Source: Serratia sp. FDAARGOS_506 (lineage in GTDB: Bacteria; Pseudomonadota; Gammaproteobacteria; Enterobacterales; Enterobacteriaceae). From it: a stretch of 64,000 nucleotides of DNA. The notes beneath the pieces are model-generated. The model ran no database searches, had not been told where the DNA came from, and saw nothing but the letters and a program-made list of their open reading frames with translations. Positions 1 to 64,000 of the stretch are shown here, in pieces. How positions within the stretch are numbered: the stretch's first letter is position 1; the number at the start of each line of letters is the position of its first letter. The DNA lies in the NCBI RefSeq assembly GCF_003812745.1, contig NZ_CP033831.1:682001-746000 (forward strand), in the 5' to 3' direction. The position numbers were made by a program, and so were the translations under genes.

Positions 1-2
1 TC

Positions 3-620
3 GAGGAAGACTTCATCCGCTACGATTCGGGAAAGGTGCGCCACTTCCGCGGCATCAACGACGATCTGCAGTTGAATACGGCATTTCAGGCGCTGATGAA
101 ATTCAAAGCCTACGTGATCGATGGCGTGAGCGTGACGCCGCGCGCCCGGCTTAATCAGGAGATCAACAAGTTCGTCTGTACCGTGTTCAACCTGCGCACC
201 GTCACCACACCGCAGATGCTGGGTGAACCGGCGCTGGAAGGTGTGCACAGCGACGGCGTCGACCACACCATGACGACCTTCCTCGGCTGCGACAACATGA
301 CCGACGACAGCGCCAAGACCTTTATTCACGACATGCGCGAGACCAGCGGGATCAAATTCGATCGGGCCCGGCCAGAATGGATTTTGGGCGAAATACAGCA
401 TCGGCATTTCCTCGATACCCTGCTGATTGTCGACCATGAACGCAAACATAGCCTCTCACCGGTGGAAGCGCAGGACAAACGCCGGGATTCGACCCGCGAT
501 ATGCTGATCTTTTTCACCCGCAAACCGGTCGAAGACGGCCACGTCTCCTTCGCGTATGACTCTTTCAAACCGCATATCGAAATCCCGCTGTCGATAGATA
601 TGGTGGCGCGCGCGAGCTAA
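3..620 (+). CDS. 2OG-Fe(II) dioxygenase family protein, 5' end cut by window
   Basis: The frame is open to the left edge, so the N-terminus is missing; a GTG at 36 is only an internal possible start. The 205 visible residues carry an HxD iron motif (HSDGVDH) followed by a Thr/Phe-rich strand. A distal His (RKHSLSP) and a C-terminal Arg-rich strand ([11 protein letters not shown]) follow. This layout fits the 2OG-Fe_Oxy_2 family (PF10014), which includes free amino acid hydroxylases such as isoleucine 4-hydroxylase. The substrate cannot be read from the sequence. No co-directional partner follows within 200 bases; brnQ, a branched-chain amino acid importer, is the next gene, which may be coincidence. 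Confidence 0.8.
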
Positions 621-832
621 CGCACTGTCGGGCCGGCCGCCATGCTCCCTCTGTGCGGCCGGTTCACGCCAGGATAAACAGCGCTGTATTAATCAGGTTT
701 TTGTCGCCGAATTATTATATCCTGCCGGACGAAAATTTTGCGGGCGCTCGCTGCCCCCTGCGCCTGCCCTCTGCAGTTCTCCATTCCGCAGCAGGCCGTT
801 TATTTCATGAATACAGGCAGTGCCATACCGTT
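621..832. other. Intergenic region upstream of brnQ
   Basis: This 212-base stretch separates the dioxygenase from brnQ. The brnQ reading frame stays open upstream of its chosen start, but the extra residues have no membrane character or family similarity, so I treat them as non-coding. I see no convincing terminator or operator here. Confidence 0.4.
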
Positions 833-2155
833 ATGACCAAGAATTTATCCCCGAAAGACATTATCGCCCTGGGCTTTATGACCTTCGCCCTGTTTGTCGG
901 CGCCGGCAACATCATTTTCCCACCGCTGGTGGGGCTGCAGTCCGGCGAACATCTGTGGCCGGCCGCCCTCGGTTTCATGGTGACCGCCGTCGCCTTGCCG
1001 GTGATCGCCGTGATCGCGCTGGCGCGCGTCGGCGGCAGCATCAGCCTGCTGACCAGCCCCATCGGCCGCACTGCCGGCCTGCTGTTGGCGACCGTCTGCT
1101 ATCTGGCGCTCGGCCCGCTGTTCGCCACGCCGCGAACCGCCAATGTCTCTTTCGCCCTCGGCATCGCGCCCTTCACCGGCGACGGCGCCCTGCCGCAGTT
1201 CATCTACAGCCTGCTGTTCTTTACCCTGGCGATGATTGTCTCGCTGTATCCCGGCCGGTTGCTCGATAACGTCGGCCATATTCTGGCGCCGCTGAAAATT
1301 CTGGCGCTGGCAGCGCTCGGCATCGCCGCCCTGGTTTGGCCCGCCGGTGAACCGATCTCCGCCGTTGGCAGCTATCAGGCATCGGCGTTTTCCACCGGCT
1401 TCGTGCAGGGTTATCAAACCATGGACACACTGTCGGCGCTGATGTTCGGCTCGATTATCGTCACCGCAGCCCGTTCGCGCGGCGTCAGCGACAGCGGCCT
1501 GCTGCTGCGCTACACCCTGTGGGCCAGCCTGATCGCCGGCGTCGGCCTGACGCTGGTCTATATCTGCATGTTCAAACTCGGCGCCGGCAGCGGCAGCCTG
1601 GTCGAGAGTGGCGCTCAGGATGGCGCGGCGATCCTTCACGCCTACGTACAACACACCTTCGGCGATCTGGGCAGCGTCTTTATGGCGGTACTGATGTTCA
1701 TCGCCTGCCTGGTGACGGCGGTCGGCATGACCTGCGCCTGCGCGGACTTCTTCTCCCGCTACCTGCCGCTCTCTTATCGTGCGCTGGTGGTTATCCTCGC
1801 CCTCTTCGCCATGCTGGTCTCCAACATGGGGCTGGCCAATCTGATCCGCGTCTCGCTGCCGGTGCTGACGGCGATCTATCCACCCTGCATCGCACTGGTG
1901 TTGCTCAGCTTCAGCCAGAATCGCTGGCGCAGCGCCAAGCGCGTCTTCGCGCCGGTGATTGCCACCAGCCTGGTGTTTGGCCTCGCCGACGGTCTGAAGG
2001 CCTCCAGCTTCAGCGGCCTGCTGCCCGCCTGGTTCGATAAGCTGCCGCTGGCCGAACAGGGTCTGGTCTGGCTGCAGCCTACGCTGCTGGTGCTGTTGCT
2101 GGCGGCGGCTTACGACCGGTTGCGCAGCGTCGAAAGCGCCAACGCCGCGTCGTAA
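833..2155 (+). CDS. brnQ: Branched-chain amino acid:cation symporter BrnQ
   Basis: This 440-residue inner-membrane carrier of the LIVCS family imports leucine, isoleucine and valine with a cation. About 12 hydrophobic segments span the protein, starting with the conserved [14 protein letters not shown] stretch near residues 17-30. I chose the ATG at 833, although the frame is open from about 653, because it gives [14 protein letters not shown]. That matches the N-terminus and length (439 aa) of E. coli BrnQ, while the upstream extension looks unlike protein. The gene stands alone and ends at a bidirectional terminator shared with tktA. Regulation is not evident from the sequence. Confidence 0.93.
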
Positions 2156-2172
2156 GCGCGGGTTTCGCCCAT

Positions 2173-2204
2173 AAAAAAAGCCGGTCGCAATGACCGGCTT
2201 TTTT
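2173..2204. terminator. Bidirectional rho-independent terminator, brnQ/tktA
   Basis: A GCCGGTC-GCAAT-GACCGGC stem is flanked by an A-run on the left and a T-run on the right. It can therefore end transcripts from brnQ (+) and tktA (-). Confidence 0.9.
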
Positions 2205-2224
2205 ATCGGCTTGCACCAGGCGGC

Positions 2225-4219
2225 TTACTTCAGCAGCGCCTGTGCCTTCGCCACCACGTTGTCCACGGTGAAGCCGAACTCGGCGAACAGCTGCTCCGCC
2301 GGCGCCGACTCACCGAAGGTGGTCATCCCCACGATGGCGCCGTTCAGGCCCACGTACTTGTACCAGTAGTCCGCGATACCCGCTTCCACCGCCACGCGCG
2401 CCGTTACCGCCGCCGGCAACACCGACTCGCGGTACGCCGCATCCTGCTTGTCGAACGCGTCGGTCGACGGCATCGACACCACGCGCACCTTGCGGCCCGC
2501 CGCGGTCAGCTTGTCCGCCGCTTCCACCGTGATGCCCACTTCGGAGCCGGTGGCAATCAGGATGACCTCCGGCGTGCCCGCGCAGTCTTTCAGCACGTAG
2601 CCGCCGCGGTACACGTTCGCCAGCTGCTCCGCGGTGCGCGGCTGCTGGGTCAGGTTCTGGCGCGAGAACACCAGCGTGGTCGGGCCGTCGTTGCGCTCGA
2701 TGCCGTACTGCCACGCCACCGCCGACTCCACCTGGTCGCACGGACGCCAGGTGCTCATGTTCGGGGTCACGCGCAGGCTCGCCAGCTGCTCCACCGGCTG
2801 GTGGGTCGGGCCGTCTTCGCCCAGACCGATGGAGTCGTGGGTGTAGACGAACACGTTGCGCAGCTTCATCAGCGCCGCCATGCGCACCGCGTTGCGGGCG
2901 TATTCCACGAACATCAGGAAGGTCGCCGAGTACGGCAGGAAGCCGCCGTGCAGCGCGATGCCGTTGGTGATGGCGGTCATGCCGAACTCGCGCACGCCGT
3001 AATGAATGTAGTTGCCCGCCGGGTCAACGTTCAGCGCTTTCGAGCCGGACCACATGGTCAGGTTGCTCGGCGCCAGGTCGGCAGAGCCGCCCAGGAACTC
3101 CGGCAGCACCTTGCCGAACGCTTCCAGCGCGTTCTGCGATGCCTTGCGGCTGGCGATGTTGGCCGGGTTGGCCTGCAGTTTTTCCACGAACGCCTTGGCG
3201 TCGGCTTTCCAGTCGGCCGGCAGCTCGCCATTCATGCGGCGCTTGAACTCGGCGGCCAGTTCAGGGAAGGCCTTGGCGTAGGCGGCAAACTTGTCGTTCC
3301 AGGCCGCTTCCTTGGCTTGACCGGCTTCCTTGGCGTCCCACTGGGCGTAGATGTCCTGCGGGATTTCAAAGGCGGCGTATTTCCAGCCCAGCGCTTCGCG
3401 GGTGGCGGCCACTTCGGCGGCGCCCAGCGCGGCACCGTGCACGTCATGGGTGCCGGCCTTGTTCGGCGAACCGAAGCCGATAACGGTTTTGCACATCAGC
3501 AGCGACGGCTTGTCGGTCACCTTGCGGGCTTCTTCAATCGCCGCCTTGATGGCGTCCGGGTTGTGGCCGTCGACGTTGCGCACCACGTGCCAGCCATAGG
3601 CTTCGAAACGCAGGGCGGTGTCGTCGGTGAACCAGCCGTCGACGTGGCCGTCGATGGAGATGCCGTTGTCATCGTAGAAAGCGGTCAGCTTGCCGAGCTT
3701 GAGGGTACCGGCCAGAGAGCAGACTTCGTGCGAGATGCCTTCCATCATGCAGCCGTCGCCCATGAAGGCGTAGGTGTGGTGGTCGACGATGTCGTGGCCA
3801 GGGCGGTTGAACTGCGCCGCCAGGGTGCGTTCGGCGATGGCGAAGCCGACGGCGTTGGCGATGCCCTGGCCCAGCGGGCCGGTGGTGGTTTCAACGCCTG
3901 GGGTGTAGCCGTACTCCGGGTGGCCTGGGGTCTTGGAGTGCAGCTGACGGAAGTTTTCCAGCTCGCGCATCGGCAGGTCGTAGCCGGTGAGGTGCAGGAG
4001 GCTGTAAATCAACATGGAGCCGTGGCCGTTGGAGAGCACGAAACGGTCGCGGTCAGCCCAGTGCGGGTTAGTCGGGTTGTGGTTGAGGTAATCACGCCAC
4101 AGGACTTCGGCGATGTCCGCCATGCCCATAGGGGCACCCGGGTGGCCGGAATTTGCTTTTTGTACGGCGTCCATGCTGAGTGCGCGGATGGCGTTGGCAA
4201 GCTCTTTACGAGAGGACAT
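2225..4219 (-). CDS. tktA: Transketolase
   Basis: This thiamine-diphosphate enzyme moves two-carbon ketol units in the non-oxidative pentose phosphate pathway and acts in the cytosol. Its 664 residues match the usual length. The TPP/Mg domain carries GDGCMMEG near residue 155. The pyrimidine domain carries the transketolase signature [12 protein letters not shown] near residues 467-478, and the C-terminal domain is complete. The start ATG is preceded by a clear CTGGAGT ribosome site. It is divergent from loiP, as in E. coli, with a shared 238-base promoter region. TktA rather than TktB is chosen from this neighbourhood. Confidence 0.96.
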
Positions 4220-4457
4220 GTTTTACTCCAGGTCGGATAAAAAAAGCAGTCAAGTTCCCTATTTTCTCAGACTCCGCATCACAACGGCAATCCCTAATGC
4301 CAAATGAGAGCGAGTTCACCACTTATTAGCACGATTGGACGCTTTTTCGGAATAACACTATTCTCGCCCCGTCTGACGTACACTAGGCTCTTGCGACAAG
4401 ATTTCCTCCAAGCAAAATGATTCTTTTACCTTGTTACCTTCACAGGAAGATGGCGTT

Positions 4458-5210
4458 ATGAAGATCCGTACCTCTTTGATTGCGTTGGGCATTGCCACCT
4501 TGGCAACCGGCTGTCAAAACCTGAATACCGAAACCTTGATGCAGTCCGGCGCGCAGGCGTTCCAAGCGGCGACCCTGAGCAATAACGACGTTAAGGCCCT
4601 GAGTGATAAATCCTGTGCCGAGATGGACAGCAAGGCACAAATCGCGCCGGCCGACAGCACCTACGCCAAACGTCTCAACAAAATCGCCGCAGCGCTGGGC
4701 GACAACATCAACGGCACCCCGGCCAACTATAAGGTCTATGTGACCAAAGACGTCAACGCCTGGGCGATGGCCAACGGCTGCATTCGCGTCTACAGCGGCC
4801 TGATGGACATGATGAACGACAACGAAGTGGAAGGCGTGCTGGGCCACGAAATGGGCCACGTGGCGCTGGGCCACACCCGCAAGGCGATGCAGGTGGCTTA
4901 CGGCACCGTGGCGCTGCGCACCGCGGCGTCCTCCGCCGGCGGCGTCATCGGCTCGCTGTCGCAGTCGCAGCTGGCGGACATCGGCGAGAAGCTGGTCAGC
5001 GCCCAGTTCTCGCAGAAGCAGGAAAGTGAAGCGGATGATTACTCGTTCGATCTGCTGAAAAAGCGCGGCATCGATCCGAACGGCCTGGCCACCAGCTTCG
5101 AGAAGCTGGCCCAGATGGAAGCCGGCCGCCAGAGCAGCCTGTTCGACGATCACCCTTCTTCTCAAGCGCGCGCGCAGCACATTCGCGATCGCATCGCAGC
5201 AGAGAAATAA
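4458..5210 (+). CDS. loiP: M48 family metalloprotease LoiP (lipoprotein)
   Basis: This 250-residue periplasmic or outer-membrane zinc protease is related to E. coli LoiP/YggG, a stress-linked member of the HtpX/Oma1-like M48 family. A lipoprotein signal is seen at the N-terminus, with lipobox LATGC, so the mature protein should start with an acylated Cys near residue 18. The zinc site is HEMGH near residues 132-136, followed by the third ligand region ESEADDYS. I chose the ATG at 4458 over 4431 because it directly begins the signal peptide and follows an AGGAAG ribosome site. It is divergent from tktA. An accessory cluster begins right after its terminator; in E. coli speB follows. Confidence 0.93.
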   Translation: MKIRTSLIALGIATLATGCQNLNTETLMQSGAQAFQAATLSNNDVKALSDKSCAEMDSKAQIAPADSTYAKRLNKIAAALGDNINGTPANYKVYVTKDVNAWAMANGCIRVYSGLMDMMNDNEVEGVLGHEMGHVALGHTRKAMQVAYGTVALRTAASSAGGVIGSLSQSQLADIGEKLVSAQFSQKQESEADDYSFDLLKKRGIDPNGLATSFEKLAQMEAGRQSSLFDDHPSSQARAQHIRDRIAAEK

Positions 5211-5218
5211 CCACGAGA

Positions 5219-5246
5219 ACGCCCGGCAATCGCCGGGCGTTTTTTA
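5219..5246. terminator. Rho-independent terminator, loiP/TPP enzyme gene
   Basis: An ACGCCCGGC-AAT-CGCCGGGCGT stem is followed by a T-run on the plus strand. It serves loiP directly and lies at the 3' end of the minus-strand catabolic cluster. It marks the left border of the accessory block. Confidence 0.88.
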
Positions 5247-5251
5247 TCGTA

Positions 5252-6892
5252 TTAATACAGCGTTTTCTGTGGCGGCCCGGCGAAAGTCAGCGGCCCTACC
5301 TGCTTCATGTCCACCTCGACCACCGACGGCCCTGGGTAGTTGATCGCTTCGGCCAGCACACCGTTGAACTGTGCCGCTGCGTCCACCTTCCAGGCTTTCA
5401 GCCCCATCGCTTCGGCGATCTGGGTGAACGCCGGCGTATGCAGCTCGTTGTAATATTGGCGCCCGGCGAAGTACTTGTCCTGAATGCCGCGCATCACGCC
5501 ATAACCGCCGTCGTTCATGATCAGCAGGGTGATATTCACCTGTTCTTGCGCCATGGTTGCCAACTCGCCCAGGCCCAGCGCCAGACCACCGTCGCCCACC
5601 AGCCCCACCACCTTACGCTGCGGGTTGGCGATTGCGGTGCCGATCGCCATCGGCAACCCCATACCAATGGCGCCGGCCAGCGAGTGAATGTTGCACAGCG
5701 GCGAGATCGCCCGGAACAGACGGCTGCCCCAGACGCTGCCGGAAACGGTGATATCGCGCACCAGCAATCCGTCCTGCGGCAGCGCGGCGTCGATGGCGTC
5801 ATTGAGTTTGGCGTATTCACCGGACTGCTGGCGCAGCGCACTCTCCGCCTGCCGCACCGCTCCCGCTATCTCAGCATCCCACTCGGCGTTGACCTTCTCG
5901 CCGGGGCTCAGCCGCGCCGCCAGCGCCGCGAGCAACGCCGCACAGTCGCCGTTGATCTGTTCATCGGCCAGGTAGTTGCGGTTGGCCGCCGCCGGATCGA
6001 TGTCAATCTGCACCAGCGGGCGCGGCAGCGGCAGCGTCCAGGTACGAGTTTCATTACTGCGCAGGCGCGAACCGGCCACCAGCGTCAGGTCACACTGCGT
6101 CAGGATCGCTTCGATGCTCGGTGAGTTATGGAACGCCCGCAGGCTGCGCGGATGGCTGTCCGGCAGAATGCCGCGCCCGTGGGTGCTGGAGATCACCGCC
6201 ACGCCGGCATCCGCCAGCTTGCGCACCGCGTCGCCGCAGCCCAAGGCGCCGCCGCCTAACCACAGCAGCGGACGCTTGGCCTGTTTCAGCCGCTGATGCA
6301 ACCGCTCCACCGCTGCGGCGTCCGCCTTCGGCAGCGGTGCCGGCGCCAATGGCTCGGTCAGTACTGAACGGGAAACCAGACTGCTTTGAATATCGATGGG
6401 GATCTCGACCGCCACCGGGCCGCAGGGCACGGTTTGCGCATCCAGGATCGCCCGTTGGATCACTGCCACCGCCTGCTCCGGCGAATTGACCCGGTAAGCG
6501 CGCTTGGAGCAGGCACGCAGAAAGCCGAGCTGATCGCGGGTTTCATGAATAAAACCGGCGTCGGCGTCCAGATACGCTTTTTCCACCTGGCCGGTGATAT
6601 GCAGCAGCGGCGTGTTGGCGTTGAGCGCCTCAATCATCGCCCCCACCGCGTTGCCGGCGCCGGCGCCGGTGCTGGTCAACGCTACGCCCAGGCCGGAGAA
6701 ACGCCCGTGCGCGTCGGCCATGGTGACCGCGCCTGCTTCACCGCGCGCCGGCACAAAGCGGATCTTATCGCGCTGCCCTACCGCATCGGCGATCGGCAGA
6801 TTATGAATCGAAATGATGCCGTACATCGCCGACACCGCGTACTGTTCCAAAGTCCGGGCTATCGCCTCGCCAACCGTGATTTTATCGCTCAT
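5252..6892 (-). CDS. Thiamine-diphosphate-dependent enzyme, acetolactate synthase/decarboxylase-like
   Basis: This 546-residue protein has the three-domain acetolactate synthase/benzoylformate decarboxylase fold. The activating glutamate lies in ARGEAGAV near residue 52. The C-terminal TPP/Mg motif begins GDGG and ends NDGGYG about 28 residues later, near residues 432-463. The residue before the glutamate, His in many acetolactate synthases, is Gly here. There is no regulatory small subunit gene nearby, which argues against branched-chain biosynthesis. It is the last gene of the catabolic cluster, 52 bases after the aldehyde dehydrogenase. A 2-oxoacid decarboxylase or lyase role is plausible, and the product aldehyde could feed that dehydrogenase; this is inference. 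Two ATGs are adjacent; I chose the second. Confidence 0.8.
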   Translation of the reverse strand: MSDKITVGEAIARTLEQYAVSAMYGIISIHNLPIADAVGQRDKIRFVPARGEAGAVTMADAHGRFSGLGVALTSTGAGAGNAVGAMIEALNANTPLLHITGQVEKAYLDADAGFIHETRDQLGFLRACSKRAYRVNSPEQAVAVIQRAILDAQTVPCGPVAVEIPIDIQSSLVSRSVLTEPLAPAPLPKADAAAVERLHQRLKQAKRPLLWLGGGALGCGDAVRKLADAGVAVISSTHGRGILPDSHPRSLRAFHNSPSIEAILTQCDLTLVAGSRLRSNETRTWTLPLPRPLVQIDIDPAAANRNYLADEQINGDCAALLAALAARLSPGEKVNAEWDAEIAGAVRQAESALRQQSGEYAKLNDAIDAALPQDGLLVRDITVSGSVWGSRLFRAISPLCNIHSLAGAIGMGLPMAIGTAIANPQRKVVGLVGDGGLALGLGELATMAQEQVNITLLIMNDGGYGVMRGIQDKYFAGRQYYNELHTPAFTQIAEAMGLKAWKVDAAAQFNGVLAEAINYPGPSVVEVDMKQVGPLTFAGPPQKTLY

Positions 6893-6944
6893 CATCTGCC
6901 TTCTTAGGGTATTCGTTATTGGGGTTATGCGTAGAGGTGTCGGC

Positions 6945-8414
6945 CTAGTCGCTCCAGCGGTTCACCTGATGGCCCAGCGCCAGATACACACTTTTCTGCT
7001 GCATGTAGGCCTTGATGCCGTTCAGGCCCTTTTCGCGGCCCAGCCCGCTTTCCTTGAAACCGCCGAACGGCGTGGAAATCGAGAACGTTTTGTAGGTGTT
7101 GACCCAGACGGTGCCGGTTTCCAGCCGCTCCGCCAGCGCCATCGCGCGAGGGAAGTCGCGGCTCCAGATGCCGGCTGCCAGGCCGTACACCGAGTCGTTG
7201 GCCTGTTCGATCAGCTGTTGCTCATCGTCAAACGGCAACGCCACCAGCACCGGGCCGAAGATCTCTTCCTGACAAACGCGGGCGTCATTGTTCAAACCTT
7301 CAATGATGGTCGGCAGGTAATAGCTGCCGCTCGCCAGTTGCGGATCGGCCGGTGCTTCGCCGCCGATGACCACCCGGCCGCCCTCTTGCCGCGCCAGCGC
7401 CACGTAGTCCGCCACGCTTTGCCTATGTTTGGCGCTGATCAGCGGGCCGAGATGCACGCCCGGCGTCAACGGGTTGCCGATGCGCAGCCCCGCTGTCAGT
7501 TCGGTCAAGCGCGCCAGCAGCGGCTGATACAGCGAACGATGCACGAACAGCCGCGAACCGGCGATGCACGCCTGGCCGGCAGAGCTGAAAATGCCGTAGC
7601 AGATGCCGCGCGCCGCCTGCTCCAGATCGGCGTCCTCCAGCACGATGGTCGGCGATTTTCCCCCCAGCTCCAGCGAGGTGGGGATCAACTTGTCGGCGGC
7701 GATGTGCGCCAAATGACGCCCGGTATTGGTCCCGCCGGTAAAAGAGATCTTTTTCACCAGCGGATGGCGCGCCAACGCCTCGCCGATCACCGAACCTTTG
7801 CCCGGCAACACGCTGAGCAGCCCGGCCGGCAGGCCCGCCTGTTCGAACAGCTCGGCCAGCTTCAACGCCATCAGCGGCGTGGCTTCGGCCGGTTTGAGTA
7901 CCACCGCGTTGCCCGCCGCCAGCGCCGGTGCCACCTTCTGCATTTCGCTGGCAATCGGCGAGTTCCACGGCGTAATGGCGGCGATCACCCCCATCGGTTG
8001 ATACTGGCTGAGGGTCATCACCTCGGCGCTGCGCGGGGTCGGCAGCTCACCTTCCAACACCTCGCAGGCGGCCGCAAAGTAGCGCGCGGTCGCCGCTGCG
8101 CTGGCCACCAGCCCACGGGTCTCCGCCAGCGGCTTACCGTTGTCGCGAGTTTGCAGCTCAGCCAGCTGTTCCTGCTGCGCCAGGATCAGATTGCTGACGC
8201 GGTAGAGGATCGAGGCGCGTTGGTGCGGCACCAGTCCACGCCATTCCGGCGCGCGCCAGGCGCGTTCCGCTGCTTCCACCGCCTCGTTCACGTCCTCGAC
8301 GTTCGCGGCGCGTAGCCGCGCGTTGACGCTGCCGTCGGCCGGGAATACCGAAGCCATCTCCTCGCCACGCCCTTCACGCCAGCGCCCGGCGACAAAAATA
8401 TTCAATCGTTCCAT
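6945..8414 (-). CDS. NAD(P)-dependent aldehyde dehydrogenase
   Basis: This 489-residue member of the aldehyde dehydrogenase superfamily oxidises an aldehyde to an acid. The conserved base lies in LELGGKSP near residue 250 and the nucleophile in GQACIAGSR near residue 282. The coenzyme loop FTGGTNTG and the C-terminal PFGGFKESG motif are also present. I chose the ATG at 8414, not 8438, because an AGGAG box sits seven bases upstream of it. It follows the aspartate-dehydrogenase-like gene by 16 bases, so co-transcription is likely. In an extradiol pathway such an enzyme could act on a ring-cleavage semialdehyde; the substrate is unknown. Confidence 0.9.
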   Translation of the reverse strand: MERLNIFVAGRWREGRGEEMASVFPADGSVNARLRAANVEDVNEAVEAAERAWRAPEWRGLVPHQRASILYRVSNLILAQQEQLAELQTRDNGKPLAETRGLVASAAATARYFAAACEVLEGELPTPRSAEVMTLSQYQPMGVIAAITPWNSPIASEMQKVAPALAAGNAVVLKPAEATPLMALKLAELFEQAGLPAGLLSVLPGKGSVIGEALARHPLVKKISFTGGTNTGRHLAHIAADKLIPTSLELGGKSPTIVLEDADLEQAARGICYGIFSSAGQACIAGSRLFVHRSLYQPLLARLTELTAGLRIGNPLTPGVHLGPLISAKHRQSVADYVALARQEGGRVVIGGEAPADPQLASGSYYLPTIIEGLNNDARVCQEEIFGPVLVALPFDDEQQLIEQANDSVYGLAAGIWSRDFPRAMALAERLETGTVWVNTYKTFSISTPFGGFKESGLGREKGLNGIKAYMQQKSVYLALGHQVNRWSD

Positions 8415-8430
8415 GCTCCGCTCCTGCCGT

Positions 8431-9225
8431 TCAGGCAATAAAACCGCCGTCCACCAGACGGCGGCAGGCTTGTACCGCGCTCAGCGCCGCCAGGGTTGAT
8501 GTTTTGGGATTGCTCGCCAGCGGGGTGCCGCTCAGCTCGATGTGAAATTCGCCAAAGTCGCCACACACCTGCAGGCGATGAGTATTACGCCGGGTGGCAG
8601 GATCGACCTGCAGGCGCACCCGGGTAGCGTCCATCCCCAGGCCGTTGAGCGCAATGGTGGCCGCCACGTTGGCATTGGCCGGGAACAAACGCGCCGCTTC
8701 GCGCGCCGAACCTTCAAAAAACACCTGCGCTTCACTCACCGCATCGAGGTCGATCAACTGTTCCGCCGGGCTGCCGCGCCAGCTGGCCGGGCTTTTGCTG
8801 GCCTGATAGGTCACGCTCTCCAACCCGCCTTCGCGTGCCGACGCCAGCCCGTCCATCCCCGCCACCGCACCGGACAGCACGATCAGCTGCCCGTGATGAC
8901 TGCGACAAACCTGCTGCAGCCGCTGTTGCAATGCGGCGTCCGCCAGCGCGCCGGTCGAGATCACCGCCAGCGGCCAACCGCGCTGCAGCACCGCTTCGCT
9001 GAACTCCACCACCGCCTGCTGACTGGCGCACTCCAGCACCAGATCCGGCCGCTGCGAACACTGATCTGGATGAGTCAGCGCCTTCACTCGCCCGCCAAAG
9101 GCCTCGGCGATCGCCGCATGATGAGCTGTGCGCGCCAGGATCCAGCCGACCTCCACGCCCTCCGGCAAACGGGCGATCACTTCCTTCGCCATCGCGCCAT
9201 AGCCAATCATCATGATCTTCTTCAT
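8431..9225 (-). CDS. Aspartate dehydrogenase-like protein (NadX family)
   Basis: This 264-residue protein has an N-terminal Rossmann fold (MIGYGAMAKEV at residues 6-16) and the C-terminal domain of the aspartate dehydrogenase family (PF01958), including the NVAATIALNGLG helix. Known family members interconvert L-aspartate and oxaloacetate or iminoaspartate with NAD(P)H. Placement between an SDR and an aldehyde dehydrogenase in an oxygenase cluster does not suggest NAD synthesis, and no nadA or nadC lies nearby. An amine- or imine-handling step in the catabolic pathway is possible, but this is inference. The gaps to its neighbours are 15 and 16 bases. Confidence 0.82.
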   Translation of the reverse strand: MKKIMMIGYGAMAKEVIARLPEGVEVGWILARTAHHAAIAEAFGGRVKALTHPDQCSQRPDLVLECASQQAVVEFSEAVLQRGWPLAVISTGALADAALQQRLQQVCRSHHGQLIVLSGAVAGMDGLASAREGGLESVTYQASKSPASWRGSPAEQLIDLDAVSEAQVFFEGSAREAARLFPANANVAATIALNGLGMDATRVRLQVDPATRRNTHRLQVCGDFGEFHIELSGTPLASNPKTSTLAALSAVQACRRLVDGGFIA

Positions 9226-9240
9226 CTTTCTCGGCCCCTG

Positions 9241-10035
9241 CTACACATGGCGGTTAAAGCCGCCGGAAACGTCCAACGCCGCCCCGGTGGTAAAGGAAGC
9301 CAGCGGCGAAGCGAGGAACAGCAGCGCCTGCGCCGGCTCCTGCGGTTTGCCCAGGCGTTTCATCGGGATGCCGCGACGTTCAGCGATCGCCGCCGTCCAC
9401 TGCTCCCAGCTTTGATCTTTATCGCTGCGATCGTCGAAACGGCGGCGCCACTGGCCCGATTCCACCATCCCCAACAAGATCGAATTAACGCGTATACCTT
9501 TGCCCACCAGCTCTTTCGACAACGTCAGCGTCATGTTGAGCAGTGCGGCACGCGCCGCCGAGGTGGCGATCATGTGTTCTTCCGGCTGCAGCGCCAGCAG
9601 CGAGTTCACGCAGGTGATCGACGCGATCTCCGAGCGTTCCAGCGCCGGTAAGAACGCCTGCACCGGATTGATCACGCCGAACAGCTTCAGCTCGGCTTCA
9701 TGCAGCCAGGCTTCGCGCGGCGTCTGGTCAAAATGGGCGACGAAGCCCTGACCGGCGTTGTTGATCAGCAGATCCACGCCGCCGAAATGCGCCGTCACCT
9801 GAGCGGCGAACTGCGTCACCTGCTGCGCGTCCAGTACGTCACAGCGCAGCGCCAGGATATCCGCCTGCGGAAACTCCGCGCGCAGGCTGGCCTCTGCGCC
9901 GGCCAGTTTGTCCGGATCGCGGCCGCAGAACGCCACCTTCGCCCCTTCGGCCAGCAGCAGCTTCAGGGTTTCGAAACCGATGCCCGACGAGCCGCCGGTC
10001 ACCACCGCCACCCGATTCTCAAGCTGAAAATTCAT
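9241..10035 (-). CDS. SDR family protein with altered catalytic Tyr/Lys
   Basis: This 264-residue protein has the classical SDR Rossmann start (TGGSSGIG near residue 14) and the NNAG motif near residue 93. Where classical enzymes have YxxxK, this one reads ATSAARAALL, so Thr and Arg replace the usual Tyr and Lys. The C-terminal glycine-rich substrate loop (DVSGGFNRH) is intact. It may therefore bind NAD(P) without classical oxidoreductase chemistry, or use other residues. I chose the ATG at 10035 because it overlaps the stop of the hydrolase gene by ATGA, giving translational coupling. The reading frame is clean and I see no frameshift. Confidence 0.85.
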   Translation of the reverse strand: MNFQLENRVAVVTGGSSGIGFETLKLLLAEGAKVAFCGRDPDKLAGAEASLRAEFPQADILALRCDVLDAQQVTQFAAQVTAHFGGVDLLINNAGQGFVAHFDQTPREAWLHEAELKLFGVINPVQAFLPALERSEIASITCVNSLLALQPEEHMIATSAARAALLNMTLTLSKELVGKGIRVNSILLGMVESGQWRRRFDDRSDKDQSWEQWTAAIAERRGIPMKRLGKPQEPAQALLFLASPLASFTTGAALDVSGGFNRHV

Positions 10036-10850
10036 CGTTGGATTGCTCCCGTAAAGTCCCGCAAATAGCGGTTGAAACACGCCGGCGCATCGAGGTAGCT
10101 GGCATGACCGGCGGCGGCGATCAGACGCAATGTCGCATCCTGCTCTCGCGCCAGCTCGGCCGCATTCTCCGGCGGCGTAATGCGATCCTGTTCACCGCAC
10201 CACACCTCCAGCGGGCCGCGATAGCGCGCCAGATAACGGCTGACATCATCATTGGCCAGCATCCAGGCGGCACTCAGAAAACCGTCGGGATCGAGCTGCT
10301 GCATGCCGTTGCGCACCCAGGCGATATCCTGAGGATCCGCCCCTTCGCGCAGCAATGCCGCCGCCCGCTGCTCGCCGTAGCCCACCGGCCCCAACGTTTC
10401 TATCATCTGTTGGCGCTGGCTATACACCTGCCGACGTTTTTCTTCCGGCGCCGTGGCATAGCCCTGCGCCGGATCCGCCAACACCAATCCACACAGCCCA
10501 TCAGGATTGCCGGCGGCATAGGCGCTGCCAATCAGCGCCCCCAGCGAATGGCCGACGATCAGCGGCTGCGCCAGCTGCAGCTCATCAATCAGCGCAGCCA
10601 ACGCCGCCGCATAACCGGCGGCATCGGCCTGCGGATCCGCCAACGGCAGGCTGCCGCCGTACCCCGGTGCGTCCCACGCCAACAGACGGTGGCCATCCGT
10701 CAGGCCGTTATCGTTGAACTGCTTGATCCACGAGGCCGATCCGGAGCTGATGCCGTGCAGCAACACCACCGGCCGCCCCTGCCCGGCCTCGCGCCAGCTC
10801 AGGGTGTACGCCCCGCAGCGCGCTCGTTGGAGTTGCGCCAGGCCGTTCAT
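10032..10850 (-). CDS. Alpha/beta hydrolase
   Basis: This 272-residue alpha/beta-fold hydrolase has an oxyanion loop (LLHGISSGS) and a nucleophile elbow GHSLGAL near residue 102. An acid loop (CGEQDRITPP) and the C-terminal His (AAGHASYLD) complete a catalytic triad. Family and context match enzymes that cut carbon-carbon bonds in meta-cleavage products (MhpC/BphD type), though esterases look alike. The frame is open further upstream inside the cupin gene. I chose the ATG at 10850, which overlaps the cupin stop as TGATG, and it overlaps the next SDR by ATGA. These overlaps indicate one operon. Confidence 0.87.
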   Translation of the reverse strand: MNGLAQLQRARCGAYTLSWREAGQGRPVVLLHGISSGSASWIKQFNDNGLTDGHRLLAWDAPGYGGSLPLADPQADAAGYAAALAALIDELQLAQPLIVGHSLGALIGSAYAAGNPDGLCGLVLADPAQGYATAPEEKRRQVYSQRQQMIETLGPVGYGEQRAAALLREGADPQDIAWVRNGMQQLDPDGFLSAAWMLANDDVSRYLARYRGPLEVWCGEQDRITPPENAAELAREQDATLRLIAAAGHASYLDAPACFNRYLRDFTGAIQR

Positions 10851-11374
10851 CAGTTGCGCTTCACTTTGGACAGCGGGTGATCCGCCGGATAAGTCGGGAT
10901 CTCCGGCTTGGCCGTGCCGAGCATCACGCACATCAGCGCCTCTTCCTCGCCGTGGTTGAACAGGCCGCGATACACCCCCGCCGGCACCGAGATCAGATCG
11001 CGCTCTTTCAGCCTGGTCTCGTAATACTCGTCCCCGTCCTGAATCATCAGCGTGATGCTGCCTTTCAGCATGAAGAACACTTCTTCGACGTCGTCGTGCA
11101 GGTGCAGTGGCCCCTCGCACTTCGACGGCAGCACCATGGTGGAAAAGGTGAAATTGCCCGCCGGAATGGTGTTGGCGTCGCTGGCCACGCCGGTAGCGCC
11201 GGTGCCGATGTAGCGCATCTGCGCGCGGCGATATTTCGGATCGAAGTCGGCCTGGAATTTCAGCGCGTTCCAGTCGTATTTACGGCCTTCGAAACGGGCG
11301 ATGCGCGACTCCACCCAATTTTCCATCGACAGATCCTGCGGCTTGACGCCGGCTTTGTTCTCAACCTGAGACAT
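10850..11374 (-). CDS. Cupin domain protein
   Basis: This 174-residue protein carries one cupin beta-barrel. The metal motif is HLHDDVEEVFFML near residues 93-105, and a second motif with His occurs in LFNHGEEEALM. Two His plus Glu suggest a bound metal. The N-terminal 50 residues contain a basic, aromatic-rich stretch with no domain I recognise. Cupins in catabolic operons can be dioxygenases, isomerases or sensors, so the role is open. I chose the ATG at 11374 over 11461 because an AGGAG box lies just upstream. A 168-base gap separates it from the MFS gene, enough for a separate promoter. Confidence 0.85.
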   Translation of the reverse strand: MSQVENKAGVKPQDLSMENWVESRIARFEGRKYDWNALKFQADFDPKYRRAQMRYIGTGATGVASDANTIPAGNFTFSTMVLPSKCEGPLHLHDDVEEVFFMLKGSITLMIQDGDEYYETRLKERDLISVPAGVYRGLFNHGEEEALMCVMLGTAKPEIPTYPADHPLSKVKRN

Positions 11375-11542
11375 GTTGTCACTCCTCTGTTGAATCAAAT
11401 GGTTATCCCCTTCGTCTTTCACGCTGTGGCGCTGTTGGCTGCATTCGTTCGCACCAGTCACTTACCGCAGTAAGCTCCTGGAGACTCACGAACTTGCCGC
11501 CTAGCCACAGCATGAAATCCATTGGGCTTAGCAATTGTTAAT

Positions 11543-12799
11543 TCAGTACTTTCTCAGTAACGGCAGCAGAATGAGGCAGCCGACGAAAGCCATTACCACC
11601 AGGAACAGCAGGCCGTTATCCATATTGCCGGTGGCGGCGATCAACGCCCCCATCAGCACCGGCGCCAGCGCGCCAGCAAAATTGCCCAACCCGTTGAAGA
11701 TGCCGCCGGCGGTAGCGCTGACCTTGCTGCTGGTCGCCTTCGCCAACAGCGCGAAAATATTCGGCGCGCCGGCGCCCCACATAAAGGTGCTGAAGGCCAT
11801 GGCGGCGATCACGCTGTAGGTGCCCTGCAGGTGCAGCACCACCGCCAGACCCAGGCCGGCGCCGCACAGCGACAAGAAACAGGCCAGCGCGCGCCGATCC
11901 AGCTTGTCCGACAGCCAGGCGCCCAACACTTCGCCGAGCAGCATGGCGATGAACGGCAACGAGGAGAGGTAACCGGCATGCTCCAGATGAATGCCTTTCC
12001 CCTTGATCAGGTAGCTCGGCAGCCAGCCGTTCATGCCCCACAGGTAGGTCAGGAAAGCGATGTTAAACAGGCAGATCATCCAAAAGTGCGGGCTGCGCAA
12101 CAGCTCGCGGCGATGCTGTTTGCGTTCGGAAACCGCCGGCTTGGTTGCCGCCGCCGGGCGTGCGACATTCAGGTGGCGCATGCCGAACAGCACCAGCAAC
12201 ATCACCGGCAACGTCAGAAACGCCATAAAGAAGAAGGTGGCCTGCCAGTCGAAGGTATTGAGGATGTACAGAGTGACCGGGAAGCCAAGCGCGGCGCCCA
12301 GCGGCGTGCCGAGCAACCACAGCATGGTGGCGCGCGCCTGCAGCTGCGGCGGGAAGGCCTGACGAATAATGGCGTAGGCCATCGGCAACAGCGGCCCTTC
12401 GGCGATGCCGAGCAGAATGCGCAGCGTCATCATGGCGTGATAAGAACGCACCATCCCCATCAACACCATCAGCACGCCCCACACCACCATCATGCCAATC
12501 AATACTTTGACCGGATTAAGCCGATCGCCGATGCCGCTGAGCAGCATCGAGGAAATGCCGTAGGAGAACAGAAACGCGCTCATCAGCAAGCCCAATCGCG
12601 CCGGGTCAAAACCGATCCCTAACGCCTGCTGGAACTCACTATCGGAAAACAGCGCCGCGATGCTGATCTTGTCGAAAAACGCCAGCAGCACGCAGGCAAA
12701 CAGCGCGATCGGCACCGACCAGCGCACCCGCTGCTGCGGATTTTCAGCAACGGCTTCCCCCGCCCGTCCAGCGCGGGCGTCAATGTCTTGCGTAGTCAT
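11543..12799 (-). CDS. MFS transporter, anion:cation symporter-like
   Basis: This 418-residue protein has about 12 membrane segments, with the acidic FFDKISIA stretch in helix 1 and an RILLGIAEGPLLP stretch in helix 4. That pattern fits the anion:cation symporter family, which imports aromatic and sugar acids. The ATG at 12799 has a CGGGAG site six bases upstream; the longer open frame overlaps the reductase gene and is unlikely. It lies inside the catabolic cluster, so uptake of the pathway substrate is the natural guess. A second transporter of the same family type lies divergent at 18756. Confidence 0.88.
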   Translation of the reverse strand: MTTQDIDARAGRAGEAVAENPQQRVRWSVPIALFACVLLAFFDKISIAALFSDSEFQQALGIGFDPARLGLLMSAFLFSYGISSMLLSGIGDRLNPVKVLIGMMVVWGVLMVLMGMVRSYHAMMTLRILLGIAEGPLLPMAYAIIRQAFPPQLQARATMLWLLGTPLGAALGFPVTLYILNTFDWQATFFFMAFLTLPVMLLVLFGMRHLNVARPAAATKPAVSERKQHRRELLRSPHFWMICLFNIAFLTYLWGMNGWLPSYLIKGKGIHLEHAGYLSSLPFIAMLLGEVLGAWLSDKLDRRALACFLSLCGAGLGLAVVLHLQGTYSVIAAMAFSTFMWGAGAPNIFALLAKATSSKVSATAGGIFNGLGNFAGALAPVLMGALIAATGNMDNGLLFLVVMAFVGCLILLPLLRKY

Positions 12800-12822
12800 A
12801 AAACGCTCCCGAGGTTCGGGCG

Positions 12823-14034
12823 TTATTTCAACGCCATCAAAGAAAACTCCGCATCCGCCAGCTGCTGCGGATCCAGCACCCGGCCGCTCGCCAGCCAACG
12901 CTTGCCGAGCTTGATAGTGCGCGCATCGTTGAACGCCACCATCTGCACCAGTTGCCGATCGGCGTTCAGCGTGAAGTACACCTGCGACTGCGGCGTATGG
13001 CGCACTACATGGTGCACGCCGCCGCTCGGCACGCCGAGGATCTGAATATTGGTGTCGTATTGATCCGACCAAAGCCAGGCCACGTCGTCATACGGGGCGG
13101 CGAAGGCATCGAGCATCGCGCAGGCGGTGCTGATGGCCTGATTTTGCGCGTAGGCCCAGGACTGCAGGCACAGGCCGAGCGTCGGGTGGCGCGCCACGTC
13201 GCCGGCGGCGAAGATCGCCGGATGGCTGGTGCGCCCCTGGCCGTCGACCACAATGCCGGACTCGATCGCCAGCCCGGCACTGCGCGCCAGTGCGAGATTC
13301 AACTCGACGCCGATCCCCACCACCACCAGATCGAATGCCTGTGGATCGCTGACTTCGCTGCCGATCCAGGCGACGCCATCGCGATCTTCCAGCGAGATCT
13401 CGCCGCAGCCGCAGAGCACCGTGACGCCCTGCTGACGATGCAGTTCGAGCAACGCCTGTGAGACGTCGGCGCCAACGCTGCGCATGCACAGCGCAGGCTG
13501 GCGTTCGAACACCGTCACCTCGGTGCCGAGACGGCGCGCGGAAGCGGCGATCTCCAGCCCGATCCAACCACCGCCGACGATCGCCAGGCGACGACAGCCC
13601 TGCAGACCCTGCCGCAACCGGGCCGCATCGTCCCAGGAACGCAGCGTCATCACGCGCGGGTGCTGCGCCCAGGCGGCGCCCGGCAAACGCGGCCGCCCGC
13701 CGGTGGCGATCAGCAACTGCTCGAACTGCAACCGTTGCCCGTCGCTGAGCGTGACGATTTGCTGTTCTGCATCGATGGACTCGGCGCGCAGCGGGCGACG
13801 CCAGTCGATATTCAGCTCCGCCACCGTCTGTTCGCTGAACAGCCGGCTGAGGGGGGCTGCGGCATCCAGAAGAGCCGCTTTCGACAGCGGCGGCCGCTCG
13901 TAAAAATCGTAGGGCTCATCGCTGACCACTGTCAGCCGGCCACTGTAACCCCGATCGCGCAGCGTCTTGGCCGCCCAGCCGCCGGCCTGGCCGCCGCCGA
14001 CGATGACGATGCCCGCATGTTCCGGCCGGTTCAT
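12823..14034 (-). CDS. FAD-dependent ferredoxin reductase of a Rieske oxygenase system
   Basis: This 403-residue flavoprotein has two dinucleotide-binding motifs: FAD in IVIVGGGQAGG near residue 9 and NAD(P) in LAIVGGGWIGLE near residue 150. A third FAD motif follows in the ATGGRPRLPG and FAAGDVARH regions. The layout matches the reductases that pass electrons from NADH to Rieske ferredoxins (HcaD/BphA4 type). The ferredoxin and oxygenase lie upstream in the same cluster, giving a complete three-part chain. The start overlaps the extradiol dioxygenase stop by ATGA. Confidence 0.9.
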   Translation of the reverse strand: MNRPEHAGIVIVGGGQAGGWAAKTLRDRGYSGRLTVVSDEPYDFYERPPLSKAALLDAAAPLSRLFSEQTVAELNIDWRRPLRAESIDAEQQIVTLSDGQRLQFEQLLIATGGRPRLPGAAWAQHPRVMTLRSWDDAARLRQGLQGCRRLAIVGGGWIGLEIAASARRLGTEVTVFERQPALCMRSVGADVSQALLELHRQQGVTVLCGCGEISLEDRDGVAWIGSEVSDPQAFDLVVVGIGVELNLALARSAGLAIESGIVVDGQGRTSHPAIFAAGDVARHPTLGLCLQSWAYAQNQAISTACAMLDAFAAPYDDVAWLWSDQYDTNIQILGVPSGGVHHVVRHTPQSQVYFTLNADRQLVQMVAFNDARTIKLGKRWLASGRVLDPQQLADAEFSLMALK

Positions 14035-14972
14035 AACGCCTCCGCCTTTTTATGCTGACGGCGCGTGTCGTGATCGATGCCGCCCTCTACCGCCCATTCG
14101 GTGAAGGAAACCAACGAATGCTCCAGCTCGCGCGGCTGCCAGTTTTCCGTCAGATAGTCGTCGTTGGTGTAGTACTCGAACGCGCCGCCGGTCGGGCTGT
14201 TGACGTACCAGAAATAGGCCGAGGAGATCGGATGGCGGCCGGGGCCGATAAAGGTGCTCCACTTTTCTTTGTTCATGGCGATGCCGCCGCCGATCACTTC
14301 GTGGATATCGCGCACGGTGAATGCCACGTGGTTCAGGCCGCGTGGGCGGTTCGGCAGCTTCAGCAGGAACAGATTATGGTGGCCGCCGCGCGCCTGGGTA
14401 CGCAGGAAGACGGCGCGATCGATATAGCGATCGGAAACCTGGAAATCCAACAGCTCGCGATAGAAACGCTCGGTCGCCGCCAGGTCTTCGACGAAGAACA
14501 CCACGTGGCCGATGTTGATCGGCTGCGCCTGCGAATAGACCGGGCTGGGTTGATCGATGCGGCGCACGTCGCCCCATTGGTTGATCGGCGTGACCGGCAC
14601 CTCGACCGCCTGCTGGCGGCTAACGACGAAGCGCAGCGTCATGCCGTTGGGATCGAGGCATTCCAGCTCTTCTCCCACCTGACGAAAGCCGGGCATCAAC
14701 GCCAAACGCGGCTGCAGGCGCGCCAGATCGGCGGGCGAGCCCACGCCCCAGGTCATACGGCGCAGGGTAGAACCGCCCTCAAACGCCGCAGGCAACGCCG
14801 CGCTTTGCAACGGGTGCAGGACAACCCGCGCCCCGCTCAGGGTAGTGAATTCGCGCTGCGGTTCGCCCCAATGTTGCGTGGCGGGTTGCAGGCCGAAGTC
14901 TTGCATGAATTTTTCGCAGGTTGGTAGATCTTCGACGCCAAATTCCAGTTTTTCGATTCCGATTACGCTCAT
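14031..14972 (-). CDS. Type I extradiol ring-cleavage dioxygenase (VOC family)
   Basis: This 313-residue protein has two VOC halves. The C-terminal half keeps the full iron triad of type I extradiol enzymes: His156 in NIGHVVFF, His215 in LNHVAF and Glu266 in GGAFEYY. The second-shell His (GGHHNLF near 200) and the GRH...Y...P.G segment near 245-262 are also present. It should cleave a catechol-like ring next to the two hydroxyls. The N-terminal half lacks these ligands, as usual. The start has a GAGG box. A 109-base gap to the IclR gene upstream could hold a promoter, but I see no clear one. Confidence 0.9.
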   Translation of the reverse strand: MSVIGIEKLEFGVEDLPTCEKFMQDFGLQPATQHWGEPQREFTTLSGARVVLHPLQSAALPAAFEGGSTLRRMTWGVGSPADLARLQPRLALMPGFRQVGEELECLDPNGMTLRFVVSRQQAVEVPVTPINQWGDVRRIDQPSPVYSQAQPINIGHVVFFVEDLAATERFYRELLDFQVSDRYIDRAVFLRTQARGGHHNLFLLKLPNRPRGLNHVAFTVRDIHEVIGGGIAMNKEKWSTFIGPGRHPISSAYFWYVNSPTGGAFEYYTNDDYLTENWQPRELEHSLVSFTEWAVEGGIDHDTRRQHKKAEAL

Positions 14973-15081
14973 TGTTCAGCCTCACGTTCTCGCTGCATAC
15001 GGTTTTCAGGCATGATCGAACCCCGGCCCCTGTTTGCTGCGGGCCTTATCCCTGCCTGAGTAAAAGAGTCGGTCCTGTGGG

Positions 15082-15876
15082 TTAGCCGACGTTGGCCTGC
15101 GGCGGCGCGCCGAGGAAGCCGGAAATTTTCTCCGCCGCGTCGCGCACTTCCATGCGCAGCCGCTCGCGATCCGTTTTCGGGATCTCATCGGACGGCACCA
15201 TGATGCTGACCACCGCCTCGACCCGTTGCTCGCGGTTGAAGATCGGATAGACGATCGAAGAGATGCCGTGGCGGAAGAACGATTCGCCAATCACATAGCC
15301 GCGCGCCTTGTCTTGCTGCACCATTTGCCACAGCGTTTCGCGATCCGCCGGGGTGCCCGGCGCATTGCCCGGCAGCTGCGCGTCCGGATAAAGCTGTTCG
15401 AACTCGCTGCGGGTGGCGCTGGTCAACAGCATGCGCCCCAGAGAGGTTTGGTGCACCGGCAAACGGGTGCCGACGCTGACCTGATTGATCTGTGAACCGG
15501 CGGCACTGACGCGAGCGATGTAGATCACGTCTCGCCCATCGCGGATCGCCAGATGACTGCTGCACTGGCTGCGATCGCGCAGCTGCTCGATCACCGGCTG
15601 GCCGGCCTGCGCCACGTCCAGCGACGCGATATATTCGAAGCCGAGACGCAGCACCTTGATACCGAGCGCAAACGTGTTGGTGCGCGGATTGCGCTCCAGG
15701 AAGCCCAGGTGCTCGAGCGTCTGCACCACGCGATAAGCGGTGGCCTTCGGCATATCGACCAGGCGATGCAACTCGGCGAAGGTCATTTCCTTATGCTGCT
15801 CGCCAAACGCCAGCAGCAACTGCAATCCGCGATCCAGTCCCGGGATCAGATATTTACATGCTTGCTCGTCCGCCAT
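15082..15876 (-). CDS. IclR family transcriptional regulator
   Basis: This 264-residue protein has an N-terminal winged helix (about residues 12-75, with recognition helix DMPKATAYRVVQTL). A C-terminal effector-binding domain follows (about 85-258, with the VGTRLPVHQTSLGRMLL segment). IclR proteins bind as dimers or tetramers to short palindromes and often answer to aromatic acids. The gene lies inside the operon, between the SDR and the extradiol dioxygenase, and faces the same way. It would therefore be co-induced with its presumed targets. The operator candidate at 18380-18403 upstream of the first gene is a likely target. An AGGAG site precedes the start. Confidence 0.92.
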   Translation of the reverse strand: MADEQACKYLIPGLDRGLQLLLAFGEQHKEMTFAELHRLVDMPKATAYRVVQTLEHLGFLERNPRTNTFALGIKVLRLGFEYIASLDVAQAGQPVIEQLRDRSQCSSHLAIRDGRDVIYIARVSAAGSQINQVSVGTRLPVHQTSLGRMLLTSATRSEFEQLYPDAQLPGNAPGTPADRETLWQMVQQDKARGYVIGESFFRHGISSIVYPIFNREQRVEAVVSIMVPSDEIPKTDRERLRMEVRDAAEKISGFLGAPPQANVG

Positions 15877-15912
15877 CTCTCGCTCCTGCGCTGTGCGCCA
15901 GCCCTGCGGGCC

Positions 15913-16668
15913 TCAGTTGAATACGAAGCCGCCGTTGACCGGCAGCAGTTGGCCGGTGACGAAATCCGCCAGCGACGACAGCAGATAAAGCACCGTACCG
16001 TTCACATCCTCAGGATGCTGCGCCCCGGCCAGCGAGCGCCCCTGCTCGTACAGCTGATGGCGCTCGGCAGGCACATACTCGGTGGCTTCCACCCGCGTCA
16101 GGCCTGGTGCGATGGCGTTGACGCAGATCCCCTGCGGGCCCAGCTCGCGCGCCATCGATCGGGTCATCGCAATCAACGCGCCTTTGCTGGCGACATAGGC
16201 CATCAGGCGCGGCGCGCCCCACAGCGCGGTGTCCGACGCCACGTTGACGATCTTGGCGTGCGGATTGCGCGCCAGCAGCGGCACCGCCGCCTGACTTACC
16301 AGCCAGGTGCCGCGCACGTTGACCTGCATCACCCGATCCCACAGATCGATATCGTATTCCATCATGGTTTTGCCGCCGACGCCGGTCGCCAGCGCCGCGT
16401 TGTTCACCAGGCCGTCGATCCCGCCGCCAGCGGCGATCTTCTCGAACGCCGAACGGATCGAATCCGGTGACGCCAGATCGATCGTCTGCGTTTCCACCTG
16501 GGTGCCCTGCTCGCGCAGCGCGGCGCCACTCGCCGCCAGTTCATCCGCCAAAATGTCGCACATCACTACCTGCGCGCCGGCAGCGGCGATGGCGGCGGCG
16601 AAGCTGTAGCCCAGACCACGCGCCGCACCGGTGACCACGATACGTTTACCGTTCAGCAGGCCGTTCAC
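15913..16668 (-). CDS. SDR family oxidoreductase, possible cis-dihydrodiol dehydrogenase
   Basis: This 251-residue classical SDR has TGAARGLG near residue 13, NNAAL near 90, and an intact YVASK catalytic motif near 158-162. It starts with GTG, overlapping the oxygenase stop as GTGA, so the two are translationally coupled. Ring-hydroxylating oxygenases make cis-dihydrodiols that need such a dehydrogenase to give a catechol, and the neighbouring extradiol enzyme would then use that catechol. This order of steps is inference from context; the SDR family alone does not fix the substrate. Confidence 0.88.
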   Translation of the reverse strand: MNGLLNGKRIVVTGAARGLGYSFAAAIAAAGAQVVMCDILADELAASGAALREQGTQVETQTIDLASPDSIRSAFEKIAAGGGIDGLVNNAALATGVGGKTMMEYDIDLWDRVMQVNVRGTWLVSQAAVPLLARNPHAKIVNVASDTALWGAPRLMAYVASKGALIAMTRSMARELGPQGICVNAIAPGLTRVEATEYVPAERHQLYEQGRSLAGAQHPEDVNGTVLYLLSSLADFVTGQLLPVNGGFVFN

Positions 16669-17708
16669 TGCGCCGCCTCCCGCTCACGCAACGTCGCCAG
16701 CTGTTTCTGCGCCTCTTTCTGCATCATGCGGCGCAGGCGCGAAAGACCAACGTCGTGCTGGTACAGATATTCCTGGCCGCGGGCGTTAGGCGCCATGTTC
16801 TCAAGCACGATGCGATCCTGCTCGAGCACGTCCCAATGCAATGATTCCAGGCGATTACGGTACATGAAGCGCCACATGTCGCGCTGCCAGTCTTTGACCT
16901 TACGGATGCGCCAGAAGAATACCCGGCAGTGATCCTTGTCTTCCGGCACCACCATGCCGATGATCCAGAAGTGGCCACCTGGCCCGAAGCGCTTCTTGTA
17001 TGGGATCGACAGGCGCATCCAATACGCACCGCTGCTGCCGAACTCCACCCAGTCGAAGTTGACGCCGATCTGGCCGTTCTTCTTGAAGATAAACCCGTTG
17101 TCGGTCGGCTCCAGCCCCATATCCGCCTTGCGATCCCCCTCCGCCATCGAGTGTGAGGAAGAATGCAGGTAGGTGCCGTGCATCGGATCCATCACGTTTT
17201 CCAATGCGTATTGGTAGTTGCAGTTCCAGCTGGCGGTGCACAGGAAGTTGCTGTACGAAGCTTCGTCCGCCAGCTCTTGCGGGAAAGTCAGCTCCGCCGG
17301 CGCTTCATCCGCCGTCACGCCGAAATAGAGGAACACCGCGCCATAGGCTTCTTTGGCAGGGTAAGAACGCAGGCATTTTTGCCCCACCAGCGGACAACGA
17401 TCCACTGCAGGCACGTCTTTCACCGTACCGTCGCCGCCGACTTCCACCCCGTGATACCAACAGGCGATGCGATCGCCGAGGTTCCACCCCATGGAAAGCC
17501 GCGCGCCTCGGTGCGGGCAGCGGTCTTCCAGCGCGTGGATCTGGCCTTCACCGTCGCGCCACACCACAATTTGCTGTTCCAGACGGGTGATGCCGACCGG
17601 GTTGTTGCCCACTTCCCAGCTGGCCAGCACCGGATACCACATGCCACGCAATCCTTGGTCAAGATAGTCCTGCAGGCTCTGTTCAGAGGATGTTGTGTTT
17701 GCTGTCAT
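16665..17708 (-). CDS. Rieske non-heme iron oxygenase, alpha (catalytic) subunit
   Basis: This 347-residue protein has an N-terminal Rieske domain with the 2Fe-2S ligands Cys64, His66, Cys83 and His86 (CPH, then CWYH after 16 residues). The mononuclear iron site is seen in NVMDPMHGTYLH, with Asp174, His177 and His182. It is shorter than the roughly 450-residue naphthalene or biphenyl type and closer to the phthalate/vanillate group, which has no beta subunit. No beta-subunit gene is seen. It has a ferredoxin and a separate reductase in the same cluster. The substrate is unknown. Confidence 0.92.
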   Translation of the reverse strand: MTANTTSSEQSLQDYLDQGLRGMWYPVLASWEVGNNPVGITRLEQQIVVWRDGEGQIHALEDRCPHRGARLSMGWNLGDRIACWYHGVEVGGDGTVKDVPAVDRCPLVGQKCLRSYPAKEAYGAVFLYFGVTADEAPAELTFPQELADEASYSNFLCTASWNCNYQYALENVMDPMHGTYLHSSSHSMAEGDRKADMGLEPTDNGFIFKKNGQIGVNFDWVEFGSSGAYWMRLSIPYKKRFGPGGHFWIIGMVVPEDKDHCRVFFWRIRKVKDWQRDMWRFMYRNRLESLHWDVLEQDRIVLENMAPNARGQEYLYQHDVGLSRLRRMMQKEAQKQLATLREREAAQ

Positions 17709-17728
17709 TGTCTTCTCCCGGATGTGGC

Positions 17729-18037
17729 TCAGAAACCGTTAACGTGAAGGAATTCGCGGAACGTCGCCTCATTCCACGGCTGGCCGCTACGATCGAACAG
17801 ACGGCGCTGATTCAACGCGCTGACGATCTGGTCCAGCTCTTCCGCCCCCTGCTCGAAGATCGTTTCCAGCGCCGCCACCAGGGCGGTTTCGAAACCGTCC
17901 GGCACACGGGCGCGGTTTTGCCAGATGACATTGCGGAACTGGCCCGGCTGATGGATTTGACCGTTGCCGCCTTCGCGGGCCGGCGTCACCTGTTGGGTGT
18001 CCGGCAGCCAGGGATTGAAATCGGTGATGTGCTGCAT
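17729..18037 (-). CDS. Small helix-turn-helix-like protein in the oxygenase operon
   Basis: This 102-residue protein contains a tract predicted as helical (about residues 45-98, with VAALETIFEQGAEELDQIVSAL), resembling the recombinase-like helix-turn-helix domain. It ends with WNEATFREFL, which looks like a recognition helix. The ATG at 18037 has a strong GGAGG site, and the gene lies two bases after the ferredoxin stop and 20 before the oxygenase. There is no catalytic or integrase domain, so it is not a recombinase. It sits where two-subunit oxygenases often carry the beta subunit, but it shows no likeness to one. It may be a small regulator or an accessory subunit. Confidence 0.75.
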   Translation of the reverse strand: MQHITDFNPWLPDTQQVTPAREGGNGQIHQPGQFRNVIWQNRARVPDGFETALVAALETIFEQGAEELDQIVSALNQRRLFDRSGQPWNEATFREFLHVNGF

Positions 18038-18039
18038 GA

Positions 18040-18357
18040 TTACTCCTCCGCGATAAAGGTGATCTGGATTTGGTTGTCGACCACCCGGGTGGGATAGGTT
18101 TGCAGATCGCGGCCGCCCGGCTCGCGCAGGCACTGGCCGGTGCGCACGTCAAACAGCGCTTCGTGCAGCGGGCACTCAACCTTGCCGTCGTCTACAAACC
18201 CCTGGCTGAGCAAGGCATAAGCATGCGGGCAGACGTCTTCCAGCGCGTAGTAGTTACCATCGAGCAGGTACACCCCGATCTCTTTTCCTTCCACTTTACC
18301 GGAGAAAGGAAAATCTTCTTTCACCTGAGACACTTCGCACACATTCTTCCAGCTCAT
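18040..18357 (-). CDS. Rieske-type ferredoxin of the oxygenase system
   Basis: This 105-residue soluble electron carrier has the Rieske 2Fe-2S ligands Cys43, His45, Cys62 and His65 (CPH, 16 residues, then CPLH). It resembles the ferredoxins HcaC and BphA3, which link an NADH-dependent flavoprotein to the terminal oxygenase. A GAGGA ribosome site lies eight bases before the ATG. It is the first gene of the cluster; the promoter and a palindromic operator lie directly upstream. A nitrite reductase small-subunit-like protein is the main alternative, made unlikely by the context. Confidence 0.92.
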   Translation of the reverse strand: MSWKNVCEVSQVKEDFPFSGKVEGKEIGVYLLDGNYYALEDVCPHAYALLSQGFVDDGKVECPLHEALFDVRTGQCLREPGGRDLQTYPTRVVDNQIQITFIAEE

Positions 18358-18379
18358 TGCTTTTGTCCTCTATCTGATT

Positions 18380-18403
18380 GTTTCATATATGAAACTCAGT
18401 TTC
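18380..18403. promoter_or_regulatory. Overlapping palindromes, candidate IclR-type operator
   Basis: GTTTCATATATGAAAC at 18380-18395 is a perfect 16-bp palindrome. Its right half-site GAAAC is reused in a second inverted repeat, GAAAC-TCA-GTTTC (18391-18403). The TTTCAT/ATGAAA halves resemble sites of IclR-family members such as KdgR. The element lies between the predicted promoter and the ferredoxin start, where a bound repressor would block transcription. Assignment to the IclR protein of this operon is inference. Confidence 0.65.
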
Positions 18404-18418
18404 TTATTTAATACAGCC

Positions 18419-18446
18419 ACTATAAGTCTGGCGAAACTTTCGTCAA
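18419..18446 (-). promoter_or_regulatory. Predicted sigma-70 promoter of the catabolic operon
   Basis: On the minus strand TTGACG (18446-18441) and TATAGT (18424-18419) are separated by 16 bases. Transcription would start near 18412, just before the palindromic operator. The spacer contains a further small inverted repeat, CGAAA-C-TTTCG. Confidence 0.65.
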
Positions 18447-18755
18447 GCGAGCGGAACGGCAAATGTTAATGAAAGGTTGTTTAAAAATGACAAATGCGGG
18501 AAAGATCACGAAATCATGCACCGATATGAAAAACCTATATCAGTTGTGCGCTCTCCCACTAATTTATGGCAAAAAATGCGTTGATTCCGACGACGCATTG
18601 CGCGTAAAAGTGTTTTCTCACTGTCTTTCACACCCTATTTGATAACAATAAATTTACATTAATCAGCCTCATCCCCCGCGTTTGCGCGAAATGGCATCCG
18701 CGGGTGAGTTTACTGCTGCCTGAATTCGTCAACCGCTCGCATTGAGGAACGCAAC
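18447..18755. promoter_or_regulatory. Divergent intergenic region with inverted repeats
   Basis: This AT-richer stretch lies between the catabolic operon promoter and the divergent MFS gene. It holds an inverted repeat AATGCGT-N11-ACGCATT (18575-18599) and a weaker GATAT-N9-ATATC (18523-18541). No ORF is convincing. The plus-strand promoter for the MFS gene must lie here, but I cannot place it with confidence. Confidence 0.4.
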
Positions 18756-19997
18756 GTGCAACAACGTCAACGCTGGTTTGGGGTGATCGCCCTGCTGTTT
18801 CTGATCGTTATCGCCTATGCGGATCGGGTCAATATCGCCGTGATGTTGGTCAACCCCGACTTCCTGCAACACTTCCAACTCGGCGGCGACCGCGCCCACC
18901 AGGGCACGCTGATGACGGTATTTTTGCTCGGCTACGGTCTGTCCGCCATGTTGCTGACGCCGTTTCTGGAAACGCTGATGGGTTATCGCCGCGCGCTGAC
19001 GCTGAGCGTGGTGCTATGGGCGCTGCTCACCGCCGCCTCGCCGCTGGCGGGATCGCTGATGCTGCTGTGCGTGGTGCGCGCGCTGCTTGGCGTCAGCGAA
19101 GGGCCGCTGTTCTCGCTGAAGACCATGTACATCAGCGATCATTTCGCCGCCGACGAGCGTGGCAAGCCCAACGCGGTCAGCGCGCTGGGCGTTTCGTTGG
19201 GACTGGTGCTCGGCTTTCCGCTGGTGAGTTTCCTGATGGCGCACTTCGGCTGGGCGATGTCGTTTCACCTGGTGGCGCTGCTCAACCTGCTGCTGGGGCT
19301 GGCGCTGGTGCGGCTGTTCGTTCATCCCCTCGCCCTATCTTCAGCCACGCGCCCCGCCGATCCGCAACCGGTGCTAAGCCGCGTCTGGCACACCTTTGCG
19401 CTGGCCTGGCGCACACCGATGCTCGGCTGGATCCTGCTGATCGAGATCGCCACGCTCAGCTATCTGTGGGGCTCCAGCTCCTGGCTGCCGGCCTATCTGA
19501 CCGATGAAAAGGGGTTTTCCATCAAACAGATGGGCTGGATGGCCGCGCTGCCTTTCATCGTTAGCATCGCCTCCAAATACCTCGGCGGCGTGTTGCTCGA
19601 TCGTATCCGCCCTTATCAAGCGCCGCTGATCTTCGTCTGCGGCGGCGCAGCGACCGCGCTGTGTATCTATGGCGTGATGAACAGCCATCAGCTTGGCTGG
19701 ATCGCCTTCTTCCTGCTGGCGGCCAATGCCTGTTGGGGCGCGCAGGGCGCGGCGATCCCTACCCTACTGCAACATTATGCGCGGCCGGAGGCGGTCGGCA
19801 GCGCCTATGGGCTGATCAACGGCATCGGCAATCTGTTCTCGGCGTTTGTGCCGATGGCGATGGGTATGGTGATGGCCAGCCAGGGTAAGGTGTCTTCAGG
19901 CTTTGCGGTGCTGATCGCCTCGCAGTTGCTGACGCTGCTGGCAGGCGGTGCACTGTTTGGCCGCATGTTGCTGGCGCGGCAGGTGAAGCGGGCATAA
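18756..19997 (+). CDS. MFS transporter divergent from the catabolic operon
   Basis: This 413-residue transporter has about 12 membrane segments. YADRVNIAVML in helix 1 and RALLGVSEGPLFSLK in helix 4 are typical of the anion:cation symporter family. The start is GTG at 18756, supported by a GAGGAA ribosome site seven bases upstream. It is paralogous in character to the MFS protein at 11543-12799, so the locus carries two uptake candidates. It shares the regulatory region with the catabolic operon and is likely controlled with it. The substrate is unknown. Confidence 0.88.
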   Translation: MQQRQRWFGVIALLFLIVIAYADRVNIAVMLVNPDFLQHFQLGGDRAHQGTLMTVFLLGYGLSAMLLTPFLETLMGYRRALTLSVVLWALLTAASPLAGSLMLLCVVRALLGVSEGPLFSLKTMYISDHFAADERGKPNAVSALGVSLGLVLGFPLVSFLMAHFGWAMSFHLVALLNLLLGLALVRLFVHPLALSSATRPADPQPVLSRVWHTFALAWRTPMLGWILLIEIATLSYLWGSSSWLPAYLTDEKGFSIKQMGWMAALPFIVSIASKYLGGVLLDRIRPYQAPLIFVCGGAATALCIYGVMNSHQLGWIAFFLLAANACWGAQGAAIPTLLQHYARPEAVGSAYGLINGIGNLFSAFVPMAMGMVMASQGKVSSGFAVLIASQLLTLLAGGALFGRMLLARQVKRA

Positions 19998-20106
19998 ACC
20001 CGTTTCCCAGTCCTGTGAGGCGGAAACCGAAAGCATTGAGAGGGTGCTCATGGATCTGGACGCCAACAAGCAGCAGACGGGGGACATCCCCCGTCGCCGG
20101 GTTGCC

Positions 20107-20262
20107 TTACCGTTCGGATTCGTAAGCCAAAATGGCCGCAACCTCCGTGTTGCCCGATCGGATCCGCAGCTCACACAGCGTGCTGCGAGTTATCCATGCC
20201 AGTGATATTACTGTGGCACAAATAACCACCAATTTTAACAGGCTCCGTTTGTTCGGCATCAT
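20107..20262 (-). CDS. Hok/Gef family type I toxin (copy A)
   Basis: This 51-residue (or 50, from the second ATG) membrane peptide matches Hok toxins. A hydrophobic N-terminal helix (LLKLVVICATVISLAW) is followed by the family hallmark TLCELRIRSGNTEVAA and a short polar tail ending YESER. Hok peptides depolarise the inner membrane. An AAGGAG site and AAGAAGG spacer precede the ATGATG start, as in plasmid R1 hok. The peptide is identical to copy B. Expression would normally be blocked by an antisense sok RNA from the other strand, which I cannot place exactly. Copy A has a disrupted leader ORF, so it may be translated poorly. Confidence 0.9.
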   Translation of the reverse strand: MMPNKRSLLKLVVICATVISLAWITRSTLCELRIRSGNTEVAAILAYESER

Positions 20263-20296
20263 GCCTTCTTCTCCTTGCCTCGCGGCGGGTAAGAGG

Positions 20297-20425
20297 CTAA
20301 CTTAACGTTGCTGGCGTTAGAGTAGGCCTCGGGTTGATGGATATCGACTCGGGGCTTTTCTCTTTGTACCTTTCACGCAGGCTCCAGATACAAAGATCCA
20401 GAGCACCCGCGCGCAGTATATTCAT
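20297..20425 (-). pseudogene. Leader (mok-like) ORF of hok copy A, frameshifted relative to copy B
   Basis: This 42-codon frame matches the copy B leader for about 36 residues, then diverges because of a one-base indel near 20309. It stops 35 bases before hok. In copy B the frame runs into the hok start. The ATG at 20425 overlaps the predicted -10 element, so the true leader start is uncertain. Confidence 0.4.
20415..20420 (-). promoter_or_regulatory. Predicted -10 element of hok mRNA, copy A
   Basis: TATACT on the minus strand lies seven bases before GGGTGCTC. That octamer would be the mRNA 5' end and is complementary to the 3' tail. The -35 region is weak. The same arrangement occurs in copy B at 26182-26187. 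Confidence 0.5.
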
Positions 20426-20536
20426 CCTCCCCGCAATCCCGGTTCCTTTTCTCTGACTCAGTTTCATTTCTGCGCAGGATTGCGCAAAGGCGTTGCAACA
20501 GGCTGAAAATCGCAGCGCGGATGGCGACAAATGAAA

Positions 20537-20574
20537 TAAAAAAAAGCGGCCCCATACGATGGGAGCCGCTTTTT
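20537..20574. terminator. Rho-independent terminator of speB
   Basis: A GCGGC(TCCC-ATCGTAT-GGGG)CCGC stem is followed on the minus strand by a long T-run. The opposite side also has a T-run, so it can work both ways. It separates speB from hok copy A. Confidence 0.87.
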
Positions 20575-20594
20575 CAGCGAGGCGTGGCCTGGCG

Positions 20595-21515
20595 TTAGGC
20601 GTGTTTCTTCGCCGCCTGCAGGTACAGCATCTCCAGGCCCAGGGTCGCCGCGGCCAGCGCGGTGATCTCGGACTGGTCATAGGCCGGCGCCACTTCCACC
20701 ACGTCCATGCCGACGATGTTCAGCGACTGCATGCCGCGCACCAGTTTCAGCGCACGATCGGAAGTCAGGCCGCCGATCACCGGCGTGCCGGTGCCCGGTG
20801 CGAACGCCGGATCCAGGCAGTCGATGTCGAAGGTCAGGTACACCGGCATGTCGCCGACGATACCTTTGATCTGGGTCAGCAGGTCGTCCACGCTGCGATC
20901 GTTCACCTGCGCGGCGTCCAGCACGGTAAAGCCGTTGTCATGATCGAACTCGGTGCGAATGCCGATCTGCACCGAGTGGTGCGGATCGATCAGGCCTTCG
21001 TTCGGGGCATGGTAGAACATGGTGCCGTGGTCGAACTTGCTGCCATTGGCGTAGGTATCGGTATGGGCGTCAAAGTGCACCAGCGCCAGCTTGCCGAAAT
21101 GCTTGGCGTGCGCGCGCAGCAGCGGCAGGGTCACGAAGTGGTCGCCGCCGAACGAGAGCATACGCTTACCGGCCTTCAGCAGTTTCTCCGCGTGCGCCTG
21201 CAGCTTGTCGCTCATGTCCTGTGCATCGCCGAAGTTGAACACGATGTCGCCGCAGTCAACCACGTTCAGCCGATCGCGCAGATCGAAGCTCCACGGCCAA
21301 CGGTTGCCTTCCCAGGCCAGGTTGGTGGATACCTGACGAATAGCCGCCGGGCCGTGACGGCCACCGGCGCGACCGGATGTCGCCATGTCAAACGGAATGC
21401 CGGTGATGACCCACTCTGCATCGCTGTCGTAAGGCATGAAGTTCAGCGGAAAGCGCAGGAAACCAAAGGCGTTGGACACTAATGAATTATCGGACTGATG
21501 GCCTAAGGTGCTCAT
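20595..21515 (-). CDS. speB: Agmatinase
   Basis: This 306-residue manganese enzyme of the ureohydrolase family hydrolyses agmatine to putrescine and urea. Metal ligand motifs are seen in SFGGDHFV near 121, HFDAHTDTY near 146-154 and TFDIDCLDP near 226. Length and sequence match E. coli SpeB. It lies downstream of speA in the same direction; together they make putrescine from arginine. A strong terminator (21568-21612) lies between them, so speB probably has its own promoter or relies on readthrough. Confidence 0.96.
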
Positions 21516-21567
21516 AGTAAACCCTCGTAGTTCAACAAGTTGCCGGGCGCAGACGCCGGGCCGTTAC

Positions 21568-21612
21568 AAAAAAAAATCCCTCCCGCGTCGTTAGCCCGAC
21601 GAGAAAGGGATT
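21568..21612 (-). terminator. Terminator between speA and speB
   Basis: On the minus strand an AATCCCT...AGGGATT stem, with an inner CGTCG/CGACG stem, is followed by nine T residues. It lies about 50 bases before the speB start and should stop most speA transcripts. It could act as an attenuator. Confidence 0.8.
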
Positions 21613-21675
21613 TATTCGATGTGTGTTTCGGTGCTACCGATACGGCAGATTATGGCTGCATTTTATCCATGCTTC

Positions 21676-21699
21676 AAGGGGGCCGACATCGCCCCCTTA
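21676..21699 (-). other. Hairpin at the 3' end of speA
   Basis: A perfect GGGGGC-GATGTC-GCCCCC type stem begins ten bases after the speA stop but lacks a following T-run. It is probably an mRNA-stabilising 3' structure; the true terminator is the next hairpin. Confidence 0.6.
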
Positions 21700-21709
21700 A
21701 AGATGGCAG

Positions 21710-23686
21710 TTACTCGTCTTCCAGATACGTGTAGCCGTAAAGGCCGGCTTCAAACTCTTCCAGGAACTGCGCCTGCAGCTCGCTGTCCAGGTCGGTTTCT
21801 TTGACCTGATCGCGGAACTTGGCCAACAGCGCACTCGGATCGAGCTGCACGTACTCCAGCATATCCGCCACAGTGTCGCCCTCGTCGGACAGTTCGGTCT
21901 CGACGCTGCCGTCCGGGAACACGTACACGTCAACCGAGGCGGTATCGCCGAACAGATTGTGCATGTTGCCGAGGATCTCCTGGTACGCACCGACCATGAA
22001 GAAGCCCAGCGCAGGCGGGTTCTCCGGATCGTACGGCGGCATCGGCATGGTGGTCGCCACGCCGTCGCCGTCGACATAGTGGTCGATGGTGCCGTCGGAG
22101 TCGCAGGTGATGTCGAGCAGCACCGCGCGGCCTTCCGGCGGCTTATCCAGCCCTTCCAGCGGCAGCACCGGGAACAGCTGATCGATACCCCAGGCATCCG
22201 GCATCGACTGGAACAACGAGAAGTTGACGTAGAACTTGTCCGCCATCCGCTCTTGCAGTTCGTCGATGATTGGACGGTGCGCGCGGTTGCTCGGATCGAG
22301 CTGCTGCTGGATCTTGTTGCAGATGTTCAGATACAGCTGCTCGGCCCAGGCGCGCTTGGTCAGATCCAACATGCCGTGCGCGTATTGGGTATGCACGTCG
22401 TGCAGATCCATCTGGCTGTCGTGCAGCCATTCGCGCAGCGAGCGGCGATTCTCCGGCTCGTTCATTTCCAGCCAGGTTTCCCACATGCTTTCCAGTGCGC
22501 GCGGCGCGTCGGCTTCCGGCGGCAGCGGTTCGCTGAACTCGTTGCGCTCTACGCCGATCACATTGGAGACCAGCACCGTGTGGTGCGCGGTCACGGCGCG
22601 GCCGGACTCGGTGATCACCGTCGGGTGCGGCAGGCCGTGTTCGTTACAGGCGTCGCCGATGCCCCAAATCACATTGTTGGCGTATTCGTTCAGGCCGTAG
22701 TTCACCGAGCAGTCGGACTGCGAGCGGGTGCCCTCGTAGTCGACGCCCAAGCCGCCGCCCACGTCGAAGCACTGAATGTTGACGCCCAGCTTGTGCAGCT
22801 CAACGTAGAAGCGCGCCGATTCGCGCACGCCGGTGGCGATGTCGCGAATGTTGGCCAGCTGCGAACCCAGGTGGAAGTGCAGCAATTGCAGGCTGTCGAG
22901 ACGGCCCGCTTCGCGCAGGGTTTCCACCAGCTTCAGCACCTGCACCGCCGCCAGGCCGAACTTGGATTTTTCGCCGCCGCTCGACTGCCATTTGCCGGAG
23001 CCCTGCGAAGCCAGACGCGCACGCACGCCAAGGCGCGGCACCACGTTCAGCCGCTCGGCTTCTTCCAGCACCAGATTGATCTCGGACATCTTCTCGATCA
23101 CCAGGTACACCTTGTGCCCCAGTTTTTCCCCGATCAGCGCCAGGCGAATGTATTCGCGATCTTTATAGCCGTTACAGACGATCACCGAGCGGGTCATGCC
23201 GGCATGCGCCAGCACCGCCATCAGCTCGGCCTTGGAGCCGGCTTCCAGCCCCAGCGGTTCGCCGGAGTTCACCAGCGACTCAATCACGCGGCGATGTTGA
23301 TTCACCTTGATCGGATACACCAGGAAATAGCCGCCTTGGTAACCGAAGGACTCACGCGCGCGTTTGAACGCGGCGTTGATCGAACGCAAGCGATGCTGGA
23401 GGATCTGCGGGAAGCAGAACAGCGCAGGCAAACGCTGGCCATCTTGCTGGCGCGTTTTCACCAGTTCTGCCAGATCGACGCGCGCCTGCGGGACATCCGG
23501 GTCCGGGCACACGCTGATATGGCCCAGCTCGTTGACGTCATAGTAATTGTTGCCCCAGTAGGCGACGTTATAAGTGCGCAGCATCTTGCTGGCATTACGA
23601 TCATTCATGGCAACCTCCTGCATGGAGCGCAAAGATAAAGACTCGCCCGCAACCGGCGGGCGGTGAATCAACAGATCATCAGACAT
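21710..23686 (-). CDS. speA: Biosynthetic arginine decarboxylase
   Basis: This 658-residue PLP enzyme converts arginine to agmatine, the first step of the putrescine route completed by SpeB. The fold type III alanine-racemase-like barrel carries the PLP lysine in [12 protein letters not shown] near residue 127. A C-terminal domain follows, with the active-site Cys in DITCDSDG. Length equals E. coli SpeA from the ATG at 23686 ([10 protein letters not shown]); the longer frame from 23707 is not supported. The start lies inside the last codons of a short yqgB-like ORF, suggesting coupling. A hairpin and then a terminator follow. Confidence 0.96.
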
Positions 23687-23822
23687 GGTTCGCCTCACAT
23701 TCCGCACTGACGAAACCGTCAGCCACTATCGCAGCTACAACCCGCGAGAACAACCCAACAAGCCGCGCTGGCGGCAGCGAAGAGAACTGCCGTTCGCGGT
23801 CAGCGATCGGTTTATCACTCAT
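23679..23822 (-). CDS. yqgB: Short YqgB-like protein overlapping the speA start
   Basis: This 47-residue ORF begins [12 protein letters not shown] and contains VAAIVADGF. It shares the M..KP.A..ERQ and AAIV patterns that I recall for E. coli YqgB (43 aa), which lies at the same place just upstream of speA. Its TGA overlaps the first codons of speA (ATGTCTGA), so ribosomes ending here could start on speA. No strong Shine-Dalgarno is seen before its ATG. Function is unknown to me. A comparison across Serratia species would show whether the codons are under selection. Confidence 0.7.
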
Positions 23823-24415
23823 ATAATTGTAAGACACCCTGTTCAAACCTCGTGAATCGGGCCAAGAAACATCCCACAGGAAGGCTGCAGGCTACCCTTG
23901 TTCAGTTCTTCAGACGACCGTTAGCCGGCCCGAGAATCCTGAGTAGCGGCCAAGTGTTTATCGCACCTGGTAAGTGACAAAGAGACAAGACGGGAAATAG
24001 CAGAAGAATGTGCGCCAGAACGGCACTGCTGTTGGGAACCAACAACCGGTAGACAACGGATCATTAATCCAACCACCTCCACGCGCGCCGTTCGGAGTGA
24101 ACGACCCAGCCTCTAAAATAGTGTAAGAACGTGACCGTTCGATGAAGCGGCGGCGCTCACGGCGAACGCCTGCGACGGATAATAACGCAACATCGGCGAA
24201 TGCAAAGCGGAAGTTTATCGCACCTTCCCACCGCCAATCGCCGTACTGTGCAGCAAATGAACCGCGCGCGCAGTTTATACCGGTAAGCAGGTGAAAAAGC
24301 AAAATGAAAATTCGCCGAAAACTGTTTCAAGCGATGAAAATGGCGCCAATCCGTTTGCGCAAAAGAGCGAAAGCGCAAAAAATTACTGGCAATCTGGCTA
24401 AACCCTGACCTAAAA
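23823..24415. other. Long speA-metK intergenic region
   Basis: Nearly 600 bases lie between the yqgB-like ORF and the metK promoter. It must contain the minus-strand promoter of yqgB-speA. One minus-strand frame (23958-24302) is open and is listed separately. E. coli carries small ORFs (yqgC, yqgD) in the matching interval. I see no tRNA, repeat or strong terminator. Confidence 0.4.
23958..24302 (-). CDS. Hypothetical ORF in the speA-metK interval
   Basis: This 114-residue frame is the only long one in the interval that is not a shadow of a known gene. It has an Arg-rich middle (VRRERRRFIERSRSY), then a Gly/Trp/Phe-rich and weakly hydrophobic C-terminal part. I recognise no family. The composition is unusual for a cytosolic protein and no clear ribosome site precedes it, so chance is possible. 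The position matches that of small uncharacterised ORFs in E. coli. Confidence 0.25.
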   Translation of the reverse strand: MLFHLLTGINCARGSFAAQYGDWRWEGAINFRFAFADVALLSVAGVRRERRRFIERSRSYTILEAGSFTPNGARGGGWINDPLSTGCWFPTAVPFWRTFFCYFPSCLFVTYQVR

Positions 24416-24445
24416 TAGACGTCCAGATGTTAATCCATCTATACT
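24416..24445 (+). promoter_or_regulatory. metK promoter with tandem met boxes (MetJ operator)
   Basis: Three adjoining 8-mers, AGACGTCC, AGATGTTA and ATCCATCT (24417-24440), resemble the MetJ box AGACGTCT; the first matches 7 of 8. They fill the space between TAGACG (24416-24421) and TATACT (24440-24445), an 18-base spacer. Bound MetJ with S-adenosylmethionine would block the polymerase, giving end-product repression. Confidence 0.8.
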
Positions 24446-24593
24446 GGTTAACTGATAAACTGCTTAACGGCTTTGCCTGAGGGGCGTTGCAGGATGCATC
24501 TCGCGCCATCAGCGGAAGACCCTTCGCTTTGATGCCGGATCTCCAGCGCTGTGCAGTAATTTCTAACCCGTCTTATGCAAGGTAAAGAACACA

Positions 24594-25748
24594 ATGGCTA
24601 AACACCTCTTCACGTCCGAATCCGTCTCCGAAGGACATCCTGATAAAATCGCCGATCAGATCTCCGATGCCGTCCTCGACGCCATCCTGGAACAGGATCC
24701 GAAAGCGCGCGTCGCCTGCGAAACCTACGTGAAAACCGGCATGGTGCTGGTCGGCGGTGAAATCACCACCAGCGCCTGGGTCGATATCGAAGAGATCACC
24801 CGCAAAACCGTACGCGAAATCGGCTACGTTCATTCGGACATGGGCTTTGACGCCAACTCCTGCGCAGTATTGAGCGCCATCGGCAAACAATCCCCGGATA
24901 TCAATCAGGGCGTTGACCGTACCGATCCTCTCGAGCAGGGCGCCGGCGATCAGGGCTTGATGTTTGGCTACGCCACCAACGAAACCGACGTGCTGATGCC
25001 GGCTCCGGTGACCTACGCGCACCGTCTGGTGCAGCGCCAGTCCGAAGTGCGCAAAAACGGCACCCTGCCGTGGCTGCGTCCGGATGCGAAGAGCCAGGTG
25101 ACCTTCCAGTACGACGATGGCAAAATCGTCGGCATCGACGCCGTGGTGCTGTCCACCCAGCATTCCGAAGACATCGCGCTGAAAGATCTGCAAGAAGCGG
25201 TGATGGAAGAAATCATCAAACCGGTCCTGCCGGCGGAATGGCTGACGGCGGGCACCAAATACCACATCAACCCGACCGGCCGTTTCGTTATCGGCGGCCC
25301 GATGGGCGACTGCGGCCTGACCGGCCGTAAGATCATCGTCGACACCTACGGCGGCATGGCGCGCCACGGCGGCGGCGCCTTCTCCGGTAAGGATCCGTCC
25401 AAGGTTGACCGTTCCGCGGCTTACGCGGCGCGCTACGTGGCGAAAAACATCGTCGCCGCCGGCCTGGCCGATCGCTGCGAGATCCAGGTGTCTTACGCTA
25501 TCGGCGTAGCGGAACCGACCTCCATCATGGTGGAAACCTTCGGTACCGAGAAAGTGCCAACCGAACAGCTGACGCTGCTGGTGCGCGAATTCTTCGATCT
25601 GCGCCCATACGGCCTGATCCAGATGATGGATCTGCTGCAGCCGATCTACCGCGAAACCGCCGCCTACGGCCACTTCGGCCGCGAGCACTTCCCATGGGAA
25701 GCGACCGATAAAGCCGCGCTGCTGCGCGATGCCGCCGGCCTGAAATAA
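24594..25748 (+). CDS. metK: S-adenosylmethionine synthetase
   Basis: This 384-residue enzyme joins ATP and methionine to give S-adenosylmethionine, the methyl donor and, after SpeD, the aminopropyl donor for spermidine. Motifs seen include EGHPDKIAD near residue 14, the signature [11 protein letters not shown] near 116 and the P-loop-like [16 protein letters not shown] near 258. Length equals the E. coli protein. An AAGGTAAAG ribosome site precedes the ATG. The gene ends at a strong bidirectional terminator. It is essential in E. coli, which matters because two direct repeats flank it here. Confidence 0.97.
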
Positions 25749-25765
25749 GCCCCGACATCAACATG

Positions 25766-25798
25766 AAAAACGGCGAGCCAAGGCTCGCCGTTTTTTTT
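25766..25798. terminator. Bidirectional terminator, metK/hok copy B
   Basis: A perfect CGGCGAGCC-AA-GGCTCGCCG stem has an A-run before it and eight T residues after it. It ends metK (+) and could also end the hok copy B mRNA (-). Confidence 0.92.
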
Positions 25799-25872
25799 GA
25801 ACGGATGGGTGCTCATGGATCAACGCATCGACTGCCGGCCGGCGGAGGCAAAGCCCCCGCCGCCGGGTTGCC

Positions 25873-26028
25873 TTACCGTTCGGATTCGTAAGCCAAAATG
25901 GCCGCAACCTCCGTGTTGCCCGATCGGATACGCAGCTCACACAGCGTGCTGCGGGTTATCCATGCCAGTGATATTACCGTGGCACAAATAACCACCAATT
26001 TTAACAGGCTCCGTTTGTTCGGCATCAT
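25873..26028 (-). CDS. Hok/Gef family type I toxin (copy B)
   Basis: The peptide is identical in sequence to the copy A toxin. The coding sequences differ at three positions, all synonymous (Arg CGG/CGT, Thr ACT/ACC, Thr ACA/ACG). The same AAGGAG site and ATGATG start are present. The stop codon of the leader ORF (TGA at 26027-26025) lies inside ATGATG, the layout expected for translational coupling between mok and hok. The toxin should act at the inner membrane and be silenced by an antisense RNA. This is the copy more likely to be functional. Confidence 0.9.
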   Translation of the reverse strand: MMPNKRSLLKLVVICATVISLAWITRSTLCELRIRSGNTEVAAILAYESER

Positions 26029-26192
26029 GCCTTCTTCTCCTTGCCTCGCGGCGGGTAAGAGGCTAACTTAACGTTGTGATGCGTTAGAGTAGGCCTCGGG
26101 TTGATGGATATCGACTCGGGGCTTTTCTCTTTGTATCTTTCACGCAGGCTCCAGAGACAAAGCTCCAGAGCACCCGCCCGCAGTATATTCAT
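26025..26192 (-). CDS. Leader (mok-like) ORF of hok copy B
   Basis: This 55-codon frame ends PPRGKEKKA and stops within the hok start codons. In R1-type loci translation of such a leader opens the hok ribosome site, and the antisense RNA acts on the leader. The ATG at 26192 overlaps the predicted -10 box, so the real start may be a downstream non-AUG codon. The peptide itself matches no family I know. Confidence 0.5.
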   Translation of the reverse strand: MNILRAGALELCLWSLRERYKEKSPESISINPRPTLTHHNVKLASYPPRGKEKKA

Positions 26193-26278
26193 CTCACCGC
26201 CACGCCACGTGTTCCTTTTCGCACGCAATATCGTTTTTGCGCAACCGCTCGCAGCGCCTTGCAACACCCTGAAAAATT

Positions 26279-26306
26279 AAAAAAGGCTCAGCGACGCTAA
26301 GCCTTT
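26279..26306 (-). terminator. Rho-independent terminator of fhuB
   Basis: On the minus strand AAAGGCTTAGC-GTC-GCTGAGCCTTT is followed by TTTAATTTTT, 30 bases after the fhuB stop. Confidence 0.87.
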
Positions 26307-26336
26307 GATGGCAGAAAAAGCACGGCGAGACGCCGA

Positions 26337-28325
26337 TTACGACGTCTGCTTACGCAACAGATAAACGAAGTACGGCGCGCCGATAAAGGTCGCCAATAAC
26401 CCGGCGGGGATCTGATACGGAAACAGCAGCATCCGCCCGCACCAGTCGGCAAACACCATCAGCAAGCCGCCCAGCAGCGCGGCGATCACCATCTGCGGCA
26501 GCGCGCGGCGGAAGCCCAGCATGCGTGCCATATGCGGTGCCATCAGCCCGACAAAGCTCAACGGCCCGACGGTCAGGGTCGCCATGGCGGTCAGCACGGC
26601 AGCCAACAAAAGAATGGTCAACCGCGCCGGCGTCAGCGCAATACCCACCGAGCGGGCGGTGGCGCCGCCGAGCGGCAGGATAGTCAACCAACGGCGGCAC
26701 AGCGGCGCCAATACCATCAGGCCGGCGGCCACCAGCGCGGTGCGCAGCGCCTGCGCCGGCTCCACCGAATAGGTCGAGCCGGAGAGCCAGGTCAGCAAGC
26801 CCCCCATACGCGGATCGCCGCTGGCCAACAGCAGGAAGATGACGGTGGTGAAGGCGGTGCTGAGCGCGATACCGGCGAGCAACATGCGCTCGGTCGAGAA
26901 ACCGCCGCGACCTGCGGAGATCATGATGATCAGCAGCGTCACGGCCGCCCCCAGGCTGCCGGCAGGCAGCAGCCACACGAAGGCGTCGCCCGGCACCATA
27001 AACAGCATCATCACAACGCCAAAAGCGGCGCCGGAACTGATGCCCAACACTTCCGGGCTGGCCATCGGGTTGCCGGTCAGCTTCTGAATCAGCGTGCCGG
27101 CGACCGCCAGCATCATGCCCGCCGCCAGCGCCGACAGCACCCGCGGCCAGCGCCACGGCAACACAGCGTCCAGTTCCGTCCCCAGGCTCCAGTGCCAGCC
27201 GCCGGCATTTTTGCCCAACATCAGTGCCAGCGTCAGGCCGATCAGCAGTACGAGGCCACCCACCAGGATCCAGGCAGGCAGATCCCCGCGTTCGGCAGGC
27301 ACCTTGTCACCAAGGTTCATCGGCGGCGGCGTGGCGGCGCTGCGCAAACGCGGCAGCAGCCACAGCAGCAGCGGTGCGCCGAACAGCGCGGTGGCCGCGC
27401 CGGTCGGGATCTCGCGCCACACCTGCGTTACCCCGAGCATCACCTGATCGGTCAACCACAGCAACAGCGCCCCCAGCAACGGGGCCAACATCATGCGGTG
27501 CGCCAGGCGGCGCGCGCCCAGCATCTTCGCCATCAGCGGTGCAAACAGACCGATAAAGCCGATAACGCCCACCGCACTCACCAACATAGCGCTGAAAATA
27601 ATGGCCAGCCCCAGGGTGCAGAAGCGCGCCATCGACAGCCCCAACCCCAGGTTGCGCGCCACGCCGTCGTCCAGCCCCAGCAGCGTCAGCGGGCGCAGCA
27701 ACAGCGCCGCCAGCGCGCCGGCCACCAGCAAACGCGGCAGAATGAACTGCACGGTGCTCCAGTCCTGTTGGTTCAACGCGCCGGTTCCCCACAGGAACAT
27801 GCCCTGCAGCTGATCGTAATGAAACAGCGCCAACAGGCTGTTGACCGCGCCGCAGTACAGCCCCAGCACCAGCCCGGCCAGAATCAGCGTGACCGGCGAC
27901 ATCCGTTTGCCCCAGGCGACGCCGAACACCAGCCCGCCCACCACAATCGCGCCCACCATAGCGGCCAGCTGGCGAGTGAGCTCGCCCCCCGGCAGCACCC
28001 ACAGCGTGGCGACAGTCAGGCCGAGCTGCGCGCCGGCGGCGACGCCGAGCGTCGACGGCTCCGCCAACGGATTGCGCAACACCTGCTGAAACAGCACGCC
28101 GACCAACCCTAGACCGGCGCCGGCCAACAGCGACACCGTCAACCGCGGCAGCAGGCTGTAATGGAACAACATTTGCCGCACGTCGTCGATGTCCGGCGCG
28201 CTGAGCGCCCGCGCCCATTGCGCCGGCGGCAGCTGCTGCGCCAGGTTGTATATCGTCAGGCCGCCTGCCGCCGCCAGCAACAGCAGGATCAGCGTCAGCG
28301 GTAATCTCCGGATGCCCGCATTCAT
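26337..28325 (-). CDS. fhuB: Fe(3+)-hydroxamate ABC transporter permease FhuB
   Basis: This 662-residue inner-membrane permease consists of two fused BtuC/FecCD-type halves, each with about ten membrane segments and the coupling-loop signature (GVIGFIGLFAPLMAKML in the first half, GPLSFVGLMAPHMARML in the second). It moves ferric hydroxamates from FhuD into the cytosol, driven by FhuC. I chose the ATG at 28325 because it overlaps the fhuD stop by ATGA and gives the 660-residue length of E. coli FhuB. The frame is open upstream inside fhuD only by chance. It is the last gene of fhuACDB. Confidence 0.95.
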   Translation of the reverse strand: MNAGIRRLPLTLILLLLAAAGGLTIYNLAQQLPPAQWARALSAPDIDDVRQMLFHYSLLPRLTVSLLAGAGLGLVGVLFQQVLRNPLAEPSTLGVAAGAQLGLTVATLWVLPGGELTRQLAAMVGAIVVGGLVFGVAWGKRMSPVTLILAGLVLGLYCGAVNSLLALFHYDQLQGMFLWGTGALNQQDWSTVQFILPRLLVAGALAALLLRPLTLLGLDDGVARNLGLGLSMARFCTLGLAIIFSAMLVSAVGVIGFIGLFAPLMAKMLGARRLAHRMMLAPLLGALLLWLTDQVMLGVTQVWREIPTGAATALFGAPLLLWLLPRLRSAATPPPMNLGDKVPAERGDLPAWILVGGLVLLIGLTLALMLGKNAGGWHWSLGTELDAVLPWRWPRVLSALAAGMMLAVAGTLIQKLTGNPMASPEVLGISSGAAFGVVMMLFMVPGDAFVWLLPAGSLGAAVTLLIIMISAGRGGFSTERMLLAGIALSTAFTTVIFLLLASGDPRMGGLLTWLSGSTYSVEPAQALRTALVAAGLMVLAPLCRRWLTILPLGGATARSVGIALTPARLTILLLAAVLTAMATLTVGPLSFVGLMAPHMARMLGFRRALPQMVIAALLGGLLMVFADWCGRMLLFPYQIPAGLLATFIGAPYFVYLLRKQTS

Positions 28326-29218
28326 GCCGCACTCTCCTGGGCCTGCGCCAATAGGCGGCAAAACCGCATCGTCGACAGCGTGGCGCCGTAGAACCACACC
28401 GCCGGCACCTGCCGCAGCTGGTTTTGCCGCACAAAGGGTAACGACTGCCACAGTGGCGTCGCGCTGACCTTGTCCATCATCGCCTGATTGCCGTGATCGA
28501 GATAGATAACCCGGGCGTTACGCACCGTGGCCAACCGTTCAATGCCCACCACCGTCGTACCCCAAAAGTCGGTTTGCTCCTGCCAGGCATTGCGGATGCC
28601 GAGCTGGTCCATCGCTTCCTGGAACAGGCTTTTCTGGCCGATGATCAACGCATGACGCGTGTCGATCAGTGAAAACAACAGCAGCGGTTGCCGGGTGTAG
28701 CTTTGCAGGCGTTGACGCGCGTCCTGCATAAAGCGGTCGAACTGCGCCAGGTGGTTTACCGCCCGGCTTTCTATGCCCAGCCGCTGGCCCAGCGCCAGCA
28801 GCGAGTGGCGGGCGACGGTCAGCGGTTTACCGCTGCCGTCGTTGAAGCCGAAGCTCATGGTTGGTGCGATGGGTTGGATTTTTCGCGGCGTCGGGCCATA
28901 GCCCAGCGACAGCAACACCAGCGAAGGCTGGAGCTGCTGCAGCAGTTCGAGATTCGGTTCGGTGCGCTGGCCAACGTCGACCACCGTCGCCGGCAGCTTC
29001 GGCTCCGCCACCCACAGGTTGTAGTTATGCACATCGGCCACCGCCAGCGGCGTCACGCCCAATGCCAACAACAGTTCGATCGGCAGCCATTCCAGCGCCG
29101 CAACGCGTGCGATATCCGCCGCCCGCCCGGGCAACGAGCCCAACAGCGGCGACAGCGCCAGCGCCATCAACAAACGGCGACGCAGCGGATCGTGAGAAGA
29201 AGTGAATGCAGAAGACAT
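28322..29218 (-). CDS. fhuD: Fe(3+)-hydroxamate-binding periplasmic protein FhuD
   Basis: This 298-residue substrate-binding protein of the helical-backbone class III type delivers ferrichrome and other hydroxamates to FhuB. The N-terminus (DPLRRRLLMALALSPLL) has twin arginines before a hydrophobic stretch, compatible with Tat export, as for E. coli FhuD. Conserved aromatic ligands are suggested by NYNLWVAEP and VWFYGATLS. The start overlaps the fhuC stop as TGATG and the stop overlaps fhuB as ATGA. Confidence 0.93.
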   Translation of the reverse strand: MSSAFTSSHDPLRRRLLMALALSPLLGSLPGRAADIARVAALEWLPIELLLALGVTPLAVADVHNYNLWVAEPKLPATVVDVGQRTEPNLELLQQLQPSLVLLSLGYGPTPRKIQPIAPTMSFGFNDGSGKPLTVARHSLLALGQRLGIESRAVNHLAQFDRFMQDARQRLQSYTRQPLLLFSLIDTRHALIIGQKSLFQEAMDQLGIRNAWQEQTDFWGTTVVGIERLATVRNARVIYLDHGNQAMMDKVSATPLWQSLPFVRQNQLRQVPAVWFYGATLSTMRFCRLLAQAQESAA

Positions 29219-30015
29219 CAGTAGACAAAACTCACCGGCGCGCCGCCGCTCGGGTGCGGCAACGTGCCCATAGGAATACCGTAAATTTGCTCCAGCACCG
29301 ACCCCTGCATCAGTTCCAGCGGGCCGCCCTGAGCGATCATTTCACCGCCGCGCAGCGCCACCAAATGGTCGCAGTAGCGTGCCGCCATGTTGATGTCGTG
29401 CAGCACGGCGATCACCGTGAGATCGCGTTCGCGACTCAAGCGCTGGATGAGCGCCAGCACCTCAACCTGATGTGCGATGTCCAGCGCCGACGTCGGCTCG
29501 TCAAGCAGCAGGCAGCGGCTGTCCTGTGCCACCATCATCGCCAGCCAGGCGCGTTGGCGCTCGCCGCCGGAAAGGCTGTCCACCAGGCGGTTGGCGAACG
29601 GCTTCAGCCCCACCAGTGAAATGGCCTCTTCCACCAATTGGCGATCGTTGGCGCCAAAACGCCCCAGCGCGCCGTGCCACGGATAGCGGCCGACGGCCAC
29701 CAGTTCGCGCACCGTCATGCCTTCCGCCGCCGGCAACTGCTGCGGCAGGTAAGCCACCTGGCGGGCGAAGGATTTGCTGTCCCACTGCGCCAATGGCTGC
29801 CGATTAAGCAGTACCTGGCCGCCACTGGGGGCTTGATGCCGCCCAAGCAGTTTCAACAGAGTAGATTTACCGGAACCGTTATGGCCGATCAGGCCGCAGA
29901 CTTTGCCCTGGGGAAAACTGAGCGACAGCGGTTGCAACAGCACCCGACCGGGAACGGAGAAGCTGGCGTTATCCAGCGCGAAGGTCGCGCCGGGATTAAG
30001 AAGTTTGTCCTGCAT
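29218..30015 (-). CDS. fhuC: Fe(3+)-hydroxamate ABC transporter ATPase FhuC
   Basis: This 265-residue ABC ATPase has a Walker A motif GHNGSGKST near residue 43, signature LSGGERQRAWLA near 145 and Walker B CLLLDEPTSALD near 164. It powers FhuB. It is 47 bases downstream of fhuA and overlaps fhuD, so it is part of the same Fur-controlled operon. Confidence 0.95.
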   Translation of the reverse strand: MQDKLLNPGATFALDNASFSVPGRVLLQPLSLSFPQGKVCGLIGHNGSGKSTLLKLLGRHQAPSGGQVLLNRQPLAQWDSKSFARQVAYLPQQLPAAEGMTVRELVAVGRYPWHGALGRFGANDRQLVEEAISLVGLKPFANRLVDSLSGGERQRAWLAMMVAQDSRCLLLDEPTSALDIAHQVEVLALIQRLSRERDLTVIAVLHDINMAARYCDHLVALRGGEMIAQGGPLELMQGSVLEQIYGIPMGTLPHPSGGAPVSFVY

Positions 30016-30062
30016 AGATCCTGCTTTGTCCGGGGCGACGCGGCGCCGCCCCGGCTATCCGG

Positions 30063-32255
30063 TTAGAAACGGAAGGTTGCGGTGGCGACCACCTGGCGTT
30101 CTGCGCCCCAGTAGCAGGCGTAGTCGCGGTAGCAGCTCGACACGTAGGTCTTGTCGAACAGGTTGTTGATGTTAACGCCCACGGACGAGCCCGGCAGGCC
30201 AAAGCGCGCCAGATCGTATTTAATGGTGGCGTCCACCAGCGTGTAGTCCGGCACCTTAAAGGCGGAGTTATCGCTGTTGAAGCTCGAGCTGGAGCCGACG
30301 TAACGCACGCCGGAACCCAGCGTCAGGCCGCTCACCGCCGTTTCGTGGAAGGTGTAATCCGCCCACAGCGAAGCCATGTGTTTCGGCACTTCGACGGTCG
30401 GTTTACCCTGATAGGTATTGTCCTTGGTGTACTTCGCATCGGTATAGGTATAGGAGGCGATCAGGTTGACGTTGGCATTCAACGCCGCCTTGGCTTCCAG
30501 CTCCACGCCGCGCGAACGGATCTCGCCGCTCTGCACGCTGAACTGCGCGTTATCCGGATCCGGCGTCAGGTTATTGTTTTTGGTCAGCTGATACAGCGCG
30601 CCGGTCAGCACGATTGGGCGATCCTTCGGCACGTATTTCACGCCGGCCTCATACTGCTTGCCGATCGACGGTTTGAAGGTGCTCCCCCCGCGGGTTGTAC
30701 CCAGATTCGGTTCAAACGATTCGCTGTAGCTGAAATACGGCGTCACGCCGTTGTCGAACAGGTAATTCAGGCCACCGCGCCAGGTGAACTGGCGATCGGT
30801 CTGCTGGCTCGTCGAACTCGTATCGCGGTTATAGGCGGAAGTCTTCGCCCAGTCATAGCGCCCGCCCAGCGTCAACAGCCACTGGTTCCACTCCCCTTGC
30901 TCCTGCACATACAGGCCGGTTTGCTCCTGACGGTTCAGGAAGTTGTAATAAGAACCCACCTCAATAGCATCATTGCCATACTGCGGATGAGTCATGCTCA
31001 GAGCGCTGGCGCTGCCATAAATAGCATTAATGTCGTTACGCATGCGTGAGTAATCCACCCCAAACAATAAGGTGTGATCGATCTGCCCCGTTTTCACCTT
31101 CGCTTGTGCCTGGGTATCTACAGAGAAGTTGTTCAGGTGTTCCTTCGATTGAACATAGAAGCGATTGATCGTCGTCGGTGATGACAAGCCGAATCCGTAG
31201 ATGCTCTTCATATCGGTGTCCACCTGCATATAACGCAGGTTCTGTCGCACCGCCCAGGTATCGTTGAAGGCATGTTCGAAGCTGTAGCCGATCATCCGCT
31301 GCTTGCGCGCCATATAGTTGCTGGCTTCGCCTTCGTTGAAATCGGTCGGCAGTTTGCTACCGTCCGGCAACGGGATCAGCGTGCCCTGCTTCGGCAACCA
31401 GCCGTAATAACCGGTATAGGGATCGTTTTGAATGTTGGCCAACAACGTGAAGTTGGTCTTGTCATCTGGACGCCAGCTAAAGGACGGCGCGATCGCATAG
31501 CGCTTCTCTTTGCTCATGGTCTGCTGCGTATCGCTGTCTTTCGCCAGGCCGGTCAGGCGGTAAGAATAGATACCCTGATCGTCCAGCGCGTCGCTGAAAT
31601 CGAAACCGGTCTGGAACAGGTTATCGGTGCCCATTTTGAACTGAATTTCGCGCAGCGGCTCGGTGGTTGGCCGCTTGCTGACCATGGCGACCAAGCCGCC
31701 CGGGTTGCTTTTGCCGTACAGCACCGAAACCGGGCCGCGCAGCAGCTCGGCGCGCTCGAGGAAATAAGGATCGATGGACGCTTCGCTGTAGTTGTCGCCC
31801 AGCAAGCGCAGACCATCCAGATACTGGGTGGTGTTGGTGGCCGGGAAGCCGCGGATCGCCACCGCATCATAGGTCGAGGAGCTGCCGCGGCTGGCAAATA
31901 CGCCCGGCGCATAGGCCAGCGCCCCCTTCACCGTATCCGGCTGACGCATGTCCATCTCTTCACGCGTCACCACGGAAACGGACTGCGGGTTCTTCTCGAT
32001 CGGCGTATCGGTTTTGGTGCCGGTGGCGCTGCGTTTGGCGACATAGGTGCCGACCGGCCCCCAGGCGCTTTCCTGTTGGGCGGTGTTGCTGCTGCCCACA
32101 ACGGTAATCGTGTCTTCCTTGGCGGCCGGCTTGGCGTCGGCGGAAAAAGCCGGCATCGCCAGCGTGCCCAACGCCGCAGCGACGGTGATCGCTAACGCGC
32201 TGATGGGGGTACGGCCCTGCTTGGCCGCGGATGATGAAAGACGCTTGGTCGGCAT
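30063..32255 (-). CDS. fhuA: Ferrichrome outer-membrane receptor FhuA
   Basis: This 730-residue TonB-dependent receptor starts with a signal peptide to about residue 38 (PAFSADA). The TonB box is DTITVVG near residues 48-54. The plug domain runs to about 190 (ESAWGPVGTYVAKRSATGTKTD, as in E. coli FhuA) and a 22-strand barrel ends in the outer-membrane Phe (ATFRF). It takes up ferrichrome and related hydroxamates. It heads fhuACDB, with a Fur-like box over its promoter. The ribosome site is weak (CAGAGAAAT). Identity as FhuA rather than another hydroxamate receptor rests on the plug sequence and operon. Confidence 0.93.
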   Translation of the reverse strand: MPTKRLSSSAAKQGRTPISALAITVAAALGTLAMPAFSADAKPAAKEDTITVVGSSNTAQQESAWGPVGTYVAKRSATGTKTDTPIEKNPQSVSVVTREEMDMRQPDTVKGALAYAPGVFASRGSSSTYDAVAIRGFPATNTTQYLDGLRLLGDNYSEASIDPYFLERAELLRGPVSVLYGKSNPGGLVAMVSKRPTTEPLREIQFKMGTDNLFQTGFDFSDALDDQGIYSYRLTGLAKDSDTQQTMSKEKRYAIAPSFSWRPDDKTNFTLLANIQNDPYTGYYGWLPKQGTLIPLPDGSKLPTDFNEGEASNYMARKQRMIGYSFEHAFNDTWAVRQNLRYMQVDTDMKSIYGFGLSSPTTINRFYVQSKEHLNNFSVDTQAQAKVKTGQIDHTLLFGVDYSRMRNDINAIYGSASALSMTHPQYGNDAIEVGSYYNFLNRQEQTGLYVQEQGEWNQWLLTLGGRYDWAKTSAYNRDTSSTSQQTDRQFTWRGGLNYLFDNGVTPYFSYSESFEPNLGTTRGGSTFKPSIGKQYEAGVKYVPKDRPIVLTGALYQLTKNNNLTPDPDNAQFSVQSGEIRSRGVELEAKAALNANVNLIASYTYTDAKYTKDNTYQGKPTVEVPKHMASLWADYTFHETAVSGLTLGSGVRYVGSSSSFNSDNSAFKVPDYTLVDATIKYDLARFGLPGSSVGVNINNLFDKTYVSSCYRDYACYWGAERQVVATATFRF

Positions 32256-32296
32256 GATTTATTTCTCTGATGAATTATTAAATGACGAATGTAAAC

Positions 32297-32315
32297 GATA
32301 ATAATTATTATAAGC
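32297..32315 (-). promoter_or_regulatory. Fur box over the fhuA promoter
   Basis: GATAATAATTATTATAAGC contains the perfect palindrome ATAATAATTATTAT (32298-32311), close to the Fur consensus built from GATAAT repeats. A TATAAT -10 element (minus strand, 32312-32307) lies inside it. Iron-loaded Fur should repress fhuACDB. Confidence 0.8.
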
Positions 32316-32430
32316 GTCGCATTTTATGCAGAAGCCAAATTAAACTGCAAGCCGAATTCATAAGGCAAATAGGTTAAGGATTAGGCGCTTAGCCTTGCGG
32401 TTAACAGGGAAATAAAACGAGCGGAAAAAT

Positions 32431-32460
32431 AAAAAAGCCCGCAACCAAGGTTACGGGCTT
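32431..32460 (-). terminator. Rho-independent terminator of mrcB
   Basis: On the minus strand AAGCCCGTAACC-TT-GGTTGCGGGCTT is followed by a T-run, 47 bases past the mrcB stop. Confidence 0.88.
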
Positions 32461-32506
32461 AATAACAAAGCAAAAATTTTCACCGGGGCCAGGGCCCCGG
32501 TAGCGA

Positions 32507-34999
32507 TTACTGGCCGAACATATCCTTGATCCAACCGGCGACGCCATCGCCATCTTTTTGCTCACCCGCCGCCGGTTGCTGCTGTTGCTGCACCGCCGCC
32601 TGGCTGGCCTGGCACAATCCCTGCGGATTGTCGGTCCAGACCGGGATGGTGCGCCAGCTGCCGCCGCCGCAGATAAAGTTGCCGGCAGAGTCGATGCTCA
32701 TCTGGTTAATACCTTCCGGCGGCTGCAGCATCAGCGGCAGCGGCGTCTGGTTTTCCAGATAACGGCGATACAGGGTCAACGCGCCGTTAGCGCCGGTCAG
32801 CTTGGCCGGGCCGTTGTTGTCGCGCCCCACCCAGGCGATCGCCACTTCCTTACCGTCGATGCCGGCGAACCAGCTGTCGCGCAGATCGTTGGTGGTACCG
32901 GTTTTCGCCGCCAGGTTGTAGTTCGGGAACTTCACCGACAGCGAGCGGGAGGTCCCGCGCGCCACACCCTGCTGCATCGCGTACAGCGTCAGGTAAGCGG
33001 CCTGCGCCGGCACCATGCGTTCCGCCTGCGGGAAACTCTGGTACAGCACCGTGCCGTCTTCGGCGATCACCGAACGCACCGCCGACAGCGGCGCACGGTT
33101 ACCGCCGCTGGCGATGGTTTGGTACTCCTGCGCGACTTCCATCGGCGTCAGGCCGATCGCCCCCAGCAGCATCGATGGCACCGGGTTGATCTCCGCTTTC
33201 GGGATACCCAGGCGTTGCAGCGTAGCACTGATCTGATCCAGCCCAACCGACAGGCCGAGGTTCACCGTCGGCACGTTCAGTGAGTTGGCCAACGCATCCA
33301 CCAGCATCACCTGACCGCGGAATTTACGGTCATAGTTGTTCGGCTGCCAGACGGCGCCATTCGGCTGCTTCAGCGACAGCGGCGCATCCGCCAGCCAGGT
33401 GTTGAGGCGATATTTGTCCGGTTCGGACAGCGCAGTCAGGTACGTCGGCGGCTTGGCCAGCGAGCCGACCAGGCGGCGCGCCTGCATGGCGCGGTTGAAG
33501 CCGGCGAACTGCGGGTTGGCGCCGCCGACCATGGCGCGCACTTCACCGCTGAAGCGATCGACGATCACCATCGCCGCTTCCAGATCCTGCAGGTGACGCG
33601 CAGCGCGCAGCGCCGGAATACCGTCTTCGACCGCTTTTTCCGCCGCGTCTTGCGACACCGGATCCAGCGTGGTGAAGATCTTCACGCCGGACAGGTCATT
33701 GACCTTATCGCCCAGTTTGGTCTGCAGTTCCTGACGCACCATCTGCATAAACGCCGGCTGCGGCGTAATGACGCCGCCTTTCGGCTGCACACCCAGCGGA
33801 CGCGCGCTCAGCATGTCATACAGCTCGCCGTCGATCACGCCCTGGTTCTGCAGCAACTTGAGCACCAGGTTGCGACGCTCCAGCGCCAGTTTCGGGTTGC
33901 GCCACGGGTTATACAGCGACGCGCCCTTGACCATGCCGACCAGCAGCGCCTGCTGATCGAGGCTCAGCTCGTCCACCGGACGGCCGAAGTAGTACAGGCT
34001 GGCCAGCGGGAAACCGCGGATCTGGTCGCTGCCGCTCTGGCCGAGGTACACCTCGTTCAGATACAGCTCCAGAATGCGGTCCTTGCTGTAACGGTAATCC
34101 ACCAGCAGCGCCATATAGGCTTCGTTAGCCTTACGCCACAGCGAACGTTCGTTGCTCAGGAACAGGTTCTTCACCAGCTGCTGCGTCAGCGTACTGCCGC
34201 CCTGCACCGCACGCCCGGCGGTCAGGTTGGCCAGCACCGCACGACCGATGGAATACGGGCTAATACCGTCATGCTCATAGAAGTGGCGGTCTTCCGTGGC
34301 GATCAGCGTATCCACCAGCAGATCCGGGAAACCGGAGCGCGGCACGAACAGACGCTGTTCACCGTTCGGCGACTGCAGCATGGTGATAAGACGCGGATCG
34401 AGGCGGAAGAAGCCGAAGCTGCGACCGCTGTCCAGGTTTTCAATCTTCGCCAGGCGGTTGTTCTGGAAGTCGAGACGGGCGCGGATCTGCCCTTCTTTAC
34501 CATCCGGGAAGTCGAACGGGCGGCGCAGCATCTCGATGCTGTTGGCCTGTACGGTAAACTCGCCCGGACGCGTCATGCGGCTAACCTGGCGATACTGCAT
34601 GCCTTCCAGCAGGTTGACCATCTCCTTCTTGCTGTACGGCATGCCCGGTTCCAGGTTGACCATGCGGCCGTACACTGCCGCCGGCAGCTGCCAGACTTTG
34701 CCGTCGATGCGGCTGCGGATCTGGGAATCCAGATAGACGCCATAGATCGCCAACAGGACGGCGATCACCAGGATCAGTTTGATAAACAGGCCAAGCCAAC
34801 GGCGTTTTTTACGTGGCGGAGTCGCTTTTACCTTACGCGGCATGCGTTCCTCCTCCTCTTCATACTCATCATCGTCATACTCGTCTTCTTCGTAATCGTC
34901 ATAATCGTCGTCTCGGCGACGGCGCGGCGGCTTGCGCGACGCGGTGCTTTTTGGTTGTTTTCCTTTGCGCCCGATGGGCTCGCGGTCATCCCCAGCCAT
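32507..34999 (-). CDS. mrcB: Penicillin-binding protein 1B
   Basis: This 830-residue bifunctional class A PBP polymerises and cross-links peptidoglycan. A cytoplasmic tail rich in Arg, Asp and Glu (residues 1-65) precedes one membrane anchor (about 68-90) and a UB2H domain that binds LpoB. The glycosyltransferase domain carries [10 protein letters not shown] near 240. The transpeptidase domain carries the active Ser in GSLAKP, the SLN motif and KTGTT. It ends [13 protein letters not shown] like E. coli PBP1B. The acidic Asp/Tyr-rich tract in the tail is longer than in many relatives. It lies between hrpB and fhuA, as in E. coli. Confidence 0.96.
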
Positions 35000-35118
35000 G
35001 GCTGTTGTTCTCCGAGCTTGCCGACACTGCCGGCCATGATTAGTCGCTTAATCTGTGCCTACGCCGCAGCGCTGACCAGAAGAAACATCTGAATTCCAAA
35101 CCTTAAAATGATCGCGAC

Positions 35119-37557
35119 CTACTGATATTTCTTCGTTCGGCGCGTCGGTACCGCCGTGGCCGGATCGTCCGGCCAAACGTGTTTCGGGTAACGGCCCTTC
35201 ATCTCTTTTTGCACCTCGCGATAGGCGCCTTGCCAAAAGGCCGCCAGATCGCCGGTGATTTGCAACGGCCGGTGCGCCGGTGAGAGTAACTCAAGCACCA
35301 CCGGGATGCGACCCTCCGCCAACATCGGGCTGCGCTGCTCGCCGAACACCTCCTGCAAACGCACCGCCAGCGCCGGCGGTTTACCGGCCTCATAACGGAT
35401 CGGCAGGCGGCTGCCGGTCGGCACAGTGTAATGAGTGGGTAGCGCATTATCCAGCCGCTGCTTTTGCTGCCAATCCAGCAGGCGGGACAGCGCCTCGGCG
35501 ATATTGACCTGCTTCAATCCGCGCAGATCGCGCACGCCGTTCAGCGACGGCAACAGCCACTGCTCCAGCGCCGCCAGCAGCGGTTCTTCGTCCATCGCCG
35601 GCCATTCCGCCTCCGGCAACCAGGCTTGCGCGCACTGCAGGCGCACCCGCAATTGTTCAGCGGCGCCCTCCCAGTTGAGCACCGCCAGCCCCTGTGCGCG
35701 CACCCAATCGAGCAGCGCCTGCTGCAGCTCTTCATCCGCCGGTTTGGCCAGCGGCTGGGCGCGCAGCGTCAGACGGCCGATCTGCTGGCGCTTCCAGGCG
35801 CGCAGCGTGCCCTTCTCGTCATCCCACTCCACCGCCGTGCGCTGCGTGACGATCGCCGGCAGCTGCGCCGCCAGCGCTTCGATATCCACCGGCAGCGCCA
35901 ACAGGATACGCGCATCCGGGCTGTTGTGGCCCTGCAACAGGCTGGGGACAATCAACCAGGGGGCGCGCGACAGCGCCTCGTCCTGGTTCATTGCCGCGCC
36001 CAGGCCGTTGGCCAGCAGGTAGCGGCCGTCCTGGCCTCGGCGCTGGGCGATACGATCGGTAAACGCCTGCGCCAACAACCGCGGCGCCAAATCGACGTCG
36101 ATTTGCCCCGCACGTTGCGGCAGGCGTTTGGCCAACTGCGCGGCACGCTGCCGCCAGTTCGGTTGCGGGCGGCTCAGCCAGTAGCCGAGATCCATCTGCC
36201 CGCCGCGCGGCGGCTCTTCCAGCAATGCCGCCAGCAACGCCGCCGTCGCCAGGCCGTCGGCACTCAGCGCCGCGCCGGTGACCAGCATCGCCGCCAGCCG
36301 CGGCTCGCACCCCAGCGCGGCCATCTGGCGCCCCGGCGCGGTGAGTTTATCGCCGTCATCCGTGGCCCCCAACCGGTGCAGCAACGATCTGGCCGCCGCC
36401 AATGCCGCCGCCGGAGGCGCATCAAGCCACGTAAGCTGCGCCGGATCATGGCATCCCCACTGCAGCAACTCGAGCCAAAATCCGGTGAGATCGCTCTGTA
36501 AAATATCCGGTTCAGCGTGTTCCGCCGCGCGCTCAGCCTGCTCTTTAGCGAACAGATGCCAGCAAATGCCCGGCTCCAGACGCCCGGCGCGCCCGGCACG
36601 CTGCACCATCGACGCCTGGCTGATGCGCTGCGTCGCCAGCCGCGTTAGACCGTTGCGCACGTCGTAGCGCGCCACGCGCTCCAGACCGCTGTCCACCACC
36701 AGCCGAATGCCTTCGATCGTCAGGCTGGTTTCGGCGATGTTGGTCGCCAACACCACCTTGCGGCGGCCGGGCGCCGCCGGTTGAATCGCTTTTTGCTGCT
36801 GCGCCAAAGGCAGCGCGCCATACAGAGGACAAAGATCGGTATCGCTCGCCACCTCGCCGGTCAATCGCTCCAGCACCCGATTGATCTCCGCTACGCCCGG
36901 CAGAAACAGCAGCAAAGACCCCGGCTGCTCGGCCAACAGACGCTTCACCGCCGCCGCTACGCCATCCTCCAGCCGCTGATGGCTGGCCAACGGCTGATAC
37001 AGGCGTTCAACCGGGAAGCTGCGCCCCTCGGACACCACCACCGGCGCTTCCGGCAACAGCTGCGACAGGCGGGCGTTATCCAGCGTGGCCGACATGATCA
37101 GCAGTTTCAGATCGTCGCGCAGCCCTTGCTGCACGTCGAGCAGCAGCGCCAGCGCCAGATCGGCCTGCAGGCTGCGTTCGTGGAACTCATCGAGGATCAC
37201 CAGCGACACGCCCTGCAGCTCGGCGTCCTGCTGCAGCATGCGGGTGAGAATGCCTTCCGTCACCACTTCCAGCCGGGTCTGCGGCCCGCTTTTACTTTCG
37301 GCGCGCATGCGGTAGCCCACGGTCTGACCGGGCTCCTCCCCCAGTTGCTGCGCCAGACGATAGGCGACGTTTTTCGCCGCCAGCCGCCGCGGCTCCAGCA
37401 TGATAATGCGCCCCGGCAACCCGGCCTTAGCCAGGATCTGCAGCGGCAGCCAGGTGGATTTACCGGCGCCGGTCGGGGCGTGCAACAGCACCTGAGGAGC
37501 GGACTGCAACGCAGCCAGCAACTCATCAAGCACCGCGCTGACGGGCAATGAAGACAC
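35119..37557 (-). CDS. hrpB: ATP-dependent RNA helicase HrpB
   Basis: This 812-residue DEAH/DExH helicase has motif I APTGAGKST near residue 25, motif II LDEFHERS near 122 and motif VI QRAGRAGRLEPG near 320. The ratchet/HA2 domain and the C-terminal HrpB domain (PF08482) follow. The length fits E. coli HrpB. Its cellular role is poorly known. It is divergent from thpR across a 190-base region in which I see no operator. Confidence 0.94.
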   Translation of the reverse strand: MSSLPVSAVLDELLAALQSAPQVLLHAPTGAGKSTWLPLQILAKAGLPGRIIMLEPRRLAAKNVAYRLAQQLGEEPGQTVGYRMRAESKSGPQTRLEVVTEGILTRMLQQDAELQGVSLVILDEFHERSLQADLALALLLDVQQGLRDDLKLLIMSATLDNARLSQLLPEAPVVVSEGRSFPVERLYQPLASHQRLEDGVAAAVKRLLAEQPGSLLLFLPGVAEINRVLERLTGEVASDTDLCPLYGALPLAQQQKAIQPAAPGRRKVVLATNIAETSLTIEGIRLVVDSGLERVARYDVRNGLTRLATQRISQASMVQRAGRAGRLEPGICWHLFAKEQAERAAEHAEPDILQSDLTGFWLELLQWGCHDPAQLTWLDAPPAAALAAARSLLHRLGATDDGDKLTAPGRQMAALGCEPRLAAMLVTGAALSADGLATAALLAALLEEPPRGGQMDLGYWLSRPQPNWRQRAAQLAKRLPQRAGQIDVDLAPRLLAQAFTDRIAQRRGQDGRYLLANGLGAAMNQDEALSRAPWLIVPSLLQGHNSPDARILLALPVDIEALAAQLPAIVTQRTAVEWDDEKGTLRAWKRQQIGRLTLRAQPLAKPADEELQQALLDWVRAQGLAVLNWEGAAEQLRVRLQCAQAWLPEAEWPAMDEEPLLAALEQWLLPSLNGVRDLRGLKQVNIAEALSRLLDWQQKQRLDNALPTHYTVPTGSRLPIRYEAGKPPALAVRLQEVFGEQRSPMLAEGRIPVVLELLSPAHRPLQITGDLAAFWQGAYREVQKEMKGRYPKHVWPDDPATAVPTRRTKKYQ

Positions 37558-37747
37558 TGAATTCTCCGTAGTGGTTAGCGTTAAACGGCGTACAGTGTAG
37601 CATTAGCTTTATCCCCGCAACCTTTCAAACTGTTGCGGCGTTAGCTATAGTACGGAGCTCATTCGTGCGCCGCGCCCCTCGCGGGGCCGCTGCCAGTAAC
37701 GTTTACCGCTGTTCCCGACCGTTTTGTCATGCATTTGCCGAGCCCTT

Positions 37748-38290
37748 ATGTCCAATTCGCGCCGCCTGTTTTTCGCCCTGTCCTTGCCTGATGCCCTGCA
37801 ACAGCAGGTGATCCGCTGGCGTGCCGAGGCGTTTTCGCCGGAAGCCGGCCGGCCGGTGGCGGCGGCTAATTTGCACCTGACGCTGGCGTTTCTCGGCGAG
37901 GTCACCGCACAGAAAGAGCTGGCATTGCGCAAGCTGGCCGGCCGCATCGTTCAACCCGGCTTCAGCATGCGGCTCGACGATCTCGGCCATTGGCCGCGCC
38001 CCGGCGTGGTCTGGCTCGGTACCCGCCGCGCGCCGCGCGGGCTGCTGCAACTGGCCGAGCTGCTGCGTTCGCAGGCCGCCCGCAACGGCTGCCACCAAAG
38101 CGCATTGCCGTTCCATCCGCACATCACGCTGCTGCGCGCCGCTACCCAGCCGGTGGCGATCCCGCCGGCGACGCCAGGCTGGGCGTTCAGCGCCGACGCC
38201 TTTTCCTTATATGAGTCGGTGTTCGAAAACGGCCGCACCCGCTATCAACACCTCGAACAGTGGCCGCTGGCCAAGCAGGCATCCGCATGA
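37748..38290 (+). CDS. thpR: RNA 2',3'-cyclic phosphodiesterase
   Basis: This 180-residue 2H phosphoesterase (formerly LigT) has the two HxTx motifs HLTLAFLG near residue 42 and HPHITLLRA near 124. It opens 2',3'-cyclic phosphates and shows 2'-5' RNA ligase activity in vitro. I chose the ATG at 37748 ([11 protein letters not shown]), which fits E. coli ThpR (176 aa). The stop overlaps the sfsA start as ATGA, so the two genes are coupled. Confidence 0.92.
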
Positions 38291-38994
38291 TTTTCTCTCC
38301 ACCGCTGCGTTCCGCCACGCTGATCAAACGTTACAAACGCTTTCTGGCGGACGTGATCACACCGGAAGGGGAAACCTTTACGCTGCACTGCGCCAATACC
38401 GGCGCCATGACCGGCTGCGCTACGCCCGGCGACACCGTTTGGTACTCCACCTCGGACAATCCCAAGCGCAAATACGCCCACAGTTGGGAGCTGACTCACA
38501 CCCAACAGGGGCACTGGATCTGCGTCAACACCCTGCGCGCCAACGCGCTGGTGCGCGAGGCGATAGAACACAATTTAATCAATGAATTATCCGGTTACAG
38601 TAAAATTAGCAGCGAAGTGAAATACGGCAGTGAAAACAGCCGTATCGATTTGTTATTACAGGCAGAAAATCGGGTTAACTGCTATATTGAAGTTAAGTCA
38701 GTCACATTACTGCAACAACAACGTGGTTACTTTCCTGATGCGGTAACGCTCAGAGGGCAAAAGCACCTGCGTGAGTTGCTCAGCGTGGTTGAAAGCGGGC
38801 AACGGGCGGTGTTGTTCTTTGCCGTGTTACACAGCGGTATTGAGCAGGTCGCACCGGCACATCATATAGATGAGCGCTATGCGGCGCTGTTGGCACAGGT
38901 CCGGCAGTTGGGAGTGGAAGTGGTTTGCTACGGGGCAAAGTTATCACCTGACGGTATTTATCTCTGCGATAAGCTGCCGTTTTTTATCGATTAG
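38287..38994 (+). CDS. sfsA: SfsA, sugar fermentation stimulation protein/DNA-binding nuclease-like
   Basis: This 235-residue SfsA family protein has an N-terminal OB-like part (residues 1-80, [19 protein letters not shown]). The C-terminal nuclease-like fold shows the restriction-enzyme-type signature IDLLLQ...[10 protein letters not shown] near 125-145. In E. coli it was linked to maltose gene expression and binds DNA non-specifically; its true role is unclear. The ATG at 38287 overlaps the thpR stop. The end of the gene is AT-richer than its neighbours. Confidence 0.93.
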
Positions 38995-39177
38995 CGCAGT
39001 CGGGTCCCTATAAATAGACAACCGGCCAGCACGATCGCCAAATACGCCCTCCTTCACACGATTGTCAAGCGGGCGACAGGAATAATTGCCAACCTACCTT
39101 CCTTCTGTTATTTATAGCGGCCTGTTTTTCCCCCGCATTGGGGATTCGATAGTGCGTGTGTATGTAGGAGAAGCAAC

Positions 39178-39633
39178 ATGCAAGAAGGGCAAAACCGTAA
39201 AACCTCGTCCTTGAGCATTCTCGCCATCGCTGGGGTGGAGCCGTACCAAGAGAAGCCGGGCGAAGAGTACATGAACGACGCCCAGTTGTCGCATTTCAAG
39301 CGCATTCTTGAAGCGTGGCGCAACCAGCTCAGGGACGAAGTGGACCGTACTGTATCGCATATGCAAGAAGAGGCAGCCAACTTCCCTGATCCGGCCGACC
39401 GTGCTACCCAGGAAGAAGAGTTCAGCCTTGAACTGCGTAACCGTGACCGTGAACGCAAACTGATCAAAAAGATCGAGAAAACGCTGAAGAAAGTGGAAGA
39501 CGATGATTTCGGCTACTGCGAATCTTGTGGCGTGGAGATCGGCATTCGTCGCCTCGAAGCGCGTCCGACCGCCGATCTGTGCATCGACTGCAAGACGCTG
39601 GCTGAGATCCGCGAAAAGCAGATGGCCGGCTAA
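39178..39633 (+). CDS. dksA: RNA polymerase-binding transcription factor DksA
   Basis: This 151-residue coiled-coil factor inserts into the RNA polymerase secondary channel and works with ppGpp in the stringent response. The coiled-coil tip motif DPADRA is seen at residues 71-76. The four-Cys zinc site is formed by CESCG near 114 and CIDC near 135. Length equals E. coli DksA. It lies between sfsA and gluQ, as in E. coli. A large imperfect palindrome follows the gene. Confidence 0.97.
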
Positions 39634-39650
39634 TACCGCTACTCTAAATG

Positions 39651-39760
<110 letters not shown>

Positions 39761-39828
39761 TATGTTACCGCTGCGGCGTGCACATCCACGTGCGCCGCAC
39801 AGAGAAAAGGGAACCTCTCCCCTCTGAT

Positions 39829-40740
39829 ATGCAAGAAAGTCATTATGTGGGGCGCTTTGCCCCATCGCCTTCCGGGGATCTGCATTTCGGTTCGCTGATT
39901 GCCGCTCTGGGAAGCTACCTTCAGGCTCGCGCCCAACGCGGGCAGTGGCTGGTTCGCATCGAAGATATCGACCCGCCGCGCGAAGTCCCCGGCGCCGCCG
40001 CTCGCATCCTGTCCGCGCTGGAACATTATGGTCTCCACTGGGACGGCCAGGTCATCTATCAATCCCAACGTCACGACGCCTATCGCGCCGCGCTGGATCT
40101 GTTGCAGCGCCAGGGGCTCAGCTATTACTGCACCTGCACCCGCAGCCGCATCCAGCAGATCGGCGGATTGTACGACGGCCACTGCCGCGATTTGCAGCTC
40201 GGCCCGCAGGGCGCCGCCATCCGCTTGCGCCAGACCGCGCCCGTTTACGGGTTCCACGATCGCCTGCAGGGGGAGTTACACGCCGATCCGGCGCTGGCGG
40301 GGGAAGACTTTATCATTCGCCGCCGCGACGGGCTGTTCGCCTACAACCTGGCGGTGGTGATCGACGACCATTTTCAGGGCGTGACCGAAATTGTGCGCGG
40401 CGCCGACCTGATCGAACCGACGGTGCGTCAAATTGCCCTCTATCGCCAGCTGCAGGCGCCGGTGCCCGCCTATGTGCATCTGCCGCTGGCGCTGGGCGCC
40501 AACGGCATCAAGTTGTCGAAGCAAAATCATGCGCCGGCGTTGCCTGCAGGCGATCCGCGCCCGGTGCTGATCGCCGCGCTGAAATTTCTGCGCCAACCGC
40601 TGCCGGAAAGCTGGCAAGATCTTGACCTGCCATTATTATTGAGCTGGGCGGTCGCACATTGGCGGTTGGAAAACGTGCCGCGTCAGGAGGCTATCCCTCT
40701 GGATGAAAACACGCCGGCATTCTCAAAGGAGCCATGGTGA
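39829..40740 (+). CDS. gluQ: Glutamyl-Q tRNA(Asp) synthetase
   Basis: This 303-residue truncated glutamyl-tRNA synthetase attaches glutamate to queuosine in the anticodon of tRNA-Asp. The class I signature HFGS follows GRFAPSPSG near residue 8. A zinc site is formed by CTCT and YDGHC near 100-120, and the KMSKS-like motif is KLSKQ near 228. It lacks the anticodon-binding domain, as expected. I chose the ATG at 39829 ([10 protein letters not shown]); the longer frame runs into the intergenic repeat region. It lies upstream of pcnB, as in E. coli. Confidence 0.93.
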
Positions 40741-40801
40741 GCTATGATTAGCCGCTATTTTTTGTTAGCTCCATTTTTATCAGTCACTATCGAGGTGTAC
40801 C

Positions 40802-42349
40802 ATTTTTACCCGAGTAGCCAACTTCTGTCGTAAGGTACTGACCCGCGATGACAAGCTGCCCCGCGACGACGCGGCGGCCGGCGATAAAAACGTAGTCCGC
40901 GAAGAGCGTGCCGCGGCGCCAAGCCGCCCTGCGCCGCAGCCGCGCGCCGCCGATAACGGCAGCAACGCCCCTGCCCGCCGCTCAACGCCGCGCAAGCGTC
41001 CGCCTTTTCCTATCGCCGAGAGCAACGGCTCGATGACCGTGATCCCGCGCGAACAGCACTCGATTTCCCGCAAAGACATCAGCGAGAATGCGCTGAAAGT
41101 GCTTTACCGCCTGAACAAGTCCGGCTACGAAGCCTATCTGGTCGGCGGCGGCGTGCGCGATCTATTGCTCGGCAAAAAGCCGAAAGACTTCGACATCACC
41201 ACCAACGCCACGCCGGAGCAGGTGCGCAAGCTGTTCCGCAACTGCCGCCTGGTCGGCCGCCGCTTCCGCTTGGCGCACGTGATGTTCGGGCCGGAAATCA
41301 TCGAAGTGGCCACCTTCCGCGGCCACCACGAACAGAATCAGGAATCCGACAAGAACTCGTCCCAGCAGGCGCAAAACGGCATGCTGCTGCGCGACAACAT
41401 CTTCGGTTCGATCGAAGAAGACGCCCAGCGACGTGATTTCACCATCAACAGCCTGTACTACGGCGTGGCGGATTTCACCCTGCGCGATTACGTCGGCGGC
41501 CTGAACGACCTGAAACAGGGCGTGATTCGCCTGATCGGCGATCCGGAAACCCGCTACCGCGAAGATCCGGTGCGCATGCTGCGCGCGGTGCGCTTCGCCG
41601 CCAAGCTGGACATGCGCATCAGCGAAGAGACCGCCGAGCCGATCCCACGTCTGGCCTCGCTGCTGCATGAGATCCCGCCGGCGCGCCTGTTCGAAGAATC
41701 CCTCAAGCTGCTGCAGGCGGGTTACGGTTTCCAGACCTACCTGAAGCTGTGTGAATACCAGCTGTTCCAACCGCTGTTCCCGCTGATCGCCCGTAACTTC
41801 ACGCCGAACCACGATACGCCGATGGAGCGCATTCTGGTGCAGGTGTTGAAGAACACCGACCATCGTCTGCAGAACGACATGCGCGTCAACCCTGCCTTCC
41901 TGTTTGCCGCCATGCTGTGGTACCCGCTGTTGGAGCACGCGCAGAAGCTGGCGCAGGAAAGCGGCCTGGCCTACTACGACGCCTTCGCATTGGCGATGAA
42001 CGACGTGCTCGACGAGCAGTGCCGCTCGCTGGCCATCCCGAAACGCATTACCACGCTGGTGCGCGATATCTGGCAGCTGCAGCTGCGCTTGTCCCGCCGC
42101 CAGGGCAAACGCGCGCACAAGCTGATGGAGCACCCGAAATTCCGCGCCGCCTATGACCTGCTGGCGCTGCGTGCAGAAGTGGAAGACAATCAGGAAATGC
42201 TGCGTCTGGCCGAGTGGTGGGGCGAGTTCCAGGACGCCACGCCAGCGCGGCAGAAAGCCATGCTGAGCACCCTGGGGGACGATCCGGCGCCGCGTCGCGC
42301 GCGTCAACGCCGCCCTCGCCGCCGGGCACCGCGTAAAGAAGGGGCATAA
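40802..42349 (+). CDS. pcnB: Poly(A) polymerase I, with AUU start codon
   Basis: This 515-residue nucleotidyltransferase adds 3' poly(A) tails that speed RNA decay. The nucleotidyltransferase domain is seen in [11 protein letters not shown]...[13 protein letters not shown], followed by RNA-binding regions and an Arg-rich tail. The first ATG (41033) would remove the N-terminus that matches E. coli ([12 protein letters not shown]). That segment is read from ATT at 40802, preceded by GAGG six bases upstream. E. coli pcnB is known to start with AUU, which limits synthesis. A Pro/Ala/Arg-rich stretch (about residues 20-75) is longer than in E. coli. The stop overlaps folK as TAATG. Confidence 0.93.
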
Positions 42350-42843
42350 TGATCCGCGTTTATATCGCGCTGGGCAGCAATCTGGCGCAGCCACTGCAAC
42401 AGGTTCAAGCCGCACTGGAGGCGCTGGAGCATCTCCCGCGCACCCGGCTGGTCACCTGTTCTTCGTTTTACCGCACCAAGCCGCTGGGGCCGCAAAACCA
42501 GCCGGACTTTCTCAATGCGGTGGTGGCGCTGGATACCCTGTTGCCGCCCGAACAGCTGCTCGACCATACCCAGGCGATAGAACGCAATCAGGGGCGCGTG
42601 CGCAAGGATGAACGCTGGGGGCCGCGCACGCTCGATTTGGACATCATGCTGTATGGCGACGAGGTGATCCATTCCGAGCGCCTGACGGTGCCGCATTACG
42701 GCCTGAAAGAGCGCGAATTTATGCTCTACCCGCTGGCAGAAATCGCCCCCGACCTGATTTTCCCCGATGGCGAGCCGCTCGCCAGCTGCCTCAAGCGCGT
42801 GCCGGAAAACGGCATGGCGCTGTGGCATCAAAATAAAAAGTGA
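42349..42843 (+). CDS. folK: 6-hydroxymethyl-7,8-dihydropterin pyrophosphokinase
   Basis: This 164-residue HPPK transfers pyrophosphate from ATP to the pterin in folate synthesis. The signature GPRTLDLDIMLYG lies near residues 90-103, and YIALGSNL is at the N-terminus. It overlaps the pcnB stop by one base (TAATG), so the two are co-translated. In E. coli panB and panC follow; here an inserted segment with yidHG and qseBC lies between. Confidence 0.95.
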   Translation: MIRVYIALGSNLAQPLQQVQAALEALEHLPRTRLVTCSSFYRTKPLGPQNQPDFLNAVVALDTLLPPEQLLDHTQAIERNQGRVRKDERWGPRTLDLDIMLYGDEVIHSERLTVPHYGLKEREFMLYPLAEIAPDLIFPDGEPLASCLKRVPENGMALWHQNKK

Positions 42844-42852
42844 TTGCGGGGT

Positions 42853-43182
42853 TTAGAGCAGATAAAGCTTGAGTTGCGCCACCGCGGCCAGCGCCATCAC
42901 GGCCATCAAACAGCCGAACATCCGCCTCACCCAATGCAGCCTTCGTTCCTGCGCTTCCGGCCCCGTAGCCTCTCTCCCGCGTGACCAGACAAACATCACC
43001 AACGCAAACACCAGCATCAAAAAACCGCTCCCAGCCAACAGCAAACTGCCCGACACCATGCCGGCACGCAGCGACAACAGCCCGACTACCGCCATCGTCA
43101 GCGCGGTACGCCCCCAGGCCAGGCGGGTGCGTTCAGGTTGCAAGCCAGGATCGCGCGGCGGCGTTTTCATCGTTGGGCGCAT
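42853..43182 (-). CDS. DUF202 membrane protein, YidG-like
   Basis: This 109-residue protein has three predicted membrane helices. The DUF202 N-terminal motif is DPGLQPERTRLAWGRT, as in E. coli YidG. The ATG at 43182 overlaps the stop of the upstream YidH-like gene as TGATG, so the pair is coupled. The function of the family is not established. Confidence 0.85.
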   Translation of the reverse strand: MRPTMKTPPRDPGLQPERTRLAWGRTALTMAVVGLLSLRAGMVSGSLLLAGSGFLMLVFALVMFVWSRGREATGPEAQERRLHWVRRMFGCLMAVMALAAVAQLKLYLL

Positions 43183-43559
43183 CACACGCCGAAACTCAGA
43201 ATAACCGCCACCAGCGCCAGGGCGATAACGACCACAAACAGAGTCAATAACCACAGCATGCGGGTATAAGGCATATCGCTCTCATGACGCATAGCTTTCT
43301 CATTGGCCTTCCAGCGACGATAGGCCATCAGCCCCAGCACCACCGCCCCCAGCGTCAACGCAACCGCCAGCCCCTGACGGATGGCAGCCGTGCCAAATTC
43401 GGAGGCAAACTGATTGATGCCGACCGCTCCCGCCATAAAAGCCAATGCGGTGCGGATCCAAGCCAGAAAGGTGCGTTCATTGGCTAAAGAAAAGCGGTAG
43501 TCGGGCGTTTTACCCTTGGCCCACCATTTTAACGGGCGATTTGACGATGGCTGGTTCAT
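43182..43559 (-). CDS. DUF202 membrane protein, YidH-like
   Basis: This 125-residue inner-membrane protein has three helices. The motif PDYRFSLANERTFLAWIRTA matches E. coli YidH. I chose the ATG at 43559 (MNQPSSNR); the longer frame is not supported. It pairs with the overlapping YidG-like gene, the same order as E. coli yidH-yidG, which lie elsewhere on that chromosome. No function is known. Confidence 0.87.
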   Translation of the reverse strand: MNQPSSNRPLKWWAKGKTPDYRFSLANERTFLAWIRTALAFMAGAVGINQFASEFGTAAIRQGLAVALTLGAVVLGLMAYRRWKANEKAMRHESDMPYTRMLWLLTLFVVVIALALVAVILSFGV

Positions 43560-43660
43560 GATTTCCCTTGAACATGTAAAATCTTGCTGAAAAAACCCTC
43601 GCACAATAAACAATTCACCCACCGTTTGCCATTCGCGCCACGGGTTCTGTGGAGTCTGTC

Positions 43661-45019
43661 TTACAGCGCCAGCCGCGCAACGAACCCGCCCGCCGGGCGA
43701 TTGGCGAAACTGACCTGTAGACCATGCAAGCCGGCGATACGCTGCACGATCGAGAGCCCCAGCCCGCTGCCGGTTTGCTCCTGCCCCGGCGGGCGATAGA
43801 AGCGTTCTCCGAGCCGCGCCAGATGTTCTGTGGTGACTCCCGGACCGTCGTCCTCCACCGTCAGCGAACGTTCGCTCAGCGTCACGGTGACGACGCCGCC
43901 CTGCGGGGTGTAGCGCACCGCGTTATCCAGCAGGTTGCGCAATAGCAGCGACAGCAGCAAGGTTTCCCCCTGACGCGGCGGCGGCGTTCCCCGATGTTCA
44001 TAGCGTAGCGTCACACCCGCCGCATGGGCCTGACGATCCTGCTCCGCCAAGGTCATCGTCACCAGATCGTTCCAGTCGATCGGCGCCAGTTCAGCCAGAT
44101 CCGACAGCGAATCCAGCCGCGACAGCGTCAGCAGCTGATCCACCAGCCGGGTGGCGCGATCGATGCCGAGCGTCAGATTGTCCAGCGCGTGCTCGCGCAT
44201 CGGCGCATCGTCCCCCGCCAGTTGCACCACTTCGGTCTGCACCCGCAGCGCCGCCAGCGGGCTGCGCAACTCGTGCGCGGCATCGGAGGTAAAGCGCCGC
44301 TCCCGCACCAGCAAAGCGTTGATGCGGGCAAATAGCGCATTGAGTGCATCCACCAGAGGGCGCACCTCGGTCGGCACCTGGCGCGCATCCAGCGGCGTCG
44401 CGTCATCGGGTGCGCGCCGGCGCAAACCAGCCGCCACCGCACGCAGCGGCCGCAGCTCACGCCCGACCATCAGCGCGATCAGCAGCATCAGCACCGGCAG
44501 CGTCGCCAGCCAAGGCACCAACTGGCCAGTCACCATGCCCAATGCCATATCGCGCCGGTAATCCCATTCCTGGCCGACCACGATGCGGTAGCGCCCATCC
44601 GGGCTGGTCAGCCACAGCAGGCGCCAGCTGTCATCATCGCCTTTGCGTTCGCCGTCGGTAAAGCCTTCACGCTCCCCGTCAAACAGGAAATCGGCGCCGT
44701 TCTCACCGTCGTTGAGCAGCATCTTGCCTTGGCGGTCGAAAATGGCGAACGCCAGCGCGTCGTCGTCCTGCTCGCCGCGCTTGCCGTGATGCACCAGCTT
44801 CTTGGTTTTCGGCAGGCTGCGCGCGCTTTCATCGGCCAGCAGATCGCCAAGATTTGCGGTCGCCAGCCGTTTGGCAAACAGCATCTGTTGGGTGTCGAAC
44901 ACTTCGTTGATGGTGTTGCGCGACATCACCCAGGCCACCACGCTGGCGGTGCTCCAGGTCAGCAACGCCAACAGGCTGAAGAGCAGGATCAGACGCAGCC
45001 GCAGGCTGAGACGCTTCAC
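43661..45019 (-). CDS. qseC: Sensor histidine kinase QseC
   Basis: This 452-residue inner-membrane kinase has two membrane helices (about 12-33 and 160-182) around a periplasmic sensor. That sensor shows [11 protein letters not shown] and [13 protein letters not shown], as in E. coli QseC. A HAMP region, the phosphoacceptor His in [13 protein letters not shown] near 249 and an ATPase domain with [10 protein letters not shown] follow. It starts with GTG at 45019, overlapping the qseB stop as GTGA. In E. coli QseC answers to adrenergic signals and AI-3 and phosphorylates QseB. The E. coli genes lie elsewhere, so the position next to panB is a lineage difference. Confidence 0.92.
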
Positions 45020-45678
45020 GGCGCATCCCCCAACGTGTAGCCCACGCCGTGGATGGTACGGATGAAGCCGTTGCCCAGCTTGCGCCGCAGGTGGTGAATA
45101 TGCACCTCTACCGCGTTGCTGCTCACCTCGTCGTCCCAGTTGTACAGCTTCTCTTGAATCAACGGCCGCGCCAGTACTCGCCCCTTGTTGTGCAGGAACA
45201 ACTCCAGCACCGCCAATTCGCGCGGCGTCAGCGTCACCTGCTCGCCGTTGTAGCTCACGCTGCGGGTGGCACTGTCGAACACCACGTTGCCGTGCGTCAG
45301 CTGCGGCATCAGTTGCCCGTGGCGACGACGGATCAGCGCCTGCAGGCGCGCCGCCACTTCGGCCAGCGCGAACGGCTTGCACAGATAATCGTCGGCGCCG
45401 CTTTGCAGCCCACTAACCCGCTGCTCCAGCGCATCGCGGGCGGTGAGGATCAGGACCGGCACGTCCTGTCCGGCCTGGCGCCACTGGCGCAGCAGCTCCA
45501 GGCCGTCAAGGCCCGGCAGGCTGAGATCGAGGATCACCGCGTCATACGGCGCACTGTCCAGCGCATTTTTGCCGACGGCGCCGTCGGTGAACCAGTCCAG
45601 ATTGAAGCCGAGTTTGGTCAGCCCGGCCTTGATGCCGTCCCCGATCAGTTTGTCATCTTCGATCAGCAAAATTCGCAT
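45016..45678 (-). CDS. qseB: Response regulator QseB
   Basis: This 220-residue OmpR/PhoB-type regulator has a receiver domain (Asp51 in VILDLSLPG, Lys101-type KPF) and a C-terminal winged helix (about 125-218). It is the partner of QseC and overlaps it by four bases. A GGGA ribosome site precedes the ATG. A perfect CTTAAG-N5-CTTAAG element lies 43-59 bases upstream, consistent with autoregulation. PmrA is a close relative and the main alternative; the kinase sequence favours QseB. Confidence 0.92.
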
Positions 45679-45720
45679 GAGTATCCCTTTTCAGTCATGA
45701 CGCCATTGCACCACAAGGTT

Positions 45721-45737
45721 CTTAAGAACTGCTTAAG
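45721..45737 (-). promoter_or_regulatory. QseB/PmrA-type box upstream of qseBC
   Basis: CTTAAG-AACTG-CTTAAG is a tandem direct repeat with a five-base spacer, fitting the PmrA-type consensus YTTAAK-N5-YTTAAK. The left copy sits in a 12-bp palindrome GTTCTTAAGAAC (45718-45729). Its position in front of qseB suggests positive autoregulation. Confidence 0.72.
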
Positions 45738-45845
45738 CATGGCGATCCGCGCTACCCACCCCGATCGGGTTACAGTAGAATGACTGCACTTTTTTTGCAG
45801 CCTGGGCCTGCGTACGCCGCACGGCCCGTTTCAGGAGACGTTGTG

Positions 45846-46640
45846 ATGAAACCCACCACCGTGACCCACTTGCGCCAGTGGAAACAGGAGCAACGCAAGT
45901 TTGCTACCCTTACCGCCTACGATGCCAGCTTTGCCAAACTGTTTGAAGAGCAAGGCATCAAAGTCCTGTTGGTGGGCGATTCGCTGGGCATGACGCTGCA
46001 GGGCCACGACTCCACGCTGCCAGTCACCGTCGCCGACGTGGCCTACCACACTCGCGCCGTGCGCCGCGGCGCGCCGGCCTGCCTGCTGTTGGCCGATCTG
46101 CCGTTCATGAGTTACGCCACCCCGGAACAGACCTTCGCCAACGCCGCCGAGCTGATGCGCGCCGGCGCCAACATGGTGAAACTGGAAGGCGGCAGCTGGC
46201 TGTGCGACACGGTGAAAATGCTCGCCGAGCGCGCGGTGCCGGTGTGCGGCCACCTGGGCCTGACCCCGCAGTCGGTCAACGTGTTCGGCGGCTATAAGGT
46301 ACAAGGACGCGACGAACTGGCCGCCAAACAGCTGTTGCAGGACGCGCAGAATCTGGAACTGGCCGGCATTCAGCTGCTGGTGCTGGAATGCGTGCCGACC
46401 GAGCTGGCGCGCCAGATCACCGAAGCGTTGTCCATTCCGGTCATCGGCATCGGCGCCGGCAACGGCACCGACGGCCAGATCCTGGTGATGCATGACGCCT
46501 TCGGCATCACCGGCGGCCATACGCCGAAGTTCGCCAAGAACTTCCTGGCGCAGAGCGGCGATATCCGCACGGCGGTGCAGCACTATATTCAGGAAGTGGA
46601 GCAAGGCCTCTACCCGGCGGCTGAACACTCTTTTAACTAA
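45846..46640 (+). CDS. panB: 3-methyl-2-oxobutanoate hydroxymethyltransferase
   Basis: This 264-residue enzyme makes ketopantoate from 2-oxoisovalerate and methylenetetrahydrofolate, the first step of pantothenate synthesis. Substrate and metal motifs are seen in [13 protein letters not shown] near residues 42-54 and in VKLEGG. The ATG at 45846 ([12 protein letters not shown]) has an AGGAGA site and gives the E. coli length. panC follows by 23 bases. Confidence 0.96.
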
Positions 46641-46663
46641 GCGATGGTTCCAGGAGTCACCCA

Positions 46664-47518
46664 ATGATTATTATCGAAACCCTGCCGATGTTGCGTCAGC
46701 AGATCCGCCGCTGGCGCCAGGAAGGCAAACGCATCGCGCTGGTGCCGACCATGGGCAATCTGCACGACGGCCATATGACGCTGGTCGATGAAGCGCGCGC
46801 CCGCGCCGACGTGGCGGTGGTGAGCATCTTCGTCAACCCGATGCAGTTCGATCGGCCGGACGATCTGGCGCGCTACCCGCGCACGCTGCAGGAAGACAGC
46901 GAAAAGCTGACCCGCCGCGGCGTCGATCTGGTGTTCGCACCGGCCCCGGCCGCGGTCTATCCGCAGGGGCTGGAGCAGCAGACCTACGTCGACGTGCCGG
47001 GCATCTCCAGCATCCTGGAAGGCGCAAGCCGGCCGGGCCACTTCCGCGGCGTTTCCACCATCGTCAGCAAGCTGTTCAACCTGGTACAGCCTGATTTGGC
47101 CTGTTTCGGTGAGAAGGATTACCAACAGCTGGCGCTGATCCGCAAAATGGTGGCGGACATGGGCTACGACATCGACATCGTCGGCGTGCCGACCGTGCGC
47201 GCCAAAGACGGCCTGGCCCTCAGTTCACGCAACGGCTACCTGACTGCCGAAGAGCGCAAGATCGCTCCGCAGCTGAGCAAGATCATGAACGCGCTGGCGC
47301 AACAGTTGGCCAATGGCGAACGCCATGTCGAAGAGCTGCTGGAGCAGACCGCCGAGCAGCTGCGCGCCGCTGGCTTTACGCCGGATGAGCTGTTTATTCG
47401 CGACGCCGACAGCCTGCAGCCGCTGACGGTAGACAGCCAGCGGGCGGTGGTGCTGATGGCCGCCTGGCTGGGAAAGGCGCGTCTTATCGACAATCAGCAG
47501 GTCGATCTGACGCTGTAA
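46664..47518 (+). CDS. panC: Pantothenate synthetase
   Basis: This 284-residue ATP-dependent ligase joins pantoate and beta-alanine. HxGH-like and ATP motifs are seen in [11 protein letters not shown] near residues 28-38 and in [13 protein letters not shown] near 180. It lies in an operon with panB; panD, which makes beta-alanine, follows after a 144-base gap. Confidence 0.96.
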
Positions 47519-47662
47519 GCCATTATTTATACTGTCGTCACCCTGAAGCCTTGACCATAGGTAGACAATGGCAAAGCAATCGGTGACGATAGCATTGCAG
47601 GGATGCAGGAGAGATGTTCAACCCCAGCGCCTGTGAAGGCCGATATTCAGTTAGGTAAAGCT

Positions 47663-48043
47663 ATGATACGTACTATGCTGCAAGGCAAGCTGCATCGCGT
47701 CAAAGTCACTCAGGCTGACTTGCACTATGAAGGGTCCTGCGCCATCGACCAGGATTTCCTGGAGGCCGCCGGCATTCTGGAATATGAAGCGATCGATATT
47801 TACAACGTGGATAACGGCCAGCGCTTCTCCACCTACGCCATCGCCGCCGAGCGCGGTTCGCGCATCATTTCGGTCAACGGCGCCGCCGCGCGCTGCGCCT
47901 GCGTGGGCGACAAGCTGATCATCTGCTCCTATGTGCAAATGACCGACGCCGACGCCCGCCAACACCACCCGAAAGTCGCCTATTTCGAAGGTGACAACAA
48001 CCTGCAGCGCAAGGCGAAAGCCGTGCCGGTTCAGGTCGCCTGA
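47663..48043 (+). CDS. panD: Aspartate 1-decarboxylase proenzyme
   Basis: This 126-residue pyruvoyl enzyme converts aspartate to beta-alanine for PanC. The self-cleavage site Gly24-Ser25 is seen in HYEGSCAID, and Tyr58-type residues are kept. I chose the ATG at 47663 ([10 protein letters not shown]). E. coli has another gene between panC and panD; here there is only a 144-base gap with no convincing ORF. Confidence 0.96.
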
Positions 48044-48046
48044 CAA

Positions 48047-48071
48047 TAAAACGGGCGCCTTGCGCGCCCGT
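48047..48071. terminator. Terminator between panD and yadE
   Basis: An ACGGGCG-CCTTGCG-CGCCCGT stem has TTTTATTG following on the minus strand. It serves convergent panD and yadE, and is stronger for yadE. Confidence 0.75.
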
Positions 48072-48077
48072 TCTCCC

Positions 48078-49358
48078 TTACTGCACCACCACCGTGCCCG
48101 GCTTGTTGGCTATCCGATCCGCCATGGTCTGGATCGAGTCGGTCCGCAGAATATACAGCCGCTTCAGCGTATAGGGGTTATCCCCCGGTTTCACCTTGCC
48201 CTGCACCGTGGTCACCGCCAGATGGAAACCGGCATCCTGCGCCGCCTGGATTGCCCGCTGGTTATAGCCGCCGAACGGGTAGGACAGATACAGCACGTGC
48301 GGGTTGAACTGCGACAGTGCGCGGCGCGAACGTTCAAAATCGAACTCGATATTGTGCAGCGAGCGGCTCAGTAAAATCGGTTGGCGATTGCCGTCGGTGC
48401 GATGCAGGAAGTGGGTGTGCGACTGTACGTCAAACACGTCCTGAATCTGCTTCAGCTCCGAGACACTCATAAACTGCAGCGAGTCCGGGTTCCATTTCTG
48501 CGGGTGGCGCTTGATGCGCGAAGAGATGATGAACGCCGTCGCGCGGAAACCGTAATCCTTCAGCACCGGATAAGCGTAGCGATAAACCGACTTCAGCCCG
48601 TCGTCGAAAGTCAGCACGATCGCCTTGCCCGGCAGATTGATCTGATTCTTCAGGTAGGCTTCCAGCTGGTACAAAGAAATGGTGTCGTAGCCCGCCTGCT
48701 TCAGGTAGGTCATCTGGTTGCTGAACGCTACGTCTGAGGTAGTGGTCGAGGTGTGACGGAAGCGCTTGTTCTCTTCGTTTTTCAGCAGGTGGTGGTAAGT
48801 CAGCACCGGGATGCCGTTATCGATCTCGCAGTCCAACTCATTGACGAATCCCAGCCGATCGCCGATGTTGACCTCGTACCAGGTGTTGTTCAGCCGGTCC
48901 TTCAGCTTGCCGATGATCGGATAGCGCAGGTTGCCTTCCAGCGTGCCGAAAACCTCGCTGTCCTTGTCCGCCGCGGTGTAAACGTCGATCGTTTTTTGGG
49001 TGATCAGATTCTGGTTGGTCAGCGGTTTGTTCAGCTCGCCCAGATCGTCTTGCACTTTGCGCGACTTCTTCAGCTCACGCACATCGTCTTTATCGATAAA
49101 GCCGGTGCCGTGTCCGAATTTGAATTCGTAGTATTCCGCATCCGCCGGGAACACCTGGATCAGTTGCCCGCGTTTCACTTCCCCGACCGGGATCACATGC
49201 TCGCCTACCAACGCATAGACTTCGCTATCGCGCTGCGCTTCCATGTATTCAGATTTAACCGCGCTGTCTTCCGACAGCAGATTCGCCAGGCTCACAGGGG
49301 AAACCAACGACATCAGAATGCCGAGTAACCCAGCCGCTAACTTGTATTGAGGCCGCAT
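48078..49358 (-). CDS. yadE: Polysaccharide deacetylase family protein YadE
   Basis: This 426-residue exported protein has a signal peptide (about residues 1-25), a long N-terminal region with SH3-like repeats (about 35-190) and a NodB-type deacetylase domain. In that domain [10 protein letters not shown] near 255 carries the catalytic Asp pair, and SHTHFLH near 328 the metal His residues. It may remove acetyl groups from a cell-envelope polysaccharide. I chose the ATG at 49358 because it begins the signal peptide. E. coli YadE is uncharacterised. Confidence 0.88.
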
Positions 49359-49495
49359 GATGATGTTCTGCTTACGAGTACGTAATGACAAAAGTGAAGG
49401 AAATGTGGAGCGCCAGCATAGCACGATTTGAACAACGGGGAACTAGCGGTTATTTGAGCAATTCTATTGATTTACGCGCCGCCTGCGCCAAATCA

Positions 49496-49527
49496 AGAAA
49501 GCGCCCCCGCCGGGAAAGCGAGGGCGC
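49496..49527 (-). terminator. Probable terminator of yadGH
   Basis: On the minus strand GCGCCCTCGC...GGGGGCGC is followed by TTTCTTGATT, just past the yadH stop. The T-run is interrupted. Confidence 0.6.
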
Positions 49528-49534
49528 GATATGA

Positions 49535-50305
49535 TCAGCTGCGCAGACCGCGGCCGCGCTCGATCAGATACCAGGACAGCAGATAGAACACCGCGATAAA
49601 CGCCACCAGCACCGCCATGGTAAACGCCAGCGGCACGTCGTTGATGCCAAGGAAACCGTAACGGAAACCGCTGATCATATAGACGATGGGGTTCAGCTTG
49701 GACACCGCCTGCCAGAATGGCGGCAGCAGCGACAGCGAATAGAACACCCCGCCCAGGTAGGTCAGCGGCGTCAGGACGAAGGTCGGGATCAGGCTGATGT
49801 CGTCGAAGGTGGTCGCGAACACCGCGTTGATCAGCCCCGCCAGCGAGAACAGGATCGCCGTCAGCAACAGCGTCAGCGCAATCACCCACCAGGCGTGTAC
49901 CTGCAGCGGCACGAAGAACAGCGAGATGATGGTCACCAGCACGCCGACGCAGATGCCGCGCGCCACGCCGCCGCCGACATAGCCGGCGATCACCACGTGG
50001 GTCGGCACCGGTGCCACCAGCAGTTCTTCAATGTTGCGCTGGAACTTGGCGCTAAAGAACGACGAGGCGACGTTGGCGTAGGAGTTGGTGATCACCGCCA
50101 TCATGATAAGGCCGGGCACGATGAACTGCATGTAGCTGAAGCCGTGCATATCGCCGATGCGCGAACCGATCAGATTGCCGAAGATGATGAAGTACAGCGT
50201 CATGGTGATCACCGGCGGCACCAGGGTCTGGATCCAGATGCGCGCGAAGCGGTTCACCTCTTTGGCCCAGATGCTCTGTAAGGCCACCCAATACAAACGC
50301 GTCAT
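49535..50305 (-). CDS. yadH: ABC-2 type transporter permease YadH
   Basis: This 256-residue inner-membrane permease has six predicted helices and the ABC-2 signature around PLTYLGGVFYSLSLLP near residue 180. It pairs with the ATPase YadG, whose stop overlaps its start (ATGA). The exported substrate is unknown. Confidence 0.92.
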   Translation of the reverse strand: MTRLYWVALQSIWAKEVNRFARIWIQTLVPPVITMTLYFIIFGNLIGSRIGDMHGFSYMQFIVPGLIMMAVITNSYANVASSFFSAKFQRNIEELLVAPVPTHVVIAGYVGGGVARGICVGVLVTIISLFFVPLQVHAWWVIALTLLLTAILFSLAGLINAVFATTFDDISLIPTFVLTPLTYLGGVFYSLSLLPPFWQAVSKLNPIVYMISGFRYGFLGINDVPLAFTMAVLVAFIAVFYLLSWYLIERGRGLRS

Positions 50306-51225
50306 GCTTTTTCTCCATTGCCGTTAACCAGGGTGACAAACAGTTCTTCCAGGCGGTTCGCCTTATTGCGCATGCTCAGCACCTGCACGCCCTGCGCGCT
50401 CAGCTGGGCGAACAGGCCGTTCAGCCCTTGCTCGCGCATCACCTCCACCTCCAGCGTAGAGGTATCCGTCAAGCGGCTGTGATAACCGTCCAACTTCGGC
50501 AGCGGACTCTTCGCCGCCAGATCGAGAATGAAGGTTTCCGACTTCAGCTTGGCCAGCAGCCCCTTCATCGAGGTGTTTTCCACCAGTTCCCCGTTCTGGA
50601 TGATGCCGATGTTGCGGCACAGCATCTCCGCCTCTTCCAGATAGTGGGTGGTGAGGATGATAGTGGTGCCTTGGGCATTCAGCTCTTTCAGGAAGCCCCA
50701 CATCGAACGGCGCAGCTCGATATCCACCCCGGCGGTCGGTTCATCGAGGATCAGCAGCTTCGGCTGATGCATCAACGCGCGGGCGATCATCAGGCGACGC
50801 TTCATGCCGCCGGACAACATGCGGGCGCGCTCGTTGCGCTTGCCCCACAGATCCAGCTGATTGAGGTATTTTTCGGCGCGCGCCATCGCTTCACGCCGCG
50901 TGACGCCGTAGTAACCCGCCTGGTTAACCACGATCTGCAACACGGTCTCGAACGGGTTGAAGTTGAACTCTTGCGGCACCAGGCCGAGCTGACGCTTGGC
51001 GTTGACGATGTCTTTATCGATGTCGTAACCGAACACCCGCACGCTGCCGGCGGTTTTGTTCACCAGCGAGCTGATGATGCCGATGGTGGTGGATTTTCCG
51101 GCGCCGTTAGGCCCCAAAAGGGCATAAAAGTCCCCCGCCTCGACGCTCAGGTCGATGCCGCGCAGCGCCTTGACGCCACCGGCGTAAGTCTTGGTCAGCT
51201 GCGCTAATTCCAGTGCATAATTCAT
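50302..51225 (-). CDS. yadG: ABC transporter ATPase YadG
   Basis: This 307-residue ABC ATPase has Walker A GPNGAGKST near residue 40, signature LSGGMKRRLMIA near 140 and Walker B LLILDEPTAGVD near 160. A C-terminal extension typical of ABC-2 drug-exporter-type ATPases follows. It is in an operon with yadH and divergent from can, as in E. coli. Confidence 0.93.
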   Translation of the reverse strand: MNYALELAQLTKTYAGGVKALRGIDLSVEAGDFYALLGPNGAGKSTTIGIISSLVNKTAGSVRVFGYDIDKDIVNAKRQLGLVPQEFNFNPFETVLQIVVNQAGYYGVTRREAMARAEKYLNQLDLWGKRNERARMLSGGMKRRLMIARALMHQPKLLILDEPTAGVDIELRRSMWGFLKELNAQGTTIILTTHYLEEAEMLCRNIGIIQNGELVENTSMKGLLAKLKSETFILDLAAKSPLPKLDGYHSRLTDTSTLEVEVMREQGLNGLFAQLSAQGVQVLSMRNKANRLEELFVTLVNGNGEKA

Positions 51226-51435
51226 ATATAAAATAGTACCTTATGACGATGAGTATGCCGCCGCGCCCCTGTCTGCGAGGCTTGAAACAATAACGATAAT
51301 CCTAGCATCGGCGACGTTTCCACTGAGTCGAATCCGTGCGGAAAATGAGGCTGCACCACTGTTCCGATTTCCAAATTGTGACGCTTACCCTATATTACCC
51401 CAACGCAATCTGTTCGTTACGAGTCAATAATCTCC

Positions 51436-52092
51436 ATGAAAGAAATCGAAGAGCTTATCGCCAACAACCAAGCCTGGTCGGCCAGCATCAGTCAGGAAGA
51501 CCCGGAATTTTTTGAACGTTTAGCCCAGGCGCAAAAGCCCCGTTTCTTATGGATTGGTTGCTCTGACAGCCGCGTTCCCGCAGAACGCCTGACCGGCCTG
51601 GAGCCGGGTGAACTGTTCGTCCACCGCAACGTGGCGAACCTCGTTATCCATACCGATCTTAACTGCCTGTCGGTGGTGCAGTATGCGGTAGATGTGCTGG
51701 AAGTCGAACACATCATCATCTGCGGCCACCTGGGCTGCGGCGGCGTGCAGGCGGCGGTGGAAAACCCGGAACTGGGTTTGATCGACAACTGGCTGCTGCA
51801 CATTCGCGATCTGTGGTACAAGCACAGCTCGCTGCTGGGCGAGCTGCCGCCGGAGCAGCGTTTCGACATGCTGTGCAAGATCAACGTCATTGAGCAGGTG
51901 TACAACCTGGGTCACTCTACCATCATGCAGTCCGCCTGGAAGCGCGGCCAGAAGGTGATGATCCACGGTTGGGTGTACGGCATTCAGGACGGCCGTCTGC
52001 GCGATATGGAAGTGCTGGCGACCAGCCGCGAGAGCCTGGAGATGGGCTACCGCAAAGCGATAGCCAAGCTGAAGCAGGATAAGGGCGTATAA
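51436..52092 (+). CDS. can: Beta-class carbonic anhydrase
   Basis: This 218-residue zinc enzyme interconverts CO2 and bicarbonate. Zinc ligands are seen in GCSDSRVP (Cys42, Asp44) and HLGCGG (His98, Cys101). Length matches E. coli Can (220 aa), which is essential in air. It is convergent with hpt and divergent from yadG. Confidence 0.96.
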
Positions 52093-52129
52093 TCCCGCCG
52101 CGGGCGCGGCCGGCTGCGCCCCACATCCA

Positions 52130-52666
52130 TTACTCGTCCAGCAGCACCACTTTGCCGACGTACGGCAGGTGACGGTAGCGCTGAGCGTAGTCGATGCCAT
52201 ACCCCACCACGAACTCATCCGGGATCGAGAAGCCGACATATTCGACCGGCACCTGCACTTCACGGCGCTCAGGCTTGTCCAGCAAGGTGCAAATCGCCAG
52301 CGATTTCGGCCCGCGCAGCGCCAAAATCTCGCGCACTTTGTTCAGCGTGTTGCCGGAATCGATGATGTCTTCCACGATCAGCACGTCTTTGCCGCGAATG
52401 TCTTCGTCCAGATCCTTGAGGATCTTCACGTCGCGGGTGGTGGACATGCCGCTGCCGTAGCTGGAGGCCGTCATAAAATCGACTTCGTGCGGCACGTCGA
52501 TCGCGCGGCACAGATCGGCCATGAACATGAAGGAGCCGCGCAGCAGCCCGACCAGCACCATGTCACTGCCGCTGTCGCGGTAATGTTCGGTGATCTGGCG
52601 GCCAAGTTCGGCGATACGGGTCTTAACTTCCTGCTCGGAAATCATTACGTCTACAGTGTGTTTCAT
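52130..52666 (-). CDS. hpt: Hypoxanthine phosphoribosyltransferase
   Basis: This 178-residue purine salvage enzyme has the PRPP-binding loop [14 protein letters not shown] near residues 98-111, the LLRGSFMF loop near 45 and the C-terminal [15 protein letters not shown]. It makes IMP (and GMP weakly) from free bases. In E. coli gcd lies between it and cueO; here a toxin-antitoxin pair does. Confidence 0.96.
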
Positions 52667-52756
52667 AGTATTCAGGTCAGTTGCCGGAAGAAAGGCGCAG
52701 AGTTTAGCATAGGCCGTTACGACTTGCCTCTCTCCCGGACAGGGGAGTTTTCTTTA

Positions 52757-53032
52757 TTAAGGGTATTCCTGACGAGCGTGCAAGACACTCACTATTTCAA
52801 TATGTGCAGCCAGCACGCGGTAAACCACAATGTAATTAGGATGAACAACCATTTCACGAGTCCCGTTCACCCTGCCTGGCCTGAATAGATAAGGATGTTC
52901 CGCTAACGGGATAACCGACTCTTCAATGCGTTGCAACAAAGCCTCAGCGGCAAGTGGATTCCGCTCAGCGATAAAAGCCAACAGCGTATATAAACCCGTT
53001 TTTGCTTCGTCAGTCCATTTGACGGTTAACAT
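52757..53032 (-). CDS. RelE/ParE family toxin
   Basis: This 91-residue protein has the RelE/ParE fold pattern. An N-terminal strand (VKWTDEAKTGLYTLLAFIAE) and helices with AAEALLQRIEESV are followed by LAEHPYLFRPGRVNGTREMVV. The strand ending NYIVVYRV...IEIVSVLHARQEYP is typical of the family. It starts five bases after the antitoxin gene. Members either cut mRNA on the ribosome (RelE) or poison gyrase (ParE). The GTREMVV...YIVVYRV form is common in ParE-like toxins, but I cannot decide. Confidence 0.85.
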   Translation of the reverse strand: MLTVKWTDEAKTGLYTLLAFIAERNPLAAEALLQRIEESVIPLAEHPYLFRPGRVNGTREMVVHPNYIVVYRVLAAHIEIVSVLHARQEYP

Positions 53033-53037
53033 AAGGG

Positions 53038-53229
53038 TCAGGCCGATTTTCTTTTGGCTTTCGCCTGCTCGATAATGTGACGAGCGCCGGCCATGACTTC
53101 GTCATGGGGAATACGGGGGGAGTCGCTATTGATGGAAGATTCCACGGTGCTTTTGAACCAACGATCGTAACTATCAGCCTGCTCTTGAGTCTCAAACTCA
53201 GAAACGATGGGATCCAATTTTGTCGGCAT
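53038..53229 (-). CDS. Antitoxin (RelB/stability-determinant-like)
   Basis: This 63-residue acidic-to-basic protein has the pattern ETQEQADSYDRWFKSTVESS, seen in RelB/StbD-like antitoxins, and a Lys/Arg tail. It precedes the toxin gene, the usual order in which the antitoxin is made first. A GAGGAG-like site lies before the start, and an inverted repeat over the promoter fits autorepression by the antitoxin complex. Confidence 0.82.
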   Translation of the reverse strand: MPTKLDPIVSEFETQEQADSYDRWFKSTVESSINSDSPRIPHDEVMAGARHIIEQAKAKRKSA

Positions 53230-53246
53230 GATGCACTCCTCAACAG

Positions 53247-53266
53247 CTGATATTTTAATCAGTATA
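53247..53266 (-). promoter_or_regulatory. Toxin-antitoxin promoter and operator
   Basis: On the minus strand TTGGTT and TATACT (53266-53261) are spaced by 17 bases. CTGAT-N6-ATCAG (53247-53262) overlaps the end of the -10 box and the likely start point, as expected for autorepression. Confidence 0.6.
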
Positions 53267-53334
53267 ACGGCTTCCTTTCATTGAACCAAGCGGTGGCGAC
53301 GCGAGCGCGCCACCACCGGAGCGCCGGGCCGCCA

Positions 53335-54987
53335 TCAATCGGCGACGGTGAAGCCCATCATCATGCCGGTATCTTCATGCTCCAACAGGTGGCAGTGGGC
53401 CATGTACGCATGTTCGCTGTTGGCCGGATGGTCGAATCGCACCAGCACTTCACTGCGCCACCCTTCGACGCGCACCGTATCCTTCCAGCCGCTACGATGT
53501 GCCGCCGGCGGTTTGCCGTTTTCCGACAAGATGCGGAACTGAGTGCCGTGAATGTGGAACGGGTGCAACATCATGTCGCCCTCGCCGGAAATGGTCCATT
53601 TTTCATACTGGCCCCGCTTGGCGGCGAACATCGGCTTGGTCATATCGAAGGCCTTGCCGTTGATCATGTTGCCGTGGCTGAAATCGAACGGTTTGGCTTT
53701 GCCCTGCGCGCCGCCGTGATCCATTCCGGCCATATTGCCATGATCCATGCCCTTCATGGTGCCCATGTTACCGTGGTCCATGCCCTGCATGCCGCCCTTC
53801 TCCATGCCTTTCATGTCTGTGCCGCCCATCGCGCCATGATTCATGCTCATGCCGGCCATCGCCTGGTGACCATAGCGATCCATCAGCGCCTGCATACCGA
53901 GCATATCCAGTTGCGGATCCATCATCAGCTGCAGCCAACGCTCCTGGATGCCGGTGGTGGCAGGCAACGTCGGCAGCTTCACCAGGCTATCCGGCATGGT
54001 TTTGATGCCCTGCGCCAGCGACGGCTGAATGCGCAACACCGGCAGCGGTTGATCGAACGGCGCCAACGTCATGCCCATCTGCTTCACCGGCAGCGTCACG
54101 ATATCGAACGCTTTCCCATCCGAGGCATCGACCAGCACTTCAAAGCGTTCGCCCATCAGCATCGGCAGCTCGGTCAGTTTCACCGGCTCCGCCAGGAAAC
54201 CGCCGTCGCTGGCAATGACATACAGCGGGCGGTTGTCACTGGCCGCCAGATTCAGCGAGCGGGCGTTGCAGCCGTTGAGGAAACGCAGGCGCAGCCAACC
54301 GCGCGGCGCCAAATGTTGTGGATACTGCGCGCCGTTGGTAAACATGCGATCGCCAAACCAACCCACCGCCGCACTCATCACGTCCAGGCGGTATTCGATC
54401 TGCGCGTCTTTCCCCAGCCGTTTATCCTGCAGGATCACCGGAATATCATCCTGCCCCCAGGTTTTCGGCAGCGGCAGTTTGGCGCTCTCTTCATCTTCCA
54501 GCAGCACCAACCCCGCCAGCCCCATCATGACCTGGCTGCCGGTTTTACCGTGGGTATGCGGGTGGAACCAGCAGGTAGCCGCCGGTTGCTCGACGGTGAA
54601 ATTCACCGTGCGCGTCGCGCCGGGATGGATCAATGCCTGCGGGCCGCCATCGACGTCGCCGGGAATTTCCAGGCCGTGCCAGTGGACGGTGCTGGCCTCA
54701 GCCAGGCTGTTTTTGATGTCGACCGTCACCGGCTGACCACGCTGCAGCTTCACCGCCGGCCCGAGCAGCGCGCCATTGAATCCCCAGGTTTTGGTGGCGA
54801 CGCCTGGCAACCAGCGGGTTTCCCCCGCCTGCAGCGCCAGCGCAATCTTTCCCTGCGCGTCCGGCGTCAACAGCGGCGGTACCGGCAGGGCCGGCAGATC
54901 GGCCGCCCAGGCGGCCCGGCTCCATAACGGCAATGCGCTCGCGGCGCCCAGCGCGGCGGTTAATTTAATAAAATCACGGCGTAACAT
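53335..54987 (-). CDS. cueO: Multicopper oxidase CueO
   Basis: This 550-residue periplasmic oxidase converts Cu(I) to less toxic Cu(II). The Tat signal is [14 protein letters not shown]. Copper motifs are HWHG near 103, HPHTHG near 144, HPFHIHG near 465 and [13 protein letters not shown] near 525, covering the T1 and trinuclear sites. A Met/His-rich segment (about residues 357-430) has repeats of GMDHGNM and is longer than in E. coli CueO (516 aa total). I chose the ATG at 54987, which starts the Tat signal; the longer frame is not supported. A CueR-type promoter lies upstream. Confidence 0.95.
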
Positions 54988-55027
54988 CGCTGACTCCCTT
55001 TTCTCAGTGACATAACTCAATGCCGCC

Positions 55028-55058
55028 AGCCTAAACCTTCCCCCTGGCGGAAGGTCAA
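55028..55058 (-). promoter_or_regulatory. CueR-type promoter of cueO
   Basis: On the minus strand TTGACC (55058-55053) and TAGGCT (55033-55028) are 19 bases apart. That long spacer is typical of MerR-family promoters and contains the inverted repeat CCTTCC-GCCAGGG-GGAAGG. It closely follows the E. coli copA/cueO design, so copper-bound CueR should activate it. Confidence 0.85.
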
Positions 55059-55189
55059 GCCTTTCCTGGCGGTATTTTAAGCTATACCTCACAATCAAAA
55101 GAGCGCGATGCCAGGCCCAGCGGCAATAAAATTTGGTGCCTTTACAGGCAAGTGTGGTAACGTCTGCAAACGACAAACAGGCCTATTTC

Positions 55190-55540
55190 ATGATGAAAAA
55201 AACAACGTTATCGATGCTGTTGCTGGCGATGCTGGGCTTCTCCAACGCCAGTCTGGCGCTGAATGAATCCGAGGCGGAAGATCTGGCCGATCTGACGGCG
55301 GTATTTATTTATTTGAAAAATGATTGCGGCTACAACGATTTGCCAAATGCGCAAATCAAACGCGCCATCGTCTATTTCGCACAACAAAACCGCTGGGATT
55401 TGAGCAACTACAACAGCTTCAATATGAAGGCGCTGGGTGAAGACAGCTATCGCGATCTCAGCGGCATCGCCATTCCAACGCCTAAAAAATGCAAATCGCT
55501 GGCGCGCGACTCTTTGAGCCTGTTGGCCTACGCCAATTAA
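55190..55540 (+). CDS. yacC: YacC family periplasmic protein
   Basis: This 116-residue protein has a signal peptide (MMKKTTLSMLLLAMLGFSNA) and a helical mature part containing ESEAEDLADLTAVFIYLKND and WDLSNYNSFNMKALGEDSYR. It matches E. coli YacC, which resembles type II secretion pilotins (PulS/OutS type). Two conserved Cys residues could form a disulfide. It is divergent from cueO and precedes speE. The role is unknown here; no type II secretion genes are nearby. Confidence 0.88.
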   Translation: MMKKTTLSMLLLAMLGFSNASLALNESEAEDLADLTAVFIYLKNDCGYNDLPNAQIKRAIVYFAQQNRWDLSNYNSFNMKALGEDSYRDLSGIAIPTPKKCKSLARDSLSLLAYAN

Positions 55541-55664
55541 TTTTTCCCCTTCTATTGCCCGCCTAACGCTCTCTCTGTCTGAAATTCAACCGTGCATCGC
55601 CAGGCAGAGTTAGCTATGATGTTGCGCCGATTTTTCATGGCTGTTATTACGGAGTTTCCCGCAC

Positions 55665-56528
<864 letters not shown>

Positions 56529-56555
56529 GCGAGAAGATAAAGGAGGTGGCCCAAA

Positions 56556-57350
56556 TTGCATAAGCTAAAACTGCACGGCTTCAACAACCTGACCAAGAGC
56601 CTGAGTTTTTGTATTTACGATATTTGTTACGCCAAGACCGCGGACGATCGCGATGGCTATATCGCCTACATTGACGAACAATATAATGCCAACCGGCTGA
56701 CCGAGATCCTGAGCGAAACCTGTTCGATCATCGGCGCCAATATTCTGAACATCGCACGTCAGGACTACGAGCCACAGGGCGCCAGCGTCACCATCCTGGT
56801 CAGCGAAGAGCCGATCGATCCGAAAGACGTCGATACGTCGGAACACCCCGGCCCGCTGCCGAACACGGTCGTCGCGCACCTGGACAAAAGCCACATCTGC
56901 GTACACACCTACCCGGAAAGCCATCCGGAAGGCGGGCTGTGCACCTTTCGCGCCGATATCGAGGTTTCGACCTGCGGCGTCATTTCGCCCCTCAAGGCGT
57001 TGAACTACTTAATTCACCAGCTGGAATCCGACATCGTCACCATGGACTACCGCGTGCGCGGTTTCACCCGCGACGTGAACGGTGTGAAGCATTACATCGA
57101 TCATGAGATCAATTCGATCCAGAACTTTATGTCGGAAGACATTAAAGCGCTATACCATATGATGGACGTGAACGTTTACCAGGAAAATATCTTCCATACC
57201 AAGATGTTGCTGAAAGATTTCGATCTGAAGCACTACCTGTTCAACGCGGAACCGGAAGCGCTGAGCGCCGCCGAACGCAAGCAGATCACCGATCTGTTAT
57301 GGAAAGAGATGCAGGAAATCTATTACGGCCGCAATATCCCGCATCTGTAA
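56556..57350 (+). CDS. speD: S-adenosylmethionine decarboxylase proenzyme, UUG start
   Basis: This 264-residue pyruvoyl enzyme supplies the aminopropyl donor for SpeE. Self-cleavage is expected at Lys111-Ser112 ([14 protein letters not shown]). The start codon is TTG at 56556: the frame from there gives a start ([15 protein letters not shown]) that aligns with E. coli SpeD, and no ATG is near. A near-perfect AAGGAGGT Shine-Dalgarno lies nine bases upstream, probably compensating for the weak codon. It is in an operon with speE. Confidence 0.95.
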
Positions 57351-57382
57351 TGGAAAGGGCGCGGCACGCCGCGCCCTGATGC

Positions 57383-57745
57383 TTAGTACTTCAGCATGAA
57401 AGAACGATAGGCCTTCAACACCAGCAGGAAATCCTCAACGCCGCAGAATGAGAGGCTTTCTTCGTCGTAGTAGTTCATCCCCTCTTCCATTTCATCGCCC
57501 TCGAACTCCAACTGATTGGCGCGGATCATCACTTCTTCGCCATCCATCAACAGCGTATATTCATGGCCTTCCAGCTGCCATTGACGTTCACTGCCTTTGA
57601 CCCCGGCCGCGCCGGCTTCTATGCGGTCCAACAGGTTGAAATCGCCTTTGACTTCTTCGTTGATCCAGTGGCCAATCGCTTCATGCCCCATCGAAAATCT
57701 GACGATCACCTGACCGGTGACGTCACGCAGAAATTCGTAATCCAT
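57383..57745 (-). CDS. yacL: YacL family protein
   Basis: This 120-residue small acidic cytosolic protein of the YacL/UPF0231 family contains [10 protein letters not shown] at the start and [21 protein letters not shown] near 92-112, as in E. coli YacL. The function is unknown. It is convergent with speD, with a GGGCGCGGC-AC-GCCGCGCCC hairpin between, and lies downstream of acnB, as in E. coli. Confidence 0.93.
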
Positions 57746-57830
57746 AGCATGCCCTCCTGAGCCCTTTTTCTTAGTGTAAACATAAATGGCGGACTAACTC
57801 AGTGAGCGCTCGCAAAGTTGGCAACTGAGC

Positions 57831-57860
57831 AAAATAAAACGGGAGGCCAAGGCCTCCCGT
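57831..57860 (-). terminator. Rho-independent terminator of acnB
   Basis: On the minus strand ACGGGAGGCC-TT-GGCCTCCCGT is followed by TTTATTTTG. It lies about 140 bases past the acnB stop, so the mRNA has a long 3' untranslated region. Confidence 0.82.
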
Positions 57861-58002
57861 TAAACAGTTGCGCAATATTACCCAGCATTCTTCGAATTGC
57901 AACGGCGTTAGCCGCCTTTATTCACCCCGGTCATTTGGTCGGCCAAACTTCCGGGGATTCATTCAGTTGCCGCGCAATCCGAATTATTTAGGGTAACGCA
58001 GC

Positions 58003-60600
58003 TTACACGGCGGTCTGGAAGATCACGCCGTCGGCTTTTTCGGTGTACTGCCCCAGTTGGTCAAAGTTCAGGTAGCGGTAGGTATCCGCCGCCGTCTTGT
58101 CGACCTGCGCCATATAGGTCTGGTACTCGTCCGGCGTCGGCAGGCGGCCCAGCAGGGACGCAACCGCAGCCAGTTCGGCAGACGCCAGATAGACGTTGGC
58201 ACCGGTGCCCAGACGGTTCGGGAAGTTACGGGTCGAGGTGGAGACCACCGTCGCACCGTCCGCCACGCGCGCCTGGTTGCCCATGCACAGCGAGCAGCCC
58301 GGGATCTCGATACGCGCACCGCTCTTGCCGAAGACGCTGTAGTAGCCTTCTTCGGTCAGCTGAGCCGCGTCCATCTTGGTTGGCGGCGCCACCCACAGAC
58401 GGGTCGGCAGCTGGCCCTTGTGCTGATCCAGCAGCTTGCCGGCCGCGCGGAAGTGGCCGATGTTGGTCATGCAAGAACCGATGAACACTTCATCGATTTT
58501 GCTGTTGGCCACGTCGGACAGCAGGCGTGCATCGTCAGGATCGTTCGGCGCGCACAGGATCGGCTCTTTGATCTCGTTCAGATCGATGTCGATCACCGCC
58601 GCGTATTCCGCATCCGCATCGCCTTCCAGCAGCTGCGGATCCGCCAGCCATTTTTCCATGCCCTGAATACGGCGCTCCAGCGTACGGCGATCGCCGTAGC
58701 CTTCGGAGATCATCCACTTCAGCAGCACGATGTTGGAGTTCAGGTACTCTTCGATCGGCGCTTTATCCAGCTTGATGGTACAACCGGCGGCGGAACGTTC
58801 GGCGGACGCATCGGTCAGCTCAAACGCCTGCTCGACCTTCAGATCCGGCAGGCCTTCGATCTCCAGAATACGGCCGGAGAAGATGTTTTTCTTGCCCTTC
58901 TTCTCGACGGTCAGCAAGCCTTGCTGGATCGCGTAGTAAGGGATGGCGTGCACCAGATCGCGCAGGGTGATACCAGGCTGCATTTTGCCCTTGAAGCGCA
59001 CCAGCACCGACTCAGGCATATCCAGCGGCATCACACCGGTCGCGGCGGCAAATGCCACCAGGCCGGAACCGGCCGGGAAGGAGATGCCGATCGGGAAGCG
59101 GGTGTGGGAATCGCCGCCGGTGCCGACGGTGTCAGGCAACAGCATGCGGTTCAACCAGGAGTGGATCACGCCGTCGCCCGGACGCAGCGAGACGCCGCCG
59201 CGGTTCATGATGAAGTCAGGCAGCGTGTGGTGCGTGGTCACGTCGACCGGTTTCGGATACGCGGCGGTATGGCAGAACGACTGCATGACCAGATCGGCGG
59301 AGAAGCCGAGGCAGGCCAGGTCTTTCAGCTCATCGCGGGTCATTGGGCCGGTGGTATCCTGAGAACCGACGGAGGTCATCTTCGGTTCGCAGTACTCGCC
59401 AGGGCGAATGCCGGCGACGCCGCAGGCGCGGCCGACCATTTTCTGCGCCAGCGAGAAGCCTTTGCTGCTGGCGGCAACCGGCTTGGCGATACGGAATACG
59501 TCGCTGTGCGGCAGACCCAGCGCTTCGCGCGCCTTGGTGGTCAGGCCGCGGCCGATGATCAGCGGGATACGGCCGCCGGCGCGCACTTCATCCAGCAGCA
59601 CGTCGGTTTTCAGCTCGAAGTTGGCGATCAGCGCGCCGGTTTCGTGGTTGCGCACTTCACCTTTGTACGGGTAAACGTCAATCACGTCGCCCATGTTCAG
59701 CTCGGACACGTCCACTTCGATTGGCAAGGCGCCGGCATCTTCCATGGTGTTGAAGAAGATAGGCGCAATCTTGCCGCCCAGCACCACGCCGCCGCCGCGC
59801 TTGTTCGGCACATGCGGGATGTCGTCGCCCATAAACCACAGCACGGAGTTGGTGGCGGATTTACGGGAAGAACCGGTGCCGACCACGTCGCCGACGTAGG
59901 CCAGCGGGAAGCCTTTCTTGTTCAGCAGCTCAATCTGTTTGATCGGGCCGACGCTGCCCGGCTGATCCGGCACGATGCCTTCACGTTCGTTTTTCAGCAT
60001 CGCCAGCGCGTGCAGCGGGATGTCCGGGCGCGACCAGGCGTCCGGCGCCGGAGAAAGGTCATCGGTGTTGGTTTCGCCGGTGACTTTGAACACGGTGACG
60101 GTGATCTTTTCCGCCAACTCAGGGCGTGACAGGTACCATTCGGCGTCGGCCCAAGACTGCATGATCTGCTTGGCGTGCGGGTTACCGGCCTTGGCCTTCT
60201 CTTCCACGTCGTAGAAGTTGTCGAACATCAGCAGCGTGTGGGACAGCGCTTTCGCGGCGATAGGCGCCAGCGTTTCGTTGTCCAGCGCTTCGATCAGCGG
60301 ATGAATGTTATAGCCGCCCTGCATGGTGCCTAACAGTTCAATGGCTTTCTCGGGGGTAACCAGGGGGGATGTCGCTTCGCCTTTGGCGATGGCCGCCAGG
60401 AAACCTGCTTTGACGTAGGCGGCTTCGTCGACGCCCGGTGGAACACGGTTAATCAGCAGGTCTAACAGGAATTCTTCTTCGCCTTTTGGCGGATTCTTCA
60501 GTAGTTCGACCAGCGCGGCCATTTGGGTGGCGTCTAGCGGCTTAGGGGCGATGCCCTCAGCAGCACGCTCGGCTACGTGCTTACGGTATTCTTCTAGCAC
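58003..60600 (-). CDS. acnB: Aconitate hydratase B
   Basis: This 865-residue TCA-cycle enzyme interconverts citrate and isocitrate and doubles as an iron-sensing RNA binder in E. coli. A HEAT-like domain (1-160), the swivel domain (about 165-370) and the catalytic part follow in the AcnB order. The 4Fe-4S ligands lie in [10 protein letters not shown] near 709 and GCSLCMGNQ near 768-772. The length equals E. coli AcnB. Confidence 0.97.
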
Positions 60601-61060
60601 GACGTTCTCCTCGCTCTCATTGTCATTTATTGTGCCTGGCGTATATGCAAACCGGGTTTATACCCTTGGGGTTTCACTCTGTGGCTAGGCGATCGGCCCG
60701 TAAAGGCCCCGAAAAGGTGTCTGGGGCAAACAAGCACGGTCAAACAGCGTTACAGCATGAAAGACTGATGGGTAGAGCGCACGGCGATATTGATGCCATC
60801 TATCCTGACGGGGCACTGCTGTCGATGTCCTGGACTGTAAGGTACAGTGCCCGGTTCCGCTCAGCCAGCATATCAGGATTTGAAACGGTTGTTAATTCGT
60901 TCACATAAAAGCAACATTAAATCTTTGCTGAATCGTTGAGCGCAGCGTAATCGGCTGCCGGACTAGCAGGGCATTATATCCATAGAGTTAGAGAGGATAT
61001 AAGCAGAGGGATCGGAATTTGGCGCAGCGGCCACAAAAATACCGCTTTCTGAGTTTGAGC
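60601..61060. other. acnB-lpd intergenic region
   Basis: About 460 bases lie between the acnB start and the lpd terminator. The acnB promoter region is listed separately. A 92-codon plus-strand frame (60630-60908) shows no protein character and I reject it. No other element is clear. Confidence 0.4.
60867..60905 (-). promoter_or_regulatory. Predicted acnB promoter with CRP-like site
   Basis: On the minus strand TTAACA (60895-60890) and TATGCT (60872-60867) are 17 bases apart. TGTGA-ACGAAT-TAACA (60905-60890) overlaps the -35 box and matches the CRP half-sites at 9 of 10 positions. The start would be near 60860, giving a leader of about 260 bases. CRP control of acnB is known in E. coli. Confidence 0.5.
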
Positions 61061-61090
61061 AAAAAAAAACGGCCCCTTCTCAGGAGCCGC
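61061..61090 (-). terminator. Rho-independent terminator of lpd
   Basis: On the minus strand GCGGCTCC-TGAGAA-GGGGCCG is followed by nine T residues, 25 bases past the lpd stop. Confidence 0.88.
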
Positions 61091-61114
61091 TTGTTAACCG
61101 GTCAGCCAGCAGAA

Positions 61115-62539
61115 TTACTTCTTCTTGGCTTTCGGGTTAGGCAGGTCGGTGATGCTGCCTTCGTAGATTTCTGCCGCCAGGCCCACGGATTCGTGCAGGG
61201 TCGGGTGAGCGTGGATGGTCAGCGCGATGTCTTCCGCGTCGCAGCCCATCTCGATAGCCAGACCGATTTCACCCAGCAGCTCACCGCCGTTGGTGCCGAC
61301 AATCGCGCCACCGATGATGCGGTGAGTTTCTTTGTCGAAGATCAGTTTGGTCATGCCGTCTGCACAGTCGGAAGCGATCGCACGGCCGGAAGCCGCCCAC
61401 GGGAAGGTGGAGGTTTCGTAGCTGATGCCTTTCTCTTTCGCTTCTTTCTCGGTCAGACCCACCCATGCCACTTCCGGCTCGGTGTAAGCGATGGATGGGA
61501 TCACTTTCGGATCGAAGTAGTGCTTCATGCCGGCGATAACTTCTGCGGCAACGTGGCCTTCGTGCACGCCTTTGTGCGCCAGCATCGGCTGACCGACGAT
61601 GTCGCCGATAGCGAAGATGTGCGGCACGTTGGTGCGCAGCTGTTTGTCGACGTTGATGAAGCCACGCTCGTCAACTTCAACGCCAGCTTTGCCGGCATCC
61701 AGCAGTTTGCCGTTCGGCACGCGGCCGATCGCCACCAGCACCGCGTCGTAACGCTGTGGTTCTGCCGGCGCTTTTTTACCTTCCATCGTGACGTAGATGC
61801 CATCTTCTTTGGCTTCTACCGCGGTCACTTTGGTTTCCAGCATCAGGTTGAACTGCTTGCTGATACGTTTGGTGAAGACTTTCACCACGTCTTTATCTGC
61901 CGCCGGGATAACCTGATCGAACATTTCAACGACGTCGATCTGTGAACCCAGCGCATGGTATACGGTGCCCATTTCCAGGCCGATGATGCCGCCGCCCATG
62001 ACCAGCAGACGCTCTGGGACGGTTTTCAGTTCCAGCGCATCGGTAGAATCCCACACGCGTGGATCTTCATGAGGAATGAATGGCAGTTGGATCGGACGAG
62101 AACCTGCAGCGATGATGGCGTTATCGAAGTTGATGGTGGTTGGGCCGTTTTCGCCTTCCACAACCAGGGTGTTAGCGCCGGTGAACTTGCCCAGGCCGTT
62201 GACCACTTTCACTTTACGGCCTTTCGCCATGCCAGCCAGACCGCCGGTCAGCTGAGTGATGACTTTTTCTTTCCAGACGCGCACTTTGTCGATGTCGGTT
62301 TTCGGCTCGCCGAAAACGATGCCGTGTTCGGCCAGCGCTTTGGCTTCTTCGATCACTTTGGCAACGTGCAGCAGTGCTTTGGAAGGGATACATCCCACGT
62401 TCAGGCAAACCCCGCCCAGAGTGGAATAACGTTCAACCAGAACGGTTTCAAGACCTAAGTCAGCGCAACGAAAGGCTGCAGAGTAACCTGCCGGGCCCGC
62501 CCCAAGTACCACGACCTGAGTTTTAATTTCAGTACTCAT
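61115..62539 (-). CDS. lpd: Dihydrolipoyl dehydrogenase
   Basis: This 474-residue flavoprotein is the E3 subunit shared by pyruvate and 2-oxoglutarate dehydrogenases and the glycine cleavage system. The redox disulfide is in GGVCLNVGCIPSK near residues 43-55. NAD binding is seen in VMGGGIIGLEMG near 180, and the active His in HAHPTLHE near 444. Two ATGs are adjacent; the second (62539) has better spacing to AGAGGT and gives the E. coli length. It follows aceF and has its own promoter. Confidence 0.97.
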   Translation of the reverse strand: MSTEIKTQVVVLGAGPAGYSAAFRCADLGLETVLVERYSTLGGVCLNVGCIPSKALLHVAKVIEEAKALAEHGIVFGEPKTDIDKVRVWKEKVITQLTGGLAGMAKGRKVKVVNGLGKFTGANTLVVEGENGPTTINFDNAIIAAGSRPIQLPFIPHEDPRVWDSTDALELKTVPERLLVMGGGIIGLEMGTVYHALGSQIDVVEMFDQVIPAADKDVVKVFTKRISKQFNLMLETKVTAVEAKEDGIYVTMEGKKAPAEPQRYDAVLVAIGRVPNGKLLDAGKAGVEVDERGFINVDKQLRTNVPHIFAIGDIVGQPMLAHKGVHEGHVAAEVIAGMKHYFDPKVIPSIAYTEPEVAWVGLTEKEAKEKGISYETSTFPWAASGRAIASDCADGMTKLIFDKETHRIIGGAIVGTNGGELLGEIGLAIEMGCDAEDIALTIHAHPTLHESVGLAAEIYEGSITDLPNPKAKKK

Positions 62540-62638
62540 CATGACCTCTTAATTGATTGTCCGGCGGGTCAGACGTCATTTTTATTGCTAATCGATCTCA
62601 TAACGCCCTTCATCCACCGGGACGCTTACACCGCGAGC

Positions 62639-62666
62639 AGTTTACAGAATTGTTAATAATCTGCAA
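62639..62666 (-). promoter_or_regulatory. Predicted lpd promoter
   Basis: On the minus strand TTGCAG (62666-62661) and TAAACT (62644-62639) are 16 bases apart, about 95 bases before the lpd start. The spacer contains GTTAATAATC-like sequence on the opposite strand, weakly like an ArcA site. A separate lpd promoter is known in E. coli. Confidence 0.55.
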
Positions 62667-62743
62667 AGCGTGTTCGAGTGACCCGTGTCTCAACAATTTT
62701 GTCGAGTTATGCAAAATCCGACAAAACTGCTACAGAATCGTCA

Positions 62744-62765
62744 GGGGCGCAGCATGCTGCGCCCC
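62744..62765. other. Perfect palindrome between aceF and lpd
   Basis: GGGGCGCAGC-AT-GCTGCGCCCC is a perfect inverted repeat seven bases after the aceF stop. On the aceF strand it lacks a T-run, so it is a 3' processing or partial termination hairpin rather than a classic terminator. Confidence 0.7.
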
Positions 62766-62772
62766 TTTTGCA

Positions 62773-63999
62773 TTACATCACCAGACGGCGAATGTCGGAC
62801 AACATGTTGTTGATGATGGTGATGAAGCGCGCACCATCGGCACCGTCGATAACGCGGTGGTCGAAGGACAGCGACATCGGCATCATCAGGCGCGGCATGA
62901 ACTCTTTACCGTTCCAGACCGGCTCCATCGCAGACTTGGAGACGCCCAGGATAGCCACTTCCGGCGCGTTGACGATCGGCGCGAAGTGGGTCGTCCCGAT
63001 GCCGCCCAGGCTGGAGATGGTGAAGCAGCCGCCCTGCATCTCGCCCGCGGTCAGCTTGCCGTCGCGCGCTTTCTTGGAGATGGTCATCAGTTCGCGAGAC
63101 AGCTCGGTGATGCTCTTCTTGTTCACGTCCTTGAACACCGGAACCACCAGGCCGTTCGGGGTATCTACCGCCACGCCGATGTTGATGTATTTCTTCAGCG
63201 TCAGCTTCTGACCGTCTTCGGACAGCGAGCTGTTGAAGCGCGGCATCTGCTCCAGAGCGGCAGCAACGGCTTTCATGATGAACACGACAGGCGTGAACTT
63301 CACGTCCAGCTTGCGCTTGGCCGCTTCTTCGTTCTGCTGTTTGCGGAACGCTTCCAGATCGGTGATATCGGTTTTGTCGAAGTGAGTCACGTGCGGGATC
63401 ATCACCCAGTTGCGGCTCAGGTTCGCGCCAGAGATCTTCTGGATGCGGCCCATTTCGACTTCTTCGATCTCGCCGAACTTGCTGAAGTCCACTTTCGGCC
63501 ATGGCAGCATGCCTGGCAGACCGCCGCCGGCAGCGGCCGGAGCCGCTTCAGCGCGTTTCACCGCGTCTTTCACGTAAGTCTGAACGTCTTCGCGCAGGAT
63601 ACGGCCTTTACGACCTGTACCCTTCACTTTCGCCAGGTTAACGCCGAATTCACGCGCCAGGCGACGAATGACCGGGGTCGCGTGCACGTATGCCGCGTTC
63701 TCGGCGAACTCGCCTTTGTCGTCAGCTTTCGCAGCCGGAGCGGCAGCTTTAGCAGCGGCCGGAGCCGGCGCAGCTTCCGCTTTAGCAGCTGGAGCAGCGG
63801 CGGCAGGCGCAGCGCCTTCCACTTCGAATACCATGATCAGGGAGCCGGTTTTCACTTTGTCGCCGGTCGCGATCTTGATCTCTTTCACGGTACCGGCGAA
63901 CGGCGCAGGCACTTCCATGGAAGCCTTGTCGCCTTCCACGGTGATCAGAGACTGCTCGGCGGCAACCTTGTCGCCCACCTTAACCATCACTTCGGTCAC
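62773..63999 (-). CDS. aceF: Dihydrolipoyl acetyltransferase E2 of pyruvate dehydrogenase, 5' end cut by window
   Basis: The C-terminal 408 residues are visible; the frame is open to the right edge, so one or more lipoyl domains lie outside. One lipoyl domain is seen with its Lys in [10 protein letters not shown] near the start. An Ala/Pro-rich linker and the E3/E1-binding domain follow ([16 protein letters not shown]). The catalytic acetyltransferase domain ends with [12 protein letters not shown]. It forms the core of the complex and is followed by lpd. Confidence 0.96.
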
Positions 64000-64000
64000 T

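Follow-up and report, generated by a model that had tools for sequence, protein, structure and literature searches.

Described kynurenate enzymes and the layout of the locus

Kynurenic acid is a product of tryptophan that is active in the brain and the immune system. Its degradation by bacteria, the quinoline branch of tryptophan catabolism, was reportedly studied as enzymes in Pseudomonas extracts by Hayaishi, Taniuchi and others in 1961–63, and Serratia marcescens 2CC-1 is said to degrade quinaldate via kynurenate. The names of the steps, beyond those in the 1960s titles, are those of the KEGG map of tryptophan metabolism. To our knowledge, the activities EC 1.14.99.2, 1.3.1.18 and 1.13.11.10 are known by activity only. 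No genes for kynurenate degradation were named among the open-access literature matches listed; subscription papers lie mostly outside these, so a published assignment could exist.

The window, the whole stretch of 64,000 nucleotides of Serratia DNA that was analysed, contains an operon that, judged from sequence comparisons, very probably serves to import and degrade kynurenic acid, possibly along with xanthurenic acid. It resembles the Pseudomonas pathway in the predicted dihydroxylation, dihydrodiol dehydrogenation, extradiol cleavage, side-chain reduction, decarboxylation and aldehyde oxidation, and in the proposed passage of nitrogen into an amino acid, which in Pseudomonas is glutamate according to the title of a 1961 paper. 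The Pseudomonas pathway is known as enzymes, and the present one is predicted from genes. With the anthranilate branch (TDO–KynB–kynureninase, where TDO is tryptophan 2,3-dioxygenase) the operon would share the part from tryptophan to kynurenine, but domain profile searches found no kynureninase among its 15 genes.

All 15 genes that the initial annotation had placed between loiP and speB are present there, and domain calls agree with the identities it had assigned (an oxygenase electron chain, two MFS proteins, an IclR regulator, an aldehyde dehydrogenase, an aspartate-dehydrogenase-like protein, a cupin and a thiamine-diphosphate (TPP) enzyme). Two details are new relative to that annotation: the 102-aa HTH_62 protein and the non-classical nature of the second SDR. 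Fourteen genes, fdx through tpp, run on the minus strand, and one MFS gene, mfs2, is divergent. The 13 gaps among the co-directional genes measure between -4 and +168 bases, and 10 are shorter than 40. The loiP flank matches NF052399 above its cut-off, and speB forms the other flank. The features are as follows; the start of mfs1 at 12799 was picked from the reading frame.

18756..19997, plus strand: mfs2, divergent MFS transporter (PF07690)
18419..18446, minus strand: promoter-like site TTGACG-16-TATAGT, 61 bases ahead of the start of fdx (10/12 consensus positions)
18380..18395, no strand: perfect 16-bp palindrome GTTTCATATATGAAAC, candidate operator of the IclR regulator (exact match in the window)
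18040..18357, minus strand: fdx, Rieske-type ferredoxin, the operon's first gene (PF00355; nearest NCBIfam models AndAb and HcaC, both below cut-off)
17729..18037, minus strand: hth62, 102-aa protein with an HTH_62 ('recombinase-like HTH') domain, encoded between fdx and rox (PF20552, 5e-21)
16665..17708, minus strand: rox, alpha subunit of a Rieske oxygenase, proposed to act as kynurenate 7,8-dioxygenase (PF00355 and PF19112 VanA_C)
15913..16668, minus strand: sdr1, classical SDR, proposed dihydrodiol dehydrogenase (PF13561/PF00106)
15082..15876, minus strand: iclR, IclR-family regulator (PF09339 and PF01614)
14031..14972, minus strand: voc, type I extradiol dioxygenase that would cleave the ring at the 8,8a bond (PF00903; nearest PDB sequence homoprotocatechuate 2,3-dioxygenase)
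12823..14034, minus strand: fadred, ferredoxin reductase (PF07992 and PF14759 Reductase_C; HcaD/AndAa-like, below cut-offs)
11543..12799, minus strand: mfs1, MFS transporter, proposed importer (PF07690)
10850..11374, minus strand: cupin, candidate late-step enzyme (PF07883)
10032..10850, minus strand: abh, alpha/beta hydrolase, candidate lactam or C–C hydrolase (PF00561/PF12697; PcaD-like, below cut-off)
9241..10035, minus strand: sdr2, non-classical SDR (NF005468, 437 bits against a cut-off of 266; the model names no function)
8431..9225, minus strand: aspdh, L-aspartate dehydrogenase-like enzyme (PF01958; NF009828, 402 bits against a cut-off of 177)
6945..8414, minus strand: aldh, aldehyde dehydrogenase, proposed formylethyl oxidation (PF00171)
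5252..6895, minus strand: tpp, TPP enzyme that would decarboxylate a 2-oxo acid (three TPP_enzyme domains; NF005470, 824 bits against a cut-off of 495, no function named)

Active sites and predicted chemistry

Residues were counted over aligned relatives, the window's own sequence included, after removal of those below a fixed identity threshold or below 85% coverage. The Rieske residues of rox (C64/H66/C83/H86) and its D174/H177/H182 are invariant in 90/90 sequences, and C43, H45, C62 and H65 of fdx are kept in 86/86. The SDR and the extradiol dioxygenase had been called intact, and the alignments agree: S145, Y158 and K162 of sdr1 occur in 87/87 sequences, and H156, H215 and E266 of voc, which we take from HPCD numbering to be the iron ligands, in 83/83, fitting the two-His one-carboxylate arrangement of type I extradiol dioxygenases. 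Also invariant are E249/C283 of aldh (82/82), H91, H93, E97 and E98 of the cupin (81/81) and S102/D222/H249 of abh (80/80). For the C–C hydrolase reaction proposed earlier, abh stays a candidate. In sdr2 the catalytic Tyr and Lys are replaced by Thr158 and Arg162 in all 82 sequences, and the protein lacks the Tyr-x3-Lys of classical SDRs. The aspdh product scores above the cut-off of the curated L-aspartate dehydrogenase (NadX-like) model NF009828, which predicts that activity.

The ferredoxin resembles HcaC/AndAb and the reductase HcaD/AndAa, whereas the oxygenase differs from the alpha3beta3 dioxygenases of the Hca/And type: rox has VanA_C in place of the PF00848 catalytic domain, and no beta subunit is encoded among the 15 genes. 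The only PF00848 match of the genome sits outside the locus. The predicted model of rox is closest to alpha-only Rieske oxygenases; with two of these, carbazole 1,9a-dioxygenase and 2-oxoquinoline 8-monooxygenase, it shares 19–23% identity, although their substrates differ and the fold alone shows no function. The voc sequence matches homoprotocatechuate 2,3-dioxygenase (HpaD/HPCD) over residues 135–275, but reaches 76 bits against the 321-bit HpaD cut-off, and its proposed substrate is a fused heterocycle. The small protein hth62 is matched in 82/82 cluster loci and is retained in one (L100) that is reduced to fdx-hth62-rox; it is possibly an accessory protein of the oxygenase.

Domains and intact catalytic residues support, at the level of families, the ring hydroxylation, dihydrodiol oxidation and meta-cleavage suggested earlier. 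Domain and NCBIfam profile searches found no hydratase, aldolase or acylating acetaldehyde dehydrogenase among the 15 genes, so the canonical lower pathway of meta-cleavage is not encoded there. A putative TPP decarboxylase and an aldehyde dehydrogenase in the absence of a hydratase and aldolase fit the side-chain steps of kynurenate degradation and not the usual meta-cleavage routes, which argues for kynurenate as the substrate.

In the proposed sequence of reactions, kynurenate would be brought in by mfs1 and mfs2 and converted by the Rieske chain fadred–fdx–rox to the 7,8-cis-dihydrodiol, from which sdr1 would form 7,8-dihydroxykynurenate. Cleavage of the 8,8a bond by voc would yield 5-(3-carboxy-3-oxopropenyl)-4,6-dihydroxypicolinate. 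The side-chain double bond would then be saturated by an NADH-dependent reductase, for which the non-classical sdr2 and the AspDH-like enzyme are candidates. The families expected for the rest of the side chain, a 2-oxo acid decarboxylase and an aldehyde dehydrogenase, are present: tpp may convert the 2-oxo acid by decarboxylation into the formylethyl compound, which aldh may oxidise to the carboxyethyl compound. The cupin, the hydrolase and the remaining dehydrogenase would open the pyridone and recover its nitrogen as an amino acid. Regulation would be exerted by IclR via the GTTTCATATATGAAAC palindrome.

Genomic links to kynurenine formation

The initial annotation had matched the gene set to no named pathway; the step families and the genomic links described here replace that statement with a specific match, the kynurenate branch. 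Genomes with rox are termed carriers. The closest link was seen in a Burkholderiales genome (G791) in which the oxygenase, the reductase, TDO (TIGR03036) and arylformamidase (TIGR03035), both matches over cut-off, lie within 3.7 kb, the reductase and TDO genes being 2 bases apart. Against the kynurenate reading, this genome has a kynureninase elsewhere, and in a second (G237), in which TDO is more loosely near the cluster, kynureninase adjoins TDO. The other TDO carriers checked have the two genes on different contigs or at least about a megabase apart.

Among 200 genomes of one Burkholderiales family (f11), carriers make up 7/9 of those that have TDO but lack a kynureninase match (E ≤ 0.001), versus 11/120 of those with both (Fisher p = 9.7e-6). 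With the curated kynureninase cut-off the counts are 7/12 versus 11/117 (p = 1.7e-4); both p values overstate independence because the genomes are related. The seven kynureninase-less carriers are spread over six genera, and the two non-carriers kept in the first count are G719, which is 93% complete with 6% contamination, and G773, whose TDO match is weak. Three of the 21 carriers in this family have no TDO. The neighbourhood of TDO includes a gene for an aromatic amino acid aminotransferase (both of those scanned exceed the NF006719 cut-off) in 4/7 of the kynureninase-less carriers, 1/11 of the other carriers and 0/20 non-carrier regions, 18 of which have kynureninase near TDO. These 20 regions were taken in listing order, skipping carriers and two genomes (G667, G733) with TDO near a contig start.

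Within the family of the window's genome, 6/29 carriers have TDO, versus 2/169 non-carriers. That genome itself has a TDO passing the curated cut-off and lacks a kynureninase (best match 19 bits against a 246-bit cut-off); its link to kynurenine formation is the co-occurrence of TDO with the operon, and the other links come from relatives.

The palindrome occurs exactly 66 times over 82 related loci. With up to one mismatch, 86 copies fall within 600 bp upstream of fdx, versus 3 elsewhere in the 3,566,204 bases of fetched loci. Two of these three end 16 bases ahead of the TDO start codon, in two genomes (G825, G961) of a single enterobacterial genus other than the window's; the third precedes abh in a cluster from Burkholderiales. 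Additional near-copies are found upstream of the operon copy in loci of Kluyvera and Klebsiella oxytoca (L052, L059, L099). Four of the six TDO-bearing carriers of the window's family (L135, L210, L212, L213; the own genome among them) have no TDO-side copy with up to three mismatches, and the genes around their TDO do not resemble a kynurenine operon. The pairing of IclR with this palindrome is presumptive. The promoter scan returned 5 sites versus 3.5 in shuffles, not above chance as a whole.

Kynurenate is preferred because the oxygenase–TDO adjacency, the pattern of kynureninase absence, the aminotransferase near TDO and the shared palindrome all agree. The primary substrate might instead be xanthurenate or another hydroxylated or sulfated kynurenate, with kynurenate a side substrate, as sulfatase, FAD monooxygenase and TRAP-transporter-like genes near rox in Halomonas and alphaproteobacterial variants (L101, L103, L125, L126, L127), which would handle conjugates, might suggest; as the ten sulfatase matches include none in the enterobacterial loci compared (10 kb either side of rox), we consider this rather unlikely. 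A different bicyclic or N-heterocyclic acid (quinaldate, a plant phenolic, an indole acid), with the TDO links due to a shared regulator or to chance, would accord with family-level domains that do not fix the substrate, with nearest solved oxygenases that take carbazole, dicamba, guaiacol and phthalates, and with the lack of TDO in 23/29 enterobacterial carriers, which on the kynurenate reading would therefore rely on external kynurenate; the convergence of the four links on kynurenine makes such an acid decidedly unlikely. It is very improbable that fdx to fadred oxidise an aromatic and cupin to tpp handle an unrelated amino- or oxo-acid: the halves are parted by mfs1 and a 168-base gap, Halomonas L101 and L103 have rox, sdr1, fadred, iclR and voc with the second half unmatched in the fetched stretch, L100 keeps its three genes only, and P. 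aeruginosa PA3504–PA3511 presumably resembles the second half alone, but the halves occur together across Enterobacterales, Halomonas L102, Caballeronia L130 and several alphaproteobacteria, and voc adjoins aldh in Burkholderiales.

Distribution and age of the locus

The gene set is common to Serratia, Klebsiella, Enterobacter and many relatives. The oxygenase was found in 26/30 genomes of the window's genus, Klebsiella has the operon in identical order at the identical site, and Burkholderiales, Halomonas and alphaproteobacteria have rearranged forms. The gene order of the operon is repeated in most of the 82 related loci mapped and is therefore far from chance.

On balance we favour, with some reserve, a broader proposal: that the genes for the orphan enzymes of kynurenate degradation described in the 1960s are these, gathered in one old, IclR-controlled operon that is widespread in gut- and plant-associated Enterobacterales, can replace kynureninase and would enable gut inhabitants such as Klebsiella and Enterobacter to clear kynurenic acid of the host. 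The pathway would include an undescribed pyridone opening by the cupin, the hydrolase and the Tyr/Lys-less SDR, while the AspDH-like enzyme would recover the nitrogen. If correct, sequences would be at hand for the three EC activities listed above, making a 60-year-old pathway directly testable, and rox would be a single-gene metagenome marker of kynurenic acid consumption. Many common gut and plant bacteria could then lower kynurenic acid, which published abstracts describe as active at NMDA, nicotinic, GPR35 and aryl-hydrocarbon receptors.

None of 5,426 E. coli genomes matches most of the operon. The locus had been regarded as an insertion relative to E. coli, with loiP and speB adjacent there; the two genes are indeed close together in the one E. 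coli chromosome inspected, but a single DUF1266 gene lies between them. Insertion is the less likely direction. Since speB lies within the fetched stretch in 60/76 loci longer than 18 kb and divergence of the operon genes tracks that of speB (Pearson 0.80–0.85), an old locus absent from E. coli fits better than a recent island.

Organization, distribution and age of the locus

The initial annotation described a 15-gene locus between loiP and speB, and its genes were all recovered where it had placed them, with domain calls that agree with our domain searches. In the window, 5.25–20.0 kb is occupied by fourteen genes on the minus strand and a divergent MFS gene. From the promoter end, the fourteen are fdx (ferredoxin), hth62 (HTH_62 protein), rox (Rieske oxygenase alpha), sdr1 (SDR), iclR (regulator), voc (extradiol dioxygenase), fadred (ferredoxin reductase), mfs1 (transporter), cupin, abh (hydrolase), sdr2 (a second SDR), aspdh, aldh and tpp, separated by gaps of −4 to 168 bases (below 40 in 10 of 13). 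The rox product is a VanA_C-type oxygenase, and a beta subunit gene is absent among the 15 genes. Some 8.5 kb ahead of the window start is a second Rieske oxygenase gene, of PF00848 type (G000:C2:672890-673462).

Scanning of genome contigs confirmed 491 relatives; the best 80, together with two Klebsiella records, make up the 82 mapped loci. The locus proved more widespread than the single sequence had revealed, with one conserved gene order in the mapped loci of Serratia, Yersinia, Budvicia, Klebsiella, Enterobacter, Kluyvera, Raoultella, Erwinia, Pantoea and Providencia. In both Klebsiella records an extra gene adjoins loiP, namely oprD (L002, where several genes are annotated as fragments) and an IS5-like transposase gene (L003). 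Caballeronia has the same genes in a different order. The host genome of the window comprises 4.86 Mb in two contigs, and its closest related loci, among the best 80 of 491 relatives, are from Serratia marcescens (99% oxygenase identity). Of 30 genomes in the genus, 26 carry the oxygenase, and those of the four that lack it measure 1.5–3.6 Mb; in a phylum-wide sample it occurs in 15 of 398 genomes at E ≤ 1e-80.

Catalytic residues that were examined are invariant in 80–90 aligned sequences for each gene, among them that of the window, with the exception of SDR2; for tpp just 11 sequences were sufficiently whole, making this check thinner than for the other genes. In SDR2 (window 9241-10035, family NF005468) Thr158 and Arg162 occupy the classical SDR Tyr and Lys positions in 82/82 sequences, which suggests a chemistry unlike that of a classical SDR. 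The hth62 gene (window 17729-18037) is matched in all 82 cluster loci, adjoining the oxygenase gene, and one locus (L100, hth62 at L100:9678-9986) retains fdx-hth62-rox only. Rather than binding DNA, its product may act as a subunit or assembly factor of the oxygenase.

An insertion relative to E. coli had been proposed. The locus does seem absent from that species: in none of 5,426 E. coli genomes is 80% of the region covered at one place; among the matches listed (10 of 1,780 partially matching records), all fall on speB or ycaL, and the one chromosome inspected has a single DUF1266 gene between loiP and speB. Recent insertion is not, however, the reading we prefer. Of 76 loci longer than 18 kb, 60 include speB in the fetched stretch, and the divergence of six operon genes (rox, sdr1, voc, cupin, sdr2, aldh) tracks that of speB (Pearson 0.80–0.85, 58–62 loci). 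To judge from these sequences, the locus would be old and absent from E. coli. In two enterobacterial genomes the oxygenase gene is seemingly damaged, with a partial match to residues 1–244 in one (G961:C1:4016030-4016761) and a match with an internal stop in the other (G965:C1:3763875-3764876), so decay of the trait may be under way in places.

A probable role in kynurenate catabolism

The gene set combines an oxygenase system, a dihydrodiol-type SDR, an extradiol dioxygenase, a TPP decarboxylase and an aldehyde dehydrogenase; hydratase, aldolase and acylating dehydrogenase genes are absent among the 15. To our knowledge, the sole described pathway with this sequence of steps is the quinoline branch of tryptophan catabolism. 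In that pathway, cleavage of 7,8-dihydroxykynurenate leaves a 2-oxo acid side chain, which undergoes reduction, decarboxylation to an aldehyde and then oxidation (KEGG tryptophan map). Kynurenate catabolism is the likeliest function of the operon, and we hold it with considerable confidence. The pathway is already established by enzymology; in the open-access literature searched, with most subscription papers outside its scope, no assignment of genes for kynurenate degradation was found among the entries listed. According to one article, which cites Taniuchi and Hayaishi 1963, a degradation route was suggested in Pseudomonas fluorescens (PMC5610271); another counts 5-(2'-carboxyethyl)-4,6-dihydroxypicolinate among tryptophan metabolism metabolites (PMC10543884).

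On this reading, kynurenine-forming genes are expected beside the cluster in some genomes. In G791, from a Burkholderiales family (f11), locus L155 contains tpp, aspdh, aldh, voc, an FAD monooxygenase gene, an aldolase-family gene, rox and a VanB-like reductase gene; beyond the reductase, on the opposite strand, are genes for tryptophan 2,3-dioxygenase (TDO) and arylformamidase, each over the curated cut-off, with 3.7 kb from rox to arylformamidase. G237 has a TDO-kynureninase pair at a distance of about 9 kb from the abh-voc-sdr2-tpp-aspdh block and 26 kb from rox. In the other TDO-positive carriers of the oxygenase that were examined, rox and TDO are on separate contigs or at least about a megabase apart. 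By reading only, TDO adjoins aldolase-like and acylating-dehydrogenase-like genes at L212:7748-12984 (window's genus), possibly a biosynthetic cluster.

Kynurenine made without kynureninase needs another outlet. Among 200 f11 genomes, the oxygenase is present in 21, TDO in 129 and kynureninase in 127 at E ≤ 0.001 (123 of them over the curated cut-off). Carriers account for 7/9 genomes with TDO but no kynureninase match versus 11/120 with both (Fisher p = 9.7e-6), or 7/12 versus 11/117 at the curated cut-off (p = 1.7e-4), both values uncorrected for kinship; the seven kynureninase-less carriers are spread over six genera. TDO alone is weakly associated with the oxygenase in f11 (18/21 carriers versus 111/179 others, p = 0.03). 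Within the window's family, Enterobacteriaceae, TDO occurs in 6/29 carriers, from three genera, versus 2/169 others (p = 1.4e-4).

Stretches of about 11–20 kb around TDO were compared in all 7 kynureninase-less f11 carriers, all 11 remaining f11 carriers that have TDO, 20 non-carriers taken from the head of the TDO list, and G719. An aromatic aminotransferase of class I/II is encoded there in 4/7, 1/11, 0/20 and 0/1, respectively (4/7 versus 0/20, Fisher p = 0.002), and kynureninase in 0/7, 8/11, 18/20 and 0/1. In the four kynureninase-less carriers the aminotransferase lies within 2.5 kb of TDO, and against a cut-off of 377 bits for aromatic amino acid transaminase, those of G792 and G723 reach 575 and 571 bits. 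Transamination of kynurenine yields kynurenate. The single case among the other carriers, G225, has two TDO genes about 8 kb apart (L134:7413-16750), one near kynureninase and arylformamidase and the second copy adjoining the aromatic aminotransferase, as if the two served the two branches separately.

A conserved palindrome upstream of the operon

The following feature precedes fdx in the window:

18380–18395, perfect palindrome GTTTCATATATGAAAC, exact match, upstream of fdx

Of the 82 loci, 69 have a TTTCA...TGAAA palindrome in the 200 bases upstream of fdx, and the exact 16-mer is present 66 times across the 82. Across 186 fetched loci of at least 4.5 kb (3,566,204 bases, some species in duplicate), allowing one mismatch, 86 matches fall within 600 bases upstream of fdx versus 3 elsewhere. 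Two of these three precede the TDO start codon by 16 bases, in G825 and G961; these genomes belong to one genus and both have the operon with the exact palindrome upstream of it. The third precedes abh in a cluster from Burkholderiales (L120). The remaining four carriers with TDO in the window's family, including the window's own genome, lack the palindrome at TDO. We infer that the operon's IclR protein binds the palindrome.

Related Rieske/SDR1 loci in Halomonas and alphaproteobacteria (L101:13492-19269, L103, L125-L127) include a sulfatase gene (PF00884), a salicylate-hydroxylase-like FAD monooxygenase gene and an apparent TRAP transporter, and possibly serve sulfated kynurenate or xanthurenate.
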